Shown here: one piece after another, positions 1-60,883 of the stretch
How positions within the stretch are numbered: the first letter of the stretch is position 1
Layout of the letters: each line of letters begins with the position of its first letter
Origin: Diplocarpon mali
Taxonomy: Eukaryota; Ascomycota; Leotiomycetes; Helotiales; Drepanopezizaceae
Length of the DNA: 60,883 nucleotides
Direction: 5' to 3'
Assembly: GCA_024741835.1 (NCBI GenBank)
Contig: JAENRP010000239.1
Span: forward strand, 7,585 to 68,467
The notes under the pieces: generated by a model
Told to the model about the DNA's origin: nothing
The model's input: the letters and a program-made list of their open reading frames with translations, nothing else
The model's database searches: none
Made by a program: the position numbers and the translations under genes

Positions 1-277
1 AGCTTCTAGAACCTTCTAGTATATTGGAGTTATACTAGATTATAAATCAATATAGGTATACGTAATGCAATACGTAATCCTTTGATTTGTAATATAGTTT
101 TAGCTAAACTTAGTACTATAAGTCATAGCTAAATATAGAATTATGACTCATAGCTAGGATATAGAGTTCATAGCTAAATTTAGTATAGTTATGATTTTTA
201 ATCCAACTTAGCTAGTATAGCTACTCCACCTTAGCTATTCCTACTTAGCTAGTATAGCTATGATTCTATATTTAACA
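1..277. other. Truncated insertion at the window edge, AT-rich repeats
   Basis: No coding sequence is visible. The stretch is built from loose repeats of TAGCTA-containing units (around 120-265). It ends in TTTAACA at 277, exactly where family A copy 1 becomes alignable with copy 2 (near 49683). That is what the right end of another LTR-type insertion would look like, but its left end and target duplication lie outside the window, so the element type is not determined. Confidence 0.4.
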
Positions 278-1128
278 GAAAATCTTTTATTTGTTTTTAA
301 AAAGAAAAATTCGGACCGTTTTATAGGATTTAATAAAAAAGGAAAGAAGTAGAAAAGTATTATACTAGCTAATATTCGAACTATATATAAAAGTAAGGCA
401 GATAAAGTACAACCGGTAGATTAAGGTATTTCTAATAGCTCGAAGCTTAAAGGACTAGATGATTGGTTTAAATAAGATAAGGAGCTTCGACCTCTAAAGC
501 TAGGTGGCAAATTTGATAAGTTTATTATAGGCAGATTTTCTAATAAACCTATTGGATACCGGCTAATAAAAGAGCGTTTCGATATACTGAAAATTAGAGA
601 TGACTTAATAGAGCAAGAATGCAAACTACTTTATAAAACCTTAATAAATCGAAAGGACACCTTAGCTTTTGACTAAATAGAACTTAGCTAGATTTAAGAA
701 GAGGTTATACCTTATATTAAGATTAAGATAATACCTTATAAAGCCTAGTAAGAGAAAACATTCGGAGTTCCTAAAGCTCTTTAAGAAAAGGTAATCGAAA
801 TGCTAAAGGATAGGCTAAAGTAAGGCGTTCTCGAATTCTATAATAGCCCTTATAGGAACAAATAGTTCTTAATTTTTAAAAAAGAAAAGGGAACTTATAG
901 ATTAATAATAGTAGTAGTAGAGATAAATAGAGTTACTATTAAGGACGCTAATATTCCTCCGAATATAGATGAGTTCTTAAATGAATTCGTAGAATTAACC
1001 TATAGCTCTCTTATTAACTTCTTCTTTAAATATAACCAATTTATTCTTAATATTAAATCGAAAGATATAATAGTAATTCAAACTCCTCTTAAGCTACTTT
1101 AGATAACCAGATTACCTTAAGGGGCTAT
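278..1128 (+). pseudogene. Family A reverse transcriptase, N-terminal half (copy 1)
   Basis: Plus-strand pol fragment. It covers the linker before RT and the start of the RT domain: the tract around 835-900 encodes the F-Y-N-S-P-Y segment, followed near 895-910 by a G-T-Y-R-L-I segment, both at the places expected for a Ty3/gypsy RT of the fungal group with the PYIDDI active site. In-frame TAA/TAG codons replace Gln/Trp throughout. It breaks off at 1128 where G5 inserted and resumes at 7980. Confidence 0.85.
1124..1128. repeat. Target site duplication GCTAT of G5, left
   Basis: GCTAT here and at 7975-7979 flank G5. The uninterrupted family A copy near 50528-50532 has the single site reading GGCTATAAATTC, confirming a clean 5-bp duplication. 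Confidence 0.93.
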
Positions 1129-1382
1129 TGTTACAGCTGCCTTCAGGAGAGCAAGGGAGCTTAGCTTCAAGGAGCACGGGAAGCGGTAGCGGAGTCGAGT
1201 TACTATGCCTTAAAGGGTATGCGTTGTATTTAGAAGAAAAGATGAAGAAGGAAAACTATATATAAGGAAAAGGAGATGGTGTTTATATAAGAGTGGAGCG
1301 TCCGTGCGTTCGGCCACGTGACCCTTAAAACCATACCGCTTAACCGGCAGAAAGCAAGTATATATAAGTACTATTTGTAATA
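1129..1382 (-). repeat. G5 LTR (left; 3' LTR of the minus-strand element)
   Basis: About 254 bp, aligning along its length with 7722-7974. Most differences are C/T or G/A changes in CpA or TpG context. The right-hand copy is more heavily mutated at its start (TATTATAG against TGTTACAG here). The G4 LTR is a distant relative, sharing a purine-rich AGAAAAGAT segment and a GAG-T-AAC segment. Confidence 0.92.
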
Positions 1383-1402
1383 TTACCCCCTCCTTTTAAA
1401 GA
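1383..1402 (-). promoter_or_regulatory. G5 polypurine tract
   Basis: On the minus strand this is a run of purines with five consecutive G, directly before the 3' LTR. This is the usual site of plus-strand DNA priming in LTR elements and it fixes the orientation of G5. Confidence 0.85.
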
Positions 1403-4400
1403 ACTGCGTCCTTATAGTTACATCTATTGCTATATTATTAGCAAGATCTAAGTAGTCTTCTTAGCTATTATTATACGCTTAGAGCTACCGCAGGAGGTTC
1501 TTTAGCAGGCCATTAGCTTAGGGGTACTATAGGTGAAAACGCTATATCGTATAAGAGGCTATTATCGCATTCGAATATAGGTACTACTAGAGATCTTTAT
1601 TAGCTCCTTTCCATTTTATCTAATATTAGAGCTAATAGGAGCGTATTCTAAAGCCTATTATATCGACGACCTTATACTCGTCTTCTTTAAGGAGTATATA
1701 AATCGGGGCTAAGGGCTTTACTACTTGCCTTAGGAGGGGGTTCGAAATGTATTTACATAAGGAGTAGGAGTAGAAGATAAGGTAAATCGCTATATCCTTA
1801 AAGAGGTCGATCTTCTAACTTTTACCGATCTTATCTAGTACCCTCCTTAAGCTATACTACTGGTCCGAGAGCTTGCGAGTAGGCCGGTCTATCTTCTAAT
1901 TGCGCATATTAATTAAAACATTATCACTTATATCTTAGTCAATAGGCCTCTTCTAGCAGTTCGCTTAGGCCTTTATCTAAGCTTGCTAGGCCTTTATTAA
2001 CAATTGGGCGTATATAATAGCCTTCCTATTTCTAATAGCGACTTATAAGGCTCACTTGCAGTTTAGGCGCTCTATAGCAGTTTGCGGAGGTTCTAGGTTA
2101 GCAGTATCCTAAGAGGAGCGAGGCTTATACCTATTTAAAACCTAAAAAGGGGAGATCTAGCCTAGCGACTTATATAAGAGCGTAAGCTACGCAATATCTA
2201 TAAGCAAGAGGAGGCTTTCCTAGTTATCTTAGTAAAATAAATAAAACGGCTATAGACATTGCTTAATATACTAGTTTATTATTTCCGTTTGACTATTTAC
2301 ATTTAGGTTATATGCAGTAGTTAGTTTTACTTTTATACTATATATATAGTAGAACTCTTGCTAAAACGTCGATATAAACTAGGGGCCTTAGTTAGAGAGG
2401 ATGGAGTTAGGCATATCGAAATGTCGGATCTAGTGAATTAGGAATAGCCTAGCTAGGCCTTAAGCATCGATATCCTTATTATAAGGCAATGATATAGCCT
2501 TCTTTAACAACCGGTTTATAATAACTAGCGTATAGTTATAGCCCTTCTTATCTAATGGCAGTTTAGTAAAATCAATTGTCAAGTGCTAAAAGGGGCGCTT
2601 AAGAGTAGGAAGGGGGTTTAGGAGGCTAGGGGTCTTATCCTTATAGGCCTTTATTCAAATATAGCAGCAGTTTTAGATATACGTCGCTACGTCTGTACCT
2701 AGGCCTTTCTAGTAGTACTTCCTTCCTACTAAGAGCTTAGTCTTGCTAGTACTAGTATAAGCGATATATGGCTGATTATGCATATGCCGAATTAGGGCTA
2801 TGCGGAGCTCGGGAGGTTCCTTAGGTACTATAAGCCTTCCTTAAAAGAACAGCTTACCCTTGCTAAGCTTATAGTCCAGGCTATAGTTCTGCGCTTCTTT
2901 GCGGAGCTCCTTAAGCTTAAGAGCCTCTTTATTAGCTCAGAGGACCTAGTCGATAGTATAATACCTTAAGATATTATATGCTACTATTAAGGTAGGATTA
3001 GCCGGCTTGCCTTCCTCTATTTAGAAGGCTCCTTCCTTTGCTACGGCTTCGATCGGGGCGAGCTAAAGGTCCGCTTAGACTTTTAAAGAGAGCTTATCGC
3101 TAGGGAGCATCTATTAATAACGCAAAGCCCTCTTCTTAACCTTTAAAGGCGTAAGATCTTAATTGCAATAGGAAAGGGTATTTGCAAAGGTGTTTATTAC
3201 TTTAGTGTAGTATATAATCCTAAAGTTAAAGCCTATAAAGAACTCCGCCTAGTAGGCTTAGCAGGCCGTTAGCTCTTTAGTACTTATAAAGTACTTTAGC
3301 GCGCGGTAATTAGTATAAACTAGCACCTCTTCTTGCACTTTAAGTAGCTTAGAACAGAAGTGCTTAAAGGAGCGGTAGATCGCTAGCAGCTCCTTATTAT
3401 AGATAGGGTAATTGAGCTTTATACTGGCTATTATCTTAGAAAAGAACCTAATAAGGTGGAAAAGATCGTTGTCCTAAAGCTAGGAAAGCACTCTTGCGAT
3501 AACTCCGTCGGAGGCGTCGGTTTCCAGCTTAGTCTAGCGGTAGGGCGTATAGTACTAGAGTATAAGGGCTCTTTAGAGCTCCTCTTAAAGAGTCTCCTAG
3601 GCCTGCCTATAGGCTTTATCAAATATAAAAGGAACATTCCTTATAAGGGCTATAAAGGGTCTGCAAATCCTACTATAGTCTTTAATAAAATGCTAATAGA
3701 AATTATAAAAACTTAAAAAGCTTTACACGCCTTGCACATTCTTAGTATACTCTTATTCCTTAATAACCTCGATCTTACCTAGGTTGACTTTAATACCTTT
3801 TATACTAATAAGAAAGCTAAGGAATTTGGTTTTAGTAACTTTAAACTCGCTCTTTTTAATATCTACTTAAAGGTTATATGCTTAAAGGATCTTTATAACC
3901 TTTTTAATATGCGCCTTATGCTTTGTAAGGGTCTTTGAGTAGATTAGGATATTATTAAGGTATATAGAATAGAAGTCATCTAAGTATAAGAGTAAGATAT
4001 TATTAATAAACCTTTAAAAGGTAGTAGGTCTATTAATTAGCCTAAAGGAAAGCACCTTATACTTATATATATTATATTGCGTGCAGAAGGTAGTAAGGTC
4101 TTTTAAATCAGCAGATATCCTAATGCGATAAAAAGCCTACTAAATATCGATCTTAATAAAGATCTTAACTTTAAAGATATATACTATTATCTTATTAATT
4201 AAAGCAATTAGGTATAGGTCCTTCTTTATTAAGTGATTAAGCTTGCGGTAGTTCATATAAAGGCGTAAGGAGCCATTAGCCTTCTTTACAAATAAGATTG
4301 GTACTATATAGGAAGAGCTTAAAGCCTTAATAAAGCCCTTGTAAAAGTTCTTTAAGATGTAACTCTTTACCTCAAAGAGCTATTTATTAGTAAGGCGATA

Positions 4401-6709
4401 CAAAGGCTTAATTATTAAGTTGTGCTCTGCTATTATAAGCTTAATACAGTAGTCTATACCTGCACAGTGCTCTAAGAGCTGATCAAAGGCCTTGCAAAAG
4501 AATAACTCTTTAAACTTAGCATATTATAAAAGGAGCTTTTAATTGATCAAATCGTTATTAGCCTTATATTTAGCCTATTAGGCAACCTCCTACTTTAAGG
4601 CGTATACTAAGCTAATGAAGGTGAACTCGTTAGGCGGCGGCTTATTAGCGCGCTTGGCCTAGCATATAGCCTTAACCGATTAGGTATATAAGGTACTAAT
4701 AGCATAAGTAGAAATCAACCTAATATCAGTTTTGCAAAGGAAAGAAGAGGAGCTCCGACTAGCAAGCGTCTTAGAAAGGGAAGGGGAAGAGGGTGCCTCG
4801 CTTAATAAGACTTACTTCATTATCTTTAGGTCTTTTTAAAGGTTCTTAAAGAAGCTGCTAGCTTACTTAGCTTTTGCAGAAGGCCTTTGGAGGATCTCCT
4901 TAAGCTATAGAAGAGGCTAAGAGCTTAAAAGGGCATTAGCGCATACGCTAGTAAGCTAGAGGTCCCGATCTTCAGCTTCTATTAGTGCTATACGTCGCTC
5001 GACGTCCTCTTAGGCCGTTAAGGAGGCTTTTAAAATAGCCAGGTTAATAGGCATACGCTTATTAAAGTAAAGGACAATAGGCATATCCTAGGGCTAATAG
5101 AGCCTATTATTCCCTTTGCTATATAATTAGCTAAGATCGTAATACTCTAGGAACTTACGGCTAAGAAGAATATCATTAGAGCTTAATAAAGTAATTAAAA
5201 AGGGGAAGTTAATATAACGCTTATCAATCGTCAAGGTAAGCAAGAGAGCATAAGAAATGACCTCGCCCGCAAGGCTATTGTAGCTAAAAGGGGTAATTAG
5301 CTAAGGTAGCTTAATAAATTTAATACCTAGTCGTTCGGAAAGCTAGTATATAAAAGAGGTTTGAATAATCTTAAAAATGTTTACTCTACTATTGATATAA
5401 GTAGTAGTTTTAATAAATGATCTATTATATACTAATTCTATAGGAACTAAGAACTGGCGCCCTCTTATAAGGAGGCAGGAATCAAACCTTAAATCTCTTT
5501 ACAAATCGTAGCCTATATTATAAAAGGAGTCTTTTCTATAGCTTAGCAGTTTCTTAAAAGTAGGTCACTATTAAGGTCGATCTTTAAGATAGCCGCCTTA
5601 GGCGGCTAAGTATAGTCTTTAAAGAAGTATCTAACCTTCCTATAGTTATAATAAGCTTTGCTAAAAGAGGCTGGAGATGCTAGTAGTATTAAGGAGGGGG
5701 AGTAAGGCGCAAGAGCTAGTAAAGTAGGCCTTTAGGTCTCCTTTTTTAAAATTCTTAGAGTTTTACTTATAGAGTGTAAGAAGGCGACTACCAGGGCGCT
5801 TTTATAAGCCGCGGAGGCTTCTTCTATTCGGATATTATAAGCCTCCTAATCTGCAACTGCTAAAAACTCATCTAAGGTAAAGTAGTTAGAGTTTATCCTA
5901 TACTTCTCTATCTTTACCTTATTCTTTAAAGAGGGGGAGATCTTCTTAAGTATATTATCAAACTAATAGGAGGCGTTAATCTTCCTTATAATAGCTAAGG
6001 AAGTGAACTTTAACTTAAATTCATTATATAATATCAAAGCAGTTATAGTTAAATAGTTATACTTAGCCTTGGCCGTCTATATATAATTATAGTTAAAGAA
6101 GCGCTAATTTAGCACTTAAAGGATATCGGCCGCACTTTTAAAGGTAAAGGCAAAAGCAGGGTCTATATACTATAGGATAAGGGTTTAAGCCTCTCCCTTT
6201 AAGCACTTAAAGTAGGCCTTGATTTATACTTTACTATTTAGGAAGTTGCTAAAGTATTCTTTAATAAATAGCTTTATCTCTATCTTTTAAATATTATATA
6301 AGATCTTATCCTAGTAGTTAGAGAAGTAAACGCAAGGGTATTTAATACGCTCTATAGCTTTAATAGAAGGGTCAAGGATAGGAAGGTAGTAATTAAGCAG
6401 TAGGAGGAGATCTATAATAAGGGCTCGCTAAACTCGGCCGGCTTCGGCCTCTCTAATAGGAAAGCAAGCAGGGGTTAGGGAGGCAGAAGGAGCAAGAGCG
6501 GAGGTAAAGGCTCTTAAAGCTTACTCTTAAAGAGCGGTTGCTATAGTACTAGCTATTATAAAGGCTAACGCTGCTTCTTAGGCAAGTATAAAGAGGGGTT
6601 ATTCTATTATAATAAGGGAGGGTGCTAGAGAGCCTTCGGTTTTCAGCTTTAAGGAAGGCAGAGGTATATCTGCCTTATTTAAGGGAAGAAGGGCAGTACC
6701 GCTAGGCAT
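1403..6709 (-). pseudogene. G5 Gag-Pol polyprotein with chromodomain, RIP-inactivated
   Basis: Read on the minus strand from an ATG at 6709-6707. Gag capsid-like domain about 6450-5850, then a CCHC-type zinc knuckle near 5660-5600 (seen as Y-Y-N-Y-x-K-V-x-Y-F; the Cys and His are RIP-changed to Tyr). Protease near 5420-5355 has the I-N-S-R-V-N remnant of an active-site D-S-G-A. RT follows: F-V-K-K-A-N-G-S-L-R-L near 4310-4255 and Y-L-N-N-I-L-I-Y-S (from YLDDILIYS) near 3975-3940. The RNase H end near 3300-3180 has the I-I-Y motif. The integrase core is about 2545-2350 (G-Y-N-Y-T-L-V-I-I-N-R to G-P-x-F-I-S-T-F), and a chromodomain at about 1690-1490 shows Q-I-K-W-K-G and Y-L-Y-S-N. Many TAA/TAG stops; not functional. 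Confidence 0.9.
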
Positions 6710-7721
6710 ATTAGAGAAAGAAGAAGGCAAGGGAGAGGAAGCGGGTTTAGAGTCAAAACCGAGCTTTTGGAAAGGTATTAATAAGCGCGTACTTCGCTTA
6801 GGTTATATTAAAAGGGAATAGTATCTTTTAAAAGATATACCTAATATATTCTAAAAGGACTTAAAGCTAAATAGTAACCTATTTAAAAGGGGGAAGATTA
6901 GTATAGGCAAAGCGTGTATATTCTTAAAGCCTTCTAATAGAGTATATAAGGAGGTTTCTTAATTGCAAATAGAGGTAGAGCAAACCGCTCCTTTTATAAT
7001 ACTTCTTAAAAGGAAATACGCATCGCTAGGGTACTAGGAAGGGAAGGTAAAGCGTAATTGCAGCGCGTCCTAGGGTAGGTCTAGGTTAAGTTCCTTTAAT
7101 AGTGACTATAATCTTAATATACCCTAGTCCTCCTTTCCTTATAGTATAGCCTCCTTCGCTTTGACCTATTATCAATTTATATATTTGCAAAAGGTTTAAG
7201 GGAGGTTTAAGGAAGTAGTAAGAGGAGCTTTAAGGTTTACCTTAAAGTTACAAAAGAGGGGGCGCATTAAGTTGCGCTAAATAAAGAAGGTAAGAAGGAG
7301 GAAGAAGAAGGAGAGAAGAGTATAAAGGTAGAATATATAGTAGAAGGTAGCAGCGCTAAATATCCTAAGGGCAGCGCTAACTCTAGGTAATAGCGTAAAG
7401 CATAAGGGCGAAAAAGGTGAATTTGAATGCGATTTAAACAGGTTTCTTAATAGGGATTCTAGCAATAACATCGAGTTGCGCAAGGCAGTTTAAGGCCAAG
7501 GTGAATTTAACTTATTTAAAGGTATTTTCTAGCTTTTCCTAAAGTAAGAATTATAAAAAACGATCTAAGCACTTAATTAACTTACGCAAGGCAGGTCAAT
7601 AAGGCTAATGGTAATAAAACGCGTAAACCTTATTTACTTAAGGCAAGTAAGGTAGTAGCGCAAAATCGAGGTAGATACTAAGCTTCTTAGCAAAGGAAGG
7701 TATTTTTAAGATCTTTTCTTA
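6710..7721 (-). other. G5 leader (5' UTR side)
   Basis: Untranslated region between the right LTR and the gag ATG. It holds no convincing coding sequence. A block at about 6845-6955 is shared with the leader of G4 (about 29360-29468), and on the minus strand shows TACTAAT, a pyrimidine run with five C, and AAATAG in the order of a fungal 3' splice site. The primer site next to the LTR begins TAAGAAAAGATC on the minus strand and is also shared with G4. Confidence 0.6.
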
Positions 7722-7974
7722 TATTATAGCTACTTTTAAGAGAGTAAGGGAGCTTAGCTTTAAAGAGCATAGGAAGCAGTAGCAGAGTCAAGTTACTATA
7801 CCCTAAAGGGTATATATTATATTTAAAAGAAAAGATGAAAAAGGAAAACTATATATAAGGAAAAGGAGATGGTGTTTATATAAGAGTAGAGGTCCGTGCG
7901 TTCGGCCATATGACCCCTGAAACCATACCGCTTAACCGGCAGAAAGCAAGCACGTGCAGGTACCGTTCGTAACA
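7722..7974 (-). repeat. G5 LTR (right; 5' LTR of the minus-strand element)
   Basis: 253 bp, ends in CGTAACA followed by the duplicated target GCTAT at 7975-7979. Pairs with 1129-1382. Confidence 0.92.
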
Positions 7975-8985
7975 GCTATAAATTCAATCGCTTAATTTGT
8001 CTAAGTGATTTATAAGATACTAGTAGATTATATACCTAATATTGCGCTCCTTTATATAGATAATATAAGAGTAAAAGAACTAAGATCATTTTACAACTAT
8101 AAAGAGGTTCTCTTTAGTATATAACGATTTATAATAGAATATATTCAGAACTTAGACTAAGTGCTTATACAATTCGAAAGGATAAGAGCAATAGTTAGAT
8201 TAAAGTTATAATACTATCTTCTATCGATGGAAATTGTTAGTTTTATTACTAATTCTAATAGCCGAAGTCCTTAAAGGGCTAAAGTGCTTAAAATTGATAA
8301 ATAGAAGAGGTATAACAATATAGCAGAAGCTCGCGCGTTTATTGGCGTTATAGTATACTATCGCATTTAGATTAAGGATTTTGTTAAAAAGGCAGTACCT
8401 ATTTATGCCTTATTTTAAAAAGGGGCTGAGTTTCAATAAGAGGAACCTTAAATAAAGGTGATAAAACAACTAAAGTAAGCGTTGCTTAAAGCGCTATATC
8501 TAATCAAAATAGACTATAGAGCCGACGCTAGGCCAATTATACTAATAGTTGATATAAGCTTAATTAGATAGGGTACTATCCTTTAATAAGCTAACAACTA
8601 ATAGAAGAGATATCTAGCTTACTTTAAAAGCAGTCTTTAAAATCTAGTAGAAATAAAGTATAATACTATTAAATAAGAATGCTAAAGTGTATTAAAAGCA
8701 ATAAAAAAGATAAGAAGCGACCTTTATAGTACTTACTTTATCTTTGAAACTGATGCTAAAGTGCTAATAGAATAATTGAATAAAGCTGCAAGCGACCTAT
8801 TAAGAGCTTTGCTAATAAAATGGATTGCTTAAATAAGATTAATAGACTTTGAAGTCAGATATATTCTTAGAATAAAAAATACTACTGTAGATAGCCTCTT
8901 AAGAAGAACTCGTCCCTACCCCTTTGATTTAATTAAAGAAGACGAAATAGATATTAATAAGTAGGTAGAGAATAAAGTTGATTAT
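7975..8985 (+). pseudogene. Family A RT C-terminal half and RNase H (copy 1)
   Basis: Continues the RT frame after G5. Near 8035-8075 the frame encodes P-N-I-A-L-L-Y-I-D-N-I-R-V-K, the RT active-site region, with one of the two catalytic Asp reading Asn. RNase H follows at about 8510-8930 with the D-A-R-P-I-I-L and L-Y-S-T-Y-F segments. In the intact-order copy 2 the matching region is 50533-51530. The fragment stops at the C1 target duplication ATTAT (8981-8985). Confidence 0.88.
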
Positions 8986-9683
8986 TATTAAGATGGGTGA
9001 TATAGCTATCACTCCGATGTATTATCATATGACCCTACTGCTTAGTCAATAGGATATTAATACGTATATAGCTATAGGGAAGAAAGGGGTAACCTTCCTT
9101 CCTTAACTCTTACTAATATATTATTATGCATAATACCGCTTGGCCAAAATGTGAATCCACACCTTAGGGTGCGTACTAGCATATTTAGCCTATTTTCTGC
9201 ATAATACACCCCCTAGGTCGCTAGAAGAATAGTTTTTCCAACGGCCTAAGTACTAGCCCAGTCTATAGTAGCGTAGATATGGCGTATAGACCGCTAAGCT
9301 AGTAGGAAATAGGTAGTCGGAAGGCCGGAATGCATTTTTCTTCGGCCATACGTCGGAGGTCGTTTTACTCAAATCTATTAAAACTTCTATTAATGCAGTC
9401 GAAACCGAGTATGATCATTGCCGAATTCTTTGAAAAGTAGTTTACTAGTAGAACTTCGAAGCGAGAAAAGTCGGCTAAACCTCGCGTAAGAGGAATGCGA
9501 AAAGATTTATCGCTGCGCTCATAGGGCTTATAACTATCGTATATAATACCGCTCGGCCAAAATGTGAATCCATACCTTAGGGCGCGTACTAGCATATTTA
9601 GCCTATTTTCTATATAATATATATCGACTATCGACCTTTAGAAGCCTCCTTTACCTACTGCGCCGACTCACTTAAGTTCAACA
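8986..9683 (+). repeat. C1 left LTR, enlarged by a nested 0.5-kb element
   Basis: 698 bp in place of 195 bp. The LTR sequence runs 8986-9121 and 9620-9683, and the extra part 9122-9619 is a separate small element with its own terminal repeats. Confidence 0.92.
9122..9619 (-). mobile_element. TRIM-like mini LTR element nested in the C1 LTR
   Basis: 498 bp with terminal direct repeats of about 85 bp (9122-9206 and 9535-9619) that differ at only a few RIP-type sites. The first begins TATTATGCATAA and the second ends ATATAATA, compatible with TGTTA...TAACA ends. TATAT flanks it on both sides (9117-9121 and 9620-9624); the site is low complexity, so the exact boundary can move by a few bases. The 328-bp core has no credible frame. 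Orientation minus is suggested by a purine tract CCTAGGGGGTG (minus strand) beside the first repeat and by GTTATAAGCCC beside the second, nearly the primer site of copia C2. Confidence 0.75.
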
Positions 9684-10085
9684 GGTTATAAGCCTTGGCT
9701 AAACCGATAATAGATTATTAACTTCCCTTAGAAAGCACTTGCGCCGCAACTATTAATAGGAAGTTGAATAAGACTTATAGTAAGAGGCGAGCAATCGGCG
9801 AATAAGAGGTATAATTTCCTATTTAGCCAACCTATATTGCAAAAGGTGTGATTCCTTGCTCTATAACCCCTTTGGTACTACAAGAGGTATGATTCCTTAC
9901 TTTACTATATTTCGTAAGAGGTATGATTCCTTGCGTTATAGCTTAAAAAACCCTTTTCGATAAGAGGACTTCCTCCCTATTTAATACTTTTATAATACCT
10001 GCTATTTAATCATTTCAACTTTTTAATAAGAGGAGTGCCTTTAACTATTTAATTTATTTGATTTTTAATTGCAATTCTATTTAAA
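9684..10085 (+). other. C1 leader with primer site and short direct repeats
   Basis: It starts with GGTTATAAGCC directly after the LTR, the presumed primer-binding site. Three near-identical units of the form AAGAGGTATGATTCCTT lie at about 9842-9930, with looser AAGAGG variants at 9804, 9961 and 10027. No reading frame is apparent before the gag ATG at 10086. The repeats could be a packaging or enhancer element; this is inference only. Confidence 0.65.
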
Positions 10086-13000
10086 ATGGCAATAGCTTCT
10101 GATTCTAATCGAAATACTAGACCTAAAGACCTTTAACTCTCTTAAAAGAATTGATAATAATAGTTCGACGATTTAGAGCTTTACTTTAAGAGTAAAGGTA
10201 TCGAAATAGCGATTTAAAAGATACTTATTAAATATGCGAGAATAGCCCCTTATACTCCCTTTACTAATTCGTCTACTTCTACTTTAATAGCTAATATAAC
10301 TGCTAAGGATTTGCCAAATATATTAAATAAGCTTAGCTTAAGAGCTTTAGTAGATAATAACCGAGAATCCTAAAGGCAGATTTTAAATATAAAAAAGGAG
10401 AAGGAGTATAGGCTAGCCTTAGCTAAATGCAAGCTTAAGATTAATAGAGGTTTAAGTGATAAAGACTAAGATTTTATTCGAGTTTATAATAATAAAAAGA
10501 TAAGATAAGATACTTTAAAGGTAAAATACTCTTAAACAACTACCCTTAATACCTAATATCTATTATAGTAGATCACTTTATTTTAATATAAAAAAGATAA
10601 AGATAGTAAGGATATAGATATGAATATAGACTTTGCCTAATCTATATTATATAAAGTAAGAAGGAAAGTAAAAGCTATAGATCCTAGGATAACTATAATT
10701 TTTAAGGAAACTTAGCTTTTTAATTTCTTATTTAATAGCCTCCCTTCTAAGTTTGCTATTGCGAAACAATCTCTTCTTATCTAACCTAACCTTAAGATCT
10801 ATAAGAAGATCGACCTCCTTTAAACTATTAAGCAAGACCTTAAAGGACGCTCTAAATCGGCAAATGCCGCATTATAAGATAATAATAAGCCTAAGAAGAG
10901 GAAAAAGCGCAGGACGAGCCCTTAAGCTTATCGGGGATACTACTTCTATAATAGTACTTATAATATTACTAATTGTAAAGTTAAAAGGCAATTAATTAAT
11001 ATAATCGCTAGCTTTAATATTAAGAAGCAATTAAAGCAGAAGTTAAGAAGCAAACTACCTTTATCCTACCGAAGGCCGCAACTACTAAAGAAAGGCAAAG
11101 GAAAAGGAAAAGGCTATTTAGCCAAAACTTCAGCAGATACTTCTAATAATAATAATAGGTTATTTAAACCTAAATCCACTTTCGAAAATTCAAACAATAA
11201 TTATAATAAAAATGCCTATATCTTAAAAGCCGATCTTCGTAAGATCCTTAAATCTAACTAGTATAGTAATACTAATTGTATAACATATATAACTAATAAA
11301 CCCTACCTATTTAAAAGCCTACTTACTAAAATAAAAAGGCGCTTTATTAAGGTTAGTAGTAAAAGGTTATATATAAACTTAATAGGTATAATAGAGATAA
11401 ATATCGCTAGCGTTTCTTTCCTTTTATAAAATATTCTCTTTATATCTAGCTTAAGTATTAATCTTTTATTTAATTATAAGATCTATATAGAATTAAATTA
11501 TATAAGAGTTTTTAATAATCAATTTATATAGTTTATAAATAACAATTATAAAGTGATCTTTAAAGCTAAAATTAAAGATAGACTTTATATTATTTTAAAG
11601 GTAATATTATAGAAATTAACTCTTAAGACAGACTTATAAGTGGATTCCTTTAAAGAAAGTGCACTCTTTGCCTTAATATAATTAAGCAAGGATAAGGAGA
11701 ATAGATAGACTCTTAAGCTAAGATCGCAAGTGAAATTTGCGAAAATAACTCTTAAGCTAAGACTATAGGTAGATTACAAAGTATTTTTAAAGATAACTCT
11801 TAAGCTAAGATTATAAGTGAATTTAATAGAAATAACTTTTAAGCTAAGACTATAAGTGGATTCTATAGATTCGCTAATAATAACTCTTAGGCTAAGATCG
11901 CAAGTGAAATTTATAGAAATAATTCTTAAGCTAAGACTATAAGTGAAATTCGCAAATTCGTTAGAATCGACTCTTAAGCTAAGACCGCGAGTAGATCTTG
12001 CGGTTTTATTAAAAATGACTCTTAAGCCAGGCTCGCAACTGGAAAATGGTAAAACCTCGAACTACTATTACTAGTCCTTTCTAGCTATTAATAATAAAGT
12101 ATCGACTAATAATAGGCTATTAAAGCTATTAAAAGCCAAAAGCCTATTAAGGTATTAGCTAATATATAAAAGATTCGCGCATTTAAGGCTAAAGAAATTA
12201 AAAGGCTTATATAAGGTCTTAACTTTAAAATAGAAGATCTAAGTACTAAAGGATCGCTTAGTATGCTAAATTTGCAAGCTAATAAAACTTCGAAATTAGA
12301 TGCAAATTAAGCTTAGTTTATAAAAAGATTCGATACTAGCGCTAATATCTATTAATATTACCAGACTATTTATAACTTTAATTAAAAGAAATAATTGGTT
12401 TTTTTAAATAGTAGATAACTCTACTTAATAGATATAGACTATTTGCATTAAGACTAAATCTAAGCTTATAGAAAAGTTGAAAACTTAGAAAGTGATAGAG
12501 GAATACTAGACTTAATTAAAGCTAATAGCTATTAGGTTTAATAATATATTAGAGATTAAGGTAAAGCTTAATAAATAGGTAAAATAAGGAATTTATTATA
12601 AACTAATTATAATATATAAAGGTTCTTATTAAAATAGCATCGCTAAGCGAAGCATCTAATAAGTAAAGACTAACTATTGCGCTCTATTATAAGATGCTAA
12701 CCTACTATTAGAATTCTAAGACCTTACGATTAAGGCAGACGTATACCTGCGAAATAGAATAAGTAGTAGACTAATAGTTAATAGCACTTAAATATTACTA
12801 TATAAGGCATATTTTAAATAGAAACTAAGCTTAGACTATATTCGCATCTTTAAAAGCGTTTACTACTCTTATATTAGCTTAAAGTCCTGGCCTATAGGTA
12901 TAAAGAGTAAAAAACTAATAGACTAAGGTAGAGAGTATATATTTATTAAGTATATTAAATAAATAATAAAGCAATAGATAGTATATACGCCAGATTTAAG

Positions 13001-15119
13001 GTAAGTAATTGTATCCTTAGTAGTTGAGTTTAATAAATCTTAAAATAGGAAGGAGCTATCCTTAAAGCTTTATATACTTAAAGATTTGCAAGATATACTA
13101 ATCGACGGTAATACTATTAAGCCGAATTAATAACCCCTCTCTTTTAGCTTAAGTATATTAAGTGCACTTACTAATCGACGACCTGCTAATCGCCTAAAGG
13201 CTAAATAAACTATTCCTATTATCTGCGAACTGCTTAAAGTATAGAATAACTTTAATATTATTATCCCTTTAGCTAAAGTACTTATAATAAAGGATATTCT
13301 TAAAATAGGTATAAGTAATAATAAGCCTCTACTATTAGAAAGCGGTTCCTTAAATGATAAGCCTATAAAACTTATAGCCGAACCTATATCTTTAAAGAGG
13401 AATAGAGATTTAGAACTAGAAGATACTTTAGACAAATGCAAGTTTAAGCATATCTAGGCTATAATAGCATATAGGATCTATAAGCTCGAACTTTAATAGA
13501 GCCTTAATAAAGATAATGCGTTCTTAGCTACTAAAGGGATAAAGAAAATCTCTCTTTTAAAGATATATAATAAAGCTATTAATAATCTAAAGAATAGAGT
13601 AGTATAAAATGAGGCAATTTAAGAGGAGATAAGTTCTCTTATTGCAAATGGTATATAAATAGAGGAATTAATGCTAAAGGATATGAACTTAGTTTTAATA
13701 AAGTAGGTCTTTATAATTAAGATATATGCAAATAGGACCTTAGAATATTATAAGGTAAGGCTTATAGCTAAGGGCTTCTCCTAATAGTATAAAGAAGACT
13801 ACTTTAATATATTTGCGCTAATAGTTTGCATAGATACCTTTTATATATTTATAATAATAGTAGCTGCTAAGGACTTTAAATGCAGATAGTATAATATTAA
13901 AAATGCATTTACTAAAGCGATTATAAAGGAATAGATTTTTCTCTCCCAACTTAACGGTATTCCTATATATGCTAGTCACTCTCTTTATATACTCTATAGT
14001 ATCTATAGGCTTAAATAATCAGCCTATAATTAGAACCTCTTATATAGCTCTACTTTAATAGAAATAGGATTCGTTTAAAGCTTAGCTAACCTTTATCTAT
14101 TTACTTATATTAAGCGTAGAATCAAGTTGCTATTATATATTAATAATATTATTATAGCTGCAAAGATAACTACTTAATTAAATTAGTTCTTTATAATAAT
14201 TCGAAAACGTTTTAATACTAAGGATCTAAAGGGAATTTATAAGATCCTTAGCATCTATATTATAAGGAACCGCTTTACTTAAGAACTCTAGTTAAATTAA
14301 GAGTAGTATATTAAGAAGATCCTAGACCGAATAGGACTTTCCGCTTATACTTCTAACTTTAAGCTAAAGCGTATTCTAATCGAAGGAAAGTATAATAAGT
14401 TAAAGCCTACTAATGAAAATGAGTAAAGAGGAGATCTAAAGAAGTACTAATAGGATATTAAAGCGATTATATATACTATAGTATATATAAGACCAAATAT
14501 CGCCTTTATTATTAAACAACTTAATCAAAACCTAAAGGATCTAACGATTTAATATAAGAATGCAGTTAAGCGACTTAAAAGATACCTTTAATTAATAATC
14601 ATATAAAAGGTGAGATATAAACTAATAAAATATATAAGCGCAAAGCTTAAGGTATATACTAATTCCGATTAGGCAAATATAAAAGGTCGGAAAAGTATAT
14701 TTAAAAGTGTAGTAATACTATATAGTAGACTTATATTATAAGGAAGTAGGAAGTAGAAATCAATAGCTACTATAAGTACTAAGGCCAAATATATATTAAT
14801 ATTATTAAATTATAAATAAGGATTATAAATCGCTTAAGTTTTAAAAGATATAGGTTTTATTAAGTATATTAGATAAGATAGGAATTATATTAATCTTTAA
14901 GCAGATAATATAAAAGCAATTATATTTATAAAGAATCCATACTTATATAAGCGATCGAAATATATTAATATTACTTACTACTTTATCTACAACCTTATTA
15001 TAAAGAATAAGTTATCAATTACTTATATCTTAATCGATCAAATAGTAGCAAATGGATTTATAAAGCTATTAAAGATAATTGTAAAGTTTAAAGCATTTAA
15101 AGATATACTAAAGTTGTAA
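10086..15119 (+). pseudogene. C1 Gag-Pol polyprotein (copia), RIP-inactivated
   Basis: ATG at 10086, then one frame of 1,677 codons with no net frameshift to a TAA at 15117. Gag about 10086-11230. Protease about 11250-11480 (T-N-C-I-T-Y-I-T remnant of the DTG active site, then a L-F-I-S-S-L-S-I-N-L-L segment). An array of nine 23-bp palindromes at 11619-12042, in frame. GAG-pre-integrase about 12150-12280 (R-F-A-H-L). Integrase to about 12990, including the E-R-S/D-V-Y-L-R-N-R-I region near 12650-12760. RT from about 13640 (K-V-R-L-I-A-K-G-F) with L-L-Y-I-N-N near 14130-14150 where YVDD is expected. RNase H about 14680-15100 (A-D-N-I-K-A-I near 14901). It is longer than most copia polyproteins, partly because of the palindrome array. 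Dozens of TAA/TAG stops. Confidence 0.93.
11619..12042. repeat. Array of nine in-frame 23-bp palindromes in C1 pol
   Basis: Copies begin near 11619, 11709, 11756, 11795, 11833, 11882, 11924, 11970 and 12018, spaced 38-90 bp. Each reads about ACTCTTAAGCTAAG followed by ...AAGT; the last (12018) is closest to the GC-rich form, with CTTAAGCCAGGCTCGC. The copies at 11619, 11709 and 12018 are exact multiples of three from the gag ATG. The array encodes T-L-K-L-R-L-x-V repeats between protease and GAG-pre-integrase. Confidence 0.88.
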
Positions 15120-15438
15120 AAGATAGTAGGGACTTAGCAGGCTTAAGGATAACTCCTAGGCCCGCCTTGCGAATCAGGTTATATAGTCTTATAAAGGAAA
15201 GTTTTTAAATCGACTCTTAGGCTTAAACCGCAAGTCAAGCTATATAGTCTTATAAAGGAATGCTTTTAGGAAATTTGACTCCTAGTCCTGCCCTGCGAGT
15301 AAGGTTGGTAATTTTAATAGAAGTTGCTATTAATTAATTATTTTTAATTTAAAGAGATACTTAAGAGTTAGATTAGCGCAAAAGGATAGTTGCTATTTTC
15401 CTAACTGCAGGTCAATTGGAGTAAGGTCTAAGTAGGGG
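15120..15438 (+). other. C1 3' untranslated region with tandem palindrome units
   Basis: No gene. Three palindromes (15152-15174, 15213-15235, 15278-15300) are each part of a repeated unit of roughly 63 bp that also contains TATAGTCTTATAAAGGAA. The region ends in a purine stretch, AAGTAGGGG, against the right LTR at 15439. Confidence 0.75.
15152..15300. repeat. Three 23-bp palindromes in the C1 3' UTR
   Basis: 15152-15174, 15213-15235 and 15278-15300. The third retains CCTAGTCCTGCCCTGCGAGT. Confidence 0.82.
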
Positions 15439-15633
15439 TATTAAAATAGGTGATATAGCTATTACTCTAATATATTATCATATAACCCTATTGCTTAATT
15501 AGTAGGATATTAATATATATATAGCTATAAGGAAGAAAGGGGTAACCTTCCTTCCCTAACTCTTACTAATATATCGACCATCGACCTTTAAAAGCCTCCT
15601 TTACCTACTGCGCCGACTCACTTAAGCTCAATA
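15439..15633 (+). repeat. C1 right LTR
   Basis: 195 bp, the undisturbed form of the C1 LTR. It matches 8986-9121 plus 9620-9683 and is followed by the duplicated target ATTAT. Confidence 0.93.
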
Positions 15634-15638
15634 ATTAT

Positions 15639-16531
15639 CTTTCGATATATCGCCTTAAAGGAACTTAACTTATAAGCCTGGCCCGCGAGTCAAATAAGAG
15701 AATTTTATCACTTAACTACTTAAGTGACTTTAAAGAAATCGCAAAATTTTTAATTACGCTTAAACGACTAAAGATAGTTCCTTTTAAGGATTTTCAAAAG
15801 TTTAAAGCTAAAGCTCTGATTTATCTAATATAAAGAAGGAGATTATTTAAAAGGAGCGATAACTCATTTCCTATATAATTCTATTTAGATAATAATAAAT
15901 TGCAAGCTAAAGCTATTTAAGATATTTATAAGGAGACTGGCTATCGAGGAGCTAAGTTCACTTACTACTAACTCTTAAGAAAATTCTTTTAGAAAGGTTC
16001 TTTTAAAGACTATAAAGCTTTTATAAAAAGTTGTATCTCCTATTAGAAATGAAAACCTAATTGTAAAGAAAATCTCCTATTCTTAACTTAGCTATTAGGC
16101 CTTTTCTATAAAGTCAGTCTAGACGTTATATAAGTACTAACTACCGAAAATGGAGTAATATATTTTATTTTAATAAAGGAAGACCTATTAAGATAGCCTA
16201 AAGGATAACCTTTAAGATCTGCTAACTTTGAATCTATTATAAAGTTCCTTTAAGAAGACGTGGTCTATCGCTATAGACTTTTTAATAGATTAACTATTAA
16301 TAGAGGCCTTAAAAACAAAAGAGTAGTTAAAGCTTTCTTGCGAAAATATAGCATTAAGCGGGTTTAAATCTTAGCGTATAACTCGAAAGCTAATAGAATA
16401 GTAGAATAAGGATATTATAATATTCTTAATAGTCTATCTAAAGTTACTTATAGAGGATTTAAGAATTAGATAAAACACTTTTATAAAATACTTTTTACTT
16501 ATAAAACGATAATCTATAAACCGACTAGAAT
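15639..16531 (+). pseudogene. Family A integrase, N-terminal and core part (copy 1)
   Basis: Plus-strand continuation after C1. The linker 15639-15830 contains a palindrome at 15668-15690. Then comes the integrase zinc-binding region (I-Y-K-E-T-G near 15915-15940, with C-I-S-Y near 16035) and the core. Near 16290-16400 it encodes N-R-G-L-K-N-K-R-V-V-K-A-F-L and Y-N-S-K-A-N-R-I-V-E, the D-x35-E region of Ty3/gypsy integrases. It is interrupted at 16532 by the C2 target duplication and resumes at 35541. Confidence 0.87.
15668..15690. repeat. 23-bp palindrome in the A copy 1 RNase H-integrase linker
   Basis: Arms ACTTATAAGCC and GGCCCGCGAGT. Copy 2 has it at the homologous place, 51569-51591. 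Here the pol frame reads the palindrome as L-x-S-L-A-R-E-S, not as T-x-x-P-G, so this is an exception to the usual frame. Confidence 0.8.
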
Positions 16532-16536
16532 TATAC

Positions 16537-16778
16537 TATAGCAAGGAGGTTCTCTGATAGTGAACTTGATAGTAAACTAGAAGAGAGGGCACGAAGAAGT
16601 ATAAGGTGCAAACGACGATGTTAGGTATCTTGTGTCTTAATTCATAAGAGCTCTCTAACTAGGAGCTATTTAACAAGGGCTGCCACTAAGTCATATAGCA
16701 AGTCATATAACATATCATATATATAATATATTATATGATAGATCATATGACAAACATATGATAGGCATACTTGTAATA
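16537..16778 (-). repeat. C2 left LTR
   Basis: 242 bp. It begins TATAGCAAGG (from TGTAGCAAGG) and ends TGTAATA (from TGCAACA). It contains a 36-bp inverted repeat of CATATG-like units at 16703-16738. Confidence 0.92.
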
Positions 16779-17030
16779 CACCCCTCTAGGGAGACCTTTA
16801 AAGGTACTCGCCAGCAATATATATGATATTATAACTTTTGTTATAATCTACAGTTTCGTATGAAAAATCAACCTGCAGATATTGGAAATAGAGTAGAGTT
16901 CGCTAGCGCGAAATCCACCTCTTAGTAAGTCAAAATCAACTCGCGGGCCCGGCCCGGGAGTAAAAAAAATCACCCCTTAATAGAAGTGCAAAAAAAAATC
17001 ACCTTGAAATAGAGGTGCAAAAAAAATCAC
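16779..17030 (-). other. C2 3' UTR with palindrome and three 28-bp tandem repeats
   Basis: Minus-strand 3' untranslated region, unusually little changed by RIP (several CA and TG remain). A palindrome at 16939-16961 has arms ACTCGCGGGCC and GGCCCGGGAGT, the least eroded copy in the window. Directly beside it, 16962-17046, are three units of A-rich spacer plus TCACC...GGTGC. Each unit can fold as a small CACC/GGTG hairpin. The left end holds the purine tract (minus strand). Confidence 0.75.
16939..16961. repeat. Best-preserved 23-bp palindrome (C2 3' UTR)
   Basis: Arms ACTCGCGGGCC and GGCCCGGGAGT around a central C; 10 of 11 arm positions pair. It lies in the noncoding end of C2. Confidence 0.9.
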
Positions 17031-17125
17031 CCCTTAATCGAGGTGCAGAACCTTCATATTTAACAATTTGATAAAGGCGGCGTGGTTGGAGCTATTTAAG
17101 CTCTTAGTAAGTCCATCGGCGGCGT
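17030..17125 (-). pseudogene. C2 RNase H C-terminus, separated by G4
   Basis: On the minus strand from 17125 the frame encodes A-D-G-L-T-K-S-L-N-S then F-I-K-L-L-N-M, the standard end of copia RNase H (ADGLTKxL...). It is cut from the rest of pol at 30574 by G4; the duplicated GGCGT lies in the Ala/Asp codons. Confidence 0.88.
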
Positions 17126-17378
17126 TGTTACGACTGGCTCTCGAGCGTACAGTGGGGCGAGAATCGAGTAACGCTGACTGTATTACCTCAAGAGGTATGC
17201 TATATAATAGAGAAGAAAAGATAAAGAAGAGAGAGTCTCTAGTAGAGCTCCTCTAGAATAAGTACAGGTGCTTTACTAGCGTGCACGTGATCCAGCCACT
17301 TGGCTACCTTAGCGTGCACCTGACTTTATGCACCTGACCGATATATGATATAACTATATACGTAATGCGGCTGTAATA
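17126..17378 (-). repeat. G4 left LTR
   Basis: 253 bp; the less RIP-altered of the pair, with long stretches of CA and TG kept (for example GTGCACGTGATCCAGCCAC). Confidence 0.92.
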
Positions 17379-17785
17379 CTACCTCCCCCCTTTGAAAAAC
17401 TGCGCCTGCGCAGATGTATCTATAGGCGTATTATCCTCTAGGTCCTTATAATCGTCAACTCTATTATTATATGACTTAAGCCAGCTTGATAGCACCCTTA
17501 GTAGCCCTTTAGCTTAAGCGTTTTTTAGATGGAAATCTCGAATAGCATACGGCGCTATTATAGCGTTAAAGCACAGGTACTATTCAAGGTCTTTATCAGC
17601 TCCTTTCTACTCAATCTGATATTCGAGCTTCCTAGCTCGAATACGAGATCTAATTATTTCCTCTATCTCCTACTCCTCTTATTCTAATAGTACTTTAATT
17701 GCGGTAGGAGGTTCTTGAACTTATCCTGGCAGAGGGTTAGGAACGTATTTACGCAGTAAGTGAGAGTAGAAAACAGGGTAGATCG
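17379..17785 (-). pseudogene. G4 chromodomain and 3' end of pol
   Basis: On the minus strand at about 17690-17510 the frame encodes Y-Q-I-E-(stop)-K-G-A-D-K-D-L-E-(stop)-Y-L then A-I-I-A-P-Y-A-I-R-D-F-H-L. With Trp at the two stops this is a chromodomain (IEWKG...EW..). The aromatic-cage Trp codons are the ones lost to RIP. The rest of G4 pol continues at 24150. Confidence 0.85.
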
Positions 17786-18076
17786 TATGACGGATTGTCA
17801 CTATGTGTAAGTCGTACCCGGTTCGTACTCGGTTCGGCTACGGCTTAGCGCAATCTCGGTAAAGGCTATAAACCGGGTTACCCCTGGTTAGCATCCGGTT
17901 CGGCTCCCCTTAAGCGGGTGACCCTCTTTTCTTTATATATATATACTATGCCCTTCCACTCCTTTAGGGCTTTATAGTTATTGATTCTAAGTTATTACTA
18001 AGACGTTCTATTAGTATTACTATATAACTTATACGTATATCAGTACTAAGCAGAGGTTATACTCCTAGTTATTATA
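17786..18076 (+). repeat. G3 left LTR
   Basis: 291 bp, same length as the right LTR. It begins TATGACGGATTG and ends ATTATA, where the right copy has GTCACA. A TATATATATACTATG stretch at about 17935 may be the promoter TATA region. Confidence 0.93.
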
Positions 18077-18239
18077 TTATTAATAACTCTTTTGCTTCGC
18101 TAGAGATAGCGTTTATAATATCTATTTATATTATTCCTAATAGTCGACCGAAACCCTAACGAGTATAATAATATACTAGAAGACTTATACTAAGCTCTTA
18201 CTATAAGCTTGAAGAATAGTTCCCCCTATCACTCGGTCT

Positions 18240-19690
18240 TTAAAGACCCCTTGCTCTCTCCTCCTTTAAGGAGGTGCTAGTATTACCCCTAGTACCTTTC
18301 CTACTAACTCCCTACCAGCCGATGATAACGGCCTTGAAGTCACTATATTATAAGCCGAATTAGATTCCCTATAGGCATAACTTGCATCTGTATTAGAAGA
18401 GCGTAATAGGTATAACTATAAGCTGAATTCTATATACTAATAATTGATCGATTGAGAAAGAGATTTAGATAACCTTTAAAGCGCCTTTAAAGGCATCCTT
18501 AAGTCAATTAAGAAAACCCTAGCACTAGAACGAAACCCTTTTAGTTCACTTACGCACCTTTAACGCTTTATAGACTTCGACTTACCTCCTTCTGTTTCCT
18601 CTACTGCGCGTAGTAAGCGACGCAATAATTAAGACGATCCTTCTTTTACTTCCCTTAATTGATATACTACTAGTTCGCCTTTAGCTTAGCAGCTAAACCT
18701 CTCCTATATCTATAATATACTAAACCTTATTTAAAAACTGTCCGATAGCTATAATTACTGCGCTAAACACTAGGAGGCCTATATATTTGATAATCTAAAG
18801 CTCTACTACCCTTACTTCTATAGAGAACGGGCCTGGCTTAACTACGTTTTAGATTAGACTAAAGGTATAGCTAAGGATTAGCTGACCCCTTAGGTACTTA
18901 ATAGGGACGCCCGAATTATTGCCGAAACCCTAGTGAGTCAACTTGCTAAGTTCTTAGCTAACCTAGTAGAATGTAAAGAAGCTAAGATCGAGTTTACTGC
19001 CCTTTGTATAAAGGCCAATAAGTCTTTTTAGGAATTCTACCTTAAGTTCTTCTAACTAGCTGCTATAGTAGAGATCGACGATAATAGTCGACTTCGCAGC
19101 GCCCTTAGGAAGAAGATCCCGAAACGCCTCCGAACCCCCCTTATATAGAAGTGGTATAAAACTAGGACGTTAGATAAGTGGGTTACTGCTATCTAATAGG
19201 AAGACGCCGGATAGCGCGCTAAGAGGATACTGTATAATTAAATATAATATAGAAAGAGATTAGGCACTAAAGTCAAAGCTAATTCTAGTAAAAATGCCTA
19301 ATAAGGAGATACTAATAAATCAAATCCCTTGCTAAGAAACTTTTCTAAATCGTATCTAAATCGACCTTAGATCGGTACTCCTGCCCTTGGTATTATTAAG
19401 TCTAGATCTCCCTTATTTCCTTTGCGCCAGACCGATACCCTTAGCGCTCCTCCTCTTATAGCTAATCGAAAAAATCAGTTTAATAAACGGCCGAAATCCC
19501 CGTCTATTACTCTTAGGTATTATAGCTCTTGCATTAATAAGCTAAAGTATAATAATAGCCAAGGATAGAGTAGCAATAAAGAGGAGGACCCTAAGGCCGA
19601 ATAAGACAATAGTAGCGCTCCCCTTACCCCCCCGACCCCTAGGGGAAACGCCCTCGCCTAAGTAAAGCCTCCTTCTTAGGCGTACTTTAT
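18240..19690 (+). pseudogene. G3 gag region, heavily mutated
   Basis: Position between LTR/leader and protease, with a hydrophilic tail, marks this as gag. Near 19510-19555 a R-Y-Y-S-S-C-I-N-K segment could be a decayed zinc knuckle. RIP stops and possible small indels make the exact start unclear; I could not settle on one ATG. Leader 18077-18240 shows nothing else. Confidence 0.6.
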
Positions 19691-19693
19691 AAT

Positions 19694-20100
19694 ATGCAAT
19701 ACCTCGATTTGAGAAACCTCCTTAATGGCAATTTGATAATAAAACAGATCCTACTTTTAAAGAATAGTATTTCTTATAAGGTATTAGCATTAATTAATAT
19801 AAGCGCTAATAGGTATGCTTTAATTGACTTAGCGTTATTCAAATCTTTATCTTCTTTCTTTAAACCTTTGATTTGCATACTCCTTATACCCTTTCCGATT
19901 AAAGGATATAATAGTTCTTAGGGTAGTACTATTACTTATTATATACTACTTAATCTATATATCGATTAGCGAATTTAATCTTTTACTCCCTTTCTTATTA
20001 CTAACCTTGGCAACTATAAAGTGATTTTAAGATAAGCCTGGCTTAAAGAGTATAAAGTTTCTATTAATTATACTTCTTATAAGCTAACCTAGCCCGATTC
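19694..20100 (+). pseudogene. G3 aspartic protease domain
   Basis: The frame contains A-L-I-N-I-S-A-N-R-Y-A-L-I-D near 19786-19830, matching the retroviral-type protease active site D-T-G-A with Asp to Asn and Gly to Ser changes of RIP type. About 60-70 codons later W-L-K-E-Y-K-V-S-I-N-Y follows, common after the protease in chromoviruses. The frame differs from that of RT downstream, so a frameshift or an indel lies between them. Confidence 0.78.
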
Positions 20101-20399
20101 CTATCCCTTTATTATCTCTTTTGCAAGGAATATTAAAATCACTAATACTAAATAATAAAACTTAGATCGATACTATTAGTAAAATGCAATTTAATATAAT
20201 ATAGTACTAGAATAGTCCTTTCCTAGTTTGAAGCTTAATGCTAGGAAACCCTTTCTTAACTCCCTCCTAAATCACCTCCTATTCTAATTAAATACTCTTT
20301 TACCAACTCTACCCTGACTCCACTCTAAGTCGAAGGTAATACCTTTTCTAAGGACTACTCTTGCAATATATTAATTATAAAGCAAGAGCTTAACGCGAT

Positions 20400-23300
20400 T
20401 AAGCCTAACTCGGCTCCCTCCCTTATTTCAATCCTAAAACGCACCTATAAGCAGATAGCAAAGTGCAAAATCCCCCTTTCTTCTTTAAATATATATGCAA
20501 TTTTAGCCTATGCTTTTCGTATAATAGCTAGGAATTAGCAAGGCGCAAAGCTCTTTAATACTTTGTTTTATAAAATTGATCGATTAATCCGAGACAACTA
20601 AGAATATCAGACCTAATAATGTAAAACCGATACCCTCTTAAATTAATACTATAATAGAAAGGTTTCGATAGCTATTTTGACTGCCTCCCTTGAACTAATC
20701 GAGAAGCCGATTCCAGCCGCTTATAAGGAGTACCGCTATATATTCTTAAAAGCCACTTCTAATACACTACCGCCCTATCGCCCTTACGATTATAAAATCG
20801 AGCTTATAGCTAAAGGTGCTTAAAAGGCCCTTCGATACTCCCCCTTATATAAGATATCTATACCTGAGCTAGAAATAGTAAAGGCGTACCTTATTAATAA
20901 CCTTAATAAAGGATTTATTAAGGCCTCCTTTGCCCCTAATACTACGCTAGTACTATTTGTGAAAAAGGCCGATAGTTCCTTACGATTCTGTATTAACTAC
21001 CATATATTTAATAACCTTACTTATAAAGATCGATACCCCTTACCCTTAATTAATAAGACCTTAGCTTAATTAGCCGGCGCTTAGATTTTTATAAAGCTCG
21101 ATATATAGTAGGCTTTCTATCAAATCCGAATGGACCCTGACTCTGAAGAGCTTACTACCTTTAGAACTCGGTATAGCGCGTATAAGTGTAAGGTGCTCCC
21201 TTTTAGCCTTACAAACGGCCCTACTACCTATTAGAGGTATATAAATAATATCCTTTTCAATTACCTTAATGATTTTTATATAGCCTATTTAGATAATATC
21301 CTTATTTACTCTATTAATTGACTTGATTATATATTGTATATAAAATAGGTCCTTTAGCAGTTATTGGATGCAGGACTATAGGCCGACCTAAAGAAGTGTA
21401 AGTTTAATATTATAAAGACTAAGTACCTTAGCTTTATTATTACTACTAAAGGCGTTCGGGTTGACCTTAATAAGGTAGTAATAGTAGAGAATTAGACCTA
21501 CCCCTTTATTATAAAGGGTATTTAATCATTCCTTAGTTTTTACAACTTTTATTATCGTTTTATTTAAGACTATAGTCTTATTACCGCCCCCTTAATATAC
21601 CTTATTAAAAATAATATTCCCTTCTAATTCACCTTTAAATGCGAGCAAAGCTTCCTATAGCTATAAGAAGCTCTTACGCATGCCCTAATCCTTTAGCACT
21701 ATAGGCAAGACCTCCCTTATATACTGGAAACTAATGCCTCCGATAGTATAATCGCCTTTGTATTATCGCAGTAATATAGGTCCGAATAGCTCCTAATTGC
21801 CTACTATAGTAAGACTATAGTACCGGCTGAGCTGAACTATGCTATATATAATAAGGAGATACTAGCTATTATTCGATTATTTGGCCATTTTAGAGCCGAG
21901 CTCGCAGGAGCTCCCTACTGAATCGTAGTATATATAGACTATAAAGTACTTAAGTACTTTATAATTATTAAAAACCTCAGTTCTTGATAAGCCCGATAGG
22001 CCGAGCTTCTCTCCGATTACAACTTTATAATTACCTACCGACCCGGCTTTGAAAACCCTCTCGCTAACGCCCTAACTTGCTGCGTTAATAAGTTAAAGGA
22101 TTAAAATATGATAAAACGCAATAACCGCCTTATAACGTTATTATACTAGGATCAGATTGACTTCCGAATCCTCTTTAAATAGCTTTATAAACAGACTATA
22201 GCTAAGAACCTAGTCTCTATTAAAGAAGTTTCGGCCTTCTCCTTTGCTTTCTGTATTATTAATTAAGTACTAGCTGCTAATCGATAATATAGGCCTTACT
22301 AGGTCTATCGCTAAGCAGCCCTTTGGAATAGGTCTAATATAACCCTAACTAAGACTAACCCTTGGACAATAGAAGGAGATTTGCTTCTTTACTAAGGTAA
22401 GCTGGTAGTATTAGATATAGATTACCTCCGTACGCTACTTATACAAGAGGTCTATAATTAAATTGCTATTGCACATCTGAGCGCGCGCAAAACCTACCAG
22501 CTCCTTTCCTTATAGTATTACTAGCCGAATCTACGCTAATATATCTCTTAGTACTATAAGAACTGCTATACCTATAGATAAAGCAAAGTCCCTTATAATA
22601 AGAAACCTAGTCTACTCTAACCCCTCTTAGTACTGAGCCGACCTTAGGAGTATATAACTATAGATTATATAAGTTTTAATAAAGATAAGTATAGCTATAA
22701 TAATATTCTTATAATTATCAATCGATTTAGTAAGTAGGCGATATCAATTTCCTATTAAAAGACTACTGATTCATATCAGTTAGCCTAACTCTATATATAC
22801 TATATATATCGCTACTTTAATCCCCTCTTGATAATCACCTCGGACCAGGGCCCTTAATTCATCTCAAGCTTCTAGAAAGCTTTTACCTCTATTTTAAGTA
22901 TAAAACTGACCCTTAGCTCGGCCTACTACCCTTAAACCGATAGCCAAACCGAAAACTATAATCAGTACCTTATGCAATGCCTCTGCCCTTTTATTAGCTA
23001 CTACTAAGATAATTAAAGCGAATTCTTACCTATAATAGATTTCGCCTAGCTAACTCTCCCCTATGACTCCCTTAGTGGCTTATCGCCATTTAAAGTAGTA
23101 TATAGGTATACTCTACGTACTAATTAGGACTAGAAGCTTAACGTACCTAATTCGGAGTCCCTTTCCTAGAAACTTAATTGATAAGACGCCCTTAAGTACT
23201 CTACAAGATATTATAAAGCTTAGACCCTTGCTAAATCTCATATCCTTAAGGCTTAGAAACATATGTAAAATGCTACTAATACCTCTTACTGCCTTACTAC

Positions 23301-23853
23301 TTTCGAAGTCGGCGATCAGGTATACCTAGATATACGTCCTTACCTTATAGATAGGCCTTTTAAAAAGCTTAGCTACCCTAGAGCTGGCCCGTTTAAGATA
23401 GTAGAGAAAGTGTTTAATTTATACCAATTGAAACTACCTAACTCTATAAAGGTATATAATATCTTCTACCTAAGTCGCCTTTAAAGGGACCCTAGTACCC
23501 CTTTAGATAGTTAAGTAAATAAACCCCCTCCTACTATCAATATTATAAGAGAATAAGAATACGAAGTAGAGACCCTGCTTATTATATAAAAGTAGGCTAG
23601 TACGCTTATATACCGCGCCTTATAAGTTGGCCGTAATATTAATTTAGAATAGTACCTAGCCTCTAATTTTATATATACGCCTTTTAAGCTTTGCAAATTT
23701 CATTTGGAAAATCCAGACCTCTTAGGCCTGCCCGCAAGGCTTCCTGATTAGATATAGGCCTATACTAATAGTATAGATAATTATAATGAAATAGGTAACG
23801 ATAAACCTATAGTTGGACGCTTAAGGATAAGCTTTTTTCAAAAGGGGGGGTGA
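20400..23853 (+). pseudogene. G3 Pol: RT, RNase H, integrase, chromodomain
   Basis: RT: F-V-K-K-A-D-S-S-L-R-F-C-I-N-Y near 20956-21000, Y-Q-I-R-M near 21119, and A-Y-L-D-N-I-L-I-Y-S near 21283-21312 (YLDD with one Asp to Asn). RNase H about 21650-22080. Integrase core: N-N-I-L-I-I-I-N-R-F-S-K near 22700, S-D-Q-G-P near 22840, and D-S-Q-T-E-N-Y-N near 22940, giving the D-D35-E triad region. Chromodomain about 23545-23710 with E-Y-E-V-E, then Y-L-A-S-N-F and F-H-L-E-N-P-D. RT, integrase and chromodomain share one frame, which ends at a TGA (23851-23853) touching the right LTR. Confidence 0.92.
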
Positions 23854-24144
23854 TATAACGGATTGTCACTATATATAAGTCGTACCTAGTTCGTACTCAG
23901 TTCGGCTATAGCTTAGCGCAATCTTAATAGAGGCTATAAACCGGGTTACCCCCGATTAGCATCCGGTTCAGCTCCCCTTAAGCGGGTAACCCTCTTTTCT
24001 TCATATATATATACTATGCCCTTCTACTCCTTTAAGGCTCTATAGTTATTGATTCTAAGTCATTACTAAGACGTTCTATTAGCATTGCTATATGACTCGT
24101 ACGCGTATCGGTGCTAAGCAGAGGTTATACTCCCAGTCGTCACA
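23854..24144 (+). repeat. G3 right LTR
   Basis: 291 bp. It keeps the original 3' terminus CCAGTCGTCACA, and the duplicated GATCG follows. The 5' terminus is RIP-altered (TATAACGG). Confidence 0.93.
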
Positions 24145-25399
24145 GATCGAATGGAGTGAATTAGGCAATTGTAGCTTCCAGCTTTCTCTTAGCTTTTCTA
24201 ATACTTTTACTAGGCTATACCATTTATTAGAGAGCTTCTGGCTCGGCCGATCGAGCTTCTAGTTTTTAATACTAATTAGTATATTATCTCCTATAGTCCA
24301 ATTAACTGGCTGGTGGTAGAGGTCTGCGAGCCGTTTCATTTTAGCCTATTATACTTAAAGAGATAATTAAGCGAATTAGACTACTTCTTAAGCTTTAGTA
24401 GCTATGCGGAGCGCCGTTTTACAATTTACTCTCTCGATTGCTATCTATAAAGGCTCTAAGTTAATTAAATTCCAAGAGAAGCAAGCTTTATAGCCGTTTA
24501 ATACTTAGAAAGAGGAAATTTGCCTTAGCGATTTATAAGGCAAGGTCAATTGGGCAATATCTATCAAAGGCAAGAGACGACTCTAATTGTCTTAATAGTA
24601 TAAGTAGAATAGTCGGAGGCGTTATTTTAAGTACTAGTTTATAATCTTAGTTTAGCTGTCGATATTAGGGTTATAAGCTATAGTTAGCTTGACCTTTATA
24701 CTTAGTATTCGATAGAGTTCTTTTTAAAAGAAAGAGACGAATTAGGCGCCTCTATCTAATAGAATTGAGTTAAGTATGCTAAAATGGCGTATCTAGTGAA
24801 TTAAAAACAACTTTGCAAGGCCTTTTGCGTCGACCGAATTATAGTATAGAATCGAAACTGCCTTCTTTAATAACCTATCGATAATTATAAGGGTAAAATT
24901 ATAACTAAGTTCATTAAGCGGAAGCTTTATAAAATCCATTATTAAGTATTAATAAGCTCGTTTAGGAATTGGCAAGGGTTATAGGAAACCTAGGGTCTTA
25001 TTATAATAAGCTTTTATTCTTAAATAACAATAGTTCTAGATATAAGTACTAATATCACTACTAAGGCTTTTCTAATAGTATTTTCTTCCTATTAAAAGCC
25101 TTATTTTCCCGATTCTAGCATATGCGACGCAAGGTTACTTATATATATAACGAATTAGGGCTATTTGCAATTCAGAAGGTTAGGATAGTATAATAAGTCT
25201 ACCTTAATAGAAGAGTTTGCCTTAACTAAGTTTATAATCGAGGCTATAGCTCTACGCCTTATCTTAGAACTTCTATAGCTCAAGGGAAGTCTTATTAGCT
25301 TAAATAACCTTATTAATAATATAATAGCTTGCCATATTATACTCGACCCTTGATATTAGGTCGATAGGTACCTCTATTAGTGCGATTAGCATAATCGTT

Positions 25400-25467
25400 A
25401 CTTATAGGCCAGGCCTAAGAGTGGAATTAATCTGCGCTAAAGTTACCTATAGGCCAGGCCTAGGAGT
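25400..25467. repeat. Two palindromes in the G4 RNase H-integrase linker
   Basis: 25400-25422 and 25445-25467, 45 bp apart, both giving T-x-R-P-G-L-x-V on the minus strand. Confidence 0.85.
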
Positions 25468-27329
25468 AGAATCGCCTCTAGTAGCAAGTACTTCTATAGA
25501 AAGCTTATTATTAGGTAAGAGCTGCTAATGGCGTAAAGCTCGTTTCCTAGCCTTAAGAGAGGTCAGCTCCTAGTCTCGATATAAGAGTGTATTAGCTAGC
25601 GTATTTATTATACCTATTCGGTATATAATAAAGAAGTTGAAATCAGCAAAGAACTCCGCCTAGCGAGCCTGCTAGGCTATTAAGTCCTTAGTTATTATAA
25701 AGTACTTAAGGGCTTTATAATCTATATATATATACTATTTTCTAAGCCTTAAGTAGTTCTGCCTTATACTAGTAAAACGATTTAAAAATCGCTAAGAGCT
25801 TCTTATTATAAATAGGGTAATTTAGCTCGGCGTTATTTATAGTCTTTAAGAAGTACTTAATTAGGTAGTAGTTATCGTCTTCCTAGAGCTAAGAGAGTAC
25901 GCCGGCGACTACTCTATTAAAGGCGTTAGTCTTAAGCCTTATCTACTTCTAAGGGTAATAGTAGCATAAGATCGGGGTCGTTTAAAGGCTTAAGTGCAAA
26001 GTTTCTTAAGCTTCTTTATAAGCGTTATTAAAATTAAAAGGAACGTTTCCTATAAGAGCTATTAAAGGTCGGCAGATATAACTATAGCCTTAAATAAACC
26101 TTTAGTAGAAATTACAGAACCTTAGAAAGCTCTATACACTATATACGTTTTTAGCGTATTTCTACTCTTAAATGACTGAAACCTTATTAAGGTCTACCTC
26201 AATTCTATAAACTCTGATAATAAACCTTAGGAACTTAGTCTTAGTAACCTTAAACTTGCTTTTCTTAATATCTACTTATAGGCTATAGCATTAGAGAATT
26301 CCTAAGATCTTCTTAATATAAATCTTATAGTTAAGGGAGTTTTCTAAGTAGATTAGAATATTATCTAAGTAGGTAGAGTAGAAATCGTTAAGGTAGTTAA
26401 AGAGAATATTATTAATAAACCTTTAAAAGGTAGCAGGCCTATTTATTAGCCTAAATGGCAAAACCTTATATTTATAGGTCTTATAACGCATGCAAAAGGT
26501 AATTAGGTCCTTAGCGTTAGCTGATATATAGATATAGTAAAAGGCTTATTATATATCGATTTTTATAAAAACATAAGCTTTTGATATGCGTGCTATTATC
26601 TTATTAATAAAGGGGATTAGGTAAGGGTCTTTCTTTATTAAAGCGTTTAGTTTCTAATAATCGATATATAAACGTAAGGAGCTATTAGCTTTTCTAATAA
26701 AGAGGATTAGGGCTGCCTAAGGGGAACTTAAAGCTTCGATAAATCCTTTGTATAAGTTCTTAAGAATATAACTCTTAACCTTTAAGAGCTATTTGTTAGT
26801 AAAGCGGCAAAGGGGTTCGATTACTAAGTTATTCTCGCCTATTAGCTTAATTTTATAATCTACCCTTAGCCTAGGTTCTAGTAGTTAATTAAAGGCCTAA
26901 TAACTGAAAACGTTCTTAAATTCAGCGTATTAAGGCAGGAGCTTCTAATCTATTAGCTCGTTATTACTCTTATACTTAGCTTGCAGCGCCGAACTAAGGC
27001 TAAGGGAGCTAATTTCAGCTTGCTTAACCAATTTTTAGCAATTGATTTCTTAATCTAAATTGTAAATAGAGCTTACGAATATGAATTTTTTAAGCGCTAG
27101 TTCTTAAGTTTATATAGCTTATCTTATCCTAGTTATAAAGCGGTAATAAAGGGCGCCGATTGCTAAAGCTAAGATTAGGCTAATTTAATAAGCCGTCTTT
27201 AAAGGAGTATTTCTCTTTACTAAGAGAGGGAGCAGAAGGTCTAGTACTCTTAGCAAGGCCTTCTTTATATAGTTCAAATCTCTTTTTAAGTCTTTAAAGA
27301 AACTACTATCCTTAGGTTTATAAAAGGCC

Positions 27330-27397
27330 ACTTGCAGGCCAGGACTAGAAGTAGGATTCGAGTTTGCAGATTTTACTTATAAGCCGGGATTAGAAGT
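27330..27397. repeat. Two palindromes in the G4 protease-RT linker
   Basis: 27330-27352 and 27375-27397, again 45 bp apart. On the minus strand both give T-S-x-P-G-L-x-V. Confidence 0.8.
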
Positions 27398-29149
27398 AGG
27401 ATTTAAGGCGTTATTGCTTACTAGCACTAAGAGCTAGGCTTAGGCCATTCTTAGGTCTTTATCCTTAGCATCTATTATAGCTGCTTAACAATCGATATCT
27501 TACTAAGCTATTAAGGGTTTTATTAGCTATAAGAGATCGATTAGTACGTATTAATTAAAGTAGGAGACGATAGGCATATCCTTAAGCTAAGATATACTGT
27601 TTTTCCCTTTTCTATAGGATTATTTAAAGTTATAGTACTCTAGGAACTTCCTATTAATTAAAACGTCGGTTGCTCTTAAGCTTATAATTAGGAAAGGGAA
27701 GTTTATTTATTGCCTATCGATTATAAGGGTAAGTAAGATAGCGAATCGAATGGTTTCTCCCTTAAGGCTATTATAGCTAGTAGGGGTAATCGGTTTAAGC
27801 AGTTTAATAAACTTCACCCTAAGTCTTTAAGAGAGCTAGTATATTAAAGATATCTTAATAATACTAAAAATATTAGCTCTACTATTAATATAGGCAACTG
27901 TTTTAATAAATGATCCATTTCAAGCTAGTTCTATAGGAATTAAGAACTAGCGGCCGCTTATTAATAGGCGAGAATCAAAATCCAAGTCTTTTTATAAATT
28001 GTAACCTATATTATAGTAAGAGTCTTTACTATAGCTTAGCAGTTTCTTAATAGTAGGTCGTTTTCCATTTTAACTTTAGCTACTATAAACTCGCCCTACT
28101 TCTTTAGCTTTGGGCAATCTGTCGTATAGTAATTAAGGGCCTTGTAGTTATAGTAGAGACTAGACGACGGCTTTGGGCTAGTAGACCCTTCTTAATAGGC
28201 CGCTAGTAAGGGGGAACGAGTGCAAGGAGCTAGGGAGGTAGCTATGGCTATAGGTCTTTATAACTCCCTTTTTAGTATACTAGAGACGCGGTCCTTTAAA
28301 GGGGAGAATGCGATAGCAAGGACGACTTATTAAGCGTTATAGGCCTCTTTTTACTTAATATTATAGGCCTTATAATCTGCAATAGCTAAGAACTTATCTA
28401 AAGTAGTATAATCATTATTTATTTTATACTTCTTTACTTAAAGGTCGTTCTTTAAAGCTAAGGAGACCTTTTTATAAATATTATCAAACTAGCGAGACTA
28501 ATCGATCTTACTAGCTATTATAAGGGTGATAAACTTAGATTAGAACTTATTATATAATATTAAACTTATAGTTAGCCTATTATATTTGAGCTTAATAAAT
28601 TAAACGTAGTTATAGTTAAAGAACCTTTGATCTAAGACCCTAAGGATATTAGTAGTATATATAAACTTACTAATAAAGATAGGATCTATATATTATAAGA
28701 TCAAGTTCTAAGCTTTACCTATTATATACTTAAAGTAGGTAGTAATCTAGTCCTCTTTTAAAGTAAAGTTACTTAAGTACTTTTAAATAAATACCTTTAT
28801 AGCTATCTTTTAAGCGTTATAAGTGATTTCGCCTTAGTAGTTGCTAAAATGGGTTTAAGGGTACTTGATTTGATAGGGGTTGACGGCTAAGATTAAAGAT
28901 CTAATAATCGAGAGGTAGTAGTCTAAGGGAGGTAGTAAGTCGGCGGTAAGGAATCGAGTATTCTAAGGGCTAGCACTTAAGGAAGAAGGGGCGGTAGTAT
29001 TATTTTAAAGAGCGGCGGCTATAGCAGCGCTAATAAGGTTCGCGATTTCGGCCTACTAAGTAGTTGAAAAGAGAGGGGCCGATATAGTAAAGGTAGATGT
29101 TAGTTCTTCTTTAACTTTAATCGATAGAAGGGGAGTATTTCGAGAATCT

Positions 29150-29172
29150 ACTTATAGACCAGAACCGGGAGT
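29150..29172. repeat. Palindrome in G4 gag
   Basis: 147 bp (49 codons) from the gag ATG on the minus strand, in frame, reading T-P-G-S-G-L-x-V. A decayed second copy (T-A-N-P-G-L-R) lies near 29222-29246. Confidence 0.75.
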
Positions 29173-29319
29173 AGGATTTGTATTAAAGGAGGTAGCTTCC
29201 TAAGTAAGCTCTAGAAGGGGAATATCTCTAAGACCGGGGTTGGCAGTAAGGCCTATAGAACTAGTGGCAATAAGGCCTAGTAGAGGTACAGTTAACCTTT
29301 TACTTCTCTTAAGTAGCAT

Positions 29320-30315
29320 AAGATTAAAGGTCCTAAGTACTAACTCTCTTTATATTATCTGGTTTAATCTAAAGGGACCTAATGCTAAATAGTAACCTAT
29401 TTAAAAGGGGGAAGATTAGTATAAGCAGAGCTATATATATTCTTAAAGCCTTCTAATAGAGTATATATTAAGGTATTATAGGTTCATAGATCTTAAAAAA
29501 GAAGGTTTTACTTCGGGATCATATCTCTTTACTAATCAGGAGTTGTAATAAGGTTGCTTAAGGGTATAGTGCAAATCTAGGAAAGTGGGGTCTAAGGATC
29601 TAAAGCTTATTACTCTACTAAAGTTGACCTAGTCTTTAATAGTATAGTATAACCTACTAAGGCTAACCAAGTCTCTATATATATATATAGGTATAGGTCC
29701 CCTAGTTTCGTACCCGAGTATTCGAAGGAAGGAGTAAGGAGCTTCGAAGAGTATAAGGAAGAGTCGATAAGTATAGGTCGACTGGGAGTATAAAGAAGGT
29801 CGACGACTTATTCGCAAGGAGGTATCTTCGAGGAGTCGAGTTATATTCGAAGGTTTCGAAGGAAGGAGTGAAGAGCTTCGAAGAGTATAAGGAGAGTTAT
29901 TAATAAGTATATTATCGATAAGTATAGGTCGATATATTATAGAGTATTTGTAAGGGAGGGAGAGAGTTAAGAAGAGAAAAGTTATTATACTGCTTTAGGC
30001 AGCAGCCTACGCTAGCGAAGCAAGGGCATAGTGAATAAATTTTTTTTTTAAATTGAATTTGAAGGTGAATTTCCGTTTGTAAAATAGAGTATATAAGAGG
30101 TCGAAAAATGAGCTGATCTTATATTCGAAGGTTGTTATTTAGCTTTCTCTAAAAACTAAATCAATAAGATCTAGGCGCTATATATAAGTTGCTTAAGGCA
30201 GTTTATAGTAAAAGTCGAGATTGAGAGATCGAGTTGCTTAAGGCAGTTCGAAATAACAATTCTAAAGGTAGTAGATATTAAGCTTCTTAGCAGAGGTTGA
30301 GTTGATCTTTTCTTA
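29320..30315 (-). other. G4 leader region, with internal duplicated segment
   Basis: Between gag ATG and the right LTR; no credible gene. It contains the block shared with G5 (about 29360-29468) and two related copies of a 60-80-bp segment beginning TTCGAAGGAAGGAG (29713-29777 and 29852-29937). A run of nine or more T lies near 30041. A purine-rich stretch lies around 29950-29985. Confidence 0.6.
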
Positions 30316-30568
30316 TATTACGACTGGCTTTTAAGCGTATAGTAGGGCGAGAATCGAGTAACGCTAACTGTATTACCTTAAGAGGTATGCTATATAATAG
30401 AGAAGAAAAGATAAAGAAGAGAGAGTCTTTAATAGAGCTCCTCTAGAATAAGTATAAGTGCTTTACTAGCGTGCATATGATCCAGCCACCTAGCTACCTT
30501 AGCGTGCACCTGACTTTATACACCTGACCGATATGTGATATAACCGTGCATATGATGCGGCCGTAACA
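30316..30568 (-). repeat. G4 right LTR
   Basis: 253 bp, pairs with 17126-17378 and is followed by GGCGT at 30569-30573. The differences from its partner are nearly all CA/TG to TA changes. Confidence 0.92.
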
Positions 30569-32282
30569 GGCGTTGTCTTTAGTATTAGTATACCAGAGGT
30601 CCAAATGGCCTTTCCGAAGCTCTTGCCGAATATAATAGAACTTAATATTAATATACTTCGTTCTCTAGTGATATTCGGGGTTTTCAGTAAGATAAAGGGC
30701 TTCTTAGTTATCGCAGATCATCTCGACTTTAGTAGCGTTATTACTAGCGTAGCCTATTTCCTTAAGTACCTGGCGTATCTAAGAGGCTTTTTATATGAAT
30801 TTGCATATAGCAACGTACTTTGCTTCTATAGATGAAAGAGTAATAATAGTTTATCGCTTAAAGGAGGCGGTAATTATGCTATTATTAAGGAAGAAGACGG
30901 CCTTAGAATAGGAGGCTCTAGTTCCTCTATTACCTACCTAGTTAGAATCGCAGTAGCTATGCAATTTCTAAAGCTCTAGGTCAGTTGTTTTACTTCTAAA
31001 GGTAGTATAATAGAATCGCATTCCTTGCAAGTATTATAAAACTCGTTTTAAAGCTGCTATATATTATAGCGAAGGGTTAGTAAGGAATTTGCTAAGAATA
31101 GAGCAATAGTATAGTATATCCTAACGCATATAATACGCAAGGTACTATAGAGAACCGCAGATCTCTTAATATAGCTTTACTTCCTATAGAGTGGCTTGGC
31201 CTTTAAATTTGACTATATGAACTTTATAGCTATTAACAAAAGGCGTTAGTACGCTCTTATAATTAGTTATATAAAAACGTTTAAGAACCTTATTAATATA
31301 GGCGTTTTAATAAAGTAAGATCGTTCTATTTTATTGATCTCTAACTATACGTACTTTTAAGAAGTAGTTAGCCGGTTCGCTACCTATAATCTTAAAGAGG
31401 TTGCGAAGATCTCTTTTAAACTTATTATATATATTACCCTTCTTTACTATTATAAGGAAGTCGTCGATATAAGTGACGATAAGAATCCGAGAGGCGCAGT
31501 TGATATATATATAATTATTAGTATTAAAAGGTTGAAAATCGAGCTTTTATAACTTAGACTATAGCTTTTCTTACTATAGTCGTAGAGATTGCTTTAAACT
31601 ATATAAGGCCTTAAGAAGCTTAAGATAGTATTCTTAAGGTGAAAGAACGACCTTATCTTAAGTGTATTTAAGAGGTAACTTGATATAGATATTAGAATCA
31701 GCTTCTAAGTTAAGGAAAGCTATCTTAACGTCAAACTAATCTAACTCGAAGTTATAAAGAGCTGCAAGCGTAATTGCAATCTTCTAAATAGCAGATTTGC
31801 AAACGCTAGCAAAGGTTTGGTTATAATCTCGACCTTATTATTATATATAGCTTTATATAATAAATCTGACCTTCTATTAAGAGATTTCCCTATTTTAGTC
31901 TCTTTTTATTTTAAAGACAAGTCTCGATCTAAGTACTCTATTATCTTTAAAGAGTTTTAAGCGTTTCACTACTACCTATATATCCTTATAAGCGAGGGAA
32001 TTGTACTTAAAGTTGATCGCAGATTGCTATTTATTAGCATTAGCATAAGAGAGGGCTTATTCGACTATTTTCAAGTCATTTAAGTAAGGAGAGTCAAATA
32101 AGGCCATATGGAAGGCGCCTAAATAGGCTTCCTTATTATTAGAGTTATTAGCTTTGAATCTAAGAGCAATAAAGCGAGTAGCTCTCTTCTCTAAAGGCTA
32201 AGGGTAAGCCTTGTTCTTTAAACCAAGAGGTCTTCCTTTCTTTTTTAAAGTTGGAAGCTCAGCTTTTCCTAAATCAGAATTA

Positions 32283-32359
32283 ACTCCTGGTCCCGGCCTA
32301 AGAGTGAAATTACTATTATTGTAAGAGTTAGAATTGACTCGCGGTCCCAGCCTAGGAGT
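32283..32359. repeat. Two palindromes in the C2 integrase-RT linker
   Basis: 32283-32305 and 32337-32359, 54 bp apart; the second has arms ACTCGCGGTCC and GCCTAGGAGT. Confidence 0.87.
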
Positions 32360-33746
32360 GAAATCACCTCTTAATTGCGGCTCTATAATTAGGCCGTCTT
32401 TATCAAATCGAACGTAAGATAATCGAATAATCTTCTCCTCTATTTATAATAATATATAGATTTAATAGATACTTCTACTATTAAATCCGATAAGAGTACC
32501 TACCTCTACTCTTAAAGCGAGTTTATTACTTTAAGTTCGCCTTTCTTTCTTAATTAGTATATAAATGCAATAGCCTAGTACTCGAAGATGCTTGACTAAG
32601 GGAGTATACGGCTTATTAGGCTTGATATTATCCTAAAAGACCTTATATAAAGTCTTGCTACTTAGAATATTAAAGGCAGTAAGATTAGTAATATATATTA
32701 CTAAAAGAAGGAGGTAAGGCTAGAGAAAAGAGGGGATATTTTAATCAATTACGGCTATTTGCAACTTTTCTATTAGTATACGAATTAATCGTTCTAATCT
32801 GCTATCTTATTCTAATATATATAGAGTAGATTCCTTTAAAATTATACTAAGGTTTTCTATAAGTATTCGCATCTATATAAGAGAGTACTCCTTGCCTCTA
32901 TTAGTTCTCTACCGCTTGATTATATAATTATACTAAGTTTATAAAAGGCTGATCATCTTCTTATTTACTTTAAAAGCATTAGATTTATTTATATAGGTCT
33001 ATCCCTATCTAGCTATTATAGCTAAGCAAGTAAAGATAAAGGCGTATTTATAGCCATTTAAGCTAATTGGCTTTAAATAAACTATATTAATATATAGCTT
33101 ATTAAGTGCCTTTATAGGTCGAGGGCAAGCTAAACGTTTATTAATATATTAGAAAGGTCTGCCTTTTTCGCAAGGAGCGCAAATTCGTATCTTCTTTAAT
33201 TTTATTTCTTTAATCTATATATTAGTGATAGCAGATTGGGTCTTTCTAACCGTTTGTAAGCTAGCGTGGCCTAATCGATAGTACTAGAGCTTAATATCAA
33301 GAGGTCTATTCTTAATAGCAGCTAAGAGAGCATATCTATTTATATAACTAAAGGAGTTAGTAAAAGGCTATTCCTTATTAATATATATATTATTATTAAT
33401 AGTGCAAATTTCCTTCTTATTAGATAGGAATAGCTTATTATTTTAATAGAAGCCTTTGATTTTATTAAGTTTGCTACTTAAGTATAGGTAGATAGGTAAT
33501 TGAGGTATATAAAGAGTATTAATTAACTTAAGAATATATACCTTTCTATTGGATTTAAGTGCATTGACTTTGCAAGTGCTAACGCTAAAAGGTTGAATAG
33601 ATCTATTAACTATACTTAAGGAGGGTAGATTATCTTAAGCAGTATAAGAAGTGAACTTAGAGAGATTATTAGAGATATGCTTACTAGTACCTATATTATA
33701 TAGCTAATGATTCCTTAATTTTAATAAGAAGTAGGTAGAAGAACTG

Positions 33747-33835
33747 ACTCCTAGGCCCGGCCCGCGAGTGGAAATCGGTCCTAAAGAGGAATCGCCTCCT
33801 AGTAAGGAATTGACTCTTAGGCCTGGCTCGCGAGT
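33747..33835. repeat. Two palindromes in the C2 gag-protease linker
   Basis: 33747-33769 (arms ACTCCTAGGCC, GGCCCGCGAGT) and 33813-33835, 66 bp apart. They encode T-R-G-P-G-L-G-V and T-R-E-P-G-L-R-V on the minus strand, in the same phase as the pair near 32300. Confidence 0.9.
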
Positions 33836-35293
33836 GAGAATTAGCCCTAGGGTTAGTAATAGCATAGTATGCCTAAAGAGGTCATTATCTAACTCTTTAT
33901 CTTCCTTTTGAGTCTTTTTAAAAGGCTTCTTGCCTTTTAGTAATAATAATAACAAGGACTTATTATCCTTGCCTTTAAAGTGACAGAATACGTACTTCTT
34001 CCTTAAATCCTTCTCTTAAGCCTCTCTTTTCGATTTATTAATTGCAAAGCAATCTTCTACCTTATAGTATAGCTTTGATTGCTTATAATAAGGATAGGGG
34101 GAGTTAGGGGAAAAGGTAGTAGTATTCCTAAAGGTGCTTTTCTTTAAGTCTTTGAAACCTCCTTTGTTTTCTGACTTCTTATAGTCAGAGGAATGCGGCT
34201 TGCTAGCCGATTTATTACTATATAAGACGGTTCTATTCATTTTTAAACTCTATAAAGCTCGAGCTTCATTAGTAATATCTTTAATAAGAGCTTTAAGCGT
34301 GATCTCTGATTTTCGTCCAGCTGCTATAGCTAAGCGAAGGTTAAAGCGTTATCGATCTGCTTAAATGGGCCATCTATTAGAATAGCTAGCAATAAATATA
34401 ATAGGGTGCTAGTAAAAGGGAGGGGTAGAGTTAAGAGCTTCTAATTTAGTAATTAAAAGCCTAAAGGCGACGACGTAAGCTTTAAGTGAATTAAAGTTAT
34501 TATATTTAATAGTAACGTAGGTCTATATAGCGTTATATTCAAGCACTATTCTAAATCCTTTATATTATTTTTAAAGAGCTTCCTATATATCTAAGGCAGA
34601 TTTATCGCCTTCTATATAAGCTAGTAGGCCTGGTTTATAATTAAATATAATAGTAAGCTTTATCTAAGATTCCTTAGCTTCCTATCTAATCTAATTATCC
34701 CTTTCTTTAAGTGTAATAGAACGGTCCTATAAGTCAACCTTAAGTAGAGCATATATTCTAGCTTTTGTATAAAGATATATAGTTAAAGCGTTTGACTTTG
34801 CAAGGTTTAAAACCTTATTCCTCTACTAGCTATAGTCCTTTGCGCCTTTAAGCTTTTAAGACTTAGGGAGGCTAAGGGCAGCCGAAGATAATAACAATAT
34901 CTTATTTATATATATATATATAGAGTTGTCGAAAGGAGGAGAAGGAGGAGGAGGAGGAGATAAACTGTTGAATTCGAGTTTAAGGTACTATATATTAGTC
35001 CCTTTAAAAATAGGTGATTCAGGTAGTAGAGTACTTTTAGCAATTAAGCTAGTAATCTCAGCTATTAATCCTAATGATTTAGCTATAGTGACGAATCTTA
35101 TATAAGCTTAAATTATTGCATAGCGCTTTAAAAGGGGAGTAGCCACTGTTTTATTATTAAAATGACGCTATCGTACGTTATTAGTTAAGTAAAAAACTTA
35201 AAAATATCGATCAGCCTTTTCGTTTGTAAGGGAGACTCTAATCGATGGAATTTTATATCAAATGCTATTCATAGGTATATAGGGCTTATAACC

Positions 35294-35535
35294 TGTAGCA
35301 AGGAGGTTCTCTGATAGTAAACTTGATAGTAAACTAGAAGAGAGGGCACGAAGAAGTATAAGGTGCAAACGATGATATTAGGTGTCTTATGTCTTGATTT
35401 ATGAGAGCTCTTTAACTAGGAGCTATTTAACAAGGGCTGCCACTAAGTTATATGGCAAGTCATATGACATATCATATGTATGATATGTCATATGACAGAT
35501 CATATGACAAATATGTGACGGGCATACCTGCAACA
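35294..35535 (-). repeat. C2 right LTR with strong inverted repeat
   Basis: 242 bp with TGTAGC...CAACA ends, less RIP-altered than the left copy. At 35460-35495 an inverted repeat of 36 bp (17 of 18 positions paired) is made from TCATATGACATATCATA and its complement. The left LTR has the decayed version. A primer-site sequence lies at 35276-35293. Confidence 0.92.
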
Positions 35536-35540
35536 TATAC

Positions 35541-36240
35541 TATTCTTCTTTATTTATAGTAGAGAAGTATAGCTCCTTCTTAAAGCTTAATAGCCTATTT
35601 AGAGATTGTTCGACTATAAACAAATTCAGAGCCGTTCCGATTTGCTAGTAATAAGATGCCGATAACTTAAGCTTTAAGATATAAATATAGAAGAAATCAT
35701 TTTGCAAAAGAAACGATATAAGGAAAAAGCTAAAGAGGTATAAGCTACTTCTAAAGTACTTAAAACGCACCCTATTTAGAAAGATGATCTTATCTTAATC
35801 TATAATATCGTAAAAAGCATTAATATATTAGTAGATATTAAACTTAACTATTAATAGCTTAGCCTATTCAAAGTCAAATCCAAGCAGAGAGAAAAGGGAT
35901 ATTATTCTCTTTAAGAACTTAATAGAGTCGATATTAAAGGAACGTTCGCAGCTAATCGACTAAAGCGCTTTTATTGATACGATTAGACCTTATTTCCTTT
36001 AAAAGACGAATTAAAAAGCGATATAACCTTCGAATCTTTTATAGAAACCGACGGCAATATAAGCAATTTTGAACCCTTGGACGAAGACGGAGATTTTCCT
36101 AACTTAACCTATAAACCAGTCCCGCGAGTAAAGAATATCAAAATACCTAACTAATTATAACCTTAAGTTATTATTCCTAAAATATCCGAAGAACGCAAGC
36201 GAGAATACTAAACAATTTCCTAGCCTATTAATTATCTTGC
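35541..36240 (+). pseudogene. Family A integrase C-terminal part (copy 1)
   Basis: Continues after C2 with the segment following the integrase core. Near 35786-35960 the frame encodes D-D-L-I-L-I-Y, a Y-Y-S-L-x-E-L-N-R-V-D-I-K-G-T-F and a A-N-R-L-K-R-F-Y segment, typical of the SH3-like tail of gypsy integrases. A degenerate palindrome at 36107-36129 (T-Y-K-P-V-P-R-V) lies in the tail. The pol end is not sharply defined. Confidence 0.82.
36107..36129. repeat. Palindrome in the A copy 1 integrase tail
   Basis: Degenerate left arm ACCTATAAACC, right arm GTCCCGCGAGT. Copy 2 has the equivalent at 53003-53025. Confidence 0.65.
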
Positions 36241-36523
36241 CTTTTTGCAATCCTTATTTTTACATTTTCGGCAAAGTCGCTTCCTTTATTATTTAAGATA
36301 TAGATCTTTTAGGATCATTCTAATATCTTGCCTACTTTAACCTATTTTTGCATTTTTAATATTGACCTTTAATTATAGCATTCCTATTACTTTCCTTAAA
36401 TAATAAATAAAAGTCCAATTTCCTTAATATATATATAGTAACCCTATTGCAGCTTATATATCCTTTTAATTCTTATATCTTATTAAACTCTCTTATCCGC
36501 ACTCTATATCTTTTATAAGTAAT
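36241..36523 (+). other. Spacer between pol and U1
   Basis: AT-rich, no frame. The same spacer lies at 53135-53419 in copy 2, ending with a conserved TATATATATAG stretch and a pyrimidine-rich lead into the ATG. It may hold the promoter or leader of U, but no precise element can be named. Confidence 0.5.
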
Positions 36524-37817
36524 ATGCCTTTAAAGAACTCGCAAATGGTTTTATCTACTATAGTAGGGGACGAATAAATAATAGTTATAAATTTCTCTTA
36601 GGATAGTAGAGCTATTGCTTTATTAGAGAGCTTTAAATCGACCTATATAGCCTTTGAAGATATAGAGTAATAAAAACTCCTTTTAGCTTACGCGAATGCT
36701 ATTAATAACCTTTCAACCTAAGTGGCCTTTGGAATTCTCTAATTTAACGACTTCTTAATTAAGGAATTGAGATTAAAAGGAATCTCTAGAGAGGAATTCT
36801 TAGCTAACGCAAATCAATATATAACCTTAGCTAATACTTTTAAAATGAATTAAGATAAAAGGGAAGAATATATTTAACGATTGGATAATTCAACTACTAA
36901 TAAGAGAGGAATCTTATTTCGTTCTTGCTTTTTAATAAATATTAACTCAAATAATAGGAGGCGAGTTATATTAAAAATCCTTAAAGAAAATACTCCTACT
37001 ACTAAAGCTATTTAAATTCTGAATTTCTTTATTATTGAAAAAGGAGTAGTAAAGTTCTAAGGCAATCGAATTCGCGGCTGTAGATTTATAGGCTTCTTTA
37101 ATATAGTATTTATAATAGCTAATAGTATTATAAAAAGATCAAACTAAACTATATATATTACCTTACCTAATAGTACTATTATTAATATGCTAAGGCTTTG
37201 CGCTTTTGCTTATAGATTGCTTATTTTAAAAGAGAACTAGACTCTTATATTAAAGTTTAAATAGGATTACTTTAATAATAAAGAAGGGAATTGGTTATTT
37301 ATAGTCATGCCTATCTTAAAACCTGCTCTTTAGCCTAAAGATATAATAAGTGGTGAATTATATGATTTGACTCGCGGTCTTGGACTAGGAGTTAGAAGCG
37401 AAAATTTTAGAACTGGACTTAACCTGCCTTTTATTGAAATGATTTTAGAAACCGCTGCTGAACAAACTGCTTAAACGCTTAATATAGCTTCTTTAGAATT
37501 TTCGGAATCTTCAAAGGACTTTCCTTTAGTTAGATAACCCATTTTAGCGCAACCTTAAAGAAGGATAGATCGTTCGATAGCCACCTTAGCTGATTTACAA
37601 TTTAAAACCAGAGGATTGCGCGCCTATTTAGACTCCTTCTTTAATAACTTAAAAGAGCTAGTTCTTAACTTCTTTATATTTATATATAACCGTTTTAAAA
37701 ATAATAATATAAAGGAAGACCCTATTCCTATTGCTTTAAAGATAGCTAAGAGAGCTATTAGATAGATTTAATGGCTTATCTTAAACGAGTTCGCCCCTAC
37801 GGATATTATTTAATTCT
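36524..37817 (+). pseudogene. U1: unknown frame after integrase, truncated by copia E
   Basis: ATG at 36524 (M-P-L-K-N-S start). It is collinear with U2 without indels over at least the first 846 bp: the palindrome at 37370-37392 sits at codon 283 in both. In-frame TAA/TAG take the place of Gln/Trp. Conserved features: N-F-S-x-D near residue 23, F-N-D-F-L near 74, a helical, Leu/Ile-rich first 250 residues, then T-R-G-L-G-L-G-V from the palindrome. No signal peptide, membrane segment or catalytic motif that I recognise. About 430 codons remain before E interrupts at 37818. Function unknown. Confidence 0.75.
37370..37392. repeat. Palindrome at codon 283 of U1
   Basis: Reads ACTCGCGGTCTTGG then ACTAGGAGT. 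Same codon position as 54266-54288 in U2. Confidence 0.85.
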
Positions 37818-38014
37818 TATGGTGCGGTCGGCTGGAGGGCCTTTATTAGGTCGCTTAAGAGGCTTGCAAAAGTAGGAGAAGATGATTGATTATATTATTC
37901 TCTAGTATATATATGGTAAGGAGACTTCGGAAAGAAAAGGGAGAGTCTATGACTTAGCAGAGTCATATAAAGGGTCTTTAGAATAAGTGGAGACTCTGCC
38001 CATTTTATATAATA
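37818..38014 (-). repeat. E 3' LTR (left end)
   Basis: About 197 bp. It starts TATGGTGCGG (TG-type start after RIP) and ends ATATAATA, next to TACCCCTTAG, whose minus-strand form CTAAGGGGTA is a short purine tract. With no second copy in the window the limits rest on these end motifs alone. Confidence 0.65.
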
Positions 38015-39480
38015 TACCCCTTAGTTAGGCGATGCTCTTAGAATCGCTTAGCTATATAGATAAAATAAAGGAAAGAATGGCAGTTGTAAAGAAAAGAGGC
38101 TCTATCTTATATACCGCCCCTTTAAAGGTCGTTCCTTTTAGAATAAGAAGGGTTGCTATAGGCAATAAGCGCACTTAGGAATCTTTGCAATTCTATGCTA
38201 GTGCTCTATTAGGCTTTTTATAAAGTATTTCTATCGCAGAGGTTCTCTTTTCCTTCTTTTAAAAACAACCCTCCTTTATTATTTAAAATATTGTCTTTAT
38301 ACTAATAATTTTAAATATAAAAGGAACTCCTGCTTATTATAGCCCCGGCTGCCTTTATAAAGTAAGACCCTTAGAGTCCTTATACCCTATATTATACTAA
38401 CTTTACGCTAGATCGCTAGCGCTCCTTTAGGAGCTATAACCTTAGTGCGGTCCTCTTAGCGCCTGCAGGGCAATAAGCCGCTGCTACTATTGCTACTGCC
38501 CCTGCCGCTGCTACTACTACTGCCGCTGCCTAAGAGCCCTGCCCCTATTGCGCGCCGTATACCTAAGCCTATAATAGAGCGCGATAATGCGTATATATAT
38601 TATATTATACATAGGAGTATCGGCAATCTCGATTATTAATACTTTAATAGTACCTTTGGTATATATTGCATTTATTATATAGTATTAAGCAATAGCTGCT
38701 AGTAGGCTAGCAGACCTCTCTTTGCCTTTTAAAAGGCTATTATATCGGCCTGCGCCTATAGTACCTTTAAAGAGGAGGTAGTACTACTACTTAATATAGT
38801 AAAGGGTGCGCTTTAGAGCTTTTATAATATATTTATCGAATCTTATTAAGTTCTAGGCTGATTTTAAAAAATAGGAGCGATCGGACCCTAGTATTAGAAG
38901 GGCCTACTACTCCTACGAGTAGTAGTACTATTGCCTCTCTTGCTTTTAGCGTACTATTCCTATTCGCTCCTAGCCCCTTTAGCTTAGACCCGTTCGCCCC
39001 TACTATTGCTGCTGCCGCTTTTATCCCTTTTACTTCTGCTATTGCAACTGCTGCTATAGTCTCCCTATTTGTCTCCTTAGCCCCTGCTATCGCTGCGCCC
39101 GTCCTTGCCTCTGCCGCCCTCGCCCTTATCGCCCCTGCCGTACCCCTTGCCTTCGCCCCTACTATTGCTAGTATATTCGCCGGCAGGCCTTTGGCCGAGG
39201 GAGTGCCTCTAGGCCTCTCTTAAGAGGAGATCCGTATAGAGCTTATGACTATAGCATTGCAGCTCTTAGCCTTAGCTAAAAGAATCTAAAAGAGGGTTGC
39301 GCTTTGTAATAGCAGCTTAGGAATATTACCTATTTTTATATTTTTAAAAAAGGAGAAACTTTTGCAATACGCTTTATAAAAGAAAATAAATAAACGTAAT
39401 TATAAAAGAGTAAGAGCTTATAAGTATAAGTCTCTTAATAATAAGTAACTACTTATTAGTAAGTGCGAGTTGCTAAACAA
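38015..39480. other. Region between E RNase H end and its 3' LTR, Ala/Thr/Pro-coding repeats
   Basis: 1.4 kb where a copia element normally has a short 3' UTR. It contains GC-richer, GCN/ACN-type runs at 38470-38535 and 38990-39170. Read on the plus strand, 38930-39350 gives an Ala/Ile/Pro-rich stretch followed by a helical E-E-I-R-I-E-L segment and L-A-L-A-K-R-I. On the minus strand the same DNA is Gly/Ser/Arg-rich. I cannot assign a gene; it may be a separate insertion or an extra frame. Confidence 0.4.
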
Positions 39481-39751
39481 TTATTTAAAAGCTTTAGAGG
39501 TTTAATAAACGAATGAAGCTTTTAAACTTCTGGCGGTCTAGGTTCTTAATAAGCCTATTTGCGTATATTTCCTTAGTAGAGAGGTAGATTATCTAAAAGC
39601 TTCCTCTTTAGTACTCTTAGTAGATCTATATATTATTAATTTCGATATATCGAAGGCTTATCTTAATCTTCTTATTTTTTATAACAATTAGTCGAATCGT
39701 TTATTAGTTATTATAATATATATTCTATTTGAAGAGGAAGTCTATGCGAAT
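39481..39751 (-). pseudogene. E RNase H C-terminus
   Basis: Minus strand: I-R-L-I-V-x-K-N near 39680, then L-R-Y-I-E-I-N-N-I, G-S-F and I-Y-L-S-T-K-E-I-Y-A-N-R-L-I-K-N-L-D-R-Q-K, the copia ending (LRHVDI...LPT..MPADGLTKxLxRQK) with RIP changes. It joins the pol part right of 41358. Confidence 0.86.
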
Positions 39752-39881
39752 TGTGACAATTCGTCACCCGCTTAGGTAAGCGTGGCCCGTGCGCGCACCA
39801 TAGGTATATATCTATACGTAAAGACACTGTAGTATACCTGCTCCCTAATTGATTACTCTTATACTATACCTAACTATTATA
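39752..39881 (+). repeat. Gag-only element, left LTR
   Basis: 130 bp. It starts TGTGACAATTCGTCACCC and is followed by an ATACG-rich leader (39900-40000). Confidence 0.92.
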
Positions 39882-40053
39882 TTATAATCAATTCCCTAGT
39901 TGCGTACTATAGTATACGATACGATACGTTATAATATGATATGCTACGCTACGATACAATACGTTTGTTTATTTATTATAATACGATACGCACCTTTACC
40001 TCTCTCGACGGTCATTTTATTAGCTTCCGAACTACCCTTTATACTAGCAGCCT

Positions 40054-41139
40054 TTGCAAATAGCTGCTAACCATTTTTATTCTTACGCCTTTTTATTTTT
40101 ATTACTTTTCACTATAAGCAATACAGCTGCTAAGCTCTTAGAGCAGCTAGTTAAAATACAGCTCTCCCTCCTTAACCGGCCTGCACTTAGGCCGAAACTA
40201 GTACTCTTAGAACCTGAAAAATTCAATAGTATATTAGTTAAGTAGGATACTTGGTTACCTTCGATTAAAGCAAAACTATAAGTCGATAGCGAAGCGATTA
40301 GTGACTTAGTAGCGCAGTTCTATTATATGTATTTGAACCTCGAATCTATAGCGCAAGCTCTTATACTCCCTTAGCTTGCGGCCGTAGAAGCTTTAAATAT
40401 ATAGAATTATAATTCGATTCTCGACCAACTGTCGCTAGCTTACCATTCGCCGAATAAGGTATAAGAAGCAGAAGATAAGCTATACAAGTGCAGCTAAGGT
40501 AGCGATTCGATTCCTATATATATTGCGCGTTTTAAGTGTCTTCTTTTCGAAGCTCGGAATCAAGGTCTTACCGACTATACTAAAATTGCAATTTTCAAGT
40601 AAGGCTTAAACTCGACGATACGAAATCGACTTGCTGCGTAGCTTAAGCTTCCTTCTAATTATACGGAATACCTTTCGACTGTATAATAGCTTTCTACGCG
40701 CTCTATGCACTTTAGACCGTCTGCGTCTTCGTCTTCGTCTTCTTCTACGCCTTATATAATATACCCTTAGCTTTACTCTCGATCGCACTCTTAGCCTCGC
40801 AACGACCCTATAGATACGTCATTAAGGTAGGTAAAGAGTAGTATAGGCATTTTAATAATTGAGATTAATTATCTTAAGGAAATATCAGTATCGAAACTAG
40901 GCGCAAATACAATTATAGAAGATACGCAGGCGAGGCTTAACGTACTCGAAGGCCGAAGGTACGCCTCCCTCTTACAATAAGAGCGATGGCGCCGTTAAGG
41001 CAATTATATAAATTGCGGTGATTATAACTATTAGGCGAACGAATGCCTATATCGACGCGAGGTTGTTAGCTTAAAAGAGCTGCGTAGCTAATATAGAGCT
41101 TAGGAATCTGCGTTATCGGAAGAAGATAAGGATTTTTGA
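40054..41139 (+). pseudogene. Gag of the gag-only element, with CCHC zinc knuckle
   Basis: One frame of 361 codons from about 40054 to a TGA at 41137-41139, no net shift; the true start may be upstream, as no in-frame ATG is evident there. Capsid-like segment: W-L-P-S-I-K-A-K-L near 40252, then E-A-E-D-K-L-Y-K, I-P-I-Y-I-A-R-F and N-S-T-I-R-N-R-L-A-A around 40470-40640, as in Retrotrans_gag proteins. A Ser-rich stretch (seven or more Ser) lies at 40725. The zinc knuckle C-G-D-Y-N-Y-x-A-N-E-C near 41013-41045 fits CX2CX4HX4C with one Cys and the His turned to other codons by RIP. The tail is acidic: S-E-E-D-K-D-F. About a dozen RIP-type stops. Confidence 0.85.
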
Positions 41140-41227
41140 TTTTTTTTTGATTTTTAATACGCTTTTATTTCCTTATTATTATTCTTTATAAGCTAGGAAT
41201 AGCTTGCTTTTTCGAAGGGGGGGGTAG

Positions 41228-41357
41228 TATGACAATTCGTCACCCGCTTAGGTAAGCGTGGCCCGTGCGCGTACCATAGGTGTATATCTATACGTAGAGA
41301 TACCGTAGTATACCTGCTCCCCAATTGATTATTCTTATACCATACCCGACCGTCATA
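41228..41357 (+). repeat. Gag-only element, right LTR
   Basis: 130 bp. It begins TATGACAATTCG and ends CCGTCATA before the duplicated CGAAT. Confidence 0.92.
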
Positions 41358-41362
41358 CGAAT

Positions 41363-43720
41363 CTCCTTAAAGAGGCGTTTTATAGCTATTATCTCCTTTG
41401 CAATAGAAACTATACTATAGAGTTCTACTTTAATAGAAGAAAGCGTAATAGTTGCTTAGCGATTCGCTTTCTAAATAATTAGTCCTTTAAATAAGAAGAA
41501 GACGTATCCTTAAAAGGATTTATAAGTCTCTTAATCATCTTTAAAAGAAGTATTTAAAGACGCGATCAATTGGTATTCCTTAGCCTTAAAGCTATAGGCA
41601 ATTCTTAGGAAGCGCGTGCTATATAAGTATTAAAGTGTTTAATTCGCGGCTAAGAGGTGCTTAAAGCTTAGATTAGTTAAAAAGAAAGATAGTTAAGAGG
41701 CTGCGAATGCAATATTTAGGTGTATTATAATCGCTATATAAAGAATAGAGCCTATTTTCTCTTAGTACTCCTTTACCTTTTCTAAGAAAGCTTGCCTTAA
41801 GTTCTTAATAAACTCCTTCTTTAGTAGTAGAGTACTAGGCACTCTCCCTATATTAGCTCCGAACTTTTAAGCAATCTTCTTAATATAGGTATTATAAACT
41901 AAGGAGATCCTCTTTGCCTTCCTATTCTAAATAATCCTTACTTTAAAGAACTAGGAGATATCTCCTATAATAGTAAGCTTATACGCCCTCTTTAGGTCTT
42001 TAATCAAATGAATCGCTTAATCTAAGTTAAAGGCCTTATATAATACTTAAATATCGTCGATATAAAATGCTATAAAGACTATATAATCCTTTATTATAAA
42101 AATATAAGGCTCCTCACTTAATAGCTTAAGTTAAAGGCCCTTAAGCGTTCTTACGAAGTTCCTATACTATAGCGCTAAAGAGTCTTTTAGCCTATAGAGC
42201 GCGCAGTTTAGTTCTACTACTATACTAAGACGCTTAAAGCCATCTAATAGGAAGTATATGACTAAAGCACTCCTTAGGTCTTTAAGAGCGTTAACAAACG
42301 TATTAATAATATCGAACTACTTTACTTCTATATCAAAGTACGCAGCAAGCGCTATTAGTACCTTAAAAGACCTTGCTGCAAGCGTAGCTATATAGGTTAA
42401 GAAAATTGAAGCTTTATCTTAGAGATCCCTTTGCATAACTAGCTATAATCGGCACTTCAAAAGCTCGCTAGAGCTATTAACCTTATAGGTAAAAACCTAT
42501 TTTAATAGTATTAGCAAGGGCTTTGAGTAATCCCTTTATACGATTCTCTAGCAACTCTAAGATTCTAGATTCCTAATCTCTTAGCGCCCTCCTTCCTTAA
42601 ATCGTTCGCTAAAAGGGTGCTTCTTTAGGTTTAGCCATCCTTTCGGAGGCTTTAGTAGAAAGCCTTAGTATTATAGGCGGTTAAGAGACTACGCTCTATC
42701 CTTTGCCTAACTATTAACTATAGCTTTAATAATTGTATAAACTATTAAATAATCCTTCCTATCCTCCTTTATTTATTCGTTCGCTTAAAAGGTTAATATA
42801 AACTCTTATATATATAAAATGTAAGGTAAATCAATATTGCTTTAAAAGAGCATATACTCTAAAGTAGTAGTATATACTTTTAAAGTCTCCTATTACTTAA
42901 CGCTTAAGCGTTTTATCCTCTTTTACTTAAGAAAAGGGAGTTCCTCCTTGCGCTTTTCTCTATAGGTCTCCTCCTCTATTTTTATTATTGCTAAGAGTTC
43001 CTTTAAGAGTCTAGGTAGCTCTATCTCTTAAGCCTATAATCTTTGAGCTAGTATTATAACTTAAGATATTATATTATTAGGGCCTGCTCCTTTTACTAGG
43101 TCGCTTTTTATAAGACTATTAAAGCTCCTCTTAGATCTTAGTAGCAATGCCTTTAGCCTTTTACCAGAGTTTACTAAAGTCTGCCTTTATAACTAAAGAC
43201 TCTATCTTAAAGCCCTTAAGCTATCTCTATTCTTATATAAAATAGTAGCTAAAGATCTGCCGATCGCCTTATAGAACTCGTCTTTAAAGACTCCTTTAAA
43301 GTTGTCTATAGTTCCTTCTTTAATAAGGCCTTTATAAGGAATCATTACCCTTAAGCTCTAGTCGCCATTTACCTTCTTAAAGACTGGCGAAGTAGCTTCT
43401 AATTCGCTTACTTCTACCCTTAAGTTTCTAAGCGGGTCTTTTAAAGAATTTGGATTTAAGTTAAGGCCTTTTATATCATTAGTTAAAGGCTATAGAGCAG
43501 CGTCGGTCTATAATATAGGCTCTTCCTATATAGCGGCTTCTTCTGCGGCAATTGCATTCGGCCCTACGATAAGCTCCAATTCCTTAAAAATGCCTTCAAA
43601 CTCAGCGTCCTAAGCTCCCTCTCCCTCTTTAATCAATTAAAGGGTTGTCTTAAGTTCCTAGCGCGATATAAGGTTTGCGCGCTTAGCTTCTAGACTATAG
43701 AAGAGAGACTTATCGAATTC
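41363..43720 (-). pseudogene. E reverse transcriptase, connection and integrase C-terminal part
   Basis: Minus strand. RNase H start: S-R-Q-A-T-V-T-L-S-S-I-E-V-E-L near 41480-41440. Thumb region: R-V-P-S-T near 41850 and I-G-S-I-L-Y-I-A near 41740. RT: A-F-Y-I-D-D-I near 42070 (YVDD-type, still with both Asp) and Y-x-L-K-D-S-L-A-L near 42200. The upstream half of RT is spread over shifted frames near 42300-42500, so an indel is likely. 42600-43720 is the poorly conserved linker between integrase and RT, with acidic segments. Confidence 0.82.
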
Positions 43721-43734
43721 GATATTATAAGTTA

Positions 43735-43982
43735 TTATAAGAGGGAGCAGGAACAATATAAGAATAGGCCTACGTGAAGACCAAAGACAAAGAGGGAGGA
43801 AGCACTACAAGCGGGCTCTCCGAAGATAAGAACTAGGACAATTCACTAGTTAGGGGTAGAATAGGTGGTTGGCATTGCGCGCTGTCTCTAAGTACAACAG
43901 TAGTCCTATTTATACCCCTTTCTTGGTCCTCATCTGACTATGTGACCTATGTCACGAGATCCTCCACTTCCAGGTCTCTACA
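43735..43982 (-). repeat. Lone LTR in E, minus orientation
   Basis: About 250 bp, starting on the minus strand with TGTAGAGACCTGG (43982 downwards) and ending near 43735, where the boundary is uncertain by about 12 bp. It is homologous to 45598-45857 but in opposite orientation. It interrupts the pol linker of E. It is clearly less RIP-altered than its surroundings. No clear target duplication was found (right flank TTATT). Confidence 0.7.
43905..43916 (-). promoter_or_regulatory. TATA box in the lone LTR
   Basis: The minus strand reads GGTATAAATAGG, about 70 bp from the LTR start, the usual place of a Pol II TATA element in an LTR. The sister LTR has GGATAAAAGGG at 45662-45672 on the plus strand. 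Confidence 0.6.
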
Positions 43983-44029
43983 TTATTATTACTCACTAGA
44001 GCATAAGAACCCAGATTCTATAAATATTA

Positions 44030-45597
44030 AAGGTAATATATCCAATTAAGTAACTTAAGTACCTTTGTAATTCAATTTTAAAGGTTCGGCGGTCCCTTCC
44101 CGCCTCCCTCTCTTTAATTAAAGGGTATACGTAAGCGCTATATATATAAAAGCAACTCCAATCGGGCTTTAAGCTTGCCGTTATCTACTTAATAAGTAGT
44201 AGCTTATAGAATCGAAAATACTACTTAAACTAATTATAAAGAGCCTCGCTTAATAAGATCATCTTCTTCCTAGCAAGTAAGGAGATATTATAAAAGTATA
44301 TAGTAGCCTTTATAACCTTTGGCCAAAGGCTCGCTAGAAGCCTGGTATAAATCCTCATTTTAATAGAGCGTTTAATCAACTCCCTTCCTACTCGCTCTGC
44401 GCCTCTATTAGGTTAGTATATATAGGTAGGAGTAAGCTCTAAATCGATTCCCTCCTCTTTTACCTATCTCTAGTATTCTATAAGAGAGTCTTCCCTTAGG
44501 AAGATTATTAAAGTATTATTATCTTACCTAATCTTGCAAATGGAAAGCTTATATTAGCGTTTCACTTATGCTTTAAAGGCCTAGAGGACCTTTATAACTA
44601 TATCTCCGCCCTTTGATTTTAATAGGAACGTCTAGAGTATACTGCTATACTTATCCTTAATTAAAAGAACTTATAAGTAGCTATTATATAAGTTATTTAG
44701 AAAATTAAAGAGATCCTAGGAGATCTTAAAGAAGGGCCTTAAAGATCGCTTCTTAAAGGTAGTATAAGAAATAACTTACCTAGTAGACGCTACTGCGTAT
44801 ATAAGGCACTTTAGCCTTTATATTCCCTTGATCTTCACTCCCTTAGCGCACTTGACTAGCGCTTAGAGAGCCTTTGCGCCTAAGTAGCCAGCGCAAAGGT
44901 ACTACGTATACGCGTTATTATCCTGCACTTTAATAGGCGTATAGCTAGACTAAAACCTATTGTAAAGCATTATCTCAGCTATAAGGAACGCTATTAAGGC
45001 AGAGAAGTTATATTAAAGCATATTTAGAAGATCTAAATAGTTGATAGGCTTATATTTAAAGAAAATAAGATTATAATAACGCTTTAACTAAGCTCGCTTT
45101 ATAGAATCTCTAATGCTCTTAAAGCGCAAAGTAAGGTCTACCCTAGAGTACTAAAAACTCTTATTTGCAAAGAGCCTCTTTAAGATAATATTAGTAGTAA
45201 ACTCCTCTATAATAGTAACGTTACGCAGCGTTATCCCTATAGGAGAGCTGTTATATTATAAAAGAGAGTCTGCCATATATCTATTACCTCTCTTAATAAT
45301 AGGGAGTCTTAAGGTACCTGCTTTAATATATTGCTATAAGTCGCCAGAAGGCTTAAAGGTGCCTGCGATAAGTAAATCCTTTAAATTAATAATATAAGTA
45401 GTAGTGCAATTATCAAAGAGCGTACTTAAGGAGAGCGGGTAGCGTTCTAGCTTAAAGAGGTAGTAGATATTGAACGATTCTTCAAAAGTATTAAAGGCAA
45501 AGGGATCTATTACTATAAAGATTAGTAAGTTCTCCCTTTTGCTTAAACCATCCTCTTTAAAGGCTAAAGCCTTTCCTTTAAATTTATCAATTGCTAT
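44030..45597 (-). pseudogene. E integrase, protease and gag remnant
   Basis: Minus strand. Protease about 45440-45290: D-N-C-T-T-T-Y-I-I-N (from DSGATTH-type site), K-D-L-L-I-A-G-T-F. GAG-pre-integrase about 45000-44800. Integrase core about 44680-44300, with I-R-x-D-N-N-T-L-I-I near 44530 and E-G-I-D-L-E-L-T-P then G-A-E-R near 44400, the D-D-E region of fungal copia elements. Between 45440 and 45597 a short piece of gag-like sequence remains before the LTR-like block. The gag start is missing. Confidence 0.85.
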
Positions 45598-45857
45598 TAT
45601 AGAGACCTGAGATGGATAGGTCTCGTGACATATATCATATGATCGGCGCAGGCCGGTAGGAGGATAAAAGGGCCACCTTCTATATATAGAGACAGTGCGT
45701 GTTGCCATAGTACTAAATATACCCTATACTTAGGACTTATCCTTAATATCTTATCTAAGAGAGCCCGCTTATAGTGCTTCCTCCTTTTGTTTTTAGGTCT
45801 TCCCTTAGGCCTATTCTTATATTGTCTCCCTTCAGTTTTATATTAGTAACTTACGCA
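45598..45857 (+). repeat. LTR-like block, probable 5' LTR of family A copy 2
   Basis: It begins TATAGAGACCTGAG (from TGTAGAGACC) and runs about 250-260 bp; the end is at 45845 or 45857. Homologous to the lone LTR at 43735-43982, shared segments including GAGAGCCCGCTT and GGCCTATTCTTATATTGT. It lies upstream of the A2 gag in the right orientation for its 5' LTR, but no matching 3' LTR is seen in the window, so the assignment is inference. TATA-like GGATAAAAGGG at 45662. Confidence 0.6.
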
Positions 45858-46551
45858 GGGACCGATTTCTTAAGATTTCCGTCCTTATACAACCTTATCG
45901 ATCTCTTAATTTATAGATAAGAGACTGGCCTTTGAAATACGTCTTTAAAATACTTATAGCATTTTAATCAACTTTAAAACCCTTATCCTTAATCGCTTAG
46001 TTATTTAAAACTATCGATTTTCGTTTAGCAACTATTAATAACCTTAGACTTTCCCTTTTTAGCTCTACTTTAAAAACCCTTATTCTCTTCCTTAACTCCG
46101 AGATTTTCGGAATTTTCGGCTTCCTAGTATGAAAAGTTTGGCGAACCCTATAATAGCAATCTTAAATAGCAGTGGTTTCGAGTACTTAAGTAATACTAAG
46201 CGTAAACTCTAATTGGAAGTGCCTCCTTAAAATCCTTAGAAATCCGAATTTGATAATTCAACTGCCTTAGCTCGATAAAATTCTAAAAATTGCCTTAGAA
46301 TCGTCTCTAAAGACCCCTTTATTCTAAAGACTAATAGGAATTAGCTTAAAGGCTAAGAAGAATCTTAGATATAAACCTTATCTTAGAAATTAGTCTTAAA
46401 TTAAGTAAACCTTATCTTATTGCAATTAGTTGCAATACTCCTATTAGCTATTTAGTACCTACTTAAAATCTTTTAATAAACTTAGATTAAACTTTTAATA
46501 GAATCCGAAATTCCACTCTTAGGCCTGGCCTATAAGTAAGAGGATAAAAAG
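45858..46551 (+). other. Family A leader (copy 2)
   Basis: AT-rich, no frame recognised. It contains a palindrome (46515-46537) 37 bp before the gag ATG, out of phase with it, so this copy is untranslated. No clear primer-binding site was recognised after the LTR-like block. Confidence 0.5.
46515..46537. repeat. Palindrome in the family A leader
   Basis: Arms ACTCTTAGGCC and GGCCTATAAGT; untranslated, just before the gag ATG. Confidence 0.85.
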
Positions 46552-49430
46552 ATGTCCTTAAACAACTTAGGACTGCCACTTACTTTTTTAATATTAACGC
46601 TTGAAAATACTAATAATAATAATAATTTTAAACTTTTTACTAACCCTTTATCCGAATCTTTTTAAACTCGTCCTAATCACTTTAAGATTGACTCGGATTC
46701 TGAATGCTCTTTAAGCCCTTTTGAATTTCGAAGTACTCCTTTTAGTAATCAATCTCGCAATATTAAAGCTTCTCCTTTACCCCTTATAGATTCTATTAAC
46801 TTAGACAGTTAGTATAAAATAATAATAGCCGCATTTAGGGCTATTATTAATCACTTTCCCCTCTTTAGTTCCTTTAGCGCTTTTCACTTTATAGGCGCTA
46901 ATATTACTAATTTCCTTAAGTAATATAAGGAAACTTATTACGATTTTAATATTATATAAAAGGATATGATTTCTCGACTTCCTTACTACTATAATTATAT
47001 AAGTAAGGATATTATTAAGTCCTTTCTTAAATGGAAAACTTATAGTTTATAAGAACTCCTTATTAAGGCCCTTAAATCTGAATTTCGCGAATTTAATAAA
47101 TAGTAGATTTATAATACTTTAGCTTTCTTAAAGGAATTTATTCTAATCACTTATACTCCTAAGGAATTTAAAAACTACTATTAGACTTTTACTTATATAT
47201 TAAATACCTTAATCAACTAGAAAATACTTAGCGAAGTTGAAAGAGGCCGCCTTTTCTTACTTAGATTACCTACTGACCTTTGAAATAAGATCATTAAGCA
47301 TTTTAGGATTAATAAGCAAGACCTTATAACCTTTGCCTTATTTAAGGAATTCTCGGCCTTTGCTTTAAAATCAGATCTTAATAAGAGAACTATTAATACT
47401 ATAGAATAGGAAAAAGCCCTTACTCCCTTTTATACTAAAGACCTTAAGAGCCTAGTCCAAGAATACTCAAAGGCTTTGGAAGTTATAAAGGAGGTAAAGA
47501 AGAACCTAGTGGTTATACCTTTTACTCGCAGTCCCGACTTAAGAGTAAGATCCAACCTTAGAATTAAAGAACTTAAGACCTAATTTATAGAACTCTGAAT
47601 CTAAAGCTTAGAAACTAGAATTAATAATCTCTTATAGGAAAAATAGCATATTCCCTAATTTAGTAATAGGTAAAACTTAGCTATTATAAGCTAATATAAT
47701 AGTTCCTATTACCAGACTCTTACTTCTTATTATTCGAAACAACTAGCTAATATAAGAACTTAATAGTTAATTAAAGAAGGAGAAATTAATCTTAACCAGC
47801 ACTCTGCTAATATTAATACTATAGGGTATTAAGGGAATGGCAATAGAAGACAACTAACCTGCAACTTTTGCAATAACAAAGAACTTAACTGCGCTTTATA
47901 TAAGTATCGTAATAATTGCCCTCTTTTCTATTGTTTTATTAATACTAGGGTTATATATATTAATAAGTATAAGATGCTTTATATTAAAGATCCTAAGCCA
48001 GAAGCTATCCTTATTAAAAAGCACTAGAATCGCTTATAATTACAGACTATTCGAACGATAATATATAATACGAAATAGGACGAGAATTTAGTCGAATAAT
48101 AGCGTATTATAAATATAAATGCTAAAATTCCAACTTATATATATATTAATCCAATTAGCAATCTACCTAAGGGAGTTCTTAAGGACTTAGCTTTTAATTA
48201 AATAGCTATAGAAGTTAAAGGCATCTTTATCTTAAGATAGGTTAATAATAATGTATCTGCTGATATTAATGCTACTTCTATATTTAGAAACCCTTAGAAT
48301 ACTTAGCGTCCTTTTAGATCTACTACTCCCTTAATACTAATAAAACCAGCTAAAGTCTAGAAATCAATGTATATAACTTAGGAATCTTAATATAGAGTCT
48401 AAACGCTAAAAGATACTTAATAATTTAGAACTGCAATAGATAAGGATAAAGCCAATATAGCAAACGAATTGATCAGAGATATAATAGACGAAGATAGCTC
48501 TAAGCTTAAAGATTAAGAAGTTAAAGTTATTACGCGGACCCTTAACCTTAAGCGAAAGAGATAGATATTAAAATAGGAGAAATTCGTTAACAAATACGCT
48601 AGTTCAACTATAATAAAGAAAGCCGTAGAGAATATTATAGCTTAGCAAATTAACCTTACGTTTAAAGACCTATTTAGTTTAATTAGACGCTTTAATAAAG
48701 TGCTAAGAAAGTATATTTTAATTGCCTTTAAAGATTTGAATAATAATAAGGAAATGGAAATTATAATATAAAAGAACTCTAAGAAGCACTTAGCCTTAAT
48801 TAAATGTCTTTAGATTGTAAAAGATAAAGGAACCCAGAGGTATTATAATATTATAGTAATAGCTTTAATATCTTAGAATATTAATTGAAATTGTTTAGCA
48901 ATTGCGATAAAAAGCCTTATTATTATTTGTTTTATAAAAGAATTAGTTAAAGTAAAGGCTCTAATCGATTGTAGTTTAGAAGTTAATGTAATAATTAGAA
49001 AAGTGGCGAAAATAGCTTAATTAACAATCGTTAGCAATCGACTCCTTATTTATTCGACTATCTTTAGATCGAAATATAATTTTAATAAATAGGTGAAAAA
49101 CGTAAAGGTTAGAGTTAGAGGAATCATTAATTATACTAACTTTTTAATAATAGAGAATTCTTCGAATAATATTCTTTTAGGAATACCCTTTATTTTAGAA
49201 TCTTAGCTAATATTTAACTATCCTAGAAATAGGCTTATAAAAGCTAGCCTTTAGAATACAGATCGATCCTTAAAAGGATAAATAGTTATTATAGGAAATA
49301 TAGCCGAATTCTAAAACAAGGTTTTAAGAAACGATTAGCTAGTATAAAGGCTAGGCTTAATGCTAGTAAAGGAAGATACCTAGTAAGGAGTTATAATAAA
49401 AGAAAGGTAAGTTTGCCAATTTTGAATAAT
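46552..49430 (+). pseudogene. Family A gag-protease (copy 2)
   Basis: ATG at 46552. Gag about 46552-48110: Asn-rich start, a capsid-like middle with G-A-N-I-T-N-F-L near 46893, and a Cys-rich segment C-N-F-C-N-N-K-E-L-N-C near 47861-47893, a likely zinc knuckle. A palindrome at 47524-47546 is in frame and read T-R-S-P-D-L-R-V. The protease near 48958 has A-L-I-D-C-S-L-E-V-N-V (Asp kept, Gly to Ser) in the same frame as gag, then N-N-I-L-L-G-I-P-F near 49165. RT downstream is in the -1 frame relative to this one. Many RIP-type stops. Confidence 0.85.
47524..47546. repeat. Palindrome in family A gag
   Basis: 324 codons after the ATG, in frame, T-R-S-P-D-L-R-V. Confidence 0.82.
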
Positions 49431-49439
49431 AGCGATTTA

Positions 49440-49624
49440 ACTCGCAGTCCTAGACTAAGAGTCAAATCTGGAATTTTGAAAAATAGTATAATTAGTATTT
49501 TATCAGCTTAATAATTAAGAAAAAAGAAAAATAAGATAAAGAAGAGAGTTTATTTTATAAATTTCGATAATTTACTAATCATTTTAAAAAACTTAAAAAC
49601 CACTTATAAGCTAGACCCGCGAGT
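49440..49624. repeat. Two palindromes in the family A pre-RT linker
   Basis: 49440-49462 and 49602-49624; both in the RT frame, which is -1 relative to gag-protease. Confidence 0.82.
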
Positions 49625-51568
49625 GAAAAACAATAAAATTACTAATAATATTTCCATTTACGCACTTTAAATTGATAATTTAGAAAATCTTTTATTTATT
49701 TTTAAAAAGGAAAATTCGGATCATTTCATAGGATTTGATAAAAAAGGAAAGAAGCAAAGAGGCATAGTACTAGCTAATATTCGAACTATATATAAAAGCA
49801 AGGCCGATAAAGTACAACTAGTGGATTAGGGAATCTTTAACAGCTTAAAGCCTAGAGGACTGGATGATTAGTTTGAATAAGATAAGAAGCTTCGACCTCT
49901 AAAGCCGAGTGGCAAATTCGATAAGTTTATTATAGGCAGATTTTCTAATAAACCTATCGGATATCGACTAATAAAAGAACGTTTTAATATGCTAAAAATT
50001 AGAGAAGACTTAATAGAGTAAGAACGCAAACTACTTTATAAAACCTTAATAAATCGAAAAGACGCTTTAGCTTTTGATTAAATAGAACTTGGCTAGATTC
50101 GAAAAGAGGTTACGCCTTATATTAAGATTAAGATAATACCTTATAAAGCCTAGTAAGAGAAAACATTTAAGGTCCTTAAAGCTCTTTAAGAAAAGGTAAT
50201 CGAAATGTTAAAGGATAGGCTAAAGCAAGGTATTCTTAAGTTCTATAATAGCCCTTATAGGAATAAATAGTTCTTAGTTGCTAAGAAGGAGAAAGGAACT
50301 TATAGACTAATAATAGTAGTAGTAGAGATGAACCAAGTAACTGTTAGAGACGCTAATATTCCTTCGAATATAAATGAGTTCTCGAATAAATTCGTAGGAT
50401 TAACTTGCAGCTCTTTTATTAACTTCTTCTTTAAATATAACTAATTTATTCTTAATATTAAATCGAGAGATATAATAGTAATTCAAACCCCTTTTAAGCT
50501 ACTTCAGATAATAAGATTACCTTAAGGGGCTATAAATTCGATCGCTTAATTTGTTTGAGTAATCTATAAGATACTAGTAGATTGTATACCTAATATTGCG
50601 CTCCCTTATATAAACGATATAAGAGTAAAAGGATTAAGATCATTCTATAACTATAAAGAAGTTCTCCTTAGTATATAACAATTTATAATAGAATATATTT
50701 AAAACTTAGACTAAGTACTTATATAATTTAAAAGGGCAAGAGCAATAGTTGGTCCGAAGTTATAATACTATCTTCTATCGATAGAAATTATTAGTTTTAT
50801 TACTGATTCTAATAGCCGAAGTCCTTAAAGGGCTAAAGTACTTAAAATCGACAAATAGAAGAGGTATAATAATATAGTAGAAGCTCGCGCGTTTATTAGA
50901 ATTATGGTATACTATTGCATTTGAATTAAGGATTTTACTAAAAAGGCAGTACCTATTTATTCCTTATTTCGGAAAGGGGCTGAGTTTCAGTAGGAGAAAC
51001 CTCAAATAGAGGCTATAAAATAACTAAAGCAAGCGTTGCTTAAAGCGCCTTATCTAATTAAAATAGACTATAGAGCCGACGCTAGGCCAATTATACTAAC
51101 AGTTGACGCAAGCTTAATTAGATGGGGTGCTATCCTTTAATAAGCTGATAGCTAGTAGAAAAGACATTTAGCTTACTTTAAAAGTGGTCTTTAGAATCTA
51201 ATAGAAATAAAGTATAATACTATTAAATAGGAATGCAAAGGCGCTTTAAAGGCAATAAAAAAGATAAGAAGCGACCTCTATAGCACTTACTTCATTCTTG
51301 AAACTAATACTAAAGTACTAGTAGAACAACTAAATAAAGCTGCAAGCGACCTATTAAGAGCCTTACTAATAAAATAGATTACTTAAATAAGACTAATAGA
51401 CTTTAAAGTCAAATATATTCTAAAAATGAAAAATACTGCTACTAATAGCCTTTTAAAAAGAACTCGGCCCTACCCCTTTAATTTGATTAAAGAAGATAAA
51501 ATAGATATTAATAAATAGGTAGAAAACGAAGTTGGTTATCTATCGATATATTACCTTAAAGGGACTCG

Positions 51569-51591
51569 ACTTGCAAGCCCAGCCTATAAGT
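51569..51591. repeat. Palindrome in the A copy 2 RNase H-integrase linker
   Basis: Homologous to 15668-15690; read in another frame (L-A-S-P-A-Y) than most copies. Confidence 0.8.
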
Positions 51592-53002
51592 TAAATAAAA
51601 GAATTTTATCACCTAATTACTTAAGTAATTCTAAAGAAATCGCAAAGTTTTTAATCACACTTAAACGATTAAAGACGGTTACTCTTAAGGATTTTTAGAA
51701 ATTCAAAGCTAAAGCTCTGATTTATCTAATATAAGAAAGATGATTATTCAAAAGGAGTAATAACTTATTCCCTATACGACTCTGCTTAAATGATAAAAAA
51801 CTAAGGGCTAAGGCTATCTAGGATATTTATAAGGAAACTGGCCATTAAGAAGCTAAGTCCACTTACTACTAACTCTTAAGAAAATTCTTTTAAAAAGGCT
51901 CTTTTAAAGACTGCAAAGCTTTTATAAAGAGTTATATCCTCTATTAGAAACGAAAACCTAATTATAAGGAAAATCCCTTATTCCTAACCTAGCTATTAGG
52001 CCTTTTCTATAAAGACAGCCTTAATATTATATAAGTACTAACTATTAAGAATAGGATAATATATTTTACTTTAGTAAAGGAAGACCTATTAAAATAGCCT
52101 AAAGGACGACCTTTAAGATCTACTAACTTTGAATCTATTGCAAAGTTCCTTTAAGAAGATATAGTCTATTACTATAGACTTTTTAGCAAATTAACTATTA
52201 ATAGAGGCCTTGAAAATAAAGGAGTAGTTAAAGCTTTCTTACGAAAATATAGCATTAAATAGGTTCAAATCTCAGTATATAATTCGAAAGCTAATAGAGT
52301 AGTAGAATAAAGATACTATAACATTCTTAATAGTCTATCTAAAGTTACTCGCAAAGGATTTAAGGATTAAATAAAACGCTTTTATAGAATACTCTTTGCT
52401 TATCGAACGATAATCTATAAACCGATCAAAGTTATACTATTCTTTCTTATTTACAATAGAGAGGCCAGCTCCCTTTTAAATCCTAATAGTCTATTTGAAG
52501 ATTATTCGATTATAATCAAATTCGGAACCGTTCTGATTTGCTTACAATAAGATGCCGATAACTTAAGCTTTAAAATATAAATATAAAGGAAATTATTCTA
52601 TAAAAGAAACGATATTAGGAAAAAGCTAAGGAAGCGTAGGCTGCTTCTAAAGTACTTAAAACGCACCCTATTTGAAAAGATGATCTTATCTTAATCTACG
52701 ATATTATAAAAAGTATTAATATATTAGTAGATATTAAACTTGACTATTAATAGCTTAGTCTATTTAAGGTTAAATCTAAGTAGAAAGATAAGGGATACTA
52801 TTCTCTTTAGGAACTTAATGGAATCGATATTAAAGGAACCTTTATAGCTAACCGACTAAAGCGCTTTTATTAATACAACCAGACCTTATTCCCTTTAAAA
52901 GACAAATTAGAAATTGATACAACCTCCGAATCCTTTATAAGAACCAATAGCAATATAAGCAATTTTAAACCCTTAGATAAAGACTAAGATTTTTCCAATT
53001 TA

Positions 53003-53025
53003 ACCTATAAGCCGGTCCTATGAGT
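53003..53025. repeat. Palindrome in the A copy 2 integrase tail
   Basis: Homologous to 36107-36129, in the frame of the integrase tail (T-Y-K-P-V-L-x-V). Confidence 0.7.
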
Positions 53026-53030
53026 AAAGA

Positions 53031-53419
53031 ATATTAAAATACCTAATTAATCGCAACCTTAAGTTATTATTCTTAAAATATCTAAAGAACGCAAGTAGGA
53101 ATATTAAACGATTTCCTAGCCTATTAATTGTCTTACCTTCCTTTAATCCTTGTTTTTATATTTTCAATAAGGTCGCCTCCTTTATTATTTAGGATATGGA
53201 TCTTTTAGGATCACTTTAAATTCTTACCTACTTTGACTTATTTTACATTCTTAATATTAGCCTTTAATTATAATATTCCTATTACTTTCCTTGAATAATA
53301 AATAAAAAGTCCAATTTCCTTAATATATATATAGTAAACCTATTATAGCTTATATGCCCTTTTAATTCTTATATCCTATTGAACTCTCTTATTTATACTA
53401 CTTATCTTTCATAAGTAAT
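53031..53419 (+). other. Pol tail and spacer before U2
   Basis: AT-rich. The first part may still be the end of pol; the rest matches 36241-36523 of copy 1. It includes a TATATATATAG stretch at about 53322-53333. No gene seen. Confidence 0.5.
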
Positions 53420-54265
53420 ATGCCTTTAAAGAACTTATAAATGGTTTTATCTACTATAGCAAGGGATAAATAAGCACTAGTTATAAACTTCTCTTAGGAT
53501 AGTAGAGCTATTATATCGTTAGAGAGCTTCAAATCGACCTACGCAGCCTTAGGAGATATAAAGCAATAAAAACTCCTTTTAGCTTATGCGAATGCCATTA
53601 GCAACCTTTCAACCTAAGTGGCCCCTGGAATTCTCTAATTTAACAACTTCTTAACTAAAGAATTAAAACTAAAGGGAATCTTTAAAGAGGAATTCTTAGC
53701 TAATGTAGATTAATATATAACCTTGGCTAATACTTTTAAAATAGACTGAGATAAAAGAGAAGAATCTATTTAACGATTAGATAATTTAACTACTAATAAG
53801 AAAGGACTCTTATTTCGTTTGCACTTTTTAATAAATATTGATTCTAATAATAGAAGACGAGTGTTATTAAAAATTCTTAAGGAAAATACTCTTACTACTA
53901 AAGCTATTTAGATTCTTAATTTCTTTATTATTTAAGAAGGAGTAGTAAAATTCTAAAGCAATCGAATTCGCAGTCGCAGATTTATAGGCCTATCTAATAT
54001 AGTACTTATAGCAGCTAATAGGGCTATAAAAAGATCAAATTAAGCTATAGATATTACCTTACCTAATAGCACTATTATTAATATACTAGGGCTTTGCGCT
54101 TTTGCTTATAGTTTGCTTATTTTAAAAGAGAACTAGACTCTTATAATAGGGTTTAGATAAGATTTCTTTAATAATAAAGAAGGGAATTAGTTATTTATAA
54201 TTAAGCTTGCTTTAAAATTCGCTTCTTAACCTAAAGATATAATAAGTGCTAAACTATATAATTTG

Positions 54266-54288
54266 ACTTGCGGTCTTAAACTAAGAGT
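54266..54288. repeat. Palindrome at codon 283 of U2
   Basis: Collinear with 37370 (U1) and 58189 (U3). Confidence 0.82.
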
Positions 54289-55651
54289 TAGAAATAAGAA
54301 TTTTAAAATTGGACCTAACTTACCTTTTGCTAAAATAATTTTAGAAACCGCTGCTAAACAAACTACCCAAACGCTTAGCGCAGCCTCTTTAGAATTTTCG
54401 GAATCTTTAAAGGACTCTCCTTTAGTTAAACGACCTATTTTAGCTTAACCTTTAAAAAGGATAGATTATTCAATAGCTACCTTAGCTAATTTGCAATTTA
54501 AAACTAAAGGATTGCGCGCTTACTTAAACTCCTTCTTTAATAACTTAAAGGAGCTAGTTCTTAACTTCTTTATATCTATATACAACCGTTTTAGAAATGA
54601 TAATATAAGGAAAGACCCTATTCCTATTACTCTAAAGACAATTAAAAAAGCTATTAGATAGATTTAATAGCTTATCTTAAACGAGTTTGCCTCTATAGAT
54701 ATTATTCAATTCTTTAATAATTATAAAAGTCAAGAACCTAGTCTCTTAAATGCTAAGCAAGACTATTTTATCTTATAAGAAAGAGAACGCAAAGAGGAAT
54801 CTATTAATTAAGATATTTATAATTATAGTAATATGCCTCAATCGGTCATTCTTAACCTTAAGCTTAAAGAACGATATAATATTTAGGTATCTTTTATAAT
54901 AAAGACTCACTTTCGATAGTATCTTCTTAGCGTAGGAATCGAAGGGAGAAGACTTTGCGACCTTTATATTTGCTCTCTTTTAGTTTACTATAGTCTTAAT
55001 TATAAAGGATTTAATATTAATAAAACTATTAAATACTTCAAACTTCTCTATATAGTAGAAGATATTGATCTTTTTCTAATCTACTTTAATAATTAGTTCT
55101 TTATCTTTTTAAAGATACGCAAATCTAACCTATTGATAATAGAGGCATCTTTAGGTATTATAAAATTTAAGGCTAATCCTAAAGCCTTAAAGGCATTAGA
55201 GCTGATTAAATAGAATAATTCTTTCTTTTCGATATTATTAAGCAATAAATAGTAAGAGGAAATAGAGGAAGAAAGGTCAATTATAATACTTAAACCCTTT
55301 AAATGCCGCTTCCTAACTGATAATTTTACTACTAATAATAGTGCTTTTATAAGTATATTCCTCTCTATTATAAGATAAGAAGTAGAGATATACCTTTATC
55401 ACTTCTGCCTTATAGATAATACAACCTTTATACCTTTTTATTTTCTTTATAATATAATATTTAGCCTTATTTAATAAGTCCTTTGGATGCATTATAGACT
55501 CTACCTCTTAGCTATAATAGCGAAAAGTGGAGGAGCCTATTAGCTTATGGCCTACCTTAAACCTCCTTAATTAATTGGCCTTAGTCTTTATAATTAAGTC
55601 GTTTTAATAAAGAGAGATACAAATACTACTAATAAAGAAATTCTAATTTTC

Positions 55652-55674
55652 ACTTGCGGTCCTAGCCTATAAGT
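55652..55674. repeat. Palindrome at codon 745 of U2
   Basis: Collinear with 59605-59627 of U3 (codon 769); both follow the Y-R-L-Y-L region. Confidence 0.82.
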
Positions 55675-56536
55675 TAATTTTATTAAAAAGCAAGTCTTAG
55701 ATTATCAGATCCTACCGATCGGATAAGGGCCAGCTTTTAAAAGCCTTAATAGGTAGGTCGGCTCTTAGTCGATTATAAAACTCATTCTATCTATAAAGAA
55801 GATAAGTCAATAGACTTCCTAAGCACTTAGTTTAAAATTTTAACTAACTTAAATAATTGCAAAGTTAAAGTAAAAGGAGATCTTGCGACTTATTACTAAT
55901 AATAGCAATCCAATTATAGTAATAATAAAATAGGGATACCTTTTTAAAATGCTTTCAGACAATTCTTATAGGATTAATAGTTTTATAACCTTTTATAACA
56001 ACTATATAGCTATCCTTAATAAGAATACCTTGGAAAATAAGACTCAAATCTCCGATTTTATCTTTTCAATCTCTACTTTAAAGTAACCTCTAGTACTTCG
56101 ATAGATTAATATAAGTAGAACTATTGCACCTTTTAAGGCAGCTTTTCATCTTAAGAACTATAGTAGCCTTTTTAAAGCCATTATTAATTAATACTTTTAA
56201 ATAGATCTATTAGTTATAATCGAAGTATAGGAGTTATTTCTTCTTAATAAAGACGAATTGAAAATCCACCTTATAAAATATAATCAAAAGCTCTTTAACG
56301 CCCTTATTAAGGCTTAGACAAACGTTATAAATACTAAGTCGCTTCTTTATAGACTTAAGTCTTAGGAATAGTATAATAAAGTAAATGCTATCTAAGAGCT
56401 TAATATACTAATTGATAAAGGTATTATTATAAGAAAATTCGGAAAAGAGATAAACTGAGACTCTAGTATAGTATTAGACCCTAATTTAGGAACTAATCCC
56501 CTATTTTTACCCTTAAGCTTAAAAACGCTAAGACTA

Positions 56537-56559
56537 ACTCGCAAGCCTAGCTTGCGAGT
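56537..56559. repeat. Palindrome at codon 1040 of U2
   Basis: Arms ACTCGCAAGCC and AGCTTGCGAGT. Collinear with codon 1043 of U3. Confidence 0.85.
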
Positions 56560-56782
56560 AAGGTTAGACTCAGCTGGCTTAAGCTTATAAGATGGTTTAG
56601 ATAAACCTTAGTTACCAAATCTAAGGGTACTAATAGAAGATCCTTTAAAAGAGGTCCCTAAAGCTGAGAAATCGCTAAGAAATAAGAACTAACGTAAGAG
56701 AAGAAGACTCTGAAGTGATAATAGAACTAACAATTGAATCGACTTAAGCTTAGAAAATCGAGTCTACTACCTCCCTTTTTGA

Positions 56783-57300
56783 AAACTATTTAAAGAGATT
56801 GCAAATTAGAAGTTGAGTTTTTTAAGGATTATCTACTTTCTATATACTTATACCTCTTTATTCTTAACCTATTATTCTATTCTATATATATTCTTTATTT
56901 ACTTTACTCTTTATATAATTTATTCTTTGATTATTCCCTTTGTATATAACTTTCTAACACTTACCTTTAAAATATCTTCCTTACCTTTGACAATTGTCAT
57001 TTACTAATTATAGGTCCTTATATACGTCACACCCTACTTTTATTCTTACTTCTAAGCTTATTATGCCCACTTTTCCTATATGCACTAGCGCGATTTCAAA
57101 CTCTATAAATAAGCCTCTCCTTATACTACGATTTTACTTTTTTTACTTTTTTTATAACCCTACTAGACCTATAATACCAGCACTACTACTATTATCTTTT
57201 ATTATTAATCTTTTCTAATATAAGCCTCTTATATTATTAATCTTTCTTAAATAATTATCTCTTTATTTAAAACTACTCCCCTTTTACTAAATAATTTATT
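56783..57300 (+). promoter_or_regulatory. Spacer between U2 and U3, with TATA-like sequence
   Basis: 518 bp of T-rich DNA. CTCTATAAATAAGCC at about 57099-57113 is a good TATA-box form, about 190 bp before the inferred U3 start, followed by pyrimidine-rich sequence as in fungal promoters and leaders. Two short open frames here (56813 and 56994) look like chance. The limits of the promoter are inferred only. Confidence 0.45.
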
Positions 57301-58188
57301 ATAGCACCACCGAGCTTAAGCAAGAGAGCCATACCTAAGAAGAATATATCAATTATAGCTTTGGGCAGCAAACCCTTAAACACTGCTAATAACAAACTAA
57401 TATTAAAGGGTAACTTTTCATAAGATAGAAAAGCTCTAAGATCATTAAAAGATATAGTAAGCACCTATAGAATATTAGGTAAAATAGAATAGCAAGTATT
57501 CTTAAACTCATCTATAGAAGTATTAAACTATAGAATTTCTACTATAGAAGAAGGATTTTTAGACTTTAATGATTTTCTTGAGAATAAGCTTAAGATAAAA
57601 GGGATCGATTATGAAAAATTTCTATAGGAATATTAGAGGTATATTAATTTAATAGATTTGTTTTAGAAAAATCGAAATAAGAAGAATAAGTGTATAAAAA
57701 GATTATTACAGTTTATAAGTAGTACCTATAGTATACTTTTCCAAACCTACTTTATAACTAATATTACTACTAATAACGCCCTGCAGGGGCTTAGCAAAAT
57801 CTTTAAAACATACTAACCTATAGCAAAGGCCATATAGGTATTAAATCATTTCACCATTTAAGAAGGTATGAAAAAGCTATAAGGAAATAGCATTAAAGGT
57901 AGAAAATTTATTAGGTTCTTAAGCACTATTATACACTCTACTATTTAAATTATAAAAGATAAACCCTTATAGTATAATAATTTTGCACTTCCTAATTAAA
58001 CTGTTTTAAATACACTTAGCCTTTAATAGTCATAATATAGTCTACTTATTATAAAAGAAAAGATGACTTATCTCGCTAAGTATACTATAAATTACTTTAA
58101 TAATAAGTTAGAAAGATAGGAGTTTGTTATCCCTATCACTTTAAAAATGCTATTACCCTTAGTAGGAATAATTAATAAGGAGAATTTA

Positions 58189-58211
58189 ACTCGTAGGCCT
58201 GGCCTATAAGT
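58189..58211. repeat. Palindrome at codon 297 of U3
   Basis: Arms ACTCGTAGGCC and GGCCTATAAGT; T-R-R-P-G-L-x-V. Confidence 0.86.
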
Positions 58212-58374
58212 AGAATTAGCACATAAGGAGAATGTCCCTAAGCCAGAGGTACTTATAATACTAGGAACTTAAGCAGCTGACCTACCTGACTACTATTCCT
58301 CTAACTCAGACGAATTTAAGTCATTATCCCTAGAAATGCCCCGAACACCTCGAATACTAATAGCAAAGAAAATG

Positions 58375-58397
58375 ACTTATAGGCCCAGCCCATAGGT
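58375..58397. repeat. Palindrome at codon 359 of U3
   Basis: Arms ACTTATAGGCC and AGCCCATAGGT; no counterpart seen in U2. Confidence 0.8.
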
Positions 58398-59604
58398 TAA
58401 TATACGTAACGTTATAGACTTAGAAGATAAATTATCTAATAAAGAAATAAGCACTATCACTAATATGCTAGAAATTTTTAATAATACTAAAAAGGATACT
58501 GCTAATATTATACAATCTTTCCCTAATAACCTATAAAAATTTGTTCTTAAATTCTATAAGTTAATAATAAAGCGTTTAAGAAAAGAAGGTCAAGGAGAAG
58601 TCTTATTAGTATAGGAAAGGATAACAAAAGCCGTTAAGCAGATTATAAAACTGCTATAAGACGAATTTTCTATAGATAATATTATATAATTCTTTATTAA
58701 GCATAAGAAATTGAAGGATAACTTCTATATTCTTAAGGAGAAATCCGAAGTCAATACAAATATCATCTTTATAGAATATTATCAGGTCCCTTTTAATATA
58801 AAGATAATACTATAGTATAGCAATAGTTTTAAGATAGTAGTAATACTAGAAATAAAGATAAGACTTATAAAGTTTATAATAGGAATATTTAAAGACTTCA
58901 ATTTTGAAAAGTTCTGCGCCTTTTATAAATGCTAATATACGCAATACTATAGATTAGCAACAATAGGCCTTACTAATAAAGATATATTATCTAATATCTA
59001 CAAATTTTATACCGCTCCTAATCCGACCTTATTTTTATTACATCTAGGAAATTATGCAATTATAGCCACTAGCAATAGAATAGCAAGCTAAGTTAAGAAG
59101 GATATATTATTAAGCTTCTCCAAGTTCAAAGTAGCACCTAAAGCCCTTAAATTGTTTTATAATATCGCATAGACCCCTGCCTAATATAACGCCATATTAA
59201 CTATTAACAACTTTATATTATTCTATAGCAAAGGCTTTTTAAATATGCCTAAGTTATTTAGCTGCGCCTTTTTAAGCGCTGTGCATATATATAGTCATAG
59301 TAATTGTAAAAAGAATTCATTTTTAACATTAGTATAAAAAGAATTAAAAATGTACCAATACTACTTCTAAACCTTAGATAAGAAGCCAAACCCCCCCTTT
59401 ATCTACCTCTATAATATAACTTATAGCTTAATACAATAGATACTAAGGATATATTATAGATTATACCTAAGTGCTCTACTAACTTAATATAAGTCTTTAT
59501 ATAAACTAATAACGTATCCTAAGCCTATATAGTTTATTAGAATTAACTACCACTTAAGAGTTATTACTACTAAGATTAATGCTAATATAAGATTTATAAG
59601 ATTG

Positions 59605-59627
59605 ACTCCCAGGCCTGGCTCGCGGGT
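59605..59627. repeat. Palindrome at codon 769 of U3
   Basis: Arms ACTCCCAGGCC and GGCTCGCGGGT; T-P-R-P-G-S-R-V. Confidence 0.86.
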
Positions 59628-60426
59628 TAATCCACCTGATAATAGAACTATTAACTATTACGTAATTCTAATAGTTAAACAATCGACTAGAGAATTCGCT
59701 ATTTAGGAAAAATCCTATGAATTATCAAATCTTATACCCTAACACCTTAAGAATACTTAATAGATCTCACTGAATCTGGCTTGAAATGCAGTATAATAAA
59801 AAGAATTAAATACTAAAGAAAAGACACTTCTAAAGGAGTATATCTCTAATAAGACGACTCCGTTCTCTATATTTACTAAACAAGGCATATACATTAATAT
59901 AGAATCTGCTAAAGAACTAGGAAAAGGTGGCTTTCTTACTATTAGCAATAACTATATAGAAGTTATTAGCAATAACTTACTAAAGAATAGCATAGACCTA
60001 GAAGATTTTCTTATTAATTCTATTAGTATAAAGAGACCTAGTACTGCGAGATAGAGTATTACTAAAGAATCGTTAGCCAAATTTCGTATAACGCTTAGTA
60101 TAATAAAAGGAGGCCTACTATCAAAGGCACTCGTAAGGAAACGGCTATAGAATAATCTATTAATAGTAATAATAGTAAAGGAGTTATTCTCCAAAGATAT
60201 AACTCAATTAATAATATATTTAAAGAAGTATAAGTAGGAACTTTTTAATAATTTTACCTATACTTAAAAGCTGATTCAATAGTTAGAGCTATAACTATAT
60301 AAGGATAAGTCTTAGACTAAGACGAAAGGCACTAATGATAATATTAAGGCTAATAATATAATTGATAAAACGATCCTTCTCGAAAAGTATAGCACTAAGA
60401 AACCTTGTGCTAAACCCTTTGATACA

Positions 60427-60449
60427 ACTCCTAGGCCTAGCCTGCAACT
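60427..60449. repeat. Palindrome at codon 1043 of U3
   Basis: Arms ACTCCTAGGCC and AGCCTGCAACT; T-P-R-P-S-L-x-L. Confidence 0.8.
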
Positions 60450-60774
60450 CGTATTAACTAAAGGTAAAGAAAAGGAAGTATTATCTATTAAATTACCCGC
60501 CTTATCCCCTTTTACAATAGAAGACTCTTTAAAGGATGATAATAATAATAAAAGGGATAATAATAATAATACCATAATATAAGTCTCCCTCCCTATTGGC
60601 AAAAGCTATTAAACTATACTAGCATCTTTACAAAATACTAAAGCTCCTGCAACACTAAGACCGGACTCTTCTAATACTAATAGTAAACCATTAAAAAGAA
60701 GTAGGCGCTCTATAAAAAGAGTATTATCTAATAATAGTTCTCCCTATCCTTTAAAAAGAATTAAGGAAAATTGA

Positions 60775-60883
60775 TATCTAGGTTAATACTATTTTTAATT
60801 ATTTTTATAACTCTATAGCTTATTTGTTTATTTTGCTAGTTTCGTTTTCTAACTCCTAGGCCCGGCCTATAGGTAAAAAGTAT
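60775..60883. other. AT-rich tail with a palindrome at the window edge
   Basis: After the U3 stop the sequence is T-rich with no frame. A palindrome at 60852-60874 has arms ACTCCTAGGCC and GGCCTATAGGT. The window ends nine bases later. Confidence 0.6.
60852..60874. repeat. Palindrome after the U3 stop
   Basis: Arms ACTCCTAGGCC and GGCCTATAGGT; untranslated. Confidence 0.85.

Follow-up and report, generated by a model that had tools for sequence, protein, structure and literature searches.

A 23-bp palindrome at recurrent, mostly in-frame sites in five repeat families of Diplocarpon mali

The window, that is, the whole stretch of 60,883 nucleotides of Diplocarpon mali DNA analysed here (contig JAENRP010000239.1), carries relics of repeated elements in which a short palindrome recurs. 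The palindrome has a 23-bp core, with the consensus RATTYS-ACTCSYRGGCC-N-GGCCYRSGAGT-SRAATY when its symmetrical edges are included, and occupies 22 recurrent site classes in five repeat families (F1–F5), all 22 being represented in the window. The features, numbered from the first nucleotide of the window, are as follows.

2403..9002, minus strand: stretch with a gypsy relic of family F6, sister of F5 (from domains and alignment)
10203..15002, plus strand: F1 copia relic, frame with stops, hosting the class 6 array (RVT_2, E = 2.4e-17)
11619..12040, plus strand: class 6, palindrome at 11619 followed by a tandem array (11883, 11970, 12018), between the protease-type and pre-integrase regions of F1
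15152..15300, plus strand: class 7, palindromes at 15152, 15213, and 15278 (spacings of 61 and 65 bp)
15668..15690, plus strand: class 20 copy in an apparent second F2 fragment (flanks matching those at 51569)
16939..16961, no strand assigned: class 0 palindrome, 18/18 core matches
25400..25467, minus strand: class 2, a palindrome pair (45 bp apart) of F5 gypsy, lying between RNase H and the zinc-binding region of the integrase
27330..27397, minus strand: class 1, another F5 gypsy pair 45 bp apart, upstream of the reverse transcriptase (RT)
29150..29247, minus strand: class 5, a palindrome and a weak second one in the presumed F5 gag (no domain found there)
32283..32359, minus strand: class 4, two palindromes in the F4 copia linker from the SH3-like domain to RT
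33747..33835, minus strand: class 3, two palindromes in the F4 copia linker from Gag to the protease-type domain, in the opposite orientation (peptide TRxPGPGV)
36107..37392, plus strand: partial F3 copy with class 21 (36107) and class 9 (37370)
46515..46537, plus strand: class 16, on the left margin of the F2 gag frame, taken as noncoding
47524..47546, plus strand: class 17, in phase in the F2 gag region
49440..49624, plus strand: classes 18 (49440) and 19 (49602), in phase, upstream of F2 RNase H
51569..51591, plus strand: class 20, coding but out of phase, in the F2 linker from RNase H to H2C2
53003..60874, plus strand: F3, with classes 21 (53003), 9 (54266; 12/18 core matches), 10 (55652), 8 (56537), 11 (58189), 12 (58375), 13 (59605), 14 (60427), and 15 (60852)

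The carriers comprise two copia families (F1 and F4, both with an RVT_2 domain), two gypsy families (F5 with RVT_1 and RNase H; F2 with RNase H and a weak H2C2 match), and F3, in which neither Pfam nor NCBIfam found a domain; the assignment to LTR retrotransposons rests on the RT, RNase H, or integrase domains. The preliminary description of a palindrome shared by different element types is thereby borne out. The F1 relic is 56% identical to the Diplocarpon coronariae protein P0123, and an intact relative bears the array TPGPGPRV at class 6. Class 7 has no consistent phase and is read as noncoding sequence 3' of F1 pol. The class 0 site recurs in 12 loci, that of the window included, and in 12 of 20 further stretches; elsewhere it lies ~1.9 kb beyond class 4, downstream of the F4 RT, and is likewise read as noncoding. 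The class 20 copy at 15668 found no partner in flank pairing.

With at least 13 of the 18 fixed core positions matching, the window holds 35 palindromes, close to the 36 claimed earlier and far above the chance level (mean 1.7 and maximum 4 in 30 first-order Markov resamplings at the same threshold) and the two matches of a reversed-motif control. The genome-wide scan that had been proposed as a check gave 315 exact copies (control, 0), and 5,605 palindromes with up to three mismatches versus 40 for the reversed motif. The fixed length of 23 bp also held at single sites among flank-paired copies, a few rows being shifted by 1–5 bp in T-runs or at alignment ends. The edge bases are symmetrical rather than directly repeated, and position −2 is a pyrimidine in 44/44 arms of the class representatives. 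RNA folding of single palindromes beats that of shuffled sequences only modestly (z = −1.8, −2.5, 0.2, −2.9, and −2.9 for five copies), and Rfam and tRNA scans of the window gave no match.

The copies are not independent insertions: all but one of the 35 belong to the 22 classes, as members or as tandem units, the remaining weak match, at 12877, being probably due to chance. Seven singleton classes (22–28), seen only at a cut-off of 13 or 14 and probably chance matches, are excluded from the 22. Altogether, the sites amount to about 20 non-homologous positions across the five families, with at least two in every family. Exact copies in 20 loci all belong to known classes, as do those in another 20 stretches and 12/12 stretches picked from 56 listed peptide matches; the 20 loci are a non-random sample, picked around exact matches on the contigs listed first. 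The palindrome is absent from all 14 open reading frames (ORFs) of at least 180 amino acids in the fetched loci. The two halves of the F3 ORF, which are 29% identical, have palindromes at the same aligned places (classes 9/11 and 10/13), an arrangement that looks more ancient and under more constraint than expected of a casual hitchhiker.

In the window, no closed ORF of 200 amino acids is present, the element frames contain many stops, and the DNA bears a RIP-type signature; the frames are RIP-broken relics, and the earlier notion that they are kept open does not hold there. Because of these stops, the palindrome is properly called translated in the less mutated relatives rather than in the window copies; its reading frame is confirmed in D. 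coronariae proteins and in copies that have mutated less. Phase 0, the frame giving the peptide T-x-x-P-G-x-x-V, is found in 16 of the 17 classes judged coding (binomial probability at 1/3, 2.7e-7), the exception being class 20 (51569/15668), so that the earlier statement that nearly all coding copies share one frame stands. The bias persists when three F3 pairs are merged (13/14; 6e-6) and when classes 16 and 21, read as noncoding from the pattern of flanking stops, are taken as coding and counted as two more exceptions (16/19; 7e-6). None of the classes judged noncoding (0, 7, 15, 16, and 21) keeps phase 0. The automatic frame choice was split for some members of classes 2, 10, 13, 14, and 17; the frame of class 2 was settled by GC-rich copies and that of class 17 by further frame inspection, and that of class 10 rests on two of three members. 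Part of the bias needs no selection on the peptide, because phase 0 has the fewest stops within the palindrome: among 201 copies with at least 15 matches, forward phase 0 had a stop in 14, compared with 78 and 84 in phases 1 and 2, and in eight GC-rich loci the counts for phases 0, 1, and 2 were 2, 4, and 12 of 40. Within one protein, the palindrome is read in the same phase whichever way it lies on the coding strand (class 3, TRxPGPGV; class 4, TPGPGPRV), which duplication of a peptide-coding unit alone would not give. In F1, F2, F4, and F5, all 10 coding classes fall outside Pfam matches, two of them being in match-free stretches. An AlphaFold model of P0123 (mean pLDDT 37, from a 4-row alignment) was too poor to judge disorder of the array.

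Within families, the palindrome occupies the same homologous position in every copy whose two flanks could be paired (five families, 261 kb fetched), and it is therefore regarded as inherited there. The comparison of occupied and empty sites suggested earlier, for which a lack of empty sites had been named as speaking against a mobile unit, yielded no empty site, neither among these paired copies nor in joined-flank searches of class 8 (0/40 scored copies) and class 2 (0/40); insertion is thus never seen directly. Searches with occupied queries, which favour occupied copies and are secondary to the joined-flank searches, gave 40/40 best rows each without a 23-bp gap, one site being entirely two-unit, and the best 40 genome copies of class 16 all align through the palindrome. 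At class 2, the site studied most closely, variation after arrival takes the form of 45-bp tandem units: 39/40 copies have alleles of 23, 68, 113, or 158 bp (23+45n; one to four units). The spacers of the F1 and F5 arrays are alike (V-x-S/F-A), a hint only. A comparison of low power within families, per pair-site over 15 classes, gave no clear sign of stronger conservation in the core than in the flanks (transversions, 0.007 vs 0.011; transitions, 0.125 vs 0.100). The palindrome is probably not jumping today.

Relatives without the palindrome were found outside the carrier families. F6, identical to F5 in 607 of 1,119 aligned columns (54%), has no palindrome at the positions of classes 1 and 2, and it is also absent from the copia relatives P0133–P0137 (compared with P0132), two of which are from Rhynchosporium. 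These unoccupied relatives indicate that families gained, or lost, the palindrome separately; since the palindrome-free linkers are variable, they do not prove insertion rather than loss. The other refuting case named earlier, descent from one ancestral element, does not agree with the distribution over copia, gypsy, and F3 carriers with palindrome-free relatives. Likewise, of the proposal that the palindrome is mobile or recurrently inserted, repeated acquisition by different element types is retained, and present-day mobility is not. A larger common unit shared between families was considered and rejected, as flank similarity extends over only ~6 bp and is not above that of random arms (best 20-bp match between families, 15 identities; random arms, 13–20).

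We lean, by a modest degree, towards a short selfish insertion that was acquired by each family before it multiplied and that is now copied with its hosts as a tolerated hitchhiker. Each of the five families would have acquired the 23-bp palindrome long ago, and coding DNA would thereby have gained an in-frame T-P-G-P-G-P-R-V, or T-R-G-P-G-P-G-V in the other orientation. In LTR elements these peptides fall outside recognised domains, where they are probably tolerated, and untranslated DNA keeps no phase. Selection would retain frame-compatible positions, in agreement with the frame-compatible placement proposed earlier, and the genome-wide number would reflect multiplication of the host elements rather than jumps of the palindrome itself. 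Transfer between families would most likely be copying during reverse transcription, in which a hairpin-forming segment may be copied with template switching between RNAs sharing a particle. The route is less secure for F3, which has no recognised RT, and simple RNA template switching would not predict the changes of orientation. The fuller proposition, a nuclear, protein-coding palindromic parasite of retrotransposons that encodes an acceptable peptide whichever way round it lies and that hopped between unrelated copia, gypsy, and other repeat families via reverse transcription as a fungal counterpart of the Rickettsia palindromic elements (RPEs), is put forward tentatively, as having somewhat less than an even chance of being right.

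The palindrome might instead be a cis-acting signal needed by the elements, such as one for RNA dimerisation or packaging or a site for a dimeric protein, either kept or convergently acquired. The occurrence of at least two sites in every carrier family, in translated and apparently untranslated DNA alike, and the retention of two F3 pairs across the 29% identical duplication are in line with such a role, and Ty1 RNA is described as dimerising through kissing loops (PMC5454406). We nevertheless consider it unlikely: over 15 classes, in a comparison of low power, conservation of the core does not clearly exceed that of the flanks, the sister family F6 does without the palindrome at classes 1 and 2, and positions and numbers vary by family, with one to four copies at one site.

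Selection on the peptide, acting as a flexible spacer rich in Pro and Gly or as a processing site between domains of the polyprotein, with the palindrome as a by-product of CCN-GGN codons, would account for coding classes of the LTR elements that lie outside recognised domains in one phase, and for arrays present in intact D. coronariae proteins. It seems distinctly improbable, given that the five classes judged noncoding retain the palindrome but not phase 0, that complementarity of the ACTC and GAGT ends extends past the Pro-Gly codons, that reverse-complement copies occur within one protein, and that transitions build up as in the flanks. Slightly less probable again is a nuclear mini-element resembling MITEs or GC clusters that remains mobile through an insertion mechanism of its own but is quiet in this strain; the symmetrical edge motif with its invariant pyrimidine at −2 (44/44 arms) and the resemblance in size and symmetry to mitochondrial GC clusters speak for it, but 0/80 scored copies at two sites are empty, every exact copy sampled belongs to one of the five families, and no target duplication could be delimited.

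A selfish insertion of this kind in retrotransposons would point to an exchange of short sequences among unrelated retroelement families. Palindromes that are translated and have spread among unrelated genes have been described in some bacteria and one archaeon (PMC2229807, PMC2996958), and a text search for the word stem "palindrom" gave 0 occurrences in the Diplocarpon/Marssonina genome papers covered. With a nuclear retrotransposon case offering thousands of copies, 45-bp tandem alleles, and unoccupied sisters, the transfer step would become testable.

Among known systems, the GC clusters and double-hairpin elements of fungal mitochondria are likewise short palindromes in fungi; they are described as spreading sporadically and as mostly intergenic, with presence/absence variation and short flanking direct repeats for yeast GC42 (PMC4478555, PMC7218506). 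In contrast, the present sites are mostly coding, with no empty site found, and membership was rejected, as palindrome-bearing contigs reach 560 kb and the assembly contains no COX1 match; no mitochondrial contig was recognised in it. PARCEL elements are described as tandem, in-frame, palindrome-containing coding repeats that also occur in eukaryotic microbes. The present arrays share that organisation, but PARCEL repeats are amphipathic, of 25 residues, and associated with DUF285, whereas the D. mali palindrome encodes an 8-residue Pro-Gly motif in units of about 13–16 residues and also occurs in apparently noncoding DNA; with these unit lengths and no DUF285-type Pfam match in the proteins scanned (8 + 6), it was not assigned to PARCEL. 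RPEs are described as palindromic repeats that lie both in noncoding DNA and, in frame, within unrelated proteins, where they typically fall in unstructured segments, with counterparts in Wolbachia and Methanocaldococcus (PMC2229807, PMC2996958); those of Rickettsia are 105–146 bp long with 12-bp terminal inverted repeats (PMC2229807). The D. mali palindrome, with a core of 23 bp (about 35 bp with edges), in a fungal genome and forming tandem arrays, is not itself an RPE, and it differs in being nuclear and so far confined to high-copy repeat families, whereas RPEs are bacterial and reside in housekeeping genes. In organisation, the analogy drawn in the preliminary description is supported: the palindrome lies in frame in several proteins and also in noncoding DNA, in five families, and in this respect it works like an RPE.

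The palindrome, ACTCNNRGGCCNGGCCYNNGAGT, has 35 copies in the window that match at least 13 of its 18 fixed positions, against an average of 1.7 and no more than 4 in 30 first-order Markov resamplings, and 2 matches for the reversed-motif control. Across the scanned assembly (49.37 Mb, 676 contigs), 315 exact palindromes were found versus none for the reversed motif, and 5,605 versus 40 when up to three mismatches were allowed. The recurrence reported in the preliminary description is thus real and far above chance. A sample consisting of the window, 20 loci of 10 kb around exact matches, and four small tubulin loci contained 177 palindromes at 106 sites; flank homology sorted these into 29 classes, 22 of them recurrent (classes 0–21) and seven single and weak. 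All 22 recurrent classes are represented in the window, and known classes account for 20 of 20 further stretches around exact matches and 12 of 12 stretches picked from 56 listed motif-peptide matches. On the basis of common order and spacing across loci, the classes were assigned to five carrier families, listed here with other features of the window.

Carrier families and further features of the window
F1, copia by domain evidence: classes 6 and 7
F4, copia by domain evidence: classes 0, 3, and 4
F5, gypsy by domain evidence: classes 1, 2, and 5
F2, gypsy by domain evidence: classes 16–20
F3, no recognised domain (window 53003–60874; locus L005, 451–7650): classes 8–15 and 21; high-copy, two tandem ORF relics of ~1,000 residues each, mutual identity 29%, no match in Pfam or NCBIfam
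2403–9002, minus strand: F6, gypsy sister of F5
20401–23400, plus strand: further gypsy relic without palindromes
38828–39223: two open frames that overlap, one per strand, 131 and 128 aa long, low-complexity looking
42002–44401, minus strand: palindrome-free copia match, weak at E 0.0035

The palindrome-free gypsy relic and weak copia match indicate that not all LTR families of the genome are carriers.

One host protein of 723 residues shares 94% identity with a Diplocarpon rosae protein, and for two of the transposon proteins from palindrome families the matches carry the name Diplocarpon coronariae, which places the genome in Diplocarpon or close beside it. COX1 had no match in the assembly, in which no mitochondrial contig was recognised. 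Repeat-induced point mutation usually leaves DNA with much TpA and little CpA/TpG, and the window together with the 20 loci shows TpA/ApT of 1.42 and (CpA+TpG)/(ApC+GpT) of 0.73. Since the window also contains no closed ORF of 200 aa, with frames discernible only as stop-poor phases, its copies are relics. The case for coding therefore draws on phase and on relatives with fewer mutations. None of the 14 ORFs of at least 180 aa in the fetched loci contains the palindrome.

The preliminary description had the palindrome usually translated in a single frame, and this largely stands for the coding classes: 16 of the 17 judged coding read it as T-x-x-P-G-x-x-V, class 20 being the exception, with translation itself applying to less mutated relatives and not to the relic copies of the window. 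Phase 0 is not preferred in the classes judged noncoding, of which 0, 7, and 15 are mixed, and 16 and 21 take phase 2 relative to the closest frame poor in stops; when the latter two are counted as coding, 16 of 19 remain in phase (binomial, 7e-6). In a GC-rich class 2 copy (locus L035), translation in the T-x-x-P-G-x-x-V phase runs through the array without a stop. Relative to the coding strand, classes 3 and 4 carry the palindrome in opposite orientations and share one phase; the symmetry of the 23-mer means that its reverse complement, when in phase, again encodes a Pro-Gly peptide. Inserted DNA can yield two orientations in one phase, which copying of a coding repeat does not do by itself. 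Pfam matches in F1, F2, F4, and F5 contain none of the palindromes of the 10 coding classes in these families, classes 5 and 17 being in stretches without any nearby match. In class 6 arrays of less mutated F1 copies (L050, L054, L056, and L058), the strand opposite TPGPGPRV is open for 141–146 residues with TRGPGLGV repeats, also owing to the symmetry.

Among 22 class representatives, symmetry extends weakly ~6 bases past the 23 bp; all 44 arms have C or T at base −2, while −3 favours T and −5 favours A. No longer flank similarity between families rises above random arms. The unit may therefore be ~35–36 bp, which would equal 12 codons. At positions 6–7 and 17–18 of the 23-mer, every one of the 122 copies with at least 15 matches has a pyrimidine-purine dinucleotide (CG, TA, CA, or TG), one base per pair being already fixed by the motif used in the search; the pattern looks like repeated mutation of a CpG originally present.

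Wherever the two flanks of a second copy could be paired in the window and loci, the palindrome was present (classes 17 and 20 yielded no such pair), with 23 bp at single sites, bar small alignment offsets, and more where tandem units are present. No 23-bp gap was seen in 40 of 40 listed genome copies each for class 16, class 8, classes 11/12, and class 2. Because an occupied query favours occupied copies, searches were repeated with the flanks joined across the palindrome, 40 out of 239 candidates being scored in one and 40 out of 176 in the other. Class 8 showed exactly 23 extra bases in all 40 copies; class 2 showed 23 in 9, 68 in 23, 113 in 6, 158 in 1, and 77 in 1, so that 45-bp tandem units are gained or lost among alleles of one site. 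Neither class gave an empty site (0 extra bases) among its 40 scored copies. Mobility in the present was accordingly not borne out: no movement is seen after the families spread, a palindrome of fixed length being inherited across the family in checked copies, and nothing points to an element that jumps today.

Unoccupied relatives are found between families. When F6 is aligned with F5, 607 of 1,119 columns (54%) agree, and F6 lacks the palindrome at the class 1 and class 2 positions, the first palindrome of the window being at 11619. P0132, a D. coronariae relative of F4 (87%), carries TREPGPGV twice between Gag and a protease-type domain and TPGPGPRV three times ahead of RT. Five relatives at 43–49% identity, two from Rhynchosporium, lack these peptide units at the linkers covered, P0137 stopping short of the second one. 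The linkers differ otherwise too, so the exact inserted stretch is not readable from them. Either separate gains, or gains plus losses, occurred across families.

Within families, the core substitution rate is about that of the flanks (15 classes), which fits a passive passenger. Against this reading, the two F3 halves carry palindromes at equal aligned places in two pairs; either the palindrome is old and retained, or equal places were struck twice. We propose that the palindrome was gained by insertion in each family, that the donor would be another carrier element, and that template switching during reverse transcription may be the route; frame selection would have removed other phases, which also hold more stops.

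The palindrome is real, ordered, and unusual. In literature titles and abstract openings, with subscription papers largely outside the scope, no nuclear fungal counterpart was found, and words beginning with "palindrom" are absent from the searched portions of Diplocarpon/Marssonina genome papers. From the portions of the published accounts consulted, the likeness to Rickettsia palindromic elements proposed earlier holds, these being the nearest known system in behaviour (PMC2229807; PMC6649704); PARCEL is the closest tandem coding case, eukaryotes included (PMC2996958), and mitochondrial GC clusters and related palindromes are the closest fungal likeness (PMC4478555; PMC7218506). A palindrome of the protein-coding kind is described here, within retrotransposons of a fungal nucleus.
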